A DNA stretch of 64,000 nt from Coptis chinensis (taxonomy: Eukaryota; Streptophyta; Magnoliopsida; Ranunculales; Ranunculaceae): assembly GCA_015680905.1 (NCBI GenBank), contig CM027378.1:10087001-10151000 (forward strand), written 5' to 3'. Made by a program: the position numbers and the translations under genes. Under the pieces are notes generated by a model. That model ran no database searches. It was not told the DNA's origin and saw only the letters and a program-made list of their open reading frames with translations. How positions within the stretch are numbered: position 1 is the stretch's first letter; each line of letters opens with the position of its first letter. Of this stretch, positions 1 to 64,000 are shown piece by piece.

Positions 1-831
1 CACAGGAGCATTAGATCAATGGATGAATAAGAAGAAACTCAATGAGGGATTTAAACGAAAACATGATAGAAGAATAACTAAACTAAAACATACGAAAAAG
101 GCTTCATCTCCCCTCACAAGAGAAGGGAGATTAGCCCCTCATACTATGCTATGAACACAATATGAAAAGGAATAATCTTTATAGATATTAATGGTGAAAA
201 GGTCTGAACTTTCTTCTCTCTTAATTCTAGATCTAAGATGCAAACACTAAATTTCCTAGATGATGTAAACTGAGGTTTTTGTGCCTTATATATATTGGCT
301 TACATGCCCGTCTGGATAGAGATCCGAATCCTATGTTTATTTGGTGTCAAACTCTCTATAATCTTTCTAGAAGTAATCTTGGAAAAGTTAAATTCGGTTG
401 GACCAAAGTTGGACGTGGTCCACTTTGCCCTTCAGGCTATTTCCCAAGCTGCAGCTTCTGACAGCTTTCAATTTCCTAATTCTTGTGAAACTCTGACTTC
501 TTTTCCATGTTGATCTCATCTTCCTATGAAGTCGAAATTAAGGCTTTGAGATCAAATTGAAGACTCTTCTAACTCAATTATTATCCTCTTTTAGAGTCCC
601 ATTAGGCTTGGCACTTATGGAGACAAATATGACATTTTTGCCCTAGGCCTTTAGCTGTAATTCCCAGTGACTCCTTTTTGACTTGTTTGACTTCTTTCCC
701 TCCATATTTCATATTTTGGTTCTTTGACCTACAAAAACTCAAATTGCATCATATTTGAATATTTAAATATAAAATGGAGACTAACATACACATAATTGGG
801 GTTATAAATCATTACTTTTGAGCACTTATCA
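1..831 (-). mobile_element. LTR of a retrotransposon, cut by the window edge
   Basis: Read on the minus strand, this segment starts TGATAAGTGCTCAAAAGTAA at 831, a typical plant LTR 5' end. It carries a TATA-like stretch at about 285-296 followed by a pyrimidine-rich, AT-rich leader, as Ty3/gypsy LTRs do. The sequence immediately outside (832-845) is a scrap of hAT transposase coding sequence, so the LTR has landed inside that gene. The LTR's other end, any internal region and the second target-site copy lie beyond the window. The superfamily is inferred from the look of the terminus only. No coding sequence is visible. Confidence 0.6.
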
Positions 832-845
832 CTAACTGAAGCTGA
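832..845 (-). pseudogene. 14-base remnant of hAT transposase, continuing from 25479
   Basis: On the minus strand, the frame that stops at 25479 after residues FAH resumes exactly at 845. If the CACTA element and one TGA copy are removed, the codons read AHQLQ, the motif that normally follows GQGYDGA...YVHCFAH in DUF4371/hAT transposases. The frame is then cut again by the LTR that begins at 831. The piece has no function; its value is as proof of the insertion history. Confidence 0.75.
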
Positions 846-865
846 CACTACCAAAAATTTGATTT
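846..865 (+). repeat. Left terminal inverted repeat of the CACTA element
   Basis: The segment begins with CACTA, the signature of the superfamily, and is preceded by TGA at 843-845. It matches the reverse complement of 25459-25478 except at two of the first 19 positions and at the last base. Confidence 0.85.
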
Positions 866-1140
866 TCCCCAACAGTAAAGCAAGAGCTTCCTCGATACTC
901 ATCAATCGTCGTTACCTAGCAATGGTTTAAGACTGCAAGTACTAGTAAATGACCGTCACAATTTTTTCGAGTTCGTCATATTTTATAATTGCAACTCTTT
1001 GACACTCATTTTTTGTTGGGAAATGTGTCACATCATAGATGTCGGTAAGAAAAACCATCGCATTGTTATCCTCGATAGTTTTTTTTAAATTTGCTCGATG
1101 TAATTTAACCGTTGGAAGTAGTAATTGTTCCAAATTGTTG
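866..1140 (+). other. Left subterminal region of the CACTA element
   Basis: This stretch has no coding capacity. It is rich in short CGTC/TCGA/CGATG-type motifs scattered on both strands, as expected for transposase-binding subterminal repeats. The 9-mer AACCGTTGG at 1107-1115 recurs inverted at 25333-25341 near the other end. A binding role is inferred from the family, not shown. Confidence 0.5.
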
Positions 1141-1301
1141 CAGAAACTATCACAAAATCTTCTATTATCATTGTTGACTTCTCTTAATTTCTTTTAACTG
1201 AAATTAAAACCTTTTACATTAATATTATTATTTTTTATTGTTTTTCGAATAGAAGAAGCATAATTGTAATAATTTTGAATATGGAACGAGGTTTAAGATG
1301 A

Positions 1302-1346
<45 letters not shown>

Positions 1347-1980
1347 AGACTACATACATATACAACTTTAGACTATTTTAAATATATTCAGTCAAGTTTT
1401 TGTTCAAGTTCCAATAGAACACCAATATTAATTTGTTCCATTCAAGAAACATGCATGATTCACTTATATACTTATCGAATTAAACTTTAAAAATTGGTGA
1501 TAATCATCTAGCCAATTACGAACTTCGAGATAATTAAAATCAAGAAGCTAGTGATGATATTATTATTATTGTTAATTAATTATATGCAGTTAGGTACAGT
1601 TTAAAATTAAGTTTAATATTAGAATCAAATTAATCAATAGGACGAAGCAATATGAAGAGTTCAAACATCAACTATACAAAGTTTAAACTATATATGCAAT
1701 ATATATTAACCTACAAGTTGTTAAAAGGCATGAGCATCACATCCCTCTTTAGTTTTGAAGTGTCAATTTGTAATTAATTAAGGTTGTCGCTCCAAGTGAT
1801 GTCAAAGTTTAAAATCCTGTTTTTTTAGCGTCTCTCAATCCATTGGCGGGGAACTATATATAGGGTGTAGATAGTTATAATGTATACATTAGTGTGAAAT
1901 AATTGGAGTATAATTTGAACACCCCCAAACGACACACCCAATTAGCCAGACATGTTTACACCCCCACCCACGGCCCCTAC
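1141..1980. other. AT-rich non-coding sequence with a 41-base T run
   Basis: I see no gene here. A homopolymer of 41 T residues lies at 1305-1345, and the rest is AT-rich spacer between the CACTA left end and the MITE at 1981. Confidence 0.6.
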
Positions 1981-2264
1981 TAGGGCAGGGAACGGGTCGG
2001 GTTCGGGTCGGATATGGCTATATCCGAATTTGAACCCGAATCCGAATCAGAATAAAACCAAAATCTTATATCCGAATCTGAACTAAACCCGACCAACCCG
2101 ATCGGATAACACTAAAAATGCAAAAAAAAGCCCAAAAAATATATCCGAACCCGAATCTAACATACTCGAATCCGAACTCGACCCGAATAAATAAACGGAT
2201 AAAAAAATTGACCCAAACCCGAACTATTCGGATTCGGGTCAAACCCGACCCGATTCCTACCCTA
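1981..2264. mobile_element. Non-autonomous hAT-type MITE, CGGGT/CCGAA-rich
   Basis: The ends are imperfect inverted repeats, TAGGGCAGGGAACGGGTCGG at the left and TAGGGTAGGAATCGGGTCGG read inward from the right. The interior is built of degenerate copies of cccgaatccgaa. Flanking 8-mers GCCCCTAC and GCCCCCCC agree at six of eight positions, compatible with a decayed 8-bp hAT duplication. A (CA)n microsatellite follows at 2272-2287. Related elements lie at 13209-13450 and 13989-14496. Confidence 0.6.
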
Positions 2265-2890
2265 GCCCCCCCACACACACACACACAGTTTAGCATGGTT
2301 TCACCCCATGGAACCGCATACATGCACACATGCACAATTACGTAGACTGTTGACTATAGTAATAAGAATGTAGTAATAAGAAAAGAAAACAAGTGGGCCT
2401 CTAAAAATGGGTTAACATGGTTTTTGCCCATGGACTTGGTTAAAATAAGTGACCCGAATCAGACCCCAAAAAACTTGATCAAATGTGACTGACCTAAGTC
2501 GTGGATGATAACAAATGAGAATGGGGTTATTTCTCGCTGAATTGCTGCGCATATCGAAGCGCCAAACCATCGAATTTCTTCTAAAACACCCTCGAAATAA
2601 CTAACTCCCTCTAAAAGATTGCAAAAAACCCACACTCCCATGGTCGTGCAAGTTAGTTTTCCTCCATCTCCACAATCTAGGTGTTTATATATATGTGGCT
2701 CAGCCATGTCGTTTTTCACAAATCCAGAGCTTTCTTCCAAAGAGTTTGGTATGGAAACTTTTACTCTGTGAAATAGTTCTTCTGCCTTATTAGAATCTTT
2801 ACTTGTTACTTCTTTAATTGTTAGTTTAGTTTGGGACTTTGGTGTTTGTCACTCTAACTGGTGTCTTGCATTTTTCATCTGTATAGACTT
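2265..2890. other. Non-coding sequence upstream of the TNP1-like gene
   Basis: The stretch begins with the CA microsatellite and otherwise shows no recognisable coding sequence. It is probably the leader and first intron of the gene that starts at 2891, because a polypyrimidine tract and a tag acceptor immediately precede that ATG. An open frame on the minus strand (2740-2459) resembles no family I know. Confidence 0.4.
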
Positions 2891-3957
2891 ATGGATCCTT
2901 TGGACGAACAAGATGGTAGCAATTCGCAAGGTGCTGGACAAGAAGACGATAGCAACTTGCAAGGTGATGGACATGACCGTAGCAATTTTCAAGGTGCTGA
3001 TTTGGGTGACAATGAGATAAGTGGTAATATACTGTGTACCCTAAACGTTCTTGTTTTATAACATTTTATTTTATGGTGTTACCATATTTATTATTCTGAC
3101 ACATGTAGGAGGGACACCTGCAGTGACTTCTTCGACCAAGAGAGGACCCTCAAAATCCCCTAAAGCATTACCTGATGGGAAGAAAAGGAAAGTTAGTACT
3201 AATGAGCTAGGACAGCCCAATGGGTTAGATCTGGATACCAGGACATTTATTACCGGGTTAGGAGTGAACACTAGGAAATATGTTCCAATAACATACCAGA
3301 ACTTTCGTGTAGTGCCAATTGACTTTAAAAAAAAAAGTTTTGAGTGTTCTGGAGGTATATTATCTTTTAACTATGTTTATTAAATGTAAGTATGAGTTTA
3401 TTGCTTTAGGACATACTACAGTGTGTACTAATCAATGTTACTTTTACATGCATATTAGGACAATTTTGATTTTGATGACGTTTCACTAGAGTACCTCAGA
3501 GAGAGAATGGATCAAGCTTGGAGAAATCACAGGCATAACTTGCATAAGTGCCATATCAAAGGTAAAAGTTGGGCATCAGTGAGAGCAGCTCCACCCCCTC
3601 CTTTTTTTAACAGAGAGCAGTGGTATTGGTTTCTAGAATACACAAAGAGTGAGAAGTTTCAAGTCTCAATTACATAATCCTGTTTTTTTCTTTGACTCCT
3701 CTTTGATTAAGTATTTGACGACTTTAATTAGTAATGAGCTAATGAATTTTTTTGTTTGATTAACTTAGGCTGCAAGCAAAAGAAACAAGGCTAACCGTTC
3801 GAAACTCAGAGCACCAAATACACTTGGCAGGAGGAGCATGGCTACCACACGGCATGTCATTGTGAGTATGGTTCAATTCTTTTGTGAAGTGTGATAATTA
3901 GGCATATTTTATTTTTTTTTAAAGATGCAATAAAGGAATTAGAATAATATTCCTGCT

Positions 3958-4128
3958 AAAACCGGGGAGATTAGTCCAGGAATATCATTTGCCCTTACAT
4001 CTGATAAATCTATTCTTGCTAGCCTCCTATACTGGTTTGATTGGGAATTGCCTAGTGGTGTAGAAAAGAAGGATGTGGATATGACTGAATCTTTTGGTCT
4101 CACAGTTAACCTTAAACTATTCTATTAA
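3958..4128 (+). pseudogene. Captured C-terminus of a cytochrome P450 (CYP71-clan type)
   Basis: Fifty-six codons read in one frame to a TAA. Motifs include SPGISFA, LASLLYWFDWELPSG and DVDMTESFGLTV, the invariant end of plant CYP71-type P450s, from just before the heme-binding loop to the C-terminus. In a working enzyme the loop reads RRxCPG. Here it reads GEISPG, so the cysteine that ligates heme iron has become serine. No other part of a P450 is visible nearby. The fragment lies inside what should be an intron of the TNP1-like gene, on the same strand, and was most likely captured by the CACTA element. The exact P450 family cannot be decided from 56 residues. Confidence 0.8.
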
Positions 4129-4392
4129 TTCCAGTGTCTCCCTTCTCTTAATCCCTGCAAAGGTTCTTGCGTCATTTTCATTAATATGAAGAGAGTGGAA
4201 TGTCAATATGTCACATACTATGTTCTGTTAATAAGAATAATGTTATCACGCATTTACTGTATATAAGATTTGCATCTTATCCATCCCCTGCTTTTCTTTG
4301 CCATCGCACCTCTGGCTGTTAGAACAATGACTAAGCACTTTCGGCTTCATAGTTAGTCACAACCCCAAGTCTTTGTGCAAGAACTCATATGA

Positions 4393-4590
4393 TTACATTT
4401 GCACATTTTCTGCACATAATTTATGTGCCGTCATTACCCATTGCCAAGAGAGGAGCCGAGCCGCCTGCGTGTTGATTTTCACAACATCACTAGCGGTGGG
4501 TATCCAAGACACTTGCTTGATCTGATCGACCATTTGTATCTGCATTGGAAATTTGTGCAGTAAAGAGAGTTCAATAGGGTCATTCTTCAT
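4393..4590 (-). pseudogene. Possible LINE/RNase H-like fragment
   Basis: The minus-strand frame contains VSWIPTASDVVKINTQAA, which resembles the W-PP---VKINTDGA start of the RNase H-like domain found in plant non-LTR retrotransposons and related proteins. The catalytic aspartate of that motif would be glutamine here. The match is short and I would not build on it. Confidence 0.3.
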
Positions 4591-6120
4591 ATAGCCATGT
4601 TATGATAGGTTACTTTGGTTGTATTGCAAAGCTAAGACTTCCAATTCTTACAAAATATGCAAGAACATTGAATTTCTTGAATTATTATTTGTTGAAAACA
4701 TGAATGTTGTGAAACAGATTATAAAGGAAACAAAAATTCAGCAAGCGTCATGCATAATGAAGACCGGCCTGTAGGCTATCTTGAGCATGAAAACTCCACA
4801 TATGTTGTCCATGTGCAATGTGCACTTATGTTTGGGGACATCTAGATTATGATACGTTTAGAGATGCCATTAGGAAAGCTGACTTGGAAAGTTAATATCA
4901 TAAATTGCAAAACCGAAATAAAACAACAAGAATATCCATAATTCCGTATCCTTGTTAGAAAGTGGCACATACACGCAAATGTCATCTGCACATTAAATTA
5001 ACATAGTTGCTTTTTATACTCACATACACCTATATTTTAAGGCTGTGGAAAACAAGTTCAAGTCTGACTTGGAGGTTGGGAGGGCAGAGGTATACATTTG
5101 AGCCCATACTAAGAAAGACAAAACCATTCAGTGCCCTGAGATCGCTGTAAGTGCTAAAAAATTGACTACATTTTATTCTTCAGTCACTCATAGTTTTACA
5201 AAGTTTATTAGTTTATATATTGCTAACTAGTTAAAAATGTTTTAGGAAAAAATTCAAGGAATTGTGAATTCTGATCCTTCGTCCAACATTTTGAGTGTTG
5301 ATGATGCACTTGCATAGGCAAGTTATACTTAATGCATTGGTATATATCTTTATATATTTATTCCATCTGTTTTTTATGTGTAAATCGGATTAGTCTACAG
5401 ACACTTGGAAAAGACAAAAGTGGACGTATGAGAGGTATGGGTGCTGGTGTTAGTAGTACCATGGTGAAAAAACTGCTCTAGTTATGAAGAAAAATGAAGA
5501 GTTGAGATGTGAAAACACTACTACAAATTCAAAGTTAGACAGGTTAGAAACAGAGCTTCAAATGGTGAAGGACATGATAGTGGCATCACAGGTACATGTG
5601 GTAGGATTATTGAACTTTAGAGCGGTGTTGTTTCTGGTTTTCCTTAGTTGCTAACATGTAGTTTGTCTACATTTAGCCTGCATCCCAAACTCAAAGAAAT
5701 CCTATTTCAGAAACACCTACTGTAGAAGTTCCATTAAGGCAGCCTAGTCAGGTATATTTTTTTGGGATAGTTTTATATATTGGTGCATTTTTATATGGTG
5801 TATTACTTTAAAAAGGTATTTATGTTAGTTCAAAATTAATGCAGATGCATTATTCATTTATGAACAAGATGAGAGATTTGCATTTTGTCGGGGGCTTAAA
5901 GGTTGCTAGTGGAGAGATTGTTGTAGTAAACCCACAATCTATTTTCCATGGTAGGCCTATGGGAGAGGGGGTTTTCAAAATTCTCTTAACTAAGGTGGTT
6001 GACAGTGAGGCCAGAGTGTTCTTTCCAAATGATTTTGCTAGTACACTTGGAGAAGTGGGTGTGCATGGATATGTCACTTGGCCAATAGCTTTTCTGCAAG
6101 TTCCAAAGGACGACGCTTAA

Positions 6121-6591
6121 TGTTTATCTTGTCCGGGCGTGGGTGCCAAGCCTCCAGGCGTAGGATCGGTTACAACATCCAAAAAAAAAAAAAAAAAAAA
6201 AAGTTGTTTATTTTACTAGTTTTGTTTGGACGTGGCTGTGTAAATATGTTATTTGACTACATTCGTTTAGACTTCTCCATTTGTACATACGTTATGATGT
6301 TGTTTGGCAATGATCCACAAGGTTTGTCTAAGGTTCCCTTGTACATTCATTTCTTTTGCTGCAAGCTTGGTTCTATTCTGCCTCACAAGCTTTCAGTAAT
6401 GATGTAATTGAGCAGTCCCAAACAAATATATATCTTACATCATATTGCCCTTCTTGTTAACTTTGTGAGGCCCATCTGTGCTAGCTTTTAGATTCATTTT
6501 GTCTGCAGCATTTTGTTTTCCTTTGGCAATGAGCACGTATCTGATCTATATCCCAATTGTCTCTTTTCCTTCACTTTTATTAACTGCAGCC
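6121..6591. other. Spacer with poly(A) run before the EF1-alpha fragment
   Basis: No gene is seen. A run of A residues lies at about 6181-6202. The last ~60 bases look like the end of the EF1-alpha 5' UTR intron, with a pyrimidine-rich tract and the acceptor taactgcag two bases before the ATG, as in functional plant EF1-alpha genes. Confidence 0.5.
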
Positions 6592-7241
6592 ATGGGTAAG
6601 GAAAAGATTCATATAAGCATTGTTGTTATTGGTCATGTCGACTCTGGGAAGTCCACAACCACTGGGCATCTGATCTACAAGCTCGATGGAATTGACAAGC
6701 GTGTCATTGAGCGCTTTGAGAAAGAAGCGGCTAAGATGAACAAAAGGTCTTTCAAGTACGCATGGATTCTTGACAAGCTTAAGGCTGAGCGTGAACGTGG
6801 TATCACCATCAACATTTCCTTGTGGAAGTTCGAGACAACCAAGTACTACTGCACTGTCATTAATGCTCCTGGACATCGTGACTTTATCAAGAACATGATC
6901 ACTAGAACTTCCCAGGCTGATTGTGCAGTCTTGATCATTGACTCAACTACTGGTGGTTTTGAAGCTGGAATCTCCAAGGATGGACAAATTCGTGAGCATG
7001 CTTTGCTTACATTGACTCTGGGAGTGAAGCAGATGATATGCTGCTGTAACAAGGTATTATTGGCTTCACCTTTTTTTGTATTTTCTTTTGTTCATATCAC
7101 TTTTGCTAGTGTGAAGTTTTGTTACTTATCTTGTAAATTTGTGTTTATTCCTTTTGGTTTTGTTTGTAGATGGATGCCACCACACCTAAGTACTCCAAGG
7201 CGAGGTATGATGAAATTGTGAAGGAGGTGTCCATAACTTGA
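6592..7241 (+). pseudogene. Truncated elongation factor 1-alpha gene fragment
   Basis: Exon 1 (6592-7053) encodes the N-terminal GTPase domain from [20 protein letters not shown] to MICCCNK. Exon 2 (7170-7241) gives [20 protein letters not shown] and then a TGA. The intron (7054-7169, GT...AG) sits where plant EF1-alpha genes have theirs, so this is a genomic copy and not a retrocopy. The P-loop GHVDSGKST is intact. The switch II motif DAPGH reads NAPGH, losing an aspartate needed for GTP hydrolysis, and other invariant positions are changed (LDGID, MITRTSQ). About 155 of roughly 447 residues are present. EF1-alpha delivers aminoacyl-tRNA to ribosomes; this piece cannot. It lies inside the CACTA element on its + strand. 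Confidence 0.88.
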
Positions 7242-8092
7242 GGAGATCAGTCCGGGAAGCTGCTCTCTCAGCTCACTGCAGTCTTGCAACATGGATTCAT
7301 CAAAAGAAAATCATTCCTATGATGGCTCCGGACATTTCTTTGTACCTTTTGCAGGGACTTGATTATCTGGTGCCAATCCCACCAAGGTGCTTGGAATTAA
7401 GAGCAAGCGACTCTTTCAATCTCCTGATGATACCTACTTACTTGAGCGATTAGCCGATGGTCCTCCATGGGGAAACTATGATGAAATAGGGAGTATGTTG
7501 ACTGACATGGATTGACTCCCCAAGTACACAAGCCCAAATAATGGATTTCGTTCAGTAAGGGGTTCAAAATATAATGCTTCTGATGCCGAGGGATCATTTT
7601 ATCTGATTTTCATCTCTGCATAGCACTGATATTTGAGATAGCCAATTCATATAACTTTTCGTCACTCTTCAGTGAAATGTCCACCATCTGCGCAGTTCAG
7701 ATTATAATGGTATACGTTTAGCCCACATAGGCCCCTACCATAAAGACTAGCTTAATGCATTTCTAAGTTCGTGTATACCTGAACTTGTATTACACCATTG
7801 CGGTACACATCCAATTGTTGAATTTGTCAGGTAAAGAGATTTTAGCAACATATATACAATTCTTCCCCCCAATCATCACAGAGGTCCTTTGGACCTTCCC
7901 TAGCACAACCCTGGGTGAACTCATGCTGCTGAGGAAGAGTGCATCTTGGTTCTCCATGATGCTAGGACTACTCTGTTGGAGCTTGACAACATTGTTCCCT
8001 TAGTTATTCGGTATACCACGTCATCCATGTTATGAATACACAACCAGTTCTACACCTCAACCTCCCTGGCACACAGTGTTGCGACTTATCAC
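7242..8092 (+). other. Unidentified gene-like sequence, probably captured
   Basis: Directly after the EF1-alpha break, one frame starting near 7291 reads MDSSKENHSYDGSGHFFVPF. After a stop it continues ANPTKVLGIKSKRLFQSPDD and LLERLADGPPWGNYDEIGSM up to about 7515. The composition looks like real protein and the frame is broken. A second coding-like patch at 7930-8000 reads ECILVLHDARTTLLELDNIV. I do not recognise either. The hAT MITE at 8093 interrupts this sequence. A captured host gene is the likely origin, from its position and orientation. Confidence 0.4.
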
Positions 8093-8523
8093 CATAGTAC
8101 AAAATATCAGGATATGGGTATTTATCGATACTCAATTTCTGGATATGTATCGTGAATATATCCTTCTCTTTGGGGATATTTGACATTGTTTCACATGCAA
8201 ATATCGTAGATATATCTAAAATATTGACAAATATCGTGGATATTGTGGATATTTCTTGATATATCATGATACATTATTTATATTTATTTAAATTATAATG
8301 GTAAATATTAAATAAAATTGTTATATACACAAAATATCGTTAAATATCTCCAAATATCACAAAATATCTCTAAATATCACAAATATTGCAAATATCATCA
8401 AAATATCGCCGATATTTGCAGTCTTATATATCTCTTAACATATCGTGATCTTTATATATCTTTTTCTGAAATCTGGATAGATATCCCCAAATAACGCGAT
8501 ATATCGAGATATTTTGTACTATG
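8093..8523. mobile_element. hAT-type MITE made of ATATCG-like repeats
   Basis: The ends form a perfect 16-bp inverted repeat, CATAGTACAAAATATC and GATATTTTGTACTATG. The flanking 8-mers CTTATCAC (8085-8092) and CTTGTCAC (8524-8531) match at seven of eight positions, the duplication size of hAT transposition. The 431-bp interior is mostly degenerate copies of aatatcgtggatat and has no coding capacity. The internal style is the same as in the element at 12338, although the terminal repeats differ. Confidence 0.78.
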
Positions 8524-8630
8524 CTTGTCACAGCTTCCTGTTGGTCAAGTTAAAGGCGCATTTTGGTCGTTGCACCTTATTAACAGCTTCTTTTTATCTT
8601 TGGTAAGCTTTTCATCTTTGGTACGCCATG

Positions 8631-11274
8631 TGTCACACCCCGAATTTCGATAAATCAGATAATAATAATAATATCCGACTCCTCGATATCCGAGATGTGA
8701 CAACAACCTCACAACCCAATCTATATCATAACCCTAATGAATAATAATACATGCGGAAAAACTAAACAATAAAATACTCAAAACAATCCACTCATCATTA
8801 AGAAAACTTGTGATAAAAAATTAAGTTACAAACTTCTTCACTTAAGAATTCGGAAAAATAAATTAAACATATGTCCCCAACAAATTCCACTACATCTCTG
8901 AGGAAAAATGAAATGACATCTTATTAAAAATAAATGCTAACATCAATCACGAGTAGCACGCCACCTTTTCGAACATCAGCTAACCCTGTCCAAGCTGATC
9001 GACTATGTTCATATAAGAACACACCCGATTAGCAAACATGCAAATCAGGTCAGCATTATAAATAATGCTGGTATGAGTAGCCTTAGCAAAACCATTTAGA
9101 CATACATAATATTTCATTCTTTACATGGTAGGTAGTTCCTCCATCGAGGCGCCTCAGCTTAAGGTAGTTAGTTCCTTCATAAAGGCACCTTAACTTCTAA
9201 CTAAGAGTAAATAACTTAGGTCAGCCTAGTACATACCTTTATGCATGCTCTATCGCAGAATGGGTCCTCTCTGCAAGAATAATTAGTTTAACCCACTCTC
9301 CTGCAAGCAATTTGTAATAATCATAGAAAAAATGAAACTTAACTTGAAAGTCTTAAATCAATAACTACAAATGAGGAAAATATCATGGCAGTAACATTTA
9401 TCAAGTGTCCCTAGTAACCCGTCGTCTCTATGTTTTACCTAGTTTTCCTGGTTACCACAATCGCTACCCAACGCCGAACATGTACATCCACATGCCTCCC
9501 CTTACATAATGTACCACTCGTGCGTGTAACTACCTGGCGGGATGCGCGACACCGTAACCCTCACACGAAAAGCCATTATGTAAGTAATGCCACTATTCGG
9601 CATAAAAGTAACGCGCGTCTCGTTCTAAAGTTTGGCGAACGAGATAATCAAGCCACTATTCGGCTACGCCAGAAGGGCCATTCAGATTGCACATGCCCAC
9701 ACAGGGCCAATCAAATTGCACACGCCCACACAGGGCAAATCACATGAGTTGTGGTAGCTAGGTTCTAGGATTTTCGTTACGTAATTTATTCAAACGTATA
9801 TATCTATGCATCTTAAAATTTCTCTATCTTCACGTGTCAAAATTTACACCAGATCGACGTCAAATCTATATTAGATACTGACAAACAAGTTTATACAAGT
9901 GTCACCCACATCCTATCATCGGATTGGTCCATAAAATCAATCTATAACATTTTTGGAAAAAGTCAACAGTCAACGGGTCAACAGTCAACCCAACAGTCGA
10001 CGGTCCTAACCGATGGTCATTCCACCCGGTCCTCACCCAAACCCATATTTAAAAAGAGTTCAAACCCTGGTCCTAATCGACTGGCTAAACTGACCCAGTT
10101 TAACCCGGCCCATAAACTAATCTGGCCCAACTGGAAATTTCAAAACTAACTAGATCCCATGCGATCCAATTCAAATTTTAGGACCATCCCACATAAACCT
10201 TTTAAACCGGCCCAAACCAGAACTGATAGGGTCCGGCCCAACTAATTAGTCCCAAGTCAAAAAGTATACCGCGACCTGGAGCACTAGATCGCTCTCACGG
10301 TCATCCCCTTCGCAGCAACAGCTGCTAGCTTCCAGCCACCCCCAAAAATCCTTCACACACCACCCACCAATAACTCAACGAAAATTGTGTGGGTGAAAAA
10401 CCCCACAACTTTACTTCACCAATCGACCCCAAATTTTCAGTTTTCGCAATCCCTCTCAAATCACAGATCCGACTGCCATTAATGTTCTTGGAGCTCTTAA
10501 CCACTCTCAAACTTTCCCCCTACCACCATTCATTCAACCAACAACCCTCAATACAAGAAAAATAGTTCAAACACGGAAAATAAATACAAAAAAACAAATC
10601 CCTCAGTATCACAGTAATGGGAGTAATGACGTTCTTTACAGGGGAGGAGGTTTGGGGCTCGCGCCTCCCTTTACCACCACCTAATGGTGTTGACAGTCCT
10701 AACAAATCTACCAAGTTTTAAACCTTCACAATAAGAATACTCTTTGAACAGAAAATAGCAAAAAATGAAAGATGAACAGAACATGGTTTTGGACATACAG
10801 TTAACTGTGTCTATATACGGGAAAAATACGAAAAATAAACTACTCACTTCCTATGTTATCGGCAACAGAAAATATCGAAGAAAATAATGAGAGAACCAAT
10901 CCCAGCTAGCTCGCGAAATCCGCGTTCTTCTCCGTTTTTTGCTTGTGTGTGTTGTTTGTGGTTTTCAGGAAAAACTAGTTTCCAAAGTACTAAATATTCT
11001 TATATCATACTATGGAAATATTATTTCTATTAAAAGTATATATATATATTCCTTAGGTTAATATCTTGTTTCCTTTTTATTTAAAGCTTTCCAAAAATTA
11101 AAGATAATCTACCCACATTCAAAATTCAAATATTATTTTCCTATATTAACATTTTTTTGAAATTACTATTTGGTATTCCACATGCTAGCACGTTGACCAG
11201 AAAAATACAGTCAAATACAGAAAATATTAAATATTGTTACGCAGATAATGTAAATATAAAATAGGGGTCTTACA
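8631..11274. mobile_element. Solo LTR of 2.6 kb
   Basis: The segment begins TGTCACACCCC and ends GGGGTCTTACA, giving the TG...CA ends of an LTR with partly inverted termini. It is flanked by a perfect 5-bp direct repeat CCATG (8626-8630 and 11275-11279). No gag or pol coding is visible inside, so a solo LTR left by recombination is the simplest reading. TGTCACACCCC starts are common among plant Ty3/gypsy LTRs. It sits within the CACTA element. Confidence 0.72.
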
Positions 11275-12337
11275 CCATGTTTGACTAAACCCAACGAGGC
11301 TACGACCTCATTATTGAAATGAAGTTCGTCAACCAGATGAGCAGCAGAAATGAAGACCAAGTTCTGAATTGAAGTCTTTGTATGGCATTGAGATCTGGTA
11401 GCATACTATATTAAGCATTAATACCGCAGTTATGGCCACAATATTCCTCAACATATCTACTAGACATCAAATATTTCGCTTAAGAAATCTTCTAACTTGG
11501 GCCACTTTTCCTATACAGTGTTAAGAATCCTTGGTTACTTGTCATCGCTGTAAAGGGGTGTTTTGGTTTTCCTTTAGATGCAATGAAGAGAGGAGAAAGG
11601 GTTGAGGTTTTATGGAGAGACCGAGTTCGCTGATGAGCGAGCTGCCTACGTATCTTCTCTTGGTTTTTTCAGGGGAGAGAAGAATCAGGTCTCACGTAGT
11701 TCAAGTAGGTGGTATTTATAGGCCTAAGGGAGTGTTGATCTCTGAGACACGTGTACCCTCTTGTACATGTGTAGGGTGGAGATTATGAATGTGTGTTGGA
11801 CTGGTTTTAGTATGAGTCGTGGGCTGATTGGAAGTTGGTGAGGTAGTCCCTATTTCCCGGTGGTGGGAAGTACAAGTAAGATTTTGGTAATTATAACACC
11901 TGGTGGTGTTTCTGTCTGAAGCGTTCTGTCTCCAGCCGTTTGTTCGTCTTGAGACATCCTTGAACGAGCTTAAGCGTACCACCTACATGAAGGGAGCTGC
12001 TCACAGATCGGTCTTGGGGGTCGATGTCCTGAGTTCGCTTATGCTTCGCGCGTGTACAATATTCCTTAATGAGGATATTGCTCCCCTACAATCGCTAGTT
12101 ATATGTCTTCTACATTTAGAGAGATGTAATGTGAAGGAGAAAAATGAAACTCCGTGAGAGCATCTGGATGAGCCAGAGACTGAAAGAGGTCAAATACATA
12201 AGCGCTGTGAAAGTCCTTTTTGTTTTTTTTTGCTTACTCCTTTAATTGGCTTTACAGTTTTAAACAATGTCTCTCTTTTTTTTTGGTAACTAGTTTTAAA
12301 CAATGTCATATTGGACAGTTAATTATGTTGGCTAACT
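11275..12337. other. Non-coding sequence with an LTR-like block at about 11570-12170
   Basis: No gene is supported. The block around 11640-11750 has the string gctgcctacgtat and the TATA-like tatttataggcc, a combination common in plant LTRs. A similar block occurs at about 35160-35260. Ends and target duplications could not be found. Confidence 0.3.
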
Positions 12338-12693
12338 CAAGGCCCAAAATATTGTCCATATATCCGATATATCGCCGATATATATCCACCGAATATTGAA
12401 CCTTTTTTTCCGATATATATATCGGAATTTCCGATATAACGATATATATCAACCGATATATCCGATATAAATTGTTGACTTTGACCGATATTGTTGACTT
12501 TAACCGATATATTGACGATATTTCCGATATAATTGATGATATTTCCGATATAATCGACGATATTTCCTATATATCGACATACAAAACAAAATTTTGACTG
12601 GTCAACAAAAAAAGAGATATCTCTTATATATCCGATATATATCGATTTTTTGGTACACCGAAATATTTACCGAATTCGATATTTTGGGCCTTG
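12338..12693. mobile_element. hAT-type MITE with perfect TIRs and target duplication
   Basis: The inverted ends are CAAGGCCCAAAATAT and ATATTTTGGGCCTTG, perfect over 15 bp. The flanks carry a perfect 8-bp duplication GGCTAACT (12330-12337 and 12694-12701), which identifies hAT-type insertion. The 356-bp body consists of ATATCG/CGATAT motifs. The perfect duplication and ends imply a comparatively recent insertion. Confidence 0.88.
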
Positions 12694-12794
12694 GGCTAAC
12701 TTGAAATGGATGGGATCAAATGTTATCCAAGTTTACAAGAAAATTGTCTTTTGTGAATGATACATGAGTCCACTTTGTTCTATAAAAATGCTAC

Positions 12795-13074
12795 TTAAAC
12801 ACTGGATCAAAGCTAATTGGGGACACTATATAAAGACTGAATGGAGAAGAAAGAGAGAGTTTTATTCGATCATTCCCACAAACAGTTTTAGAAAACAAGA
12901 GAAAGAAATAGAGAAACAAAGCAAATGTAAACCTCCATTATTAATAAATAAAAAGATTTGTTTCACTTCAATTCAACCTCATTCAAACTACATTTCTATC
13001 ACTCATCTTCAATGACGAACATTAATTCGTGTGATTTGAGATCAATCATCCAAATATTGTTCTTAGACATTACA
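12795..13074 (+). mobile_element. LTR fragment related to the Tat element at 56453
   Basis: Sequence from about 12800 to 13074 follows the 3' two thirds of the LTR at 56453-56859. Shared blocks include aagctaattg, taaagactga, gatcattcccacaaa, gagaaacaaagcaa and the end gttcttagacatya-ca. The primer-binding site that follows the other copy (TGGCGCC) is absent here, so this is a solo or truncated LTR. The left limit is approximate. Confidence 0.65.
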
Positions 13075-13208
13075 ATAGGTATATAAAAGTATTTTATACA
13101 ACAACTTTACAAGTGCAACTTTAGCTTACAAGAACCATCATTATACTTACCCACCACAAATCGGACAATCCCTCCTCCCCAATCTATACCCAACTAATTA
13201 AGAGTAAG

Positions 13209-13450
13209 TAGGGGTAGGAAATTGAACCTGACCCGACCCGCACTGAACCCGAATATGTCAGGTTTGGATACATTTCTATAATCGTATTTAAATTTGGGTC
13301 GGATACAGATACGGGTAATTCGGGTTCAGGTACATATTTTGGGTAATTTTTCACATTTTTAGTGTTATCCAATCGGGTTTGGGGCATAGATTTAGTAAAG
13401 TAAAAAATTTGGATTTGGATATTTGCATATTTGACCCGTTCCCTACCCTA
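13209..13450. mobile_element. MITE of the CCGAA/CGGGT type
   Basis: The ends TAGGGGTAGGAA and, inverted, TAGGGTAGGGAACGGGTC match those of the MITE at 1981. The inside is rich in cccgac, ggtcgg and gggttc. No 8-bp duplication can be recognised, so the exact ends are less sure. Confidence 0.5.
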
Positions 13451-13988
13451 ACCAATGCCCCATTAGTTACTCACCAAAGCTTCTCCTACCTACTTAAAGT
13501 TTTGATTAGTAGGCGGATTGTTGTTTGTTTATTTTTATTTTTCTTTGTTATTATTTTTTAAATTTATATAAGTTTTTTAAAGTTTTTTCCACATGTACCT
13601 TTGTTCAAATAATTTTCGGGGAATTAAAAATCGAAATAAAAACAAAAAATAATAGTGGATGTGTATGAACCCAATGTATTTTTAAAAATTCAACATAAAT
13701 TGAGAAAGTCCAACCTTATTTACTATACCAAAATACAAAAAAATAAAAATGGGATTCTTTTCTTATATTAATACGAGAATTCTTCTTCAACTAAAACGAA
13801 GATTATATCATACTTCTTAATTAAGTCAACTATTAACAACTTCAAATGGATCACTCCCTCTATTGAAATGGGTAACGGGTTTTCAAAGGTATAATTGGTT
13901 TTAAAATTAAACCAATTTGTTATGAATTTTTCATTTGTTTTAATCATGATTCTTGAGCAAATTTTCAAAAGAGTTGTTGCGTATGTGG

Positions 13989-14496
13989 TAAGGGTGCAAG
14001 TAGATATCCAAATATTCAAATCCGATTCAAATTCGTATTCGAAAAATCAGATATTATCTGAAAATTTCGGATATTGGATTTGGATTTGGATAATTTTTTA
14101 TGTCCGAACTAGTTTCGGATTCACCATATCCGCATCATATCCGAAAATATCCGATCCGATTTAAAATTTTAATAATTATTATATATAATTTATTTATTTA
14201 TTTATTTATTTATTATGGTATAAAATATTATATAAAATCATAAACTAGTAATATAAAACTATAATAACCAAATAATAATAATAAATGACAAATATATATA
14301 TTTATAATAGTTTTTATAGTGGTAAAATGAATTATTCAAAGAAAATAAAATTTTAATTAATATTAATTTTCTGATTGGATATTATCCGATATCCGATTCG
14401 GATATCCGAAATTGGATTCGGATTCGAATATCGGTATAAATTTTCGGATTTGGATACAGACATATCCGAATCCGAACCTATCCGTTTGCACCCCTA
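13989..14496. mobile_element. hAT-type MITE rich in ATCCGAA repeats
   Basis: The ends are TAAGGGTGCAAGTAGATATC and, inverted, TAGGGGTGCAAACGGATAGG. Flanking 8-mers GTATGTGG (13981-13988) and GTATGCAG (14497-14504) share six of eight positions. Both arms carry ATCCGATTC/CGGATTTGG repeats around an AT-rich centre. No coding sequence is present. Confidence 0.65.
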
Positions 14497-15145
14497 GTAT
14501 GCAGTATGGTAGTATGTAAAAATATAATCTTAATTTGGTATTAAATATGCTAAATATTTAGTTTTTTTTATGGGAATAATTAAAATGAGTTTATGACAAT
14601 TAATTGAAGTTTATTAAGAATGAAAAATTGTTAAAAACGAAGAGGAACTTGGATTATTAGTTAATGAAATTTTCTTATCAATTTCAGGTTTCACCTCTTG
14701 CCATAAGATGTGATTGCACCGTTGAGATACGAAGCAACATACATCTCGATGCGAAACGACTGATGGTTTGTGAAGCCACACATGTGTTTTAGTAAGGGAT
14801 ATCGTTTTGAATCTCATCGTCTAAAGAAAAGCAACTAAAGTGGGAAGTTCCCATAAAACAGTTATGGGAACTTCCAATCTATCTTTTCTCTATCTCCTCC
14901 TTCCCCCTCAATACAACCTTTTCTTTTTACTCTCTTTCCCCAAAGTTAGATTGTGTATATCTACCGTCACTACCAATTCAAGGTTTTACGTGACCATCGA
15001 TTAGTATTAACCAAGGTTTTCTCTTTGATGAAGTAAGCACTTTTCTTCAATATTAAATCTTATTTTCAGTTGTCTAATTGTTTATAATTGCATAGATATA
15101 TGCCTTTACCTATCTAAATTATGATTGTTTTAAACATGTTGCAGA
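14497..15145. other. Leader region of the TNP2-like gene
   Basis: No separate gene is seen. A pyrimidine-rich stretch at about 14880-14945 and the acceptor ttgcag at 15139-15144 suggest untranslated leader and an intron ahead of the ATG at 15146. Confidence 0.35.
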
Positions 15146-18100
15146 ATGGAAATGGGTGACTCTGCAAAAGACGACAGGTCCTAGATTGAGCTTAGTTTTC
15201 CTTATCAACATTTTATTGATGGTGTGTCGAGCTTTGTGAAATTCGTGCAAGTTCGTTTTCCTGATACAGAGATGACACAATGCCCATGTAATATGTGCAA
15301 GAATCAACGAATTCCAGTTCCATATGAAGAAGTGAAGATACATTTGTTCAAACATGGTTTCAACCCAGCTTATAAGATTTGGTACTTGCATGGTGAGAGT
15401 GAAACATTTGAGCACGCCAATAATGAATCAAGATTCCATGACCACCAAGAAGATGTATACATGGATGACTTTGACGAGCTTCTCATAAACTCAATGGCTC
15501 AAGATTCTGGTGGTAATCCAAATGCTTGTGTCCAAGATAAACCAAACACGGGGACTTAAGGTGAGAACAGATTCAGAGAGGTACCACCTACTGAGTTAGG
15601 AAATATGCCAGAGTATCTGAACCCCTTGTATAATGGTAGTAAGTACAATGTGCTCAGGTTTACACCGAGTCTGCTAAACCTAAAAGTGGGCCATGGAAGG
15701 AGCAATAGAAGTTTTACTGAGCTCCTTCAGCTTCTAAAGGATGAGTTACCTCCAGATAACAACACCCCAAAAAATACTCATTATGCGTCGAAAGTCATTA
15801 AAGAAGTGAAACTTGGATATGAGAAGGTTCATGCTTGTCCAAATAATTGTATGTTGTATTGGGGAAAACATAATTCCAAAAAGATTAAGTGTGACACATG
15901 TGGTGTGTCTAGGTTCAAGTTTGATGGAAGAACAAAACAGCGAGTCCCTACGAAGATATTGAGATATTTTCCAATAACTCCAAGACTGCAAAGAATGTAC
16001 AGCGTGCCCTAGGTAGCTAAAGAGATGACTTGGCATTCAACCGGAAGAATGACACCCGGAAAGATGAGGCACCCAGTCGACTCTAACACATGGAAGTCCA
16101 TGGATAGAAGGTATAAAGATTTTTCATCTGATCCTCGTAATGTTCGCTTGGGATTATCCACAGATGGATTTAATCCTTTTGGCACGTTTAGCACAACACA
16201 TAGTTGCTGGCCTGTATTGTGTGTACCCTATAACCTTCCACCGGGTTTATGCATGAAGCCACAATTTACAATGCTCACACTACTCATTGAAGGCCCAAGC
16301 CAACCAGGGAAGGACATTGATGTGTTTTTGCAACCTTTGGTTCGGGAGTTGAAAGTTCTCAGGGGAGAAAGGGGTCACAACATTGGATGCGTTCACTAAT
16401 ACCGAGTTTAATCTTCGTGCTATGTTGTTGTGGACAATACATGACTTTCCAGCATATGGGGATGTTTCTGGTTGTAGAATGAAAAATTTGGCTGTCCTTG
16501 TTGCAGTCCAAAGACAGATTCTATGTGGCTTCGATATGGAATGAAACATACGTTCATGGGTAGCAGGAGGTGGCTGTCAACTTTAGATAGAAGCAGAAAA
16601 GACACAAGTGCTAACACTTTTAATAAGAAAAAGGAGTCTCGTGGACAACCAATACGTTTGAGTGGGGAAGTAGTGAAAAAAATGACTGCTGGACTAGATG
16701 TGGTGTGGGGGAAAACTAAAAAAAATAAAAAAATAAAGGGGAGAGAAGATGATGAATATGTGGATGGTGATGCATCAGCTTGCTTCTGTAAACAGTCAAT
16801 TTTCTTTAAGTTTCTCGAGTACTGGGAGCATATCCCTGTGCGCCATAATTTGGATGTTATGCATATTGAGAAAAACGTTTGTGAGAATTTGATTGCATTG
16901 ATGCTGAACACAAAAGGAAAAACGAAAGATGATGCTAATGCACGTAGAGATTTGAAGCGGCTGAAAATCAAAAAGCGAGTATGGCTGCAAAAATAGAATG
17001 GAAAGGAAATTTAGAGGCTTGGTCGTTATTGGCTCATGAAAGAAGAGAAAAGGCTATTTCTCCAGACACTATGTGATTTACGTGTCCCTTTTGGTTTTAG
17101 TAGCAATTGGAGGAATATTGTCACAGAAGATGGTATGGACTTAAAAGGTGCACATATGAAGTCTCATGACTATCATATCTTGATGCAGCATTTGCTTCCT
17201 ATGTTGATCCAACATGCATTTAAGGATAGGAAGGAAATTCGCCCTTTAATTATAAGTTTCTCTTCATTTTTTAATGCTCTATGTTCTAAGATTATCGATG
17301 TTGATTCACTGTTAATATTAGAGAAGGATATGGCAAGGACACTATGTGAACTTGAGAAGTATTTCCCTCCGTCAGTGTTTGTTGTCATGATGCACCTGCC
17401 TATCCATTTGGCTTATGAGGCTAGGGTTTGTGGACCTGTTTATTATCGATGGATGTATCCATTTGAAAGGTATGGTGTAATTTTGATTATTTACATTGTA
17501 GACATATTATTTGAAATATGTTATACTTAACACGTCGTTAATATTGAAGGTTTATGAAGACTTTTAAAGGCTATGTTGCAAACAAAGCTCGACCTGAAGG
17601 TTGTGTGACAGAGAGATACCTTGATGAGGAGGCAATAATATATTGCAATCAGTACAAAGGAAAAGGTAAAACAAGTATTTTGAAAGAACTGGAGGAGAAA
17701 ATGGATGACTCTGCTAAATCTTTAGATGATATTGATGACAATGGTGAGGCTAGACCAGTTGGCGTAGGTCAGACCTTTGTCATCCATGGTATTGAATATG
17801 AACAAGCTCGCCATTGGGTACTCAACTGTCATCCTAAATATGAAACGTGGCAAAGGTATGCGTTATTGTAACCCTATATATTAAATTATCATCGTGCATC
17901 TTTTGTAAGCTTAAATGTTCCCCCTTTTGCTTTAAGGAAATACACTGAATTCATACAAGAACGTAAGGCAACTTTAGGAAAGAAATCTGGACACTATAAG
18001 GTTCCTAGCGAAGAAGAGTTTTTACCCTGGTTGCAACAGCAGGTACTAGAAAACAACTTAATATTTGCCTGCTTTTAATTAATCAAATCTAATTCTTTGT

Positions 18101-18784
18101 TGTTAATATTTACAGATGGAGATCGTTGACTCTACGGATGTTGATTTCTTAGATATTATTAAAGGACCTTTGTCGATTGCTACGCGCTACAAGAAGTACT
18201 GCATAAACGGCTTCCTCTATGTTACCAAGGACCATGAGAAAACTAAAAGGTACCAGAACAGTGGGGTTAGCACAAATTGTATAACCACTTGTTGATCTAG
18301 TGCTAAAGACAAGAATCCAGTAGATGAATCATTGATGTACTATGGAGTTCTCAAAGATATCATCCAGCTAGAGTATCGAGAAGGGTACAAGCCTGTCCTC
18401 TTTAAGAGTGATTGGGTTAAAGTGACTCACCATGGTGTTAGATGTGATAAGGAAGCGAATCTAAGATTAGTAAATTTGTCGAACTTTGCTAGTTATAATC
18501 AATTAGGTGACAAACCATTCATTTTTGCACAAGATGCTAACTAGGTGTTTTACTCTAAAGATCCCAAGGAGCCGGAATGGCATGTTGTACTAGAGGGTCC
18601 AGCAAAGGCATATTATGAAGATAAAACTTGTATTCTTCCCAATGAATCGGTCTTAACCAGTGCTGAAGTTTGAACCAACAATAGTGAACAGGCAATGGAT
18701 GATGAGCTGATCTATAATGATCCTGACGAAAATGTAGTGGTTGTTGAGAAGACTAATATACGAAAGCGGTTGAGGAAGCAATAG
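15146..18784 (+). pseudogene. TNP2-like CACTA transposase gene, decayed
   Basis: Domains appear in the usual order. The transposase-associated domain (15146-15420) has CPCNMCKN and KHGFNPAYKIWYLHGE. The tnp2 catalytic region (about 15600-16990) has LSTDGFNPFG, YNLPPGLCMKPQF and MHIEKNVCENLIALMLN. DUF4218 (about 17036-17480) has HLPIHLAYEARVCGPVYYRW. A DUF4216-type C-terminal domain (about 18330-18540) has YGVLKDIIQLEY, and the gene ends RKRLRKQ. The protein would cut and rejoin the CACTA ends in the nucleus. In-frame stops occur early (15182) and repeatedly later, and frameshifts occur near 16390 and 16530. Introns with GT...AG signals remain near 17470-17550, 17850-17935 and 18040-18115. It is the largest coding block of the element. 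Confidence 0.85.
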
Positions 18785-19529
18785 GTATTATTATTTGTAG
18801 TTGTTTATGTGGTACCCTTTTGCTGGCTAAGAAAGTCATTTGAATTGTATATTATTTGACAATTGATTGTTTGTCTTTTTGAATGTATTATGTGGTGCTA
18901 GTGAATTTTAAATTACCATCTTCTAGGTAAACCTTTTTTAACTCTGCCAATGCCAAGTTTTTGCTTAGCATTGCCGGTCCCAAGCCCGGATAAAGGAGGA
19001 GGGAAAAAGGTAGGTTTAACCTTTAATAATGGAACATGGTGGTCTTACCAGGTATCATTTCTTTGTTGTTTGTAGTCTTTTGCTCATATTTTTCGTGCGT
19101 TAAAAATGTCTTTGTATATATTTATTAATTCTGCACACATCTGTTAAGGTGTGTGGTTATTTTTACACGTTGCACCTTAGACAGTATAGGCTATCTGCAT
19201 CTTATGCATGAAGAATATGGGCTCCAATAGCTAATAGAAATCAGGAATAATTGTTGAGGCTTGCATATTTAGTCTTTTATTATCAATTTTAGTTGGAAGT
19301 GGATAAAAGTGAATTACATCATTGGATTGATAGATGTTGTTGTAGATCATTTCTTTAGTGAATTACATCATTGCATCTTCAGTTATAAAAGCAGTGATAA
19401 AAGATTTTAAGATGATGTTCACTTGATAGATTTGTTTACATTTTTAAAAATCTTTCCATTTGTAAGTAAGATGTTCTACTTGTTAATTCTTCTTCTCCAT
19501 TTTTATTTTTTACGTGTTTCCACAGGAAT
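18785..19529. other. Spacer after the TNP2-like gene
   Basis: No gene is seen. A GC-richer block at about 18970-19005 (ggtcccaagcccggataaag) stands out from the AT-rich background but I cannot assign it. Confidence 0.3.
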
Positions 19530-20542
19530 ATTTCGTCTAAGAAGTATGGTCCCTTTATTATCTTTTCTCTAAGGCTCACTCTCTCAATGCAAATAATTGG
19601 GTTCTTTGTGAGGATGGCGTCTTCAGTAATATGGATTCAGATTTACAGAATGGGGGTTTCATGTGTAGACAATACACGGGAAGTCAATTATGATTTACAA
19701 AGTAGTTTTTTGACTCCCTCAACTTTTGCCGCAACTAGACAGAATTCTCACATTCTGATGAGATTTTAGGAGGCTCTATTTATAATCCAGCTTATTTCTC
19801 ATCTCTTTTTGAAGATGTTCAAGAGAATGGATCTGCTGATGGGGTAGTGAGTTTCTTTCTCCTTTTGTTTTGAATCCTTTTACTTTTCTTCTTTCTATGT
19901 TATAGATGAAATTTCCATGATCCCGTTAGCTTGTTTTGACAAAACCCAGTTGATTGAATGCCTGAAATATGTACCTTCTGGAAAGAAATGAAGGCGAAGT
20001 CACTAGTGAACATGCGTAATCCATATTGGAAAGAAATGAATGCAAAGTCTTTGAAACATAATGGGAATACTATTCTTTGATTTGATATCTTAGACTACAT
20101 CTTACAAGTTTGAAAAGATTGTTTTGTAAAGCATGCTTTGGAGAAGGGATCGAGATTGTGGCAATTGGCTAGTAATTTACTAATTTAGTGGTGTAATGAC
20201 TATTCAACTTTTCAGTGGTTCAACTTAATGCTGTTTTCCTTTAGGTTCTCCCTGATTAGAGGTATTTAGTTTCTTAGCATTGAATAAATTCTTATCCAAT
20301 TTTCACTTGGGAACAAAAAAGGCAGATTAACAAAAACAACATTAATAATGACAAAAACGTTTCCAATAGTTCAATGCGAATTGTTAGTTTATTTTTTTTT
20401 CTTAATTTGTATAGACTCATTCATCGGAATTATTCTTTTTGTAGGAAAATAAACTTGATACTGATGGTGACCGTGGGTCTTCACCCCTTTCCGAATCTTC
20501 ACAACTAAAATCATGCATCAGCAGATCTTTCCAAGTTGTTGA
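19530..20542 (+). pseudogene. Two exon-like blocks of an unidentified gene, probably captured
   Basis: The first block (about 19560-19845) contains NANNWVLCEDGVFSNMDSD, then after frame changes LGGSIYNPAYFSSLFEDVQE followed by NGSADG. It ends at a possible GT donor. The second block (20446-20541) is preceded by the acceptor tttttgtag, reads ENKLDTDGDRGSSPLSESS and onward, and ends before GTGCGT. Composition and splice signals look like a real plant gene. The stops and frameshifts make it a relic. I do not recognise the protein. It is on the same strand as the transposase and the other captured pieces. Confidence 0.45.
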
Positions 20543-21866
20543 TGTGCGTAACAGACCCTAATTATGATTTTTATTTTATTTTTGTTTTTACGTAATGATT
20601 ACCTTCAGTTCGGGTAAGACTTTCTATCGTTTTTAAAAACAATTCTGAGAGGGAAATTTCTATTTTTGAAGAAAATATAAGAGGGCTTAAAACGGGGATC
20701 TCGACCAATTGAAACTATTACAGAATGTTATAAAGCACAAAATCTGGCAGTTAGAGTTGTTATAATAGCTTATAGAGTTTCCTTTGAGTGGTCTCTTCAT
20801 TAAATTATCAGTTTGGCAACACAGTACCTATTGCTGATTTACTATTTAGTGCTTGTCACTGAAATTTTACACTTCTGGAACAGGTATGAGAATGCAAAGG
20901 CCACATCACACGTTTTTTCACTTGGTGTAGATCTTTCTTGAAAAGCGGGACATGGTCACAAATTCACAATGTGGCTTGTCAGCCTAGCAGGCCAAACATC
21001 CAATACTGAGCTCATTAGGGTAACCTTGTACTTGGATTGCATTAGTGCTTGCGTTTTATGGTTTGGGGGCACCCTTTTCCATCTTTTCTGAACTCCCAAT
21101 TCTTCTTCTTTTCAAATTTTTTGATCAAACTCTAACTAGGCAGTTAGGTAGTGTACATAAATGGGAGCTGTATAGTTACTTATTTTTATTCTTTTCTCCG
21201 ATATAATGGGTATATAATATGAGAAATACAGCAGCCCTGTTTATTCTCCAGAGATAGTTTTATTTTCTCTGTCGTTCAGTTTTAGCAAGTTACTCTGTGA
21301 AGTGTTGTGGCGTGGCTTGCTTATTCACTTTAATGGACATTATTTCTGGTCAAATAATCCGGCGTAGTTAAACATGAGGTCTTGTCAACCTTGAATGTCA
21401 GCTACGTTCTTGTCTGTCTAAGTTTTGGTTAGATTGACCAGGAGCATGACAAGGAGATAATCATAGCAAAATCCTCAGGACTCCTCTACCTTTGTAAGCT
21501 CTGGAGTGGTTCCACTGGCCATTTGCATTCTCTTGGTGGCCATCATCATCATAACTAAGAGGACTGATATTTTGTTCTCCTTTTCTTTATACTGCATTTG
21601 GCTCTTTTATTAGGTCTTCTTGTCCTTTTCTTTACTAAGGAATCTAAATGTACAAATGTTGTACCTTCCATTTTTCTGTCTATACCTTCTATTTTGTAGT
21701 CTATAACTTCTATTTTTCAGTGAATCACTTAATATCCCTTAAGGCTTGAGGAGCTATGATTAGAACCTGTATTCATCATCTTGGATCAAATCAATGATTT
21801 ATTTTTGTTTCACATACTTTTTGGAACTTCGCTTGTTATAAATTAGCTTGCACATTGATATCAATC
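20543..21866. other. Non-coding sequence between captured fragments
   Basis: Nothing convincing is seen. A patch at 21430-21560 (RLDQEHDKEIIIAK) could be a further broken exon, but it matches no family I know. Confidence 0.3.
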
Positions 21867-22230
21867 TTTACACGACTGTTGGAGATCTTTGGTGAAACAA
21901 AATCCATGTACAAAGAAGTAGTTTTAGGCGGTGATGTTTGGGATCTTCTTGACAAGTTAATGATTTATATGGGAAACCCTATGCAAAGATTACTCAGAGA
22001 GAAGTGCAGTTTTGTTCGGATAATTTTTTCTAATTCTTATTTATTACATACTATTTTTAATCGGCAATATCTTATTCTTTTTGGAATAAGCTTAGTTTCT
22101 ATTGGTAGATTTTGATGTAGCTCTTTGGTGTCTGACAGGGTGTTCTTCTCTCTGGTCCTCCTGGAACAGGTAAAACACTTTTTGCACGGACACTTGCAAA
22201 AAATAGTGGAATGCCATTTGTTTTTGCTTC
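21867..22230 (+). pseudogene. FTSH12: Captured fragment of an FTSH12-type AAA protease gene
   Basis: Exon-like block 1 (21867-22018) reads SMYKEVVLGGDVWDLLDKLM and IYMGNPMQ, then carries two small indels before the expected FVRG. Block 2 (22139-22213), after a tctgacag acceptor, reads GVLLSGPPGTGKTLFARTLA and KNSGMPFVFAS with an intact Walker A motif (22154-22177). It then diverges before the expected TDSEKSG. The residues around the Walker A motif are those of plant FTSH12, the AAA protein that works with FtsHi proteins and Ycf2 in chloroplast protein import. Only about 75 residues of a protein of about 1000 remain, so nothing functional can be made. It sits just upstream of the CDC6 fragment, same strand. 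Confidence 0.78.
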
Positions 22231-22826
22231 TGAACATCAGGGTGTTGCTTCTATCTGGTTCACTGGACTTGACTTTGGTCCCTTCATGAACATCAGTTTC
22301 GCTTCTTAATTAGTAGGTGCTTTCTTCTTCTTCATTTTATTTTGTTTGTTTCTTATAGAGATAAGCTAATGGTTCAGACTTCAGAGTATTTATATTTCTC
22401 ATACTTGTATAACACTCTACGCATACACATAGTTTGAACGTTTAATTATATTAAATACTGGCCAAGTTTTGGGCAGTGGTGTTTGTTGCGTAGCATTTCA
22501 CTTGAGCTAATTTGCTTATGCCAAGCTGTTCTATTCTACTTGAGCTAATATAAAATGTTCAACTATTTTGCTTTAGGTGAGTTAAAAAAAGAGTATCCAA
22601 ACTGTTTGACCATAGAGTCCATTTTTTTCACAGAATTGACAAATGAACCCTGACATTGTTAACTGTTTTTTTACTTGGCGTTTGGTTAGACTTTACCTTG
22701 AATAATATGTTACTTAACTTTGAGTCATAACTATTTTTAACATTATAGGTAAAATGAGCAGATCACTTGAATAAAGTTCTTCTTTCCACTTGAAGGAAAT
22801 TATAACAATAGTCACAAATTTTACAG
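22231..22826. other. Spacer between the FTSH12 and CDC6 fragments
   Basis: The sequence is AT-rich and shows no coding blocks. The CDC6 homology starts abruptly at the acceptor at 22826, so the junction of the two captured pieces lies here. Confidence 0.4.
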
Positions 22827-24705
22827 AAAGTTGCAACTACATCTGGAGATATGAGGAAAGCCCTCTGCGTTTACAAGTCAGTATCATTATGGCTGTGGAG
22901 GGTTTGCTTGTTGCAGCATACACTAGTTTTCATGATTTTGATTTTCATTCTCAAATTGTTGATCTGCATAATCATGCTTTCATGAAACTCATGCTTTCGC
23001 GAAGCAAAGCTTGTAAACATATTAGTCTTTTTGTGTTTGAAATATCAAATATCTTTAAGTCCTTAATATTAAATAAGAAAAAGTGAAGAACTATGGATTC
23101 ATCACAATGGGAACAGGTCACAGTCTATTACAAGATCTGCATTGAAGAAACAAACTATTGGTATCTGTTTCCTTGTCCTAGAAGAAAAAATATTTCTGTG
23201 GTGATTCATAGTCTTTTTATTCGTTATTTGTTTTTTCTGTAGGGAACTAAAACAAATAAATTATTTGAAATTTTCAAGTCTACATTTTTTCCCCTCAATG
23301 AACACATGTTTACACCACTACATTCTGTTCATTGCAGGAGTGCCATTGAGATGGTAGAGGCAGAATTAAGAGATTCTAGCAAAGACAATGAATCATCCAC
23401 CCGAGAATGCATCATCGGATCTATTTAAAGCTCCTTTAACTGACTGCTTGCTTAAGCAGGAAACTAACATTGTAATCTCTTTTAGCAGAACATTGTTAAA
23501 TCCAAGTTCAGTACATAATCATCCAAAGTAGTCATCCTTCTCATTTTCTGACCATGAAGGTTTTGACTTCATTTGCAGGTAAGGGTTGATCATATGACTT
23601 TAGCTTTGTCAAGGACGTTTAAATCGACAATAGTGGATACCATACAGTCACTGCCTCAACATCAACAGGTCGGTTCTGCTTAGTTTCCATCTAGTTATAA
23701 CTATGTCATACACTATATCTATTGTTTTCATCAGGTCAACTAAAATGTAATTGCAAAACCTAAATTCTACACATTTATAGCCCCTTGTAATTATATCCTT
23801 GCAACTTAAGTTCACTTGTAAAATTTATTAGCCTGGAAAAACTTGTAACCAAGTTCTTGCTCGTCATAAAGCTGTAAGGGAACAAACTTCTATATTATAA
23901 AAGGAATTCAGTTTTGCCCAGTTTTTAGCTGTCAAATACTCATTGATGGTTTCATGGTTACTGGTACGCTGAAAAACTTTAATTAGCCCTTCTTGTGCTT
24001 TCACATTATAACATTCAGGTTTTGTTTGTGAGTTACTCATACACTTGTCACTGCAGATCGTACTTTGTTCTATGGTGAAGCTTTTCCGTGGAACTAAGAA
24101 GGATACTATTGTTGGAGAGGTGTGCTCTCTTTCCTTATATTCATTTTTAGATTTTGAAGTGGCCATTAAGATACTCATTGCCTATTTTTGGTGCAGCTGA
24201 ATAGATCTTACATTGACTTGAGCAAATCAGCACAAATTCCTCCCGCCAGCTTCCTGAAATTTTCAAATATGTGTAGAGTGCACAATGACCAGGTGCTTGG
24301 AACACCACTCAACCTAATGATTTTTCTCATCTTCTAAAACACCGATATTCAGATCAGAATCGATTCAATTTGTGTGCATGACTCAATTACATAGTCATGT
24401 CGCGGCCTTGTTGAGTTGGGTGCGACCCCTATATTACAAGAGAAAACTAACAAATCCCACGCTGTTTGGTATGCAGGGAATTTTCAAAATGGGCCAATCT
24501 CGGGATGATAGATCAAAAAGAGTAACACTAAAAGTTGATGAATCAGACACCATGTTTGCCTTGCAGGTACGCATCAAAGTATTTCCAAGGCATCTTATGC
24601 TCAAATTATCAATCCCTTCATAGAAGTGAAACATTTTTCTTATATTTTTTGGAAATTCCTTTGGCTTCACAGGCAATTAGATTTTTTCGGAACTGTCTCC
24701 AGTAA
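22827..24705 (+). pseudogene. CDC6: Captured 3' half of a CDC6 replication-licensing gene (seven exons)
   Basis: Exons are 22827-22876, 23338-23471, 23579-23668, 24057-24119, 24197-24292, 24477-24566 and 24673-24705. All internal introns are GT...AG and phases agree. The reading runs KVATTSGDMRKALCVYK, SAIEMVEAELRDSS, VRVDHMTLALSRTFKS, IVDTIQSLPQHQQ, FSNMCRVHNDQ, RVTLKVDESDTMFALQ, AIRFFRNCLQ and TAA. This is the end of the AAA+ lid and the winged-helix domain of plant CDC6, which loads MCM helicase at origins. The Walker A and B exons are absent. One frameshift lies in exon 2 near 23400, where the frame changes before NASSDLFKAPLTDCLLKQET. Conservation is otherwise striking for a relic. Confidence 0.87.
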
Positions 24706-25458
24706 CCAGGAAATTTCTTCTTGAGCTGGATATGGTGGCTATTTGTTGCAATGTAGGCCATTACTTTCGACAATTCTTTTGGACTCACTAAGCGAGATGA
24801 GCTGCTGATAATCCATTGATTTCGGGAGCTAAACATTCTATAATGTAGTATAAGAAATTGTAATTTTTTTGTACTTCTATGTCATGTACATTGATTTTTA
24901 ATAAAAAAAGGGTATTGGTTATAGAACTTTGTTTGAGGTGGTTATGTGGTGTACGAATTGTTTTTATATTATAATCTTTAGCGACTATGCTTTAGTATTG
25001 GTTTATGCCGTTTTCAACCCCAAAGCTCGTCATTGTTGAGAATTAATGACACATTCTGCAACAATTTATAAGTGTAGGCCATTCTGAGAATTTAAAGCCG
25101 TTGGAAAAAAATTGGCTATACTGACCATTTTGAGTCGTCGAGAAAGTTGTCAATATTTGCAAAAGAAATTAGTTGTTGGCAACTCTGATGACTTTAAACC
25201 ATTGAAATATCTTGTTTAAGCCGACAATTTTGGGTCATCATGCTAACTGTTGGAATTCTTGACAAGCCTTAGTTGTCGTTCTGGGTCATAGTTGCAAACA
25301 GTCGCATAGGTGTCGCAGATGTGGAAGCATTGCCAACGGTTGTAGTGACAATTTTAACCCGTCAATGATGCATTTGTGACACCACCTTCGCTAATGACTT
25401 TTCTGACAGCCATAATTATCACGAAAGCCTTTTAGTGACAACTTTTAGCCATCGAATT
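24706..25458. other. CDC6 3' flank and right subterminal region of the CACTA element
   Basis: The first ~200 bases are probably captured CDC6 3' UTR. From about 24985 the sequence is a mosaic of short motifs such as gttgtc, gtcgtcg, ccgttgg and gacaatttt on both strands, typical of CACTA subterminal repeats. CCAACGGTT at 25333 is the inverse of a motif near the left end. Confidence 0.5.
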
Positions 25459-25478
25459 ATATCAAATTTTTGGTGGTG
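25459..25478 (-). repeat. Right terminal inverted repeat of the CACTA element
   Basis: Read inward on the minus strand it is CACCACCAAAAATTTGATAT. The fourth base is C where the left end has T, so the canonical CACTA tip has decayed to CACCA. It is followed by TGA at 25479-25481. Confidence 0.83.
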
Positions 25479-26698
25479 TGATGAGCGAAATAATGAACAT
25501 AAAATGCAAACTCATTCTCTTTCATTATAAGTGTTTTTAGGCCATTCAAATCACCTTGCATATTGCTGGCCCCATCATACCCTTGTCCACGCAGTCTAGA
25601 TATGCTTAACCCATACTTAGAGAACAACTCATCAATTGTCTTTTTAAGTGTTACTGCACTAGTTTCCTTAACATGCACAACTCCAAAAAATCTCTCAATC
25701 ACGCAACCTTTCTTGTCAACATAACGCAAAACAACTGTCATTTGCTCTTTAATTGATATATCACATGCTTCATCGACTAAAATAGCAAACAATGAGTTTC
25801 CATAATCCTTTAAAATAGCATTTGTAGTTTCCACAACAGCTACATTCACAATTTCTTTTTGTATATAAGGCGAGGTCAATTTTCAATTTTTAGAAGCATT
25901 ATCAAGAACGTTCTTAATGACTTCGTTATGATCTTTCAAAAATCATATAAGTTCAAGAAAATTTCCTTTACTGATCGATTCCTCTGATTCATCATGGCCA
26001 CGGAAAGCTAAACCTTGTCTCAAAAGAAACCTAATACAATCAGTTATTGCAGTTAGATATATTCGATAATCCTTTTGAACTTGGTCAGATTGTCTATCAA
26101 GAAATGTTTCGATATGGTGCTCTTGATTTAGCAATGCCCGTGCTGCCCTGTAAGCAATATTATGAGCACTATTTGGTCCTCCAACATGCTCTTTTAATTT
26201 GGCTTTCTTTTCCCAATTAGTAAACCCCTTGTAAGAAAAAACATCTCCACTTCCTTGTGCCCCCTAATCAGATTTAAAGAAATAACAATAGTGACAAAAT
26301 GCGGCAACTTTGTGAATACTATATTCCAACCAACTAAACTCTCCATACCACTCTTTTCGAAAGCGACGGTTCCTCTTGCCTATTGTCCTTGGAGGAAAAG
26401 TATGATTAGGCTGGCAAGGACCCCTAAGCAAATATGTTTTTCTCACTGAGTCACGATCATTGGGATGATAATCTGAAATCTTGTTCCTTAATCCAGGGTC
26501 TCCCGGAAGACTAGACAAGTCAAGTTCTTCACGATTTCCATATTAAACCCGCTTTGACGTAGGTTGTTCAACACCACCATCCTCAGTTTCTTGGTGACTT
26601 CGCTTTGAAGAGGATCCTACTTCAACACTAACAACATGATCTGTGTTACTAGTTGGTTGAGCGGGCAACGACTTTTCTTTGAGCAAATACTTTAGCAT
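25479..26698 (-). pseudogene. hAT-family transposase with zf-TTF and DUF4371 domains (ZMYM1-like), interrupted
   Basis: From the ATG at 26698 the frame reads MLKYLLKEKSLPAQP. A zf-TTF region follows (LPGDPGLRNKI, EWYGEFSWLEYS, AAFCHYCYFF, NWEKKAKLKEH), then DUF4371 (ATTNAILKDYGNSLFAILVD, GQGYDGASNMQGDLNGLKT), ending at FAH where the CACTA element enters. Four in-frame stops lie in this part (near 26545, 26266, 25947 and 25883). The RNase H-like core remainder and the hAT dimerisation domain would lie left of the window. The protein normally moves hAT elements and leaves 8-bp duplications. It is inactive here. Confidence 0.83.
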
Positions 26699-27375
26699 AG
26701 CTATTTAAACAATTAAAATAAACCACCAATCAATTTAATTGAAATTGCACGAATTAAAATAAACCACCAATAATATTTACAAAATAAAATAATAATCACA
26801 AACATATAAAAAATCTAAATAATATGGTTTATGAATCAGTACAAAAAGACGACAAAAAATTAAATAATATAAGGGTTACCTAGTTACCTCCACAAAACCA
26901 ATAAGTGTAAAGTTGTTTGTTTTTGTAGAAAAGTAGAAGACTTAAATTTAATATAGAGTAATAAGAGAATCGAGGAGAAAAGAAGTAGAGTAGGTGAGGG
27001 GATTTTTTTCTTTCTATTTTTTTTTAATAGATACAAGATGGTTTCTGTTTGGGTTTATATATGGGTGGATAAATACGAGATAAAGAGGAATACAAGTAGT
27101 ATTGGTTTTCTATTTGCTTTTTTGGTACTATTTGCTTTAACCAAATCAAATTTGTACATCAAGTACATCACATGACATCAGCATATCTCTTTTGTTTCCT
27201 CTCTCATGACTCATGAGCACATGCCGCACTTTTCTTTTTCTTTTTTGTCTTTTACTTACCACTTAGTAATTAGCACTTCCGCAGTTGCGCCATAACTAGT
27301 TTTTTTTTTTTTTTTTTTTTGGGTCAGGTGAGGGTACGCCAGGGTGTATGCTGGGACCCCCTGGCTCCGCCACTG
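26699..27375 (-). mobile_element. 5' end of the hAT element with terminal repeat
   Basis: The minus-strand tip at 27375 reads CAGTGGCGGAGCCAGGGGG, the well-known terminus of plant ZMYM1/DUF4371-type hAT elements. Between the tip and the transposase ATG lie AT-rich untranslated sequence, a run of about 20 T residues (27301-27320) and possible promoter sequence. The partner terminus lies beyond the left window edge, so the 8-bp duplication cannot be checked. Confidence 0.68.
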
Positions 27376-27411
27376 CTCTTTTGTGTTTAGTTTTAACTGG
27401 GTACGCCCGTC

Positions 27412-28066
27412 TAGTGGTGTCAAATGGGCACCCGGCCCTCAAACAATGAAGCCCTCATGTTTTGAGGGTCGGGCCAGCCCTACTCTCATTTACCTCGAGG
27501 GCCGGGTCAGGTCAGGCCAATGCTTAAATATCTAAGCCTTTACCCGTCCCTCAACCCTCTCAGGATGGCTTGAAGGCCGGGCTTGAGGGCCAAACATGAG
27601 GGCCGGATACTATGTTATACATTTGATTTATAAAATAAATTTAGAAACATTAGTTAAAAATAATAAAATCGAATGCATTTTACAATTAAACCTTCAAACT
27701 ATTAAAAAAACTTGTTAAAGTTGTATTAGTCAATTAAGATCAGTTAAATTTATTTCATAAAATATTATAATTAAATTATAAGGTTGGCAAACTTAATAGC
27801 TAAACGTTCTTTTAAGTGATTTTTAACATATTAATGCTAAAATGAAATATATTGTAAAAAAATTTATTAAAATATATGTAATAAATGTTGAGGGCCGGGC
27901 TTAAGGGAGAGCTTAAGTTTCAAAGTCTAGGTGCTTACCCTCTCCTCAAAGGCTTGAGGGCAGATCCGACCCAGCCCACGAATGTGTGAGGGCCTCATTT
28001 TAAAGGCTTTTTCAGCCCATAGACTGGGGCGGGCGGAGGGTTTTAGGGCCACTTTGACACCCCCAA
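27412..28066. mobile_element. hAT-type MITE, GAGGGCCGGG-rich, perfect target duplication
   Basis: The ends TAGTGGTGTCAAATGG and, inverted, TTGGGGGTGTCAAAGTGG form imperfect terminal repeats. A perfect 8-bp duplication CGCCCGTC flanks the element (27404-27411 and 28067-28074). Both arms contain ggcttgagggc/gccggg motifs around an AT-rich centre. It starts only 36 bp beyond the end of the hAT element. Confidence 0.85.
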
Positions 28067-29760
28067 CGCCCGTCACAAAAAGCCCAACGCAATATCTTGA
28101 CCAGGCACACCCGTAAGTCAATGGGCTGGACTAAAAACTTGATATCATGTCTTACCCGATAAACTGTTCAATCAATTAAATTTTACACCTACTTCTGTAC
28201 ATTTCCAACACCTAACTAAAATGTCCGTGGGCTGTGCTGTTACATGTACATTTAATTGTCTCAACGAAACACGTGTAACATTGAATCCATTCTATGGTTC
28301 CATCCAGATTGACTGTGTTGTCAGTTTTTCATCAACAGAAAAATTTCTGGGAAAGTCAAAGAAGAAAGCTGGTTAAAGAGTGGAACCAGTAAAGAGTACG
28401 CTATAAGTATCTCCGTTGCCCAATTCTAGGTGAACATAATTTAAGTTTTGCAATGTGAAAGATCTTGAATTAATGTCGCCATTTCTATTTTCTACCTTAT
28501 TATTTGTAACATACGGAAATAAGTGGACTGCTCTTGATAATGATGGTCCAACATATTGGAATATTGAGAATCAATTCACTAAGGTTATTATTATGTTGTC
28601 TAAATGAGAGTGATTTTTCAGTTTTGTTGTCTGACATATGGCTTGGCATCAATAAGTCTGAATGTACTATTTTTCTTTTTTTTGGTTCAATTGTTTGATT
28701 TCATACTAGTGCTGTAGTGCAGTACTGCAGTCTCTACGACTCGCTTCAAAAATGCACAAACTTGCCGTCAAAATAACGCCATTTGTAGAAGTTTATTTCT
28801 AAGCACATTTAGCTATTTTCCACAATAATTAGTCAATCACACGTGGTTTGAGTTCAAAAGGGAAATGATAAGAATAAAATGGTGAAAGCCAAAAGGCAAA
28901 AAGAAACGCAGCTTTTGATATCAACAATGTCAAAAAGAGGCATACATATGCCAATTGCTTTTGATGTTTTGCAATCGTATAGTATCCTCCTTGCCATAAA
29001 TTTGGGATTTATAGTGAATTGTGGATTCTTCTCGCGAATTTATTATATTCAAGAGCCATTTTCAGCATGTCAAACTCAAATAGGAATTGTCACATATTTA
29101 TGATGGGAAAAAGTTTTACACGATGATATTTTCGCTATCAATTTTCAATGAGAATATGCTGTTACATCTGAACACAATCATTACAAAGACAGAAGGGATA
29201 TACTGCTGGTCCCGGGACCAAATTACTCTATTGGTCTTAATAGGAATCATCTCCATCTTTAAATGACGATACCATCATCCAACTATTTCAACTGCCAACC
29301 AATCACGTCTACCTAGAAAACTAAAGGAAAAAGCTCACCTCATTAAACACTCACAAGTCACAGCCATCATACAAACAATTTATAAGCAAAGTCGTCCAAA
29401 CCCCCAAAACCCATTTCCAATGTGCCAGACTGCCAGCAAAGCATCCACTCATTTCCTCTAGTTTGACCCCCCAAAACCCAATATCATTTCTCAATTCTCA
29501 GCACTAGCTCTCTCTTTCTCTCTGTGTGTGTCAAACGCACCAGAAAAGAGAGATCTATACAAAAAAAACCCAACCGCTTCATTTTGAGGAGTGGTGACTG
29601 GTGAGAGAAAAAAACAAAAAAATTAAAACATACTTCTCCGGCTCTCCTCACCTCCACCTCTCTCCACTCCTCATTCAAACATAATAAATCTTCATTTGTC
29701 CACACCCCATCATTATTTAACCACACCCCAGCATTATCTAAACACCCCACAACAACAAAA
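28067..29760 (+). promoter_or_regulatory. Upstream region and probable 5' UTR of the KCS gene
   Basis: No other gene is seen. A TATA-like TTTATAA lies at about 29379, some 380 bases before the KCS ATG. It is followed by C/A-rich and CT-rich sequence, including gctctctctttctctc at about 29506, typical of plant 5' UTRs. The last 60 bases are A/C-rich up to acaaaaatgag at the start codon. The start of transcription is inferred. Confidence 0.4.
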
Positions 29761-31281
29761 ATGAGCGGTACGGCGGTGAACGGTGGAAGTATTCAGATCA
29801 AGCAAAGTAGGAGACTCCCAGATTTCCTACAAAGTGTGAATCTAAAATACGTGAAATTAGGTTACCACTACTTAATCACACATCTGTTAACCTTATTATT
29901 AATCCCACTAATCATCATCATCGTCATCGAAGGTGCCCAAACGAATCCAGAGGATTTAAAACAATTATGGTTCCATCTCCAATATAATCTAGTAAGTGTA
30001 ATAATATGCTCCATTTTTCTTGTATTTGGTTGCACATTTTATATCATGACTAGGCCACGTCCCATTTATTTAGTCGATTTCGCATGTTATCGTCCACCGG
30101 CTAATATGAAAGTACAGTTTTATCAATTTATGGAACATTCTAGACTTACTGGTGATTTTGACGAGTCTTCGTTAGAGTTCCAGAGGAAGATCTTGGAAAG
30201 GTCTGGATTAGGAGAGGAGACTTATGTGCCTGAGGCAATGCATTGTATACCGCCGCAGCCATCTATGGCCGCCGCTAGAAATGAGGCGGAGGAAGTTATG
30301 TTTGGTGCATTGGAGAATTTATTTGCTAATACTAAAATTAAGCCGAAAGATATTGGTATACTTGTGGTGAATTGTAGTTTGTTTAATCCTACTCCTTCGT
30401 TATCGGCTATGATTGTTAATAAGTATAAGTTGAGGGGGAATATAAGGAGTTATAATTTAGGTGGGATGGGATGTAGTGCTGGGGTTATTGCAATTGATCT
30501 TGCTAAGGATTTACTTCAGATTCATCGGAATACATATGCGGTTGTGGTGAGTACGGAGAATATTACTCAGAATTGGTATTTTGGGAATAAGAAATCGATG
30601 CTGATACCGAATTGTTTGTTTCGTGTTGGGGGTTCTGCGGTTTTGCTTTCTAATAAGTCGGTTGATAGGAGGCGAGCTAAGTATAAGCTTGTTCATGTTG
30701 TGAGGACACATCGTGGTTCAGATGATAAGGCGTTCCGTTGTGTGTATCAAGAACAGGATGGTGCTGGGAAAGTTGGTGTTTCGTTGTCTAAGGATCTTAT
30801 GGCAATTGCTGGTGGGGCTCTTAAGACTAATATCACCACTTTAGGTCCCCTTGTTTTGCCAATCAGTGAGCAGCTTCTGTTCTTTTCTACTTTGGTGATC
30901 AAGAAGTTGTTCAATGCTAAGATAAAGCCGTACATCCCAGACTTTAAGCTTGCATTTGATCATTTCTGTATACATGCGGGGGGGAGGGCTGTCATTGATG
31001 AGTTGGAGAAGAATCTGCAGCTACTACCTGTACACGTTGAGGCGTCTCGGATGGCTCTTCATCGGTTTGGGAACACCTCATCTAGCTCCATATGGTACGA
31101 GTTGGCTTACACTGAGGCCAAGGGAAGGATGCGTAAGGGCAACCGTGTCTGGCAAATCGCCTTTGGAAGTGGTTTTAAGTGTAACAGTGCGGTCTGGGAA
31201 GCTCTCCGATATGTGAAGCCGTCTCCCAACAGTCCATGGGAAGATTGCATCAATAGATATCCAGTGAAAACAGTTGACTAG
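29761..31281 (+). CDS. KCS4: 3-ketoacyl-CoA synthase, KCS4-like
   Basis: The gene is intronless and encodes 506 residues, the usual KCS length. The enzyme condenses malonyl-CoA with a long-chain acyl-CoA, the first and chain-length-determining step of very-long-chain fatty acid elongation in the ER membrane, supplying waxes and sphingolipids. Two membrane segments lie at about residues 37-57 and 75-95. The FAE1/type III polyketide-synthase-like domain follows. The catalytic triad is visible as Cys238 (GGMGCSAG), His405 (FCIHAGG) and Asn438 (RFGNTSSSS), and the motif [19 protein letters not shown] is intact. The start ([15 protein letters not shown]) fits the KCS4/9/17 group, and [19 protein letters not shown] and NPEDLKQLW favour KCS4. 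It is intact and the most secure gene in the window. KCS9 is the nearest alternative name. Confidence 0.95.
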
Positions 31282-32384
31282 CTTGGCCTTTTTTCCCCAT
31301 TAGCAACTCCTCACCAGGACATTAGTTAGCAGCAATTCTTTCCAGCTGTGTGATTGCGTAACTTTTCGGTACTAAATTCATGTGTTCCTCTCTCTGATTT
31401 GATTTGATTTGATTAGGGAAGTTATAATAGTTGTTCTCTTTGTTGTTCTTTTCAATTAGCTTGTCTGTGGCAGGTGTTATGGATTCTTGAACTGTTGTTC
31501 CTGTATTCTAATGCTTTGAAATTTTTAAGCTGCATACTCATGAATTCATACAAATGTTAAGCATTCAATGACCAAAAATTTGTGTTATGTGATGCGAATG
31601 ATGTTACTTATTAAGAAGGGTTCATATAATTTTACTAACTCAATTGGATGGAATGAAGAGCTGTTCTGATTTGGATATAAGTCTTAATAATGTTCAATTT
31701 AACTGATAGAATATAAAGAGAAACCATTATAGTAGCACACACACACACACACGCACAGATTGTGAACTGGGATCCCAATTCGGAGCTCATCATGGCTGCA
31801 TGTCATTGAATAATATTGTACTAATACCATACAGCTAATGTGTTCTGTGAAAAGGAATAATCTTAAAAGAGGTTTCTTTTAAAACTTTAATGGATGTTGT
31901 GGTATATTGTGATGCTCCATGATTATGGCATATTGTGATGCTCTACAGAATTAGTCAAGAAAAAAAAGGTTAGCTTCTTCTTTGCAGTTGCGACTCAAAT
32001 GAGCTGTCAATTTACTCCATTTTCAGAAATTGAAATGGAGAGTCCTGAATAAATGTGAAACATGTCAGAGCTATTCATCTTTTTGACAGAGTTTCGGTTT
32101 ACATTATTCCTTCTCGCATATTTCCCAGTTTCTTCATCAATATCGTCTTTTGGTTCCTTTTGTTGCCTCCTCATTTTTGTAGATGTATTGTGCATGATGT
32201 ACAGCATCATTTTTGAGACCCTTGTGCCTTGTAGGAACCTGTGCAGTTGAAAGGCACAGATGCTGGCTAGGCTCACATTACTTAATGCGTTGCAGTTAAA
32301 GCTGAGCCTAGTCGTGCTCTGACTGCATTGGTAGGAAATATCTTCATTGTTCTGTCATTTTATTGTAGAATTGAATAGTATATA

Positions 32385-32580
32385 AGACACAATGTGCACA
32401 ATGCTGATCTTTGGCCTGCTAATTTCATTTTGCAAACCTGAGCTTAGGTGCTCTTTGACTGCATAAGTAGGAATGATAAACGTTGTTGATTAATTTTGTT
32501 TTTCATCTGAAGAGTGTATAATAAGACATAATGTGCACAATGCTGGTCTTTGGCCTGCTAATTTGATCTTACAGCTTGAA
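32385..32580 (+). repeat. Imperfect direct duplication of about 130 bp spacing
   Basis: The block aatgtgcacaatgctg...tctttggcctgctaattt occurs at about 32390-32430 and again at about 32528-32568, each preceded by ata-agaca. It is a local duplication in non-coding DNA, with no further copies seen nearby apart from a weaker one near 36005. Confidence 0.55.
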
Positions 32581-35089
32581 TACATTGTTGTCAGATGTGT
32601 CCACCGTTTCCAACTCCTTTCGTTGCTATGAACTACAGATAGGACGAAGTATCCTGTAGAGGTCCTTTATCAGAGGTCTTACATTTTGGCAACCTGATAA
32701 TTGTAGAAGCTAAGCACTCACAGAAGTGAGATAGATTTGCATTAAAATAACCAAAATGAACTAATGTAGTAAGCTCTGGAACAATAAGCTATATAATGTG
32801 ATTTATTTATAGATCACAAAAGGGATCTCACGTAATAGTTACAACATAGAGTTTGTTGGTTATCATGGAGATTGTTGTTATACTTGATATCGATCTCCCC
32901 ATCAAAAGTGAAATCTGCAGCTATTGCAAGGTATCCCCATGACCCCATCCAAGGCCAATGTAAAACAAACATAATCTAAGAGGGGGAACAAAAACAATCA
33001 TTGAGTTACAAGGATGCCCCAGTTATTAAGTTACCTGTACAGATGTGGTTGCTGCCAGGCAACAAGGTCTTCAATCAATTTTCTGATGCCATTTTCTTAC
33101 GAGCATTTTGATGAATTCTGGTGCAATTTGAAGATGTTTATCTTGCTTAACCAAAGAATGATGTAATTCAAAAGACAACATCAAATTGGATAGAACGTAT
33201 CGATTCAAGTTATAAACAAAAGGGTGGAAATCTAAAGGGAATTGAAAGATACATTTCCATGGACTGCTTATGAAAATAGTTTTGGTTGGAAGAATTGGAA
33301 GAAGACGTCCTTGTTTGGCCAAAGGCTCTGATCATGGGTTTCAGGAGTCGGTGTTCTGGGTTCATTTTTCTCTTCTTCTGGGAGCTAGAGGAAGGAAATA
33401 GAAATTCAGATGAAACAGGAGAAGGATGGTAAACTTAAATTGGCCTTAGGTGTGGAAGATAGGTTTAGATGTCTTTGTTGTTGAATGATATCGATGGAAG
33501 TGTTGGAAAAGCTGTTAGGCGTGACTACAGAAGAAGCATGGTTTGTATCGGAATAAGAAGATTCAGAAACTGAGTGGTACTGAGATCATGCTTGGTAACT
33601 GTCTGAGGCTATTAGAAATTTGGTAATTAGTAATCATGGTATAGCTATAATTTCAGATGCTCAATGTTTAGGAAGTTGCCAAGTTTCCTAGTGAAACCTG
33701 AAGACTTGAAAGAGCAGCAAAGGGTTCTTGCTAAATAAGCTAAGAATAAATAGTTCGGCAAATGATGGACTGATGAAGCCGATGCTATCAACCAGAAAAA
33801 ACACTGGAACTTTATAACTCAGTTGAGGCAAGACCTGTTCAAATGCTTCTACTCTGACATCTCACTTGCCCTGTACTCTGCGGTGAGGAACTTCAAGATG
33901 GCTATTTGCTCTGCTGCAGTTTTATGTAGGTAGTGCTAGGATAATTGGCCAGGATCTGGAAATATAGTTAAACATGTTCTGATCCTTAGCTGATTACTAG
34001 ACATTCATATTATACTTCTGGGTAACATTTGAGCAATACACTGGACAGGAGTATATTTTGGGGAACCTAATTTATATAGCTCGAAGACCTTTCCATATGT
34101 GATAGGGACCAGATTGATGGAACCTGAGACCTCTCAGAAACTAGAAGTTTTGATACCATGTTAAATTGTTATATAAACATAAACAATTTATGTGAAGGGT
34201 CAATTTTATTAATATATTAGAGTAGGCTTGGAATACTCATATATGTCAACACTATTCTTAAACTTTGAGTATTCATACTTTTCAATTTGTTATTCACAAG
34301 GAATTTGGTCATGGAAATCAGTTTCTAGCCCTATTTTTGTTTCAGCAAGGGTGGATATTCTGCATCAAGAATTCTTCTTATGGCACAAATAAGTATGGAG
34401 CCATGGAGAAGATAAACACGCCTTGTTTTATCAATTTCTGCTCAAGTTGGCTACCACTGTTCTGGAGCCGCAATTTTATGAAATCAGATAAATGCATTGG
34501 TCTTCAGTTGATCAACGTCTTAGTTGTTCACTCGATCTAGCCAGCGAAGGGAACGGTTCTATCTCTCTCTATGCCCTCGTTCCTCCTCTTCTCTTACGGT
34601 GCATTTTTCTCCCAAATCTTTGCAACCTTTCCATATCGTGATCTATTATCTATGTAGTTAATTTTTCTCACTATTTTGTGTATCAGCCCTTTCCAAGCTA
34701 TTAGACTTGCAGTTTACATATTTAACTATTTTGAAGTCCTGAACTATTGCATGGCTGTAATGTTGTCCACATATCTATCACTTTCAATGGTACTGCTTCC
34801 GAATAGAATTTGTTAAAGCTAGTTGCTATGCGTGGTCTCTATTGCTTCCAACTAGATAGACCAAGATTGGTCTGTCAGCTTTCTATTTTTTTGTTTAGCG
34901 TAGCAGTTATTCTTGATCCGTAATCTGTTGTTTTCTGCATCTAGACAAGTACTTAGACAAGGTAATTTATAAGTAGGATATGTATTTTCTGTTGTCAGCT
35001 GTACATTTTATTTTCTTGATAGTGATTAGTGGGGTCAGAGTCAGATATACCGTGTAAATGTCTGATTTTATCACTAAAGATTAGATCTT

Positions 35090-35745
35090 TACAACATTAC
35101 ACCAAATATGATGGTTTAGCTTAGGGTTTAGAAGAGGGAAGGTGTTGGTTGATTGGGAATGATTGCTCTTCTTGAGGGAAGAAGATGCCTACGTATTCAA
35201 TGGTTTAGGTGGAACTGGAATGAAGACAATATAGTTCTGGGATTGGCTTTTATAAGTGTTGAGAGCATGCATTTGGTAGAACACGTGTGATGATATGGAC
35301 AGATGTGTTATTAGGATGAGCAACACGTTCTCAGAAGCTGCATGTGTGTAATGGTTCTTAAGTTATTTGAGCAAATATACAACGAGTGTGGTTAATACCG
35401 TAAGCATGGCAATGATTTGGGTGTTGCAGTGAACAAAGATCTGGTACCAATGATAAATGATGAATCTGGCAGGGGTGATGTCATGAGATGAGGTCGTGTA
35501 TTAGCTGTCCAGAATTGAGTCAATCTCAATGACTACACGAGTGTCTAGAGTCAAGTCGACTTCATATGTGACTAGTATCTGGAATCGAGTCAAGTCGTTG
35601 GGTGTTTGTGGATTCATCATCTCGAGCCGTGTCTTGGCTGTAGAGTTTGTCATATACGAATCGTGCCATGATGTCGTGTGCGTATCACATGAGCATTACG
35701 TAGGATGTCCCTTACATACCGTATTCCAAATTAAATTAGACTAAT
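35090..35745. mobile_element. Possible LTR-like fragment
   Basis: The block contains gatgcctacgtattc, a TATA-like cttttataagtg and runs of cgagtcaagtcg, a combination common in plant LTRs. It recalls the block near 11640. No ends, duplications or coding sequence were found, so this is only a suggestion. Confidence 0.25.
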
Positions 35746-36911
35746 ACTGAAAGTTTGGGAGTGCTGGCCTCAGCCAAACAAGAAGTAGCTTCACATAGTG
35801 CAGTACTGCAGTTTTAGGTGATGAAGCTCTAGAACTCAATTCAATCAGACACGCCTTAAGTTTTTCAGTTTCCTTCATTCGTACATTGTTCTCATAACAA
35901 GTCCGTCCTAGCAGTGTTAATTTGCACTTTGTGCGCCACTCCAACCATTTTTGTTCATCTTGGATCAGCATCATTCTGGGATCCTTGTGCCTTGTAGGAA
36001 CTGGTATCTGGCCTGTTGATTTCATTTTACAATTTTACAGTTTTAAATCGTTGTTGTCTGTTTTGCCCAGTTTCTCCCTATTCCCTAAATATAGATTCTC
36101 CCATATTCCCTAATCCCTAACTATAAAGTATCACCGATACATTATGAATTCTGCTGTGAAATCTCACGTACTGGGACGCAGGTATGACAATAAATTCAAC
36201 CCCGTGTCGTGTACTCGTGTGTAGCAATACGCAAAATTTTCAAATGTTGGTATTTCACCATATCACCATATGCTGTACTATGCTCGAGGGCTGAGGCAGC
36301 CATTTTCATCTGGTAGAGCTGAAATAGACTTTACTTTGAGGACTTAAAAGTTAAAACCAACTAGTGACGGACCTAGAAGTTTTGCCGAGGGTATTCAAAT
36401 CGACAACAATTATATCTTTCTTTAAAGAAATGTTGTACTTCTTTCTGTATCATAAACTTTTTGTAAAACAAATCGTTCCAAATTTTGGAAATATTTTAGT
36501 TGTAATTAAATAGGAGTAAACATGCACGAAAATCAAACTGAATTTATTTTCATATTTCGCTAACCAAATTATATTAATTTTATTGTTAGGGACACTTCAA
36601 AACGAACTTACGCATAAAAGCAAAAAACAACTCTATTTTTTTTTTGGTCCAAAAAAAAAATAAAAAAAAGGCTCTACGAAACATACAAGTTTTGTATATG
36701 TGTACATAGATGGAATGCATATCAACTAGAATTTAACCCGTGGCTACGTCACTCAAGTCATTATGGGTGTCTTTCACACTCATCGTGTCAATACTAAAAA
36801 TTACATCTAGTCTTCGTGGAGGCGATAAAAAATTATTTATGTTTCCAAATAATCGAACAGAATTGACCTAACTTGAATGACATTTTTACAATACGAATGT
36901 ATAGTAATGTT

Positions 36912-37887
36912 CTCAGCTTGGCCAGAGGCATTGTAATGTTCCCACCACTTCTCATGCCACTCATCACCTATTCCATTCTTCCCCCACTTGTCTGCAGTTT
37001 TCTCCATATATAGTAGGCCACTTCCAAGATCCTGTGTAGATATAAAAACCGATAGTGTAGCTTGCTATTTATATATAGTACAGGAGAATAAGCAGATCGA
37101 TACCAGTTTGAAGCTCTAACCGAGATAAGAAACAAAGCAATTCTAAATTGTAAAACTTGATATTCAATTTTGTATTTCTTTGATGTTGCCAGTAAGCAAC
37201 AATATATAAATTTGTGCCACAACTCATAATAAAGATTGGAAATTCTAAATTACTAATCTTAATCTGCAAATGATCTAGCGCTATAGCCGACAGGTTGGAT
37301 GACTAAAGCCAGTCATTGCTCATATAACTTTATAGTGTGAGTAAATGTCTATAGATACCACTGGAAGTAAGACTGTCAATTGGAAATTATTATCTACAAT
37401 AATATACTCCTATTAGGTGTTCAGTATACTAAATATGACCCAAAAAAGACATTGATCAAGTTCTAATAAGCTGCAATACTAACTTGCCCCATGGACTCCT
37501 TCCAATATTCATGCCAAACATTTCCAGTTGCATTGCGTCCGGATTTCTCCGAACCAAGCTCCTTATATTCATATTGGTCTGCTGCCTCCCAAAATTTATC
37601 TTCCCACTCAACACTTTTGTCAGCGCGCACTGACTCCCCTACTCAGTGTCCATCAGCAGACAACACCATTAGGTCATACCTCAACACCTGTCTCTTTCCA
37701 AAATTTCGATCCATCTGGCCTCACTCCATGAAGCACTTCATCAGTTGAGTTAAGAGCTTCAATTGCTTCTTTTGCATTTATTGAAAATCGCATGCCAAGT
37801 TCCTGTTTCTCATCCAAGGTATGCAGCTATGAGTCGGCATTAGAAACATCCACCTTCTCAACCTCCAGAAATGACTGAGTTTGTGAA
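36912..37887 (-). pseudogene. Captured exons of an ESV1/LESV-family starch-binding protein gene
   Basis: On the minus strand, exon 1 (37887-37484) reads KQELGMRFSINAKEAIEALN, STDEVLHGVRPDGSKFWKET, VEWEDKFWEAADQYEYKEL and SEKSGRNATGNVWHEYWKES. Exon 2 (37031-36912) reads LLYMEKTADKWGKNGIGDEW and HEKWWEHYNASGQAE and breaks off where KWAHKW should follow. The intron (37483-37032) has GT...AG ends in phase 0. The tryptophan-rich pattern is that of EARLY STARVATION 1 and LIKE ESV1, plastid proteins that bind starch glucans and shape granules. Stops in exon 1 look like CAG-to-TAG once and CGA-to-TGA twice. The piece lies within the Helitron near its 3' end, same strand, the usual place for captured genes. 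Confidence 0.8.
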
Positions 37888-38456
37888 CTATAAATTGTGT
37901 AAATATTCCAAGAACTTATTACCACTAAAATCAATAAAGAGAAAAATTCCCAACCTGTGAATTTGTGATGAAAAGCTATGTTTCTTTCGTAGTGTATAGA
38001 AGCTCCCATTAACACCTATTAATATCGGTTGGAGATTATTGGGTAAGATATACTATATATCGAATGTTAAAATACACAGTATAGTAATGGTTTTCTTCAG
38101 TAACCCTCTCTCTTACAACACAATCAAAGTGAGGAGTCAGTGTTGAGGAGTACGTCACTAGAGTTTGGCCTCTGTTCAAACTAAAACGACGAAGAAGTTT
38201 ATTGAAGAGTTTGGCCTCAAAGAAAAGGATGTCACTGAAAACCTTGAACAAAGAATGAATGTAAATAGTTGTGCTTAACGTAGTATGTTAATTACCTTCA
38301 AAGTAGCTAATGATGAGGCATAATAAGATAATTTCAATGCAAGAATAATATTAATAACTTTAGAAGTAATTTTGTATAAACTTTAAATTTTGTATAAAAA
38401 GAAATTGAAAAATAAACATCAAAGCTAAAAAATTACGAAATATACCTTCTCTCAAA

Positions 38457-41400
38457 CTAAAGCAGGACTTCAGTATACACGATATTAGTTGTGTGGTTTG
38501 AAGAATCAGGAGGGAGGATGACATTGATTCGCTTTGAAGAACTGCATCTTGATAACGCCACATATAGTTGACCATAGCTAAACACCGGGTTTCGCAAATC
38601 AATACCAACGTACTTAACAGACTACCCCTGTGATTTGTTTATCGTCATTGCAAATGACAATCGAATCAGAAACTGTCGTCTGGTCATTTGAAATGGTATT
38701 TCATTGGTCGAAAGCGTTAATGATATTCTCGGGATAAAGCGTACATTCCCTGTTTTTTCTCCAGTTAAGATTACAACTTGCAACACGTGTGGCTTTGTGC
38801 ACACAATCATCAAGCCTGTGTCGTTACAAAGTCCATCTATTGGCGCTATATTTCTCAGCAACATTACTGGGCATCCCTTCTTAAGCATAAGCTTGAATGG
38901 AGGCAACCTAGAAGGATCGAGTGAGTTCAAGTACTTTGTCGGATAGCTATTTGCGTTACCACTATCAACAACACTGGCAGCGACTAACTTGTTAGCACCT
39001 AAGCAAACAATTTCTTCCCCAGGAAATGTATCTAGTACAGTAGCATTTATAGTGCTAACGTCATCGTTGCGTGCTGAAGAGATAGTCCTCTCGGTCAAAT
39101 AATTTGGGTCAGCTTCCTACTGCTCACTTAGATCGGGATATACATTATTTAGCAAATCATGAAGATTGCTACAATTTTGAATCTCCGACGGCAATTGAAC
39201 ACTTTCTTCTGGTTTCATTCCAACCTGAAATTTTCAAATGAGAGCATATGAGATGAGTGATTGTGTATATTTTAAAATGGTCATCAAAAAGCATTATTTT
39301 TTTCAAGAAATTAAGTAATACCTCCATCAAGAAATTGGAAAACAACATGTTCTCTGGCAAGTCACTGTCTAATCTCATATTTTGCACCAAAGATAAAACA
39401 TTGATGTGTTTCCAGAGCAAAGACCTTCTCAGTGATGCACCTACAATATCCTCACGTTCACCTTGTGGTACAACTGGCAGAATTTGTCGAAAGTTACCGC
39501 CTAGAACAACAGTGATTCCACCAAATGGTCTTTCATTGTTATAAATATCTCAGAGTGAACGGTCGACTGCTTCAATACAAAACCTATGCTGCATCAAGAC
39601 TTCATCCCAAATTACCAGTTTTGTTTCTTTAAACAAACCTGCTTGGAGCGAATCCTTTTTGAAGTCACACATAGAGTTCTCCAACACATCAAAAGGAATA
39701 GAAAAAGTTGAATGAGCTGTTCTACCACCATCTAATAAAAGTGACACAATACCAGATGAGGCAACTGCAATCACAATATGTCCTAGATGACGACATTTAG
39801 CTGCAATCATATTATACACAAATGTATTTCTTGTACCTACAGCTCCATTTAAGAAGAAAATTCCCCCTACATTTTGCATGACTGAATCAACCACGATATC
39901 AAACGCATGGCGTTGCTCATTCTTAAGACGACCAATGTTACGATTGATTTGTTCATCTTGTAAATCAAACTGGAGTTAGCGTTGCTCCCAAATTAGTCTA
40001 TTTCCAATCCTTTTGTTCCATATTTTGAGTAGTCGGGGCATCGGGGAAAAGTCTTCTAGAGTTTTGTTTTTAGATTCCATGAGAAACTGCTCCAATAGAT
40101 GCAACCCGTAATCTTTCACTTGCAGGAAAATTGTGTATTAATAATATAATATAGGCTACATGAAGGAGCCATTAATATAATATCTATCACCTGCTCTTTT
40201 GATGGATTAGGAATGTTGAAGATAGTTCGTAATTTGTCCGCCAGGTCGTCGCATATACTTGTTGAGAATCTATCCCACAACAGATGTGGTTGCACTGGAT
40301 TGCATTCCAACAGAATAATGTCGACCAATCTCCTTAGCTGATATCCAATATTCATTATCGTCGTTTCTTCTAAACAATGTATCCACTTTCCATCATCTTC
40401 AAGAAGTACACGTGCAACACACGCAGCCTTGAATGTTGGATGAGGAATACCTTCAAATTTGCGTAGATCCTTAAATGATGTTGGGCCCTTTACGATGGTC
40501 AATAGTAGACGCAAGTAAAACCTCTCTCCCTCGTTGGGCTTGGCAAAATACATCCTGCCAATAGCATAACCACTGCTTCTTTTAGTCCATACCTTATCTG
40601 TTTTGTGCCAAACAAAATACTCGGGAAATTCTTGGTAAGTATAGGTTCGAGCATCAGGATTTGAAGCGTAACAATCGAAGAATGCAGTGAGACCCGACTT
40701 TTGACGTTTTGCCCTCTCAAGAATATTCTCCATCGGTTCCTTAAGGTTGAACACAACATGATACATACCTAACAACAAATCATAACTTAACAGTATGACA
40801 TTCCAGTATAACTTAATAGTATATTGATGAAATTGGTTTAATTAGGTGTTAAATACCTTGCAAGTGAAGAGATAACCTTACAACAGTTGGAAACTCTTCA
40901 TGTAAGGAAAACCCAAATAGCTGCCAAGCTGCTTCTGGTGGTCTGATATATCTGGCATCAATGTACTGTTTAATCTCATTTCCACCATCTAACACCATTG
41001 TTGTTCTGTCATTGCCCTTGTGGATGTACTTAACACATTGCAATCCAGCACACACTTCGACATTAATGTGACAATTAAACATCCTTACTAACTCTGGATT
41101 ATATGGGACAACATCCCTATTGTCAACCTCTTTGTCTTTCACCATATAGACACGTTCGGTGTTGCAACGCATATAAAGTGGATAACTATCTTTTTGTATA
41201 GTTGTCACCTCTGTAAACTCATGCAGAAAATGTTTTGTGCACTTGCTATTTTCCATACATGGTGAGTTCATGTTTTTAATACCACATGGTCCATGGATCA
41301 TACAACTCTTTATTGTATCAAAGAGCAATGGATCTTTATCTGGGTTAGAAAATTCTGCATATATAATTCGATCAATTTGGGCTGCAGTACGAATTTTATC

Positions 41401-43154
41401 TTCATGCTTGAGGAAAAAGAGTGCATGCATGTGCGGGAGGCCGCGCTTATGAAATTCAATGGTGAACTTAACACATGACCTACTTCATGGCCAAAGACAT
41501 TGTTCTTCTTGATATATTTTATTAAAGCTCTTCTCTTCAGTTCGAAAACACGAGCAACAACCTCAGGTCTATCAAATGCATTCTGGTGTTTCAAAAGGGC
41601 TTATTGCACTTTAGGCCAGTGAGTATTTGCCATCATTGTAAGAAATATATCTGAATGCTTATTGTAATGTGTTATAGCCATTAAGTCTTGAAAGATTTCA
41701 TACATGTATCTTGGACTTCCAATGAACGACGACGGCAAAATAAACCGCTGACCAATCTGATCAGGATTTGTACCCTCAACTACATCTGTCAAACTCATGT
41801 ACACTTAAGCACGAAGATCTTTTTGGTGGGTATAATGATAATAGAGCCGATTTTGCTCGATAGAAGCCTAAACATCACACAAAAACTCCTAAAATAATTT
41901 TCCACCATAAAGTATTGCTGAATATTTAGTATGACGTTCAAACAAACGATATGCATAAAACGCCATCTGAGTCAATCGCCTCGGATCATCATCATTGACA
42001 TCGTAAATGTTCATCTCGGTTGACCAGCCAAGCTCACCTTGAGGGAAGGACAAAGGATAGAGCAGGGGTAGATAACCGGGATTACATTCATTAATCTGTT
42101 TCAATGCATTTCCTGCTCTATAATGAAGAATGATATCTCTCATGCTTCTGATTTTAGTTTCATCCCCAGGTAGAACAACTGCAATTTCATTTGTTGAAGG
42201 AAAATTGTATCGTCGTCGGTCAGTAGATGTATTATAATGGAGATAAGCTGCCACATCATTTTCCTTAGTTGGGCATGCACTCAATATATCATATGTTTGA
42301 CGAAATTTTTCAGCAAATCTATTACAACTCGATAGTGTGCTCTGAATAATATCTAAAACATCACGTTTCAAGTTCTGATTTCGGTGATGGCATACGTCAA
42401 GGGCACTGGCTGGGTCATAAACATAAAGTTGAGCATAAGTCGGATCTTTCCCAGGTCCTAATAGTAATGATCCAATTTGATGGCGTAACTCACCATGAAC
42501 GGTGAATGGAATAGGACCACTACCGCTGAATATTCGGTCATCCGCTTGACTACCGAGACTGGTAAATGCATTAGCCAAGTTATACTGACGAAGATGTTGT
42601 CTAAATGACCTGGCTTTGGCGCCACTACCATTATATAGATCTTGAATTGCAGGATGCAATGGACTAAGTAGAGGAAGACTGATTTTTCTTTGTTTGCAAC
42701 ACGTCCCAAAAAGATGTCTACTAAGCGATGAATTTGCAAGCCTTTCATCCATTCAGTGCAGTGCTTTATAGAAGGGACATGCCACATCCATCTTTCCAAA
42801 ATAATGTTGAGCGTGAATATGCATATCAGTAGAAGATTCCTCTAGATGAATCGTAACATTGCTAAAAATTGTTAAGTCGGGAAAGAAATAAAAAGTATGT
42901 CAAAGATAATATTTTGATCGAGAAAAAATACAAACTAAAAAAAAAACAGATAAATGAACTTACGCGTGGGACATTGCTGGAATATTTTGAAAGTTTGATG
43001 CTAAGTTTCTCCTAGTCCGCTTCTTTTTAATTATAGTCAAATCATCATTGACTCTTTGCTTTCTTTTGCTCCTCACCCTAAAACTTGTTGCTAAGGGGAA
43101 TTCTCTTGATTCAGAAACACTAATAGGAAGTGGAGTAGTGACATTTAATGCCAC
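38457..43154 (-). pseudogene. Helitron RepHel gene (HUH replication initiator plus PIF1-like helicase), decayed
   Basis: Reading on the minus strand, a basic N-terminal exon (43154-42960) is followed after a GTAAGT donor by the Helitron_like_N region (about 42850-41880: FTSLGSQADDR, GPIPFTVHGELRHQIGSLLL, AQLYVYDPASA). The Rep region includes FHKRGLPHMHALFF, whose HMH is the metal-binding HUH motif (41425-41433), and YIHKGNDR. The PIF1-type helicase (about 39894-38457) has GAVGTRNT at the Walker A position (39823-39846), LVIWDE at Walker B, VTYLTERTI-type motifs, FAMTINKSQG and YVALSRC, and stops at 38457. The Walker A lysine is lost (GTGKT to GTRNT). Stops and frameshifts, for example near 41815 and 41475, confirm loss of function. 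The enzyme would nick and unwind DNA for rolling-circle transposition. Confidence 0.88.
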
Positions 43155-43315
43155 ATTTTAAGCTCATTGTCTCTCTCTTCTTGTCCATTGTGCCAACGTT
43201 CGATTAGAAGGCACTTTTTGAGTGTGTTTCCTCAAGCTTGAGGCTGACGAATTAGCACTTTTGCGTTCTCTATCTCTTCTTGTGCGTTGGGCTAACTTGC
43301 GGTTAGAAAGCTGGG

Positions 43316-44145
43316 AAGGTATGAAAGCATTGGTTGGACTGAATTCAAGAGTTAACTATGGAGGTGTGATGACAACCTCTTGAGCTGATTGGACTCGATG
43401 TTTCTCTTGCAACTGTTTGTTGACAACCTATATTTTGTATTTGATAAAACAATAAAGACATCACAAATCAACGTAACAAATATTGCATATATTGCGAAAA
43501 TATAATACATACCTTAGCATTGGTCGGACTAACCTTAACAGTAATAGTTGATTGTGGAGGTGTCACCACCTCCCCATGAGCTGATTGGACTTGATGCAAA
43601 TATTTTTCTAAGGTTGACATATTAGCACTTATGCGCTTTCTCTCTCTTCTTATATATTGGGCCAACTTGCACCTAGAAAGTTGCGAAGGTATGAAAGCAT
43701 TGGTGGGACTGACTCCAAGAGTTAACTGTGGAGGTGTCACGACAATCTCTTGAGCTAATTGGACTTGGTGTTTCTCATGCAATTGTTTGTTTATAACCTG
43801 TACAACACAAAATTAACGTACGGTAGAAAACAAACATTGTATATATGACAATATAATACATATATACCTTAGCATTAGGATTAGGATTGGTTGGAATGAC
43901 TGTAATAGTTGACTATGGAGGTGTGACTACTAACTCATGAGCCGATTGGACTTTATGTGAAGGTAATTCTGAGGTTGACGAATTAGCACTTATGCGCTCT
44001 CTCTCTCTCTCTTCTTGTGCATTGAGCCAACTTGCGCTTAGAAAGAGTAACACTAAGTAAAGTTAACCGTGGAGGTATCTCGACAACCTCATGAGCTTAT
44101 TGGACTTGATGGTTTTCATGTAACTGTTTGTTCATAACCTTTATT
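43316..44145 (-). repeat. Five tandem copies of an exon-intron unit of about 180 bp
   Basis: Minus-strand peptide copies of VVTPPQ(L/S)T...VSPTNA and Q(V/S)Q-LAQE/SAHGE recur at about 43329, 43516, 43699, 43875 and 44045, spaced 170-187 bp. The best-preserved copies are followed by a GTATGT donor-like sequence. The array lies upstream of the RepHel N-terminal exon and looks like serial duplication of a small coding exon with its intron. The outer copies are broken. Confidence 0.62.
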
Positions 44146-45464
44146 TTGTAATTGGTGAAAGGTTAAATACATAAAAAAAATTAACAATATTAACGTAAGC
44201 ATAAAATAAACATTGTATAGATTGTGGAGTTTTACAATTCATATAAGAATAAAAGAAAAAAAAATAAACTTGAAAGAATAAAAGAAAAAAAAATAAACTT
44301 GAAAAAATACCTCAGCAAATGCAGCACGTTCACTGGTAGAAGTAGTTTGTGTCTTATTCATGCTGAGGAGATAATAGAAAACAATAAAAATTTTATGAGA
44401 ACATGGTAGACTACAAAATATTGATAATCAATAACTTGTTGAGCAAAAAACTAAATAAATATGACTGCAATGAGTTAAAGAAGACACTTTCAGTAGAAGA
44501 TAACTAAAATTACACAATTGCACCTTTTCTGGAAAATATGAAACTAAATAGAAATACACTCATTGTCAACATTCACTCCTATGTTTACAGAATGCAAAGA
44601 ATCCATGGGAATCATCATTCATACCATGCTAAGTTAAACTGTAAGTAATAGGGACCATGTGAGGTGCGTGGATACAGTTCATATAATAACACCTGAATCA
44701 ATTACAAATCACAATCTAACTTATTCTAGAATTATGTGCGGCTACCTACATTATCAGCAAAGCAACCACTACACTATTTTGCGCCAAATTGGAACGTATG
44801 GCATCCGTTCTTGTTAAGCCCATCACAAATGTGGCTAAAAGTTGGTTAGTTTTGTACACAATTGGGAACGGGCCTAACAATAGGAATGGGGATCATCCAG
44901 GTGTAGTGGCTGTTAGTATCACAGTTAGTAATTCATGGTACAACAAAATTTCAACTTATAATTCAAGGTCATGCACAAGTTAAAAATTCGACATAAAAAA
45001 ATCGTTAAATTCAATGCGGGCAGTATTCGCACAGTATTCGTGTATAATTCAAGATCATGTATACGGTATTCCACCTCTAATAAAACATGTTATGTTGCTT
45101 TAATAATTTGGGCATGCTTAGTATTGGTTCATTATACGTTATCTATGTTTATGTTGTCTGATCTTTACAAAATGTGACCTTGTTATTTGTTTGGTGTTTA
45201 AAACGGCTGGTAACACACAAATGAACTTCAAATTATTTTGAGAATTACTAATTGTGGTTAGTATCCTATTTATCACCTATTGAGGTGTTCCTACCTCTAC
45301 ATGGTAATGTGCAGCTAAGACAGGATTGGACTTTTCCTTTTTACTATGTAGGTATCCTCATCAGATTCTCTCGTTTTTACTTTCTCCGCACCTTGTTATC
45401 CATCTTTCTTTCTACGTACTTACAGATAATGTGCTTTCTACACTATAAATTCTCTTCTTTACAG
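44146..45464. other. Helitron internal sequence without recognisable genes
   Basis: A/T-rich sequence with no supported coding region. A direct duplication (gaaagaataaaagaaaaaaa) lies at about 44247-44300. Confidence 0.4.
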
Positions 45465-45540
45465 GTGCAAGGATATGGTGGTGAACATGGTTAAGCATGA
45501 ATTTGATAACACAAGGGCCAGACTCGAGCACCCAATTAAG
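45465..45540 (+). other. Exon-like segment of unknown origin
   Basis: The segment is bounded by an acceptor (ttctttacag) and a GTAAAA donor. In one frame it reads without stops as CKDMVVNMVKHEFDNTRARL followed by EHPIK. It lies inside the Helitron on the opposite strand to RepHel, so it could be a captured exon. I do not recognise it. Confidence 0.3.
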
Positions 45541-45984
45541 GTAAAAAAATATATATAATCATACCTTTTGAACTTGCAATATATGATTTCTCTCGAAATA
45601 TAAAGCTTGACTTCTTACTCCCATACTTCTGATCAAGAGATAGTATATGTCATGTCCTTGAAATTTGTATCGTATTTATTAGGATCCAAGGGTTTGTATT
45701 GGTGTCAATACTATCTTGGTGACGTGATTGGGAAATGAACTCTTAGTAGAGGAAAACTCTTAGCTTGATTCTTAATTATGAGGAGATAATAAAGAGAGAA
45801 CGGTTATCCTGCAGTTCCTTATGAGAGGAGAAAGAGATAAAGTTGTTTCTGAATGAGAGTGCTAGGTTGTGACTTGTAGCTCCACTTTACGACCAATTTT
45901 ATCCCCATCTTCCCAACCAACTATTAGAGCAATGGAGAAGAAGCACCCTTGTTAAGTTTCTGGTGGTGGCCAGTCTGGAGAAGG

Positions 45985-46520
45985 CTATGGAGAGTTTGTC
46001 GATAAGAAGGCTATGAGGATTAATATCATCGAGTTTGTCGATAAGAAGGCTATGAGAATTAATATAGAGTTTGTTGATAAGAAGGCTATGAGGATTAATA
46101 TCATCGAGTTTGTCGATAAGAAGCTATGGAGAGTTTGTTGATAAGAATGTTATGAGGATTAATATTGAAGGGTTTTCTTTGAGTACGTTTTCATAAATAT
46201 TGTTTCCTAATTGGAATCAACTTACTCTTTAATCGTGCCGATTTACCGTCAGAGGTACTGATTGTATTAACTATTAGCCATCCGATGTAGGGTTCACACA
46301 AACCACTTAAAAACCAAGCTGTTTTATGGAGAGTTTGTCGATAAGAAGGCTATGGGGATTAATATTGAAGGGTTTTCTTTGAGTATATTTTCATAAAGAT
46401 TGTTTCCTAATTGGAATCAAATTACTCTTTAATCGTGTTGGTCTACTGTCAGATGTACTGATTGTATTAACTATTAGCCATCCGATGTAGGCTTCACACA
46501 AACAACTTAAAAACCAAACT
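45985..46520 (+). repeat. Short tandem repeats and a ~195-bp duplication at the Helitron 5' end
   Basis: A unit of about 39 bp, agtttgtcgataagaaggct plus atgaggattaatatcatcg, is repeated about five times from 45990 to 46165 and again at 46327. In one + frame it reads EFVDKKAMRINII repeatedly. In addition the block from about 46163 to 46325 (gaagggttttctttgagta...) is repeated at about 46366-46520. The last copy runs into the Helitron terminus, so the arrays are internal to the element. Confidence 0.65.
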
Positions 46521-46535
46521 GTTTTATTATATAGA

Positions 46536-46936
46536 TTACTAATGCAAATCGTTTTCAAAAGATGATATGTACATTTTACTGTTTTAGTATCAGACACGGT
46601 GAACATAGTTGGCCAAGTAAGTAATTAAAATCATCAAGCAAGTAAAGGTTAAATATTAATTACGTAGTATTATCGGGGGAAAAAAAACTAAATAAGTAGT
46701 AATAAAAATATAAGCTAGTGGGTAAGAACATCATCAACGTGTTGTTAAAAAAAATTGTGACACAACAGCTTTTTGTGTAAGTAAAAATTGTTAAAATCAA
46801 GTTATGTATCAAAGCGAATTGATAAAATTGTTATTTTCTATTTCGGACGGGAATAGTTGTCCGTCTGTGTTTTTTTTAAAAAAAACAAACAAACAAACAA
46901 ACACTGAGAAGAAAATAGTTGTCCCGTCTGTTTCAA
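46536..46936. other. Spacer between Helitron and copia remnant
   Basis: No gene is seen. Two patches, gggaatagttgtccgtctg at about 46851 and aatagttgtcccgtctg at about 46914, resemble gggaatagttgtcctgtccg in the copia LTR near 48940. They may be LTR debris from the deleted 3' half of the copia element. Confidence 0.35.
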
Positions 46937-47952
46937 TTAAAACAAACTAGAATTTTGAACACGAGAATTCTTAATTATACTAAAAAGTTGATCAATCTTA
47001 GAACTCAACTGATTAAGGTCTGCATGTGCACCTGATGGAGTCTCATAAGATGTTTCAGCCACTGCAGCAATTTTAGGAGCATGGTTCTTGGCATAGTTAT
47101 GAGAACCAGTCTTAGATCTCAACTCCGAATGCAGTTTAAAACAACGGTCTCTAGTGTGTCCCGTATTCCCACAATGATTACAAACCAATGGCTCATTTTT
47201 GCGATTTCCAACAAAAGAAGCCTAAAATCGTGATCCAGAATTAACAGCAAATGTTATCTGATCAATGGGAGTGGGTGTAGATTTTGGCGACGACGTTCAT
47301 CACTTTCTACTATAGCATAACCTCACCCGGAGAAGGTAGTGGAAAAGTACCCAAAATCTAACAACGAAGGGTCTCGTACTCATCTTGAAGACGACCTAGA
47401 AGAAACTGGTATACCTACTCATCCTCCGATGCTTTATTGAGTTCCTTAGCCTGGAGTCATACTAGAAATTGAGACTTATAATGAGCTAACTCGTCCCATC
47501 TCTTCTTCAGATTTCCATAATAAACCTTCACAGAGTCATCTTTTGACTAGCATGAGTGATGTGTTCATAAATTTCATACTTACGAATTTGGTTTCGAGAA
47601 TGTGCATACATCTCGTTCAGCCTAGTCCATAAGCCATCAACTGTATCATAAAACGTACATAAATAATTCATAAACATCAAACTCCATAAAATTAAACAAC
47701 CATGTTAAGATCTTACACCAGTTAGTGTCCCATGCGCGCTGCCAACTTGGCAGTCTCTGTTGCAGTAGGTTTTGGTACCTTTCCTTGCAACTAACTATTG
47801 TCTTCCCTTGAGCACCAAGAAATAAATTAACTGAGCGTGACCAATCAAGCAAGAAAATTACTGTCACTAAGCAATGAATTAGTAATGCGATGATGCATTA
47901 AGGAATTAGATGATCCATCTGCAACTATTGTAGGTACAATCTCACCTGCCAT
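46937..47952 (-). pseudogene. Copia-type gag remnant with a zinc knuckle
   Basis: The frame opens at 47952 with MAGEIVPTIVADGSSNSLMH, then HRITNSLLSDSNFLA, matching Ty1/copia Gag starts. It passes through several stops and frameshifts (WSRSVNLFLGAQGK, HYKSQFLV, YQFLLGRLQDEYETLR). It ends in a CCHC knuckle, CNHCGNTGHTRDRC, at about 47185-47144. Gag would package element RNA in virus-like particles. Protease, integrase and reverse transcriptase are missing to the left, so the element is truncated. Confidence 0.72.
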
Positions 47953-47964
47953 TCTGAACTCAGG

Positions 47965-48002
<38 letters not shown>

Positions 48003-48737
48003 AACAACAACAAACAAACAAACAAATGCAAACTGCAGCAGCGAAAAAATTAAGAGGCCAAAGCCCCAAATAAGAAAAACTTAATTGAAACAAGACACCC
48101 AAATATAAACCCTGCTACACTAAGAATCAGTGAATCAGTTGAAAGATCTCCCACTGGAAAAAGCTACTGGATTACCAACGACGAAAAACTATGCAACAAC
48201 TAAAAAATAAGAGGGAGGAACCCAAATAAGACTGTCTTGAAACAAGATGCCCAAAAAAGTGTTGCACGAAGAACCAGCGGAACGGAAAGCAAATCCAACC
48301 ACAAAAAAAACACTTTTGGATCATCACAATAGCCCCAACATAGAATAGAACAAGTTTAAATAGAAAACTCACCTAACACATTGTAAATAACCAAACAACA
48401 AAAACAATCGAACCCCAAACAATAAAAACCGTCGAACCTTTTTTTTATCTCATTTGGTTGGCTCGGCTCTGCTGTGAGAGTTCCTGATTACTTGATTCAG
48501 ACCTGGCTTACAAGAAGAAAGACATGCACTAGGAAGAAAAAAATGGAAAAGTACATCAGTAAAAAACGAACTTTTCTCTCGAAAGGGATCTGATTCTTTG
48601 TCAAAAGTGAGGTATTCAGCAGTGTTGAAATCAGGAAGGAGAGGGATTGTGATGTAATGTGTTGTGGTTAGATAATGGAGGTGATATGTTAAGGAAAGAG
48701 ATGGTGGTGGTGGGTAGCTGTGATTTGGAATGGAGAA

Positions 48738-48750
48738 GGCTCCGATACCA
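48738..48750 (-). other. Primer-binding site of the copia remnant
   Basis: The minus strand reads TGGTATCGGAGCC, one base from the usual TGGTATCAGAGC complementary to initiator tRNA-Met. It lies 7-8 bases after the LTR end and ahead of gag, as expected. Confidence 0.65.
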
Positions 48751-48757
48751 ACAAGAT

Positions 48758-49631
48758 TGGGTAGAAAGGTAAGGCTTATCATAGTCATTGACAGAGGTAA
48801 TATTTATTATCATCAAATGAGAATACAATTTTGTAAGGGAAGAAAGAATTACAATGAAGAATGAAATAAATATCAAAGAGAATAAGATCATATCAAATGA
48901 TCTTCCCGGATATATTCTCCAACACAAACATTAAGAAGAAGGGAATAGTTGTCCTGTCCGTTTCTGTTGGAGTTATCCCTCACATGAGAATGAGGAATAA
49001 GAGGAGAGAAACAGATATTGTTCGTGTGAATAAGTTGAAGCGCGCACGAGCTCGATTTAGCCTGGCCCAAGGCATGCCCGCACCCTTGCCATGAAAAAGA
49101 AGATAGTTTTTTTTTCCAATCTTTCACGAAACATGTCTACTAGAAGTTTGGATGAAAAAAATAAGAGGGCGCGAGCGAGCTCAGATTTGCCTATCTGAGA
49201 GCGCGCTAAACTTGCAGACTTCTATTTTTTCTACAATAACCGTGAAATTGGAGATTACTATAAAAACAGAAATTAGATTTTAGAAAACCAAGTCTTGAAT
49301 AGAAACCCAATTTTGAGAGCAATCAAAATTGAGAAAAAACTCTTACAAAGAGAAAAACTTGTAAGGAGAGAGGACTAATCTAGTAAGGTGGAGACTTGAG
49401 AGGAGTGATTATAATCTTCATTCCCATACTTATAAAAGAATTAGTTCTTGTGGAAGTAGACATCATTGGCCAAACCACAATACATCTTTGTGTTGTGGCC
49501 GAATGTTTTGCTTGTTTGATATTTCTATTGCTTATCTTATTTGTGAAATATTAGATTTTTTTTATTAGAGTAGTAGATTGTCTAAGTATAAGCTATCTTA
49601 GTGGGATCAATTGGTATTGTTTTTCCCAACA
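48758..49631 (-). mobile_element. 5' LTR of the copia remnant
   Basis: The minus strand starts TGTTGGGAAAAACAATACC at 49631, a classic copia LTR start. It contains a TATA box TTTTATAAGT at about 49430 and ends in CA just before the primer-binding site. The length is about 870 bp. The end at 48758 is set by the primer-binding site and could be off by a few bases. Confidence 0.65.
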
Positions 49632-50279
49632 GTTTCAATTTTTTTAATTATTAAAAAAAAAAAATTGCATAACAACGAGAAAACTTGACTCGTGCCCATC
49701 CGACCCGCTACTATAATTGTGAGTATTTTGATTGTGAATTTAACAATTGTTGTGATCGAAACGTCGTTTTGGGCAATGCGTTGGTGACCCAAATTGCCAA
49801 AAAAATTGCTGACTGTCACATTAGAAACAATTTTTAACAGTGTTGATGATGCTCTAACGTGATTAAAATTTAGCAGAATTAGATCCTCTCCCCCCCCCCC
49901 CAAAAAAAAACTTGAGGGTATTCAAGTGAATGCCTTCAACATACCAGGGTTCAGGAAGATTCTAGCTAGTCTTAGACCGGATCATGTAGGAACATATGAT
50001 CCGGTGATGTTTGTTAACACTTAAATTAAGAGCTTAATTAATCTTAAAATCATAAGAGGTGTTTGCTAACCAGCCTACCGCTCAAAACAACAAAATTTTA
50101 CCCAGTACAAACCGAATATATCATTACCCTTACCCACTGTTTTTCTACGACCGAGACACAACAACGGTTTTTAACCATATGTACTTCAATCACATCATCT
50201 ATATATGATGATCAAGAAGTAGTCCAGAAAACAAATACTACCAAGGACCAAGTCTAGCTACAGTGATTCCATAGGAACA
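49632..50279. other. Spacer downstream of the GATA gene
   Basis: No gene is seen. The part next to 50280 is presumably the 3' UTR of the minus-strand GATA gene. A C run followed by A run lies at 49890-49910. Confidence 0.4.
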
Positions 50280-51097
50280 TCAAAATGTGCAGTCATGGAC
50301 GAGGCTGGTTCTATCAGGAACATTGAGACGCCATGAGAGAAAAGGAACACCAGTAGTTTCTCCATCAATGCATCTGAAGTCATTTCCAAATGCCTGTGCC
50401 ACTGCTGCATGGTGTGCCCATGCATGGTGATGATGGTGATGGCTCATCAGGTGTTGTGGTTCAATGATTGTTGGTGCAGGACCACTATTAGAGTTGTTGG
50501 CTGCTGTGGCTCTTCTCTCTTCTTTTTTAAAACGAATTCCACATGCATTACAAAGTGACTGCAAGAATTAAACAACAATCACATTAGAACATATATAACA
50601 TTAGGAAAAGAGAAATAAAAAGTAAAAGAATATCATATGACGATACACAAGAAAAAAAATATATATATGACCTTGGGTCCTCTAGGTCCATTTCTCCAGA
50701 GGGGTGTAGATGTAGTGTCACAATTAGCACACCTACGAGCAATAAGGTCTTCATTCAAACTGTTGGCAGTGCCCTTATAGTTATCCCTAAAACCCCCACG
50801 GCAAGAAGTCTTATGTGTTGGTGGTGTAGATGGAATATTTTTTTTGGTTTGAAATGAACCCCAACAAAGATTTGACATGAAGGAATTTCCAGATGACTTG
50901 TTATTGCTTTGACGTGTAGATGGGGTGCCTAAAGAAAGAGTGCAATCAACAGAAGAAGTGATTGGGTACATATCAGCTTCATCATAAGGGTGAGGTGTAG
51001 GGAACACCATGGAGAATGAGTTGTTGGAAGTGTGGAAAAAATCACAAGAACGGGAACTGTTTGTGTTGTTGCCTTGAGTGCTGTTGCACCTATGCAT
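50280..51097 (-). CDS. HAN: GATA transcription factor, HANABA TARANU-like (class B)
   Basis: Exon 1 (51097-50672) and exon 2 (50558-50280) are joined in phase 0 across a 113-bp GT...AG intron that splits the zinc finger, as in the family. The 234-residue product has SMVF and VDCTLSLGTPSTR near the N-terminus, both typical of HAN proteins. The single plant GATA finger has C123-x2-C126-x18-C145-x2-C148 (ARRCANCDTTSTPLWRNGPR). A histidine run follows, and the C-terminus is VPFLSWRLNVPDRTSLVHD, the HAN/GATA18-20 signature. The protein binds WGATAR sites in the nucleus. HAN acts at meristem-organ boundaries and in flower and embryo patterning. HAN-like paralogues such as GATA19 or GATA20 are alternatives. 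No defects are seen. Confidence 0.92.
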
Positions 51098-52671
51098 ATC
51101 TCTTGTTTCAAAACTTCTCTATTTTAGGCTACTGGGGTTGCTTGTTTTTCTCTTGGAATGAAAACTATAGATAGGAAGAGGAAATGGGCTGTTGCTTAAA
51201 TGGAGAATGTGTGAACTGTATGAAGTGTGCAAGTACGATACTTGAATCAGGTTATGTTTCAGTCTTTCAGATGAGAAAGAAGCGGAAAAAGAGTTTGAGA
51301 AATGGCAGAAAAGGTTGATAGATGGAGAGAAAGAGACAGGATCTAATAATGTAATCTTTGAAAAAACATGAAAGGGATCAAGAAGTACGATTAAGCTGAG
51401 AATGGTATTGTCACGTAGCTTTTGAAAGAAAAAAATAATGGCAAAAGACTAGGTCAGCTAACACTTCTTATCAGTCTTCTTTGTCGTCAAATGTGCAAAT
51501 ATATATCAAAGAGAGTTGGAGAGAGAAAAAAGTGAAGTTTAATCGATCAGTCAGTGAATCAGGCAATCTGTGTGTGTTGATCGAGACTGAAGACTAGATC
51601 TTAGTCTCGCCTCTTTTGATTGCCCAAGTATAAGACGATTCCACTTACTGTAGTAATTCTCGCGTTATTGGAGAATCCAAATTCTGTACTTCATGTTATT
51701 GTTATCTGCGCTATCATAACTCATAAGTTCATAACCAAGACAAATTAACGATATGTACTGTTTTTTTAGGTAGGACGCTGAATTAGGTGCTTACTGCTTA
51801 CTGCTTAGTTCCAGATTTTTTTTTGGGGCTATACTACTAGTTTCATATTATCAGGGAAATTCCAATGTTAATGGATATACACTTTTAGACTGCATTAGTG
51901 CATTTGCAATGTTGAAATTGTCAAGTGCCTCTGACTTTTTGAACCTTATATCCGACTCCCTATAATCGAATGTATGCATCATGCACATAGAAATGGTGGA
52001 GTGGAGAATCAAAGAGCAAGCAAACAAGAAGAGATCGGTCATGGGGGCATTGAGGGGTAGTCAAAAAGAAACCACGTGACAAGCGGGAACAGTCTTCCAT
52101 GGGGGATGGGATCTCTGCACATCACCGATCACGAGACGAGACACAACCGGGTCCATTACCCCAGAAAAACACAAAATCTAGTCATATACTCTAACTAAGC
52201 TCTGTCACTGATCAAACACCGCCTGCCAACACCCCATTCTCCCAAGGAAGAGGGAGAATATCATTGGGTAACACAACAACTACAAAACAAATCTAGACAC
52301 TGTATCACATCTAATCGCAATCTAAAATCCGATCCCATCTTTGACCACTAAACGATCAATTATAGGCTCACCGTTCACACCAACATAACTTCGGCAAATG
52401 TTGTTATGGGCCTTGTTAGGTCATAGAGTGGGCCTCCATGGTCCAACAGTTTACAGACTAGCTAATCCACATTACAAATGAAACATTAATTCCTTGATAT
52501 AAGGTTCGAGAAAGAGAATCAGATGGCATCTAGAGATTGGCGACAACGTCCTTGGACAAATTGGACAGCTAAACACTTTCCAAAAGATGCTCTTACTTTA
52601 CAACATTGCCTTGGTAAACTGTGTCATAATACTAAGTTACTAACCACGATATGACCACGATATATCCAAGC
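51098..52671 (-). promoter_or_regulatory. Upstream region of the HAN-like gene
   Basis: No other gene is seen. On the minus strand a TATA-like TATATATTTG lies at about 51506-51497, some 400 bases before the ATG. The stretch in between is CT-rich when read in gene sense, compatible with a 5' UTR. A G-box core CACGTG occurs at about 52073. Use of any of these is inferred. Confidence 0.35.
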
Positions 52672-53370
52672 TAAGGGTGTCGATGGTATCTGTTTAACCG
52701 AACTTGAACTGTAGAAAAAATCATAGTTCCGTTCCTATTTTTAAAAACCATTTAAAAATGGATACTAAAAAAACCTATAAAATTAGGTTTAAAATCTTAA
52801 TTTTGGTTTTTATTAGCTTAAAACTCATTGACTTTATTAATTATAGCTAAAGCCTACCCGGTTTTTTGAAAGGTGAAATAAAGGTTCCAGTCGGTAAATT
52901 TCGAGTTTATGTCTTTTCTTTGTGTATCATTTTTTCAGAATGCCCGTTTTACCCTGTTCAAGTTTTTCCTCACAAACACATCCCCTCTCAAAATATATTT
53001 TCATCACTGCACTCCAACATACACTAGTTGTCGACCTTTGCATCTCCCACAATCAAAGTAATCACCTTGCCTTTCCATCTTCTTTTCTCCCCACTCTTTT
53101 TTTCCTCTAATCATTCCAAAAAAAAATGAGTGTTTTTATTATTATTTTTATTATTTATAATTTTGGGTTTCAAAATAACCTTTGAAATTTGGTATTGATT
53201 GACCTTTTGGATTTCATTACAAATGAAACATTTCCTCTTTATGTAGATTAGTTTTATTGCATATTCTTGTAATTTCAAGCGGTTGCTATATATATTGATT
53301 GTTTAATTTAATATCCGATTTTCTTTACTTTGAATTATTAATATTGTTACTGCATACTTTGTAAAGTTAT

Positions 53371-54221
53371 ATGTTTAATATATTGTGTAATATTCCAATT
53401 GTGTTTTCAAGGTCATTTAACTTGTATTGCCTTTGGCACTTGAAGAACAATGTTGGTTATGCTACACATAAATATAACAAGTTGAGGAAATATGTTGTGA
53501 AGCTATTTTCTAATTGTGCTTATGTAGCTTCTCATCATGAATTTTGGACTTTTGCTGAAAAGTTGAAGAAGCATGGCGGTCTTCCTGTGCAAAGGTTTTT
53601 AACAAATATTAGATTGGAAAATTGGACAAATGCATACTTCCGCAGTGCTAGATATGGTGAGATGTGCTCGATACTAGCTGAATGTTTCAATGCATGATAT
53701 GGATCACTAAAGAGCGTTTCCTGCCTATTACTCCTATGTTTTTTTTAATCATGGAAAAGATGATAGAGATGACTTGGAACAGATTGGAGGAGTCTATGAA
53801 ATGGAATTCCGTTTTATGTCCAAAAATGGAGATAGTACTGGTTAGTAAGGTTGAAGCTACAAAGACTTTGAGGGTGGTTAGATCCAATGAAAATCAGTTT
53901 CTAGTTCATAGCGATGTTATTCATTCAGTTGATTTGATGAATAGATCATGTACTTGTAACTATTGGCGTATCGATAACTTCCTTTGCATACATGTTATCG
54001 CTTGTATTGGTAGTAAGGGTGATTCTTTTTATGGCTACATTGATGAAGGATATATGATGATCACATTCAAACAATGTTACTCACATTCTATTAAGCCAAT
54101 TCCGAATGGTTTTATGCTAAGACATATGCCTGATTCTCCTACAATTTATCCGTGTAGTCCGAAGATTGGTCTAGGTAGACTCAAGAAGAAAATAATTGAA
54201 AGCACCAGTGTGATTCGTTAG
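53371..54221 (+). pseudogene. MULE (Mutator-like) transposase C-terminal remnant with SWIM zinc finger
   Basis: The first part (53371-53694) reads CLWHLKNNV, then WTNAYFRSARYGEMCS and LAECFNA. A one-base shift near 53690 leads into ITKERFLPIT, MEKMIEMTWNRL, HSVDLMNRSCTCNYWRIDNF and LCIHVIAC. The CxC...CxH pattern is the SWIM finger at the end of MuDR-type transposases. It ends GRLKKKIIESTSVIR and a stop. The catalytic DDE part upstream is missing. MULE transposases recognise long terminal inverted repeats; none could be delimited here. Confidence 0.78.
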
Positions 54222-54419
54222 TCTGTGATCAGTTTTGATGTTCTCAGCAAACCATATTTTTTTTGTTATCTTAATTGAAAATTTTAAGTTTGGTCTTCTG
54301 ATATTTATTAATGAGAAATTAATACTCATTGTATACTTTTTATTGAATGTTGATACTCATTTGAGATTATTCGCTAGTTGTTGTTTTTTTTTATTTGTTA
54401 TAATGGAATTTATATCCTG

Positions 54420-54680
54420 TGAAATGATTCATGTTGCAGTTGTAATTAAGAGTGCAACATTCATGTTGCAGTCGTAATTGATAGTGCAACATTCATGTTG
54501 TTGTCATAATTGAAAGTGTAACATTCTAATTGATAGTGCAACATTCTAATTGAGAATGCAACGCAAATGAGAATGCAACATTCTAATTGAGAATGTAACA
54601 TTTATGTTGTAGTCGTAATTGACAGTGCAACATTCATGTTGCAGTTGTAATTGAGAGTGCAACATCCATATTGTATTGGG
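54420..54680 (+). repeat. Minisatellite built on a GCAACATTCATGTTGC palindrome, array 1
   Basis: Units of about 35-40 bp of the form taattgaYagtgcaacattc plus atgttgcagtcg repeat six or more times with variation. Each unit contains the near-palindrome gcaacattcatgttgc. The array lies just downstream of the MULE remnant. Confidence 0.7.
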
Positions 54681-54780
54681 ATATTATACAAGAACCATGC
54701 GTGAGACTTACTTTTGATGTAATACATGAGACTTAATGCTAGAACCATGCGCAAGACTTACTGCTATATACATATATAAA

Positions 54781-54857
54781 AGAATCTTGGTGGATTTGAA
54801 CCACCATCCTCTTGGGATTCTTCTCCCAAGTGCTCTACCTTTTTGAGCTAAAGATCC
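54781..54857 (-). tRNA. tRNA-like sequence, probably a pseudogene
   Basis: On the minus strand the sequence folds as a cloverleaf. The acceptor stem is GGATCTT with AAGATTC (one G-T pair). The D arm is GCTC...GAGC, matching the A box (TAGCTCA...GG). The anticodon stem is CTTGG/CCAAG, and the T arm is a perfect GGTGG TTCAAAT CCACC, matching the B box. The anticodon loop is wrong: ten bases (GAGAAGAATC) remain between the five-pair stem, or six if two more pairs form, and there is no T before a clear anticodon. The amino acid cannot be assigned. It lies between two minisatellite arrays. Confidence 0.5.
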
Positions 54858-54994
54858 ATTCTTTTTATGTTAACTTCATCACGACAATACTTATAGTACA
54901 TTTTAATCAAAAGTAATAAGTGCACTTTCTATTGTGTATAGCCATTAAGTTCTTTAACATTCGTATATGAGTACATGTAATCTCAATTATTTGA

Positions 54995-55335
54995 TATCAA
55001 TGTAATAGTGCAACATCCATGTTGTAGTGGTAATTAACAGTGCAACATTCGTATTGCAGTTGGAGTTAACAGTAATTGACTATGCAACATCTATGTTGTA
55101 GTGGTAATTAATTGACAGTACAACATCCATATTGCAGTGGTAATTGATAGTGGTTGTTGAAATGGTAATTGATTGTGCTACATCCATACTGCAGTGATAA
55201 TTGACAGTACAACATCCACGTTACAGTGAGAGTTGACAGTGGTTGTCGGAATGGTAATTGACTGTGCTACACCTATGTTGTAGTGGTAATTCACAGTGCA
55301 ACATCCATGTTGCAGTGGGAGTTGACAGTTGAAAG
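54995..55335 (+). repeat. Palindromic minisatellite, array 2
   Basis: The same unit as at 54420 recurs about eight times (agtgcaacatccatgttgta plus gtggtaattga and variants such as tgtgctacatccatactgca). The two arrays bracket the tRNA-like sequence. Confidence 0.68.
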
Positions 55336-56351
55336 CAACATGTAAAATCAAACAACAAACATCAACAATTAAACTTCATGTTCATCTAAGCAAGAAACAA
55401 GTTCATTCAACCAAAACACAAAATAAAACTGAAATTAAACATATATATGAAGATTTTAAATTTAGTTCTCACCTTTGTAGTAGTTGGTTGTCTTTTGTTT
55501 CGAGTAGATCTCAGTTTTTATTGCACAAAATCAGCGGAATCTTCATTAATTTCTTCATTTCGAATTTCCATATTGCACTTTTCATTTCAATTTGGGGGAA
55601 CTAGGGATTTTTTTTTTTTTAGATTTCTATTTGGGGAAGATAAGGTGAGGGACAAATTTGTAATATTAACAAAAAGCCAACCAGGTGGGCTTTTGACATA
55701 ATTACAAAAGTTCATGTCTTTTATCCATAATTAATACAGAACCATGGGCTTTAGGCCCAATCTCTGAAAAAACCCAGACTATATAGAACCGGATCGAATG
55801 GTTTTTTAAACAAAAAAACAAGACTAGAATCGGAATCGGAATTGGACTGGAACTGGACGTTATCATACTTTTAACATAAAAATATTGAAAGAAAGAATAT
55901 AAAAACTCAAAACGTTCATTTATATATTACTAAATTTTATTTATTAGTATAATATGTAGTTTTCATAGTATTTAATGTTATAAATAATATAAAAATATAG
56001 TTTACAACCTGAAATATATGGTTTTATTTAACTTATTATTGAATGACATCATTACTTATATCAATATTTAAAAAGCAACTCGTTCATGTAGTATTTTTGT
56101 ATTTTTAGAACACTTTTTTTTAATAAGACCAATAAAAAATGTGTGTAAATAATGAATCTCTTAAGAACTGCGTGAAATGAAGAACTGGAACCGGAAATAC
56201 CTGCTAGGAACCGATAGTTATGGGTATGGTTCCACAATTTTAAAAACCGTGAAAAACTGAAACTAGAACCGAAATCGTAAAATTAAATGGTTCTTGGTTC
56301 TTACAACACTAAGAACCAGACCAGAACCAAACCGTTGACACCCTTGATCTG
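55336..56351. other. Right arm of the hAT-like composite, non-coding
   Basis: No gene is seen. A block near 55630-55690 (ggtgagggacaaatttgtaa) resembles MULE terminal sequence. From about 55740 on, the aaccgg/ggttcc-rich right arm of the hAT-like element begins, around an AT-rich core. Confidence 0.35.
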
Positions 56352-56452
56352 ATCCAAGCCTCCAAGATAGACAAACACTAGCAGTAGTTTAGTACATACT
56401 ATTCATGTACTCCAGCTTTTGAATGCATTTATATTACTTCATCTATAGTGTA

Positions 56453-56859
56453 TGTAGTGGGCAAATATCGTACCATTAGATATTTTATCTAATATTTCAA
56501 AACTCGAGATATTGACATAAGGATCAATATCTCGGTATGTTTGGTGGTTATTTCAAACATTTGCAGGTATTGAGGGGGAAAGGAAGGAGGAAGACAATGG
56601 ACACGTGTCAGAAATTGATTGGGTTAAAGCTAATTGAAGAGGACTACATAAAGACTGAAGGAGTAGAAAAAAATTCATTTGATCATTCCCACAAAAATTA
56701 TTAGAAAACAGGAGAGAGAAACAAAGCAATTGTAAAACTTCCATTAGCAATCAATAAAAAGCTTCGTTTCACTTCAGTTCATTTCATTCATTTATTCAAA
56801 CTATTACTGAATCTTAGTGATCTTAGAGCAATCAAGTAAAGTTGTTCTTAGACATCACA
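56453..56859 (+). mobile_element. 5' LTR of the Tat element
   Basis: The segment runs from TGTAGTGGGCAAATATCG to ...TTAGACATCACA, followed at once by the primer-binding site. A TATA-like ctacataaag lies at about 56643. The left end is chosen by the TGTAGTGGGC motif, common in this lineage, and could be 4 bases further left. A related LTR fragment lies at 12795-13074. Confidence 0.62.
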
Positions 56860-56860
56860 T

Positions 56861-56874
56861 TGGCGCCGTCTGTG
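56861..56874 (+). other. Primer-binding site of the Tat element
   Basis: TGGCGCCGTCTGTG follows the LTR end after one base. This is the usual form in Tat-type gypsy elements and would pair with the CCA-bearing 3' end of a host tRNA. The tRNA species is not assigned. Confidence 0.65.
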
Positions 56875-56983
56875 CATCGAGAACAAGAAAATTTGAAGTT
56901 TTCTTCTTCTTCGATTTCGAATCCGAAGTTTTTCTGAGTTTGAGTGAAAGAAGAATGAGTAGTGAATTGAGAATTGAATCATA

Positions 56984-58316
56984 ATGGCTTCAAATAAAAG
57001 AGCAAATAGCAAGCGAGTGGATAATGATAATCAATCACAAACAAGGAATACAAGAGCTTCAGTAAGTAAGCGATATCAGGAGGAAAACATTGAAGTAGAA
57101 GTTTCACTTCAAGAAGTCTTGAAGCGGTTGAGGGAAATAGAAAAATAGAATGTTATATTACTTAAAGATAATCAAGAGATGAAGAATGCAAGTCCAAGTC
57201 AGGTTTTAAAAGATCTCCATGTGGAAGAGGAGGAGGCTTGTAGTTCAAAGTCAGTTAGTCACTATACAGAAAAGGCATCGGCAAAAAACGAAAGAATTGG
57301 AGAAGCATCGCCGATACCACAGCCAATCACCAAAGAGATGATACAAGAGATGATGCAGAAGCAGTTGGGTAACCAGCTTCTCGAGAAAACTTCAGTATCG
57401 ATAAGAAGATTGGCAGATGATGTCAGCAGGAACCCGATACATCAAAGTGTCGAGATGATGCCCATTCCACCCAAGTTCACGATTCTTAAATATACTCAAT
57501 ATGATGGGACGTCAGATCCGATGGATCATCCATTTGGATATCGACACCAATTTTCTATCTACCAAGGAACATCTTATCTAGATTCATTATTATGCAAATC
57601 CTTCTCTTCAAGTCTGAAAGGGGAGGCTTTGAAGTGATTTTGCTCTCTGCAAGAGGGATTGATATCATGCTTCAGGGAGATCGAGGAAAAGTTTTTGACC
57701 AATTATGGTCATCAGCGAGTAAAACCAAAGCAAGTGTCAGTTTTGTTCCAACTCAAACAAGGAAAGAAGGAATCTCTTAAAACCTTCTTGTCGCATTTCA
57801 AGGCAAAGGCGCAGCTCATAGAGCATTTAGATGAACCAGAAATGACAGCGGTGATGGCATTTCAAACAGGGCTTATTCTAGGTTTTCGATATGCACAAGT
57901 ATATGCTTTGTAAGGATATTAAAACTCTGAGAGAGTTGTATGATAAAACTAAGAAAGATGTGCAAGTTGAAGAAGGTATTCTAGCAATATCGATTCAACT
58001 AGTGTTGCAGGCGTCGAAATCAAGTAAGTCTACCAAGGAGGAAAACTATAGCAAATCCGATAAGAGGAAATCGACGGAATCTTATCCGAAATCAGACAAT
58101 CAACCTTCACAGAAAAAGAGGCTTGAAAAGTCACTGAAAGATAAATTAGATCCAAGTAATTACATCGCTATTAATACTATAGTGGAAGACATTTTAAGGA
58201 GGGTGAGGAAAGAACCTTGTTTCCAGCATCCGACATACAAGCTTCGGGAAATAGCAAATAAACCATTTTGCAACTTCCATAAGGTCAAGAATCACGAGAC
58301 AAATAAGTATTTGTAA
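56984..58316 (+). pseudogene. Tat element gag
   Basis: From the ATG at 56984 the frame reads MASNKRANSKRVDNDNQSQT, with an early TAG (about 57147). It continues through PPKFTILKYTQYDGTSDPMD, HPFGYRHQF and the retrotransposon gag domain (FREIEEKFLTNYGHQRV, QGKKESLKTFLSHFKAKAQL). A TGA at about 57635 stands for a conserved tryptophan (GEALKWF). A frameshift near 57905 leads into KDIKTLRELYDKTKKDV. Gag forms the particle. Its C-terminal part (CNFHKVKNHETNKY) resembles the FHxxxGHxTxxC finger of the lineage. Confidence 0.78.
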
Positions 58317-58589
58317 CTGCTCAAAGAAGTGGACAGATTAATGAGAGATGGGAAGCTCAGGGAGTTCAGAGCTGATACTAGACCGGAAGTGACAGCTATG
58401 GTAAATGATAAGCCCTTAGGGATAATCAACATGATATATAAGGGGGTTATCCCACAGAAAAAGATCATAAGGGAACCCTACATTAGTATCGGCAAGCATA
58501 CCTAGAGCTAATATGTTTGTACCTGATGATCTATCAAAGGTAATGTTATCTCATGATAATGCTTTGTTAATTACATTAAGGATATTATG

Positions 58590-59034
58590 ATATAATGTGC
58601 AAAAGGTGCCAGTTGATTGTGGAAGTTCAATGAATATTCTTTTTTGGAAAGCATATACGGGTATCGGATTTAATGAGTCGCATCTGGAACAACCACATTT
58701 TAATATGTTTGGTTTCAATAGGAGCTCTACTAGGCCAGCTAGGGAAAATAAATTACCAATAAGAGCAGGTCCGCAGACAATTATGACTAAATTTATAGTC
58801 ATTAAACATCATTCAGATCATAATGCTATCTTGGGAAGAAAGTGGATACATGTTATGAGAGCAGTTCCGAGTACTTTCTACCAAGTTATCAGATTTCCAA
58901 TTGCTTATAGGCCACATGAGATAAGAGGTGATCAGTCAGAATCCGAGAAATGTAATTTTGTTACTGTTAAGGGTATGATGAAAAACAAAAAATGGACACT
59001 AGGGGCGTCTCGGAGACCACCAGATAGAAATTAA
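58590..59034 (+). pseudogene. Tat element aspartic protease
   Basis: The frame contains VPVDCGSSMNILFW, the active-site region (usually DGGSS), ARENKLPIRAGPQTIMTKF and AILGRKWIHVMRAVPSTFYQ. The catalytic aspartate is present. Upstream (58318-58590) the frame is broken. The enzyme would cleave the element polyprotein. Confidence 0.7.
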
Positions 59035-59111
59035 CAAAATCTTCATCTCCAAAATCCGATACCAGTAAACAACAAGAGGATTTTAGATTCACCTCGGAGA
59101 TGAAAACATAG

Positions 59112-60629
59112 TTGGAAATAGTTTCAAGCAAAATGATGGATGAAGTACAGAAAGTAAATATTGGTCAGGACAATGAAAGTTGCTTTACTTTTATTGGTAA
59201 AGAGATGAGTTTAAAAATCAGGCAAGATTTGGTAGAATTCTTAAAGACAAATAAAGATGTATTTGCTTGGTCGATGGCTGATCTTCCAAGAATTGATCCT
59301 CTTATATGTTCTCATAAGCTGAATATGAGAGAAGGAGCAATTCCAATGCATCAGAAATATAGGAGGGTCAGGCCTATATACAAAAGTGCGGTACAAGATG
59401 AGATTCAGAAGATGCTAAAATGTGCAATCGTCAGGGAAATTGATAATTCATAATGGGTAGCGAATATTGTTGTCGTACCAAAGAAGAATGGCAAGGTTAG
59501 AATCTGTGTGGATTTAACCGATGTTAACAAGCAATGTCCCAAAGATTACTATTTGATGCTAAGAATTGCTGAACTAGTCGATCAAACAGCTGGGTTCGAG
59601 TTGTTGAGTTTTTACGATTGTCATTCAGGATATTTTCAAGTTATAATGGCAGTGCTAGATCAACTGAAAACAACGTTCGTTGTAGAAGGAGGTCTTTACT
59701 ATTTCATCAAAATGTCATTCAGTCTTAAAAATGCAGGAGCAACATATCAAAGGTTGGTGGAGAAAATGTTCTAAAATTTGATTAAGCATATTGTGGAAGT
59801 ATACATTGACGATATGGTGATAAAATCTAAGAGGGCAGATGATCATGTTAAAGACCTCGATATGGTGTTCCGAATATTTAGACAATTCAACATAAAGCTC
59901 AACCCAGAGAAATGTACTTTTGGAGTAAGTTTTGGGAAATTCCTGGGGTATATAATTACAAATAGAGGTATCGACATTAATCCTTATCAGATTTGAACTC
60001 TTCAGCAAATGCCTTCTCCGATTACTAGGAAGCAGATACAAAAATTAACAGGAAGAATTGTAGCTATGAATAGATTTATATCAATAACTTCTGACCGATG
60101 CAAACCCTTATTCAAGTTGCTGAAAAAGAATACAAAACTCATAAGGGAGGAAGAATGTGAATTGGCATTCTCATAATTAAAAAAGTATTTTCAAGAAGTG
60201 CCAACTTTGATAAAACCAGAAGAACGTGATACTTTATTTTTATATCTAGCAGTATCTGACTTTGCTATTAGTTCGGTACTAGTAAAAGTAGAAGATGGAG
60301 TTGAGTGACATGTTTATTTTCAATCCAAAACCATGCTCGAGGCTGAAACTAGATATTCGATGTTGGAAAAATATGCATTAGCTCTCCACTATTCTACTCA
60401 AAGGTTGAAACCTTATTTCCAATCCCACTCCATCATTGTCATGATGAATCTTCCTTTAAAGCAAACTTTAGCCAAGACAACTAAGTCAGGAAAAATGGCG
60501 AAGTGGTCAGTGCTTATTGATGAGTTTGGGATTGGATATAGGAATAGGGTTTCAGAAAAAAGCCAAGTCTTGGCAGATTTCTTAGCGGATTTTCCTGCTG
60601 AAGATGAAAATTGGAAGATTGAAGAAGAT
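59112..60629 (+). pseudogene. Tat element reverse transcriptase and first RNase H
   Basis: The region starts FTFIGKEMSLKIRQDLVEFL, NKDVFAWSMADLPRIDP. Fingers and palm motifs follow (VVVPKKNGKVRICVDLTDVN, YYFIKMSFSLKNAGATYQRL), with the catalytic YIDD box intact at 59802-59813 (VEVYIDDMVIKSK). The gypsy RNase H follows (YLAVSDFAISSVL, EAETRYSMLEKYALALHYST, VLADFLADFP). Stops interrupt at about 59451, 59773, 59994, 60174 and 60306, so no active enzyme is made. Confidence 0.82.
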
Positions 60630-60683
60630 AATGGCTTAAATTTGCAAGAACCTGATGAGGTGATGGATGAAGATGATACATGG

Positions 60684-61090
60684 GTTGGCTCAAATGGGTG
60701 GAGACTTTTTGTCAATAGATCATCAAGACAAAAGGGGTGTGGTATCGGAGTTGTTCTGATAACCCCTAAAAATCAGAGACTGGAGTCAGCAGTTACTCTA
60801 GGCTTTCACACATCTAACAACGAAGCAGAATATGAGGCATTTATAACAGGATTATAAATGGTTAAATCGCTAAATGTCAAAGAATTATTTGTATTTAGTG
60901 ATTCTCAATTAGTGGTAAGCCAAATCAATAGAGGATATTCAGCAAAATGTGATAACATGATCGATTATTTAAACTTTGTTAGATTGAATCTCAAAAACTT
61001 TAGCAAGTTTAAATTTCAACACCTCGATCAAGGAGAAAATCAACATGCAGATGCTTTGGCATATGTCGCTGCTATGCTTGAAAATATGGA
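60684..61090 (+). pseudogene. Second, archaeal-type RNase H of the Tat element
   Basis: The domain reads GWRLFVNRSSRQKGCGIGVV, TSNNEAEYEAFITGL, VFSDSQLVVSQINRGY and ENQHADALAYVAA. This is the extra RNase H acquired by the Tat lineage. The acidic residues of EAEYEA, FSDSQ and HADAL are present. The first, normally LFVDGSS, is asparagine, and a TAA follows FITGL at 60855. Confidence 0.78.
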
Positions 61091-61329
61091 AGGACGTCTG
61101 TTGCACATTGGTGTTCAGCAAAACCCAAGTATTGATACAGAACATTCAGAGGTTATGGAAGTAGATACATGGGGGGTGTCCTGGTTAAGCAGCTATGTTT
61201 CATTTTTGTCTAAAAGTGAATTACCAGAAGATAAAAACGAGGCTAGAAAGATAAAAGTAGGAGCTAAAAGATATCTGCTAATTGATAACGAGTTGTATCA
61301 GAAAAATCCTGGTGGACCACATTTAAAAT

Positions 61330-62415
61330 GTATATCGACAGCCGAGGCTAGCCAAATTATTGCTGAAATGCACGAAAGGGAATGTGGAAATCATTCGGCA
61401 GGGAGATCATTAGCTAACAAGATAGCGAGGGAAGGATACTTCTGGCCACAGATACAAAGAAATTGTCTTTGATATGTAAAGAAGTGTATCTAGTGTCAGA
61501 AGTGGACACACTATTCATGTTCCAGTAGAAGAGCTGCATTATGTATCGAACCCATGGTTGTTTGTCATATGGGGGATGGATATTGTTGGCCCACTAATAC
61601 CTGGGAGAGGTAAGAAAAGATTCATGCTTGCTGTAACTTACTACTTCACTAAATGGGTAGAGGCTATAGCTTTGCAGCATATCAAAGAGCAAGATATTAT
61701 CAGTTTTCTATTTGAAAGAGCAGTTTGTCGATACAGTCTACTGTATGCCATCATATCGGATAATGGTCCCCAATTCATTGGAGGCAAGGTGAAAGATTTT
61801 CTAGAATCATACAAGATTAAGCACTTCACATCAGCACCTTATTATGCTCAAGATAATAAGCAAGCTGAGGCGACAAATAAGACTATTATGGATAATATCA
61901 AAAAGAAGCTAGAGGACAAGAAAGGCTTATGGGTTGATGAATTAAACAGTGTGCTATGGGAATATAAAACAACTCCAAGGGTAGCTACGGGGGAGTCGCC
62001 ATTCACTCTGGCCTATGATATGGAAGCAGTCACTCTAGCCGAGATGGTGGTATCGGCATCCAGAATAATGCTTCTAGAAAAGGGGCTTAATGACCAAGGG
62101 ATGCATGCAGAGGTCCTAAACTTAGAAGAAAGAAGAGAACAAGTAAGAATAAAACTTGATTCTTATCACAGACAGCTCCGAAAGGCATTCAATAAAAAGG
62201 TCAGAGGAAGAAGTTTCCAAGAAGGCGACCTAATGCTGAAAAAGGTAACTCAAGCGACAAAAGAAAAGGGAGCTGGAAAGCTATCGACAAACTAGGAAGG
62301 CCCTTACATTATCCATAAGGCTGGAATAAATGGGGCATATTATTTGAAAAGTGCTGATGGAGAGTTACTACCAAAACCTCAGAATGTCAATAATCTGAAG
62401 GTATTCTATCAATAA
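61330..62415 (+). pseudogene. Tat element integrase
   Basis: The zinc-binding domain has HERECGNHSAGRSLANKIAR with CIxCQ after a stop. The core has GMDIVGPLIPG, ITYYFTKWVEA-like residues, IISDNGPQF and NKQAEATNK, so the D, D and E catalytic residues are all present. The C-terminal part reads YHRQLRKAFNKKVRGRSFQE, then after a TAG at the expected tryptophan EGPYIIHKAG, and ends NVNNLKVFYQ. The enzyme would join the cDNA to the chromosome. Confidence 0.83.
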
Positions 62416-62499
62416 TATATTTTTCAATTTTATTGCATATTGAGCTATATAGCAAGAATATTCAATTCAATAAAAAGTTTTAAATTCATAAAGTAATGA

Positions 62500-63560
62500 T
62501 GTTATAATATGCGCATAAAGCCCTGATATCAATAGAAATGTTGGTATCAGGCATATTGTCAAAAGTCCTGGTATCAGAAACAGTGGCAGATAGCAAGCAT
62601 ATAAAGCCCTGATATCAATAGAAATATTGATGTCAGGCATATCACCAAAAATCATGGTATCAGAAACAATGGCAGATACCAGGCACATAAAGCCCTGATA
62701 TCAACAGAAATGTTGATGTCAGGCATATCGTCAAAAGTCATGGTATCAGAAATAGTGGCAGATACCAGGCACATAAAGCCCTAATATCGACAGAAATATT
62801 GGTATCAGACATATCATTAAAAGTCATGGTATTAGAAACAATGGCAGATATCAGGCACATAAAGCCCTGATATCGATAGATATGTTGGTATCAAGCATAT
62901 CATCAAAGATCCTGATATCAAAAATAGTGGAAGATACCTGGCACATAAAGTCCTTTTATCAACAGACATGTTGATATCAAGCACATAACGTCATGTTATT
63001 GACAGACGTGTTGATATTAGGCACATAAAGGCCTGATATTGACAAAAATGTTGGTATCAGGCATATCGTCAAAAGTCCTGGTATCAGAAATAGTGGCAGA
63101 TAACAGGCACATAAAGTCCTGTTATCGACAGACGTGTTGATATCAGGCACATAAAGTCCTGTTATCGACAGACGTGTTGATATCAGGCACATAAAGTCCT
63201 GTTATCGACAAATGTGTTGATATCAGACACATAAAGTCCCAATACCGACATAAATGTTGGCATCAGGCATATAGTCAAAAGTCTTGGTATCAGAAACAGT
63301 GATAGATACCAGGCACATAAAGTCATGTTATCGACAAACGTGTTGATATCAGGCACATAAAGTCTTGATACTGACAGAAATGTTGGCATCAGGCATGCCG
63401 TCAAAAGTCCTGGTATCAGAAATAGTGACAGATACCAGGCACATAAAGCCCTGATATCAACAGAGATGTTGGTATTAGGCATATCATCAAAAACCCCAGT
63501 ATCAAAATCCGATACAGAGCTTGGGCACAGAAAGTTCTGATATCATATATATTATCAAAA
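62500..63560 (+). repeat. Tandem-repeat array in the 3' region of the Tat element
   Basis: The array has two interleaved unit sizes. Long units of about 84-90 bp contain cataaagccctgatatcaac, gttggtatcaggcatatcgt and aaaagtcctggtatcag. Short units of exactly 40 bp (cacataaagtcctgttatcg plus acagacgtgttgatatcagg) occur back to back at 63108, 63148 and 63188 and elsewhere. At least 14 unit starts can be counted. It lies between the integrase stop and the 3' LTR side. Confidence 0.85.
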
Positions 63561-63819
63561 GCTTTGGTATTAGAAATTGTCAAATGATTAAGGTATGTGT
63601 TTCAGATTTTTTTTTTAAATATCAGTGATAATCTTCGTGTTTATGTATGGGTATCGAAAATTTTTCATTGTAAAAGTTATATATTTTAAGTATCACTGAT
63701 ATTATGTTTTTGTTTTATGTTGGAGGGTATCGAAAATGTTACTTATTGCACTGGGAAAATTTTGAAATTTTAAGCACAGATAGTTAAGGTAATAAACAGT
63801 TTATTTTTCATCTTCATCT
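63561..63819. other. Spacer after the repeat array
   Basis: AT-rich with no gene. Two diverged copies of a block (ttaaatatcagtgataat... at 63615, and gggtatcgaaaat twice at about 63649 and 63726) suggest another short duplication. Confidence 0.35.
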
Positions 63820-64000
63820 TCAAAAAGTTAAATAGAATATTGGAAAATGAATAACAAAAGGAAGGCGACAGTCATCATCTTCATCTTCATCATCATCATC
63901 ATCTTCATTTTCATCATCATACTCATCATCACCATCAGTGGAGGATCCATCATTACCTTTTTCATAGCAATATGGGTCTCGAAGCCACTCATCTTCATAT
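63820..64000 (-). CDS. C-terminal end of an antisense acidic open reading frame (partial)
   Basis: On the minus strand the frame is open from the window edge to a TGA at 63822-63820. It reads EDEWLRDPYCYEKGNDGSST, then a run of D and E residues, and ends CRLPFVIHFPIFYLTF. It opposes gag-pol and lies between pol and the unseen 3' LTR, where some Tat elements (for example maize Grande) carry an antisense gene. The CAT-repeat composition could by itself give an acidic frame, so this is uncertain. Confidence 0.4.
   Translation of the reverse strand, partial: YEDEWLRDPYCYEKGNDGSSTDGDDEYDDENEDDDDDEDEDDDCRLPFVIHFPIFYLTF

Follow-up and report, generated by a model that had tools for sequence, protein, structure and literature searches.

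The window, the 64 kb stretch of Coptis chinensis DNA analysed here, contains a single CACTA insertion unit of about 24.6 kb (positions 846-25478), in which pieces of four host genes lie beside two transposase genes. The explanation that we favour, and hold to be quite probable, is that this is a decayed, formerly autonomous member of a multi-copy C. chinensis CACTA family, which took in host DNA stepwise. The features, numbered by position in the window, are the following:

843-845: target site duplication TGA, left (read from the sequence)
846-863, + strand: left terminal inverted repeat CACTACCAAAAATTTGAT (repeat search)
846-25478: CACTA element
2890-6120 (ends approximate), + strand: TNP1-type gene (Transposase_24, PF03004), several exons, decayed
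3945-4991, + strand: filler-like insertion of 1,047 bp within an intron of TNP1, similar to a family of P450 pseudogenes on C9
3967-4116, + strand: P450 homology within this insertion, identical to Coptis P0001 at 42 of 50 residues
6592-7231, + strand: EF1-alpha fragment (exon 6592-7053, GT-AG intron 7054-7169, start of the next exon)
8093-8523: nested hAT-type MITE, target duplication CTTATCAC/CTTGTCAC (7 of 8 bases match)
8631-11274: nested LTR-like unit with TG..CA ends, target duplication CCATG
12338-12693: nested hAT-type MITE, target duplication GGCTAACT
15185-18790 (ends approximate), + strand: TNP2 transposase gene (PF13963, PF02992, PF13960, PF13952)
21888-22234, + strand: FTSH12 fragment (two exons, approximately 21888-22019 and 22139-22234, one intron)
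22827-24705, + strand: CDC6 fragment (seven exons, six GT-AG introns), reaching the stop codon
25461-25478, - strand: right terminal inverted repeat, one mismatch to CACTACCAAAAATTTGAT
25479-25481: target site duplication TGA, right (read from the sequence)
25482-26542, - strand: interrupted hAT-like (DUF4371) gene, with about 10 more codons from 842 downwards

The matched CACTA ends and the TGA duplication described in an earlier note on this DNA were confirmed. The terminal repeats are 18 bp long with one mismatch, starting CACTACC on the left and CACCACC on the right; inverted ends starting CACTA and a 3-bp target duplication, by which the superfamily is recognized, are both present. Across the 64 kb, CACTACCAAAAATTTGAT had only two matches at ≤3 mismatches, the two element ends (shuffled control: mean 0.19 matches, none of 100 shuffles with two), and there is no second full terminal repeat inside the element at this threshold. 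A much looser 14-base pattern had 34 matches in the window (comparison mean 17.6); within the element only the site at 5516 equals the right end on this pattern, and this site lacks a match to the full 18-bp repeat. A search for subterminal repeats found few short direct and inverted repeats near the ends. When the element is left out, the frame of the minus-strand DUF4371 gene is rejoined (...FYVHYFAH|QLQLVISAQK, of which the QLQLV stretch is presumably conserved among hAT relatives). The rejoined frame stops 10 codons past the junction, and the host gene was therefore either already decayed or has an intron there.

Both transposase genes are recognizable by their domains though decayed, as had been claimed. 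PF02992 was matched in one open reading frame at E=5.8e-49, with PF13963 and PF13960 beside it, and PF13952 was also matched in TNP2; the joined exon pieces of TNP1 matched PF03004 at E=1.9e-13. Thus, a TNP2-type transposase and a second gene of the TNP1/TnpA type, as expected of CACTA elements, are both present. The intact transposase frames expected of an autonomous element are absent, as TNP2 is broken by several in-frame stops and frame changes and one TNP1 coding piece contains an in-frame stop. The stops in TNP2, the intron donor of FTSH12 (AT instead of GT) and one frameshift in exon 2 of CDC6 are all signs of decay.

The P450, EF1-alpha, FTSH12 and CDC6 pieces that the earlier note had placed in the element were all identified by homology, i.e., four host gene fragments lie between CACTA ends, as in Pack-CACTA elements. 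The top structure chain for the FTSH12 piece (8xku_B) is FTSH12 itself, and the CDC6 piece is about 91% identical to residues 330-514 of Coptis P0051. For the P450 piece, Pfam alone gave a weak match (E=0.089) and a PDB search returned no P450. FTSH12 and CDC6 adjoin each other near the right end. The pieces keep introns; therefore, capture took place at the DNA level, as already proposed. A Pfam scan of the plus strand found EF1-alpha, the AAA domain of FTSH12 and CDC6, and missed P450; a three-frame scan of the same type on the minus strand, to be read with that miss in mind, found no gene piece and a single unrelated match (E=0.017). In the stretch from 18.9 to 21.8 kb none of 22 candidates reached E≤0.01 and two pieces had no Pfam match, while the search with 7237-8088 gave no match, one piece there reaching only E=0.14 in Pfam.

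Searching with the left end (355 bases) identified 38 matches in addition to that of the window itself; 22 are 91-97% identical across nearly the whole length. Segmental duplication as the source of these siblings was rejected, since their target duplications differ (TCT at C6, ATA at C9) and the left flank of the window was compared with 13 sibling flanks and matched none. Two siblings were compared with the window at full length. The 29.8 kb sibling on C6 (C6:78223526) has the TNP1, EF1-alpha, TNP2, FTSH12 and CDC6 blocks in common with the window, at K2P distances of 0.033-0.053, and the distances of the captured blocks fall inside the span of the remaining blocks or slightly under it; EF1-alpha was found in 9 of 10 siblings checked. 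These shared blocks show that EF1-alpha, FTSH12 and CDC6 were carried by the common ancestor of the window copy and the C6 sibling. The latter carries two extra pieces, a prolyl-tRNA-synthetase piece in sense and a PPR piece in antisense orientation.

The P450 insert has a different history. All 10 informative siblings (8 of the 12 fetched, the other 4 being uninformative, plus those on C6 and C9) lack it at the corresponding junction. One other copy, C2:70053975, carries it with identical joints, which rules out that the insert is private to the window. On this distribution, the P450 piece joined the element later than the other three. Hence, the earlier claim of captures collected in one element holds as to the single element; the pieces were not gathered together, three of them being older. 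On C9, two P450-like loci that are not flanked by CACTA sequence match the insert at 89-90%; their P450 homology extends further upstream than that of the insert, whose internal gap they share. P450 pseudogenes on another chromosome, C9, are therefore the likely donors. At the joints, the base A is shared on the left and ATT (4992-4994) on the right; one bp was lost and a target duplication is absent. Such joints, with short microhomology, are typical of break repair, although sharing of one and three bases could also be due to chance.

These observations suggest a route in which a break within the element is repaired with copied ectopic DNA and a piece is thereby gained. Among the four pieces, this route is supported for P450 only; the older ones may have entered in a similar way. 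The latter lie outside the recognized TNP exons, probably because, in the active element, insertions that disrupted TNP1 or TNP2 did not persist. As far as can be read from the DNA, the pieces are passengers. The route proposed for Arabidopsis Pack-CACTA elements (review PMC13317346) starts from adjacent copies whose end deletions complement each other; these excise as one unit and take along the host DNA between them. The adjacency of FTSH12 and CDC6 would fit this, but the P450 piece has repair-type joints and interrupts an intron of TNP1, the element being collinear elsewhere, and an internal full terminal repeat is lacking, so that we regard this route as unlikely here.

The four identified pieces in the window are all in sense, as reported earlier, with a probability of 1 in 16 by chance. 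That this uniformity reflects a rule, as had been hinted, does not stand, because the PPR piece of the C6 sibling is antisense; both copies together have five of six pieces in sense (P ~0.11). Selection for, or a mechanism imposing, sense orientation, by way of read-through transcripts in which captured exons are spliced, would be consistent with the GT-AG ends kept in the EF1-alpha intron and all six CDC6 introns, and with soybean Tgm-Express1, whose pieces are described as spliced exons of the host transcript (PMC1947982). The FTSH12 donor, the antisense PPR piece of the C6 sibling, the oppositely oriented PPR piece of grapevine Cactavine-5 and the tally of five in six argue against it, and we consider it quite improbable; most simply, the sense orientation of the four pieces is chance. 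That the four pieces belong to elements of their own, inserted into the CACTA element, is highly improbable and was rejected: nested repeats with their own target duplications do exist inside (about 3.4 kb in total, the C6 sibling being an empty site for the MITE at 8093-8523), but by their coordinates none of the four pieces lies in the units located by their ends, the internal CACTA ends that the earlier note had named as contrary evidence were looked for as full repeats and not found, and for P450 nesting is refuted as far as its joints without target duplication tell.

A broader, doubtful idea is that the family might document templated break repair as it went on, its copies gaining ectopic host DNA mainly in introns and spacers, with cleanly splicing sense pieces kept more often as they leave TNP transcripts undisturbed. 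How CACTA elements capture gene pieces is mostly a matter of inference. In C. chinensis, a single genome holds the empty site, the filled site and likely donor loci, so that one capture can be followed to the single base; this capture speaks for break repair within the element and not for the joint excision of adjacent copies. The captures in this family differ in age, and the family could serve to measure the rate, orientation and route of capture.

That CACTA elements take up pieces of genes is already known; no title on such captures in Coptis was among the literature matches listed, which does not imply absence in print. The number of unrelated pieces, called unusual before, is not, as Tgm-Express1 is described as holding fragments of five unrelated host genes, with both exons and introns (PMC1947982), in 5.7 kb (PMC2613891). 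The Coptis element resembles it in combining several such fragments in one CACTA element. Tgm-Express1 is listed as non-autonomous (PMC2613891), whereas the Coptis element, at about 24.6 kb, has decayed TNP1 and TNP2 genes and later nested repeats. Pack-CACTA elements, gene fragments between CACTA ends, are given as non-autonomous and classed apart from transposase-matching elements (PMC8903248); here, in contrast, TNP1 and TNP2 are recognizable though broken. Copies of the En/Spm-type Tpn1 family of Japanese morning glory are reported to capture host genic regions, and its putative autonomous member TpnA1 to encode TnpA and TnpD (PMC5105172); in the non-autonomous copies captures replace internal sequence, whereas in Coptis they lie beside the transposase genes. 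On wheat chromosome 3B, 140 CACTA-mediated captures are reported, mostly gene fragments as in Coptis, some of them transcribed and under selection (PMC4290129). Cactavine-5 and Chenopodium CACTA elements represent families whose captured fragments are described as lying outside the transposase coding sequence (PMC2528002, PMC8978399), as do the Coptis pieces, the PPR piece of Cactavine-5 being in opposite orientation as against four sense pieces in the window.

A window-wide search recovered one pair of CACTA ends, CACTACCAAAAATTTGAT on the plus strand and, on the minus strand, a copy that differs from it at one position, and no third copy at up to three mismatches in the window (shuffle mean 0.19). 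A looser 14-base end pattern matched 34 times in the window against a mean of 17.6; its only other good match within the element, at 5516, was rejected as an end, as the full repeat is not matched there. TGA flanks the element on the left and on the right, and the flanking DNA belongs to a gene that is read from the minus strand and encodes a DUF4371 domain; spliced minus one TGA, the flanks read ...ENEFAFYVHYFAH followed by QLQLVISAQK in a single frame, with a stop afterwards. Because the flanks rejoin in one frame, the 24,633 bases arrived as a single unit, and both the terminal-repeat search and the rejoined host frame bear out the earlier note, which had proposed one CACTA element with matched ends and a TGA duplication. 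The target was a hAT-like gene, decayed or intron-bearing before insertion. Elsewhere in the window lie a minisatellite of ~1 kb with an 86-bp unit (62514-63492) and a long open reading frame (29605-31281), which we take to resemble a 3-ketoacyl-CoA synthase.

Ends, transposase genes and later nested repeats of the element (window coordinates)
846-863, plus strand, left terminal repeat CACTACCAAAAATTTGAT
~1980-2265, no strand, MITE-like repeat
~2.9-6.1 kb, plus strand, transposase-type gene TNP1 (PF03004)
8093-8523, no strand, hAT-type MITE, ATATCG-like repeats, 8-bp TSD
8631-11274, no strand, LTR-like unit, 2,644 bp, TG..CA ends, TSD CCATG
12338-12693, no strand, hAT-type MITE, ATATCG-like repeats, 8-bp TSD
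~13209-13450, no strand, MITE-like repeat
~13989-14496, no strand, MITE-like repeat
~15.2-18.8 kb, plus strand, transposase-type gene TNP2 (PF13963, PF02992, PF13960, PF13952 in that order)
25461-25478, minus strand, right terminal repeat, one mismatch to CACTACCAAAAATTTGAT

TNP2 is interrupted by several in-frame stops. Among the nested repeats, the LTR-like unit is probably a solo LTR, one of the two hAT-type MITEs has a TSD alike at 7/8 bases, and the empty site of the MITE at 8093-8523 is visible in the C6 sibling described below; the three MITE-like repeats share related GGGTCGGGT / CCGAATCCGA sequence, their duplications being less clear. None of the four host pieces lies inside a located nested repeat, which favours one element over separate nested ones.

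Comparisons with domains, structural relatives and Coptis proteins verified all four as host gene fragments. The EF1-alpha piece has 154 codons without a stop and retains an intron with GT-AG ends. Two exons make up the FTSH12 piece, whose closest solved relative is FTSH12 itself (8xku_B) and whose intron begins with AT in place of the expected GT donor. The CDC6 piece comprises seven exons through to the stop codon, with GT-AG in 6/6 introns and 168 of 185 residues identical to the Coptis protein P0051. For the P450 piece the Pfam match is weak (E=0.089) and a PDB search returned no P450 relative; 42/50 residues agree with the Coptis protein P0001.

The window maps to C2:10087001-10151000 of the 935.6-Mb assembly. 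The left end of the element has 39 genome matches, its own included; for 22 of the others, identity is 91-97% along almost the whole 355 bases. Among these 22, the terminal repeat was sought in plus orientation, which covers 14 copies (8 are on the minus strand); 13 have it with up to three mismatches, and the remaining one, L015, lacks its first bases; the window's left flank resembles none of the 13 sibling flanks. Two full-length siblings were compared, C6:78223526 (29.8 kb, TSD TCT) and C9:17069810 (8.3 kb, TSD ATA). TNP1, EF1-alpha, TNP2, FTSH12 and CDC6 exons 2-7 are common to the window and the C6 sibling, where exon 5 is split by 0.9 kb; the C9 sibling has TNP1 and EF1-alpha in common with the window, along with part of CDC6 exon 5 and the whole of what follows through exon 7. 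The sibling search called for by the earlier note thus found copies, the C6 copy sharing all the host pieces except P450. EF1-alpha occurs in 9/10 siblings examined, two of which end inside it. K2P between the window and the C6 sibling is 0.042-0.053 in the four blocks that run from the left end up to and including TNP2 (EF1-alpha lies in one of them); the FTSH12 block stands at 0.041, and the two CDC6 blocks give 0.033 and 0.044. Because these blocks are shared at K2P 0.033-0.053, the EF1-alpha, FTSH12 and CDC6 pieces predate the split, which, at a substitution rate of ~6.5e-9 per site per year, falls roughly 3 million years ago. The C6 sibling lacks window 19061-21630, a stretch with coding-like pieces, and different DNA replaces 22594-23115. 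It also carries a prolyl-tRNA-synthetase piece (L033 ~6758-7090) directly 5' of CDC6, where the window keeps CDC6 exon 1, and a nested LTR retrotransposon (9743-18534, L031-L032) with LTRs of 1,023 bp, 96.6% identical.

The site of the P450 insert, in a TNP1 intron judging from the flanking PF03004 pieces, is uninterrupted in 10/10 informative siblings (C6, C9 and 8 of the 12 fetched, the other 4 being unaligned there), which read GGAATTAGAAGATTAAATTAAC without the insert; one other copy, C2:70053975, has it with identical joints. Two fetched P450-like loci on C9 carry insert sequence without CACTA flanks, and three more C9 matches near 65.4-65.5 Mb are known from search matches only. Both fetched loci continue upstream of the insert into P450 and are therefore donor-like; there, as in the insert, NIPAK lies close to EISPGISF and most of P0001's intervening stretch is missing, so that these loci are P450 pseudogenes. 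Compared with them, the joints share one base on the left (A) and three on the right (ATT); the insertion cost the element one base (G), and no target duplication was found at the joints. Aberrant excision of neighbouring copies, the route proposed for Pack-CACTA elements (review PMC13317346), does not fit this step. For cut-and-paste elements, break repair after excision has been put forward as a way of capturing DNA (PMC3260210). Joints of this kind are what filler DNA leaves when it is copied in as a break is mended; a break in the TNP1 intron would here have been repaired with P450 pseudogene DNA. The shared runs of one and three bases are short enough that they may also be chance. EF1-alpha, FTSH12 and CDC6 may have been captured by the same route.

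The uniform orientation claimed earlier holds for the window's four identified pieces (4/4 sense, chance 1 in 16) but not as a rule. A Pfam scan of the minus strand gave no gene piece (one unrelated match, E=0.017), a scan that on the plus strand detected EF1-alpha, an AAA domain (FTSH12) and CDC6 yet missed P450. Six-frame scanning of the three longer private stretches of the C6 sibling (L031 6855-9901, L032 whole, L033 4801-7098; two others are shorter, ~0.5 and ~0.9 kb) showed the prolyl-tRNA-synthetase piece to be sense and added an antisense PPR piece (L031 ~8632-8712) within the CACTA body, as well as a retrotransposon-type gag domain. The PPR piece lies outside the nested LTR retrotransposon, and a further nested element may surround it. 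Taken together, 5/6 pieces are sense (P about 0.11), at most a leaning; a PPR piece in opposite orientation is also described in grapevine Cactavine-5 (PMC2528002).

Gene capture by CACTA elements is already known. Tpn1 elements take up genic regions (PMC5105172), 140 CACTA capture events are described for wheat 3B (PMC4290129), and in Chenopodium the fragments captured by CACTA elements lie outside the coding sequence (PMC8978399). The earlier supposition that so many unrelated pieces in one element are unusual finds no support: Tgm-Express1 is described as holding five unrelated host fragments, exons and introns, in 5.7 kb (PMC1947982). The element shares with all of these the capture of host gene pieces, and one of its capture steps, that of P450, is unusually well documented.
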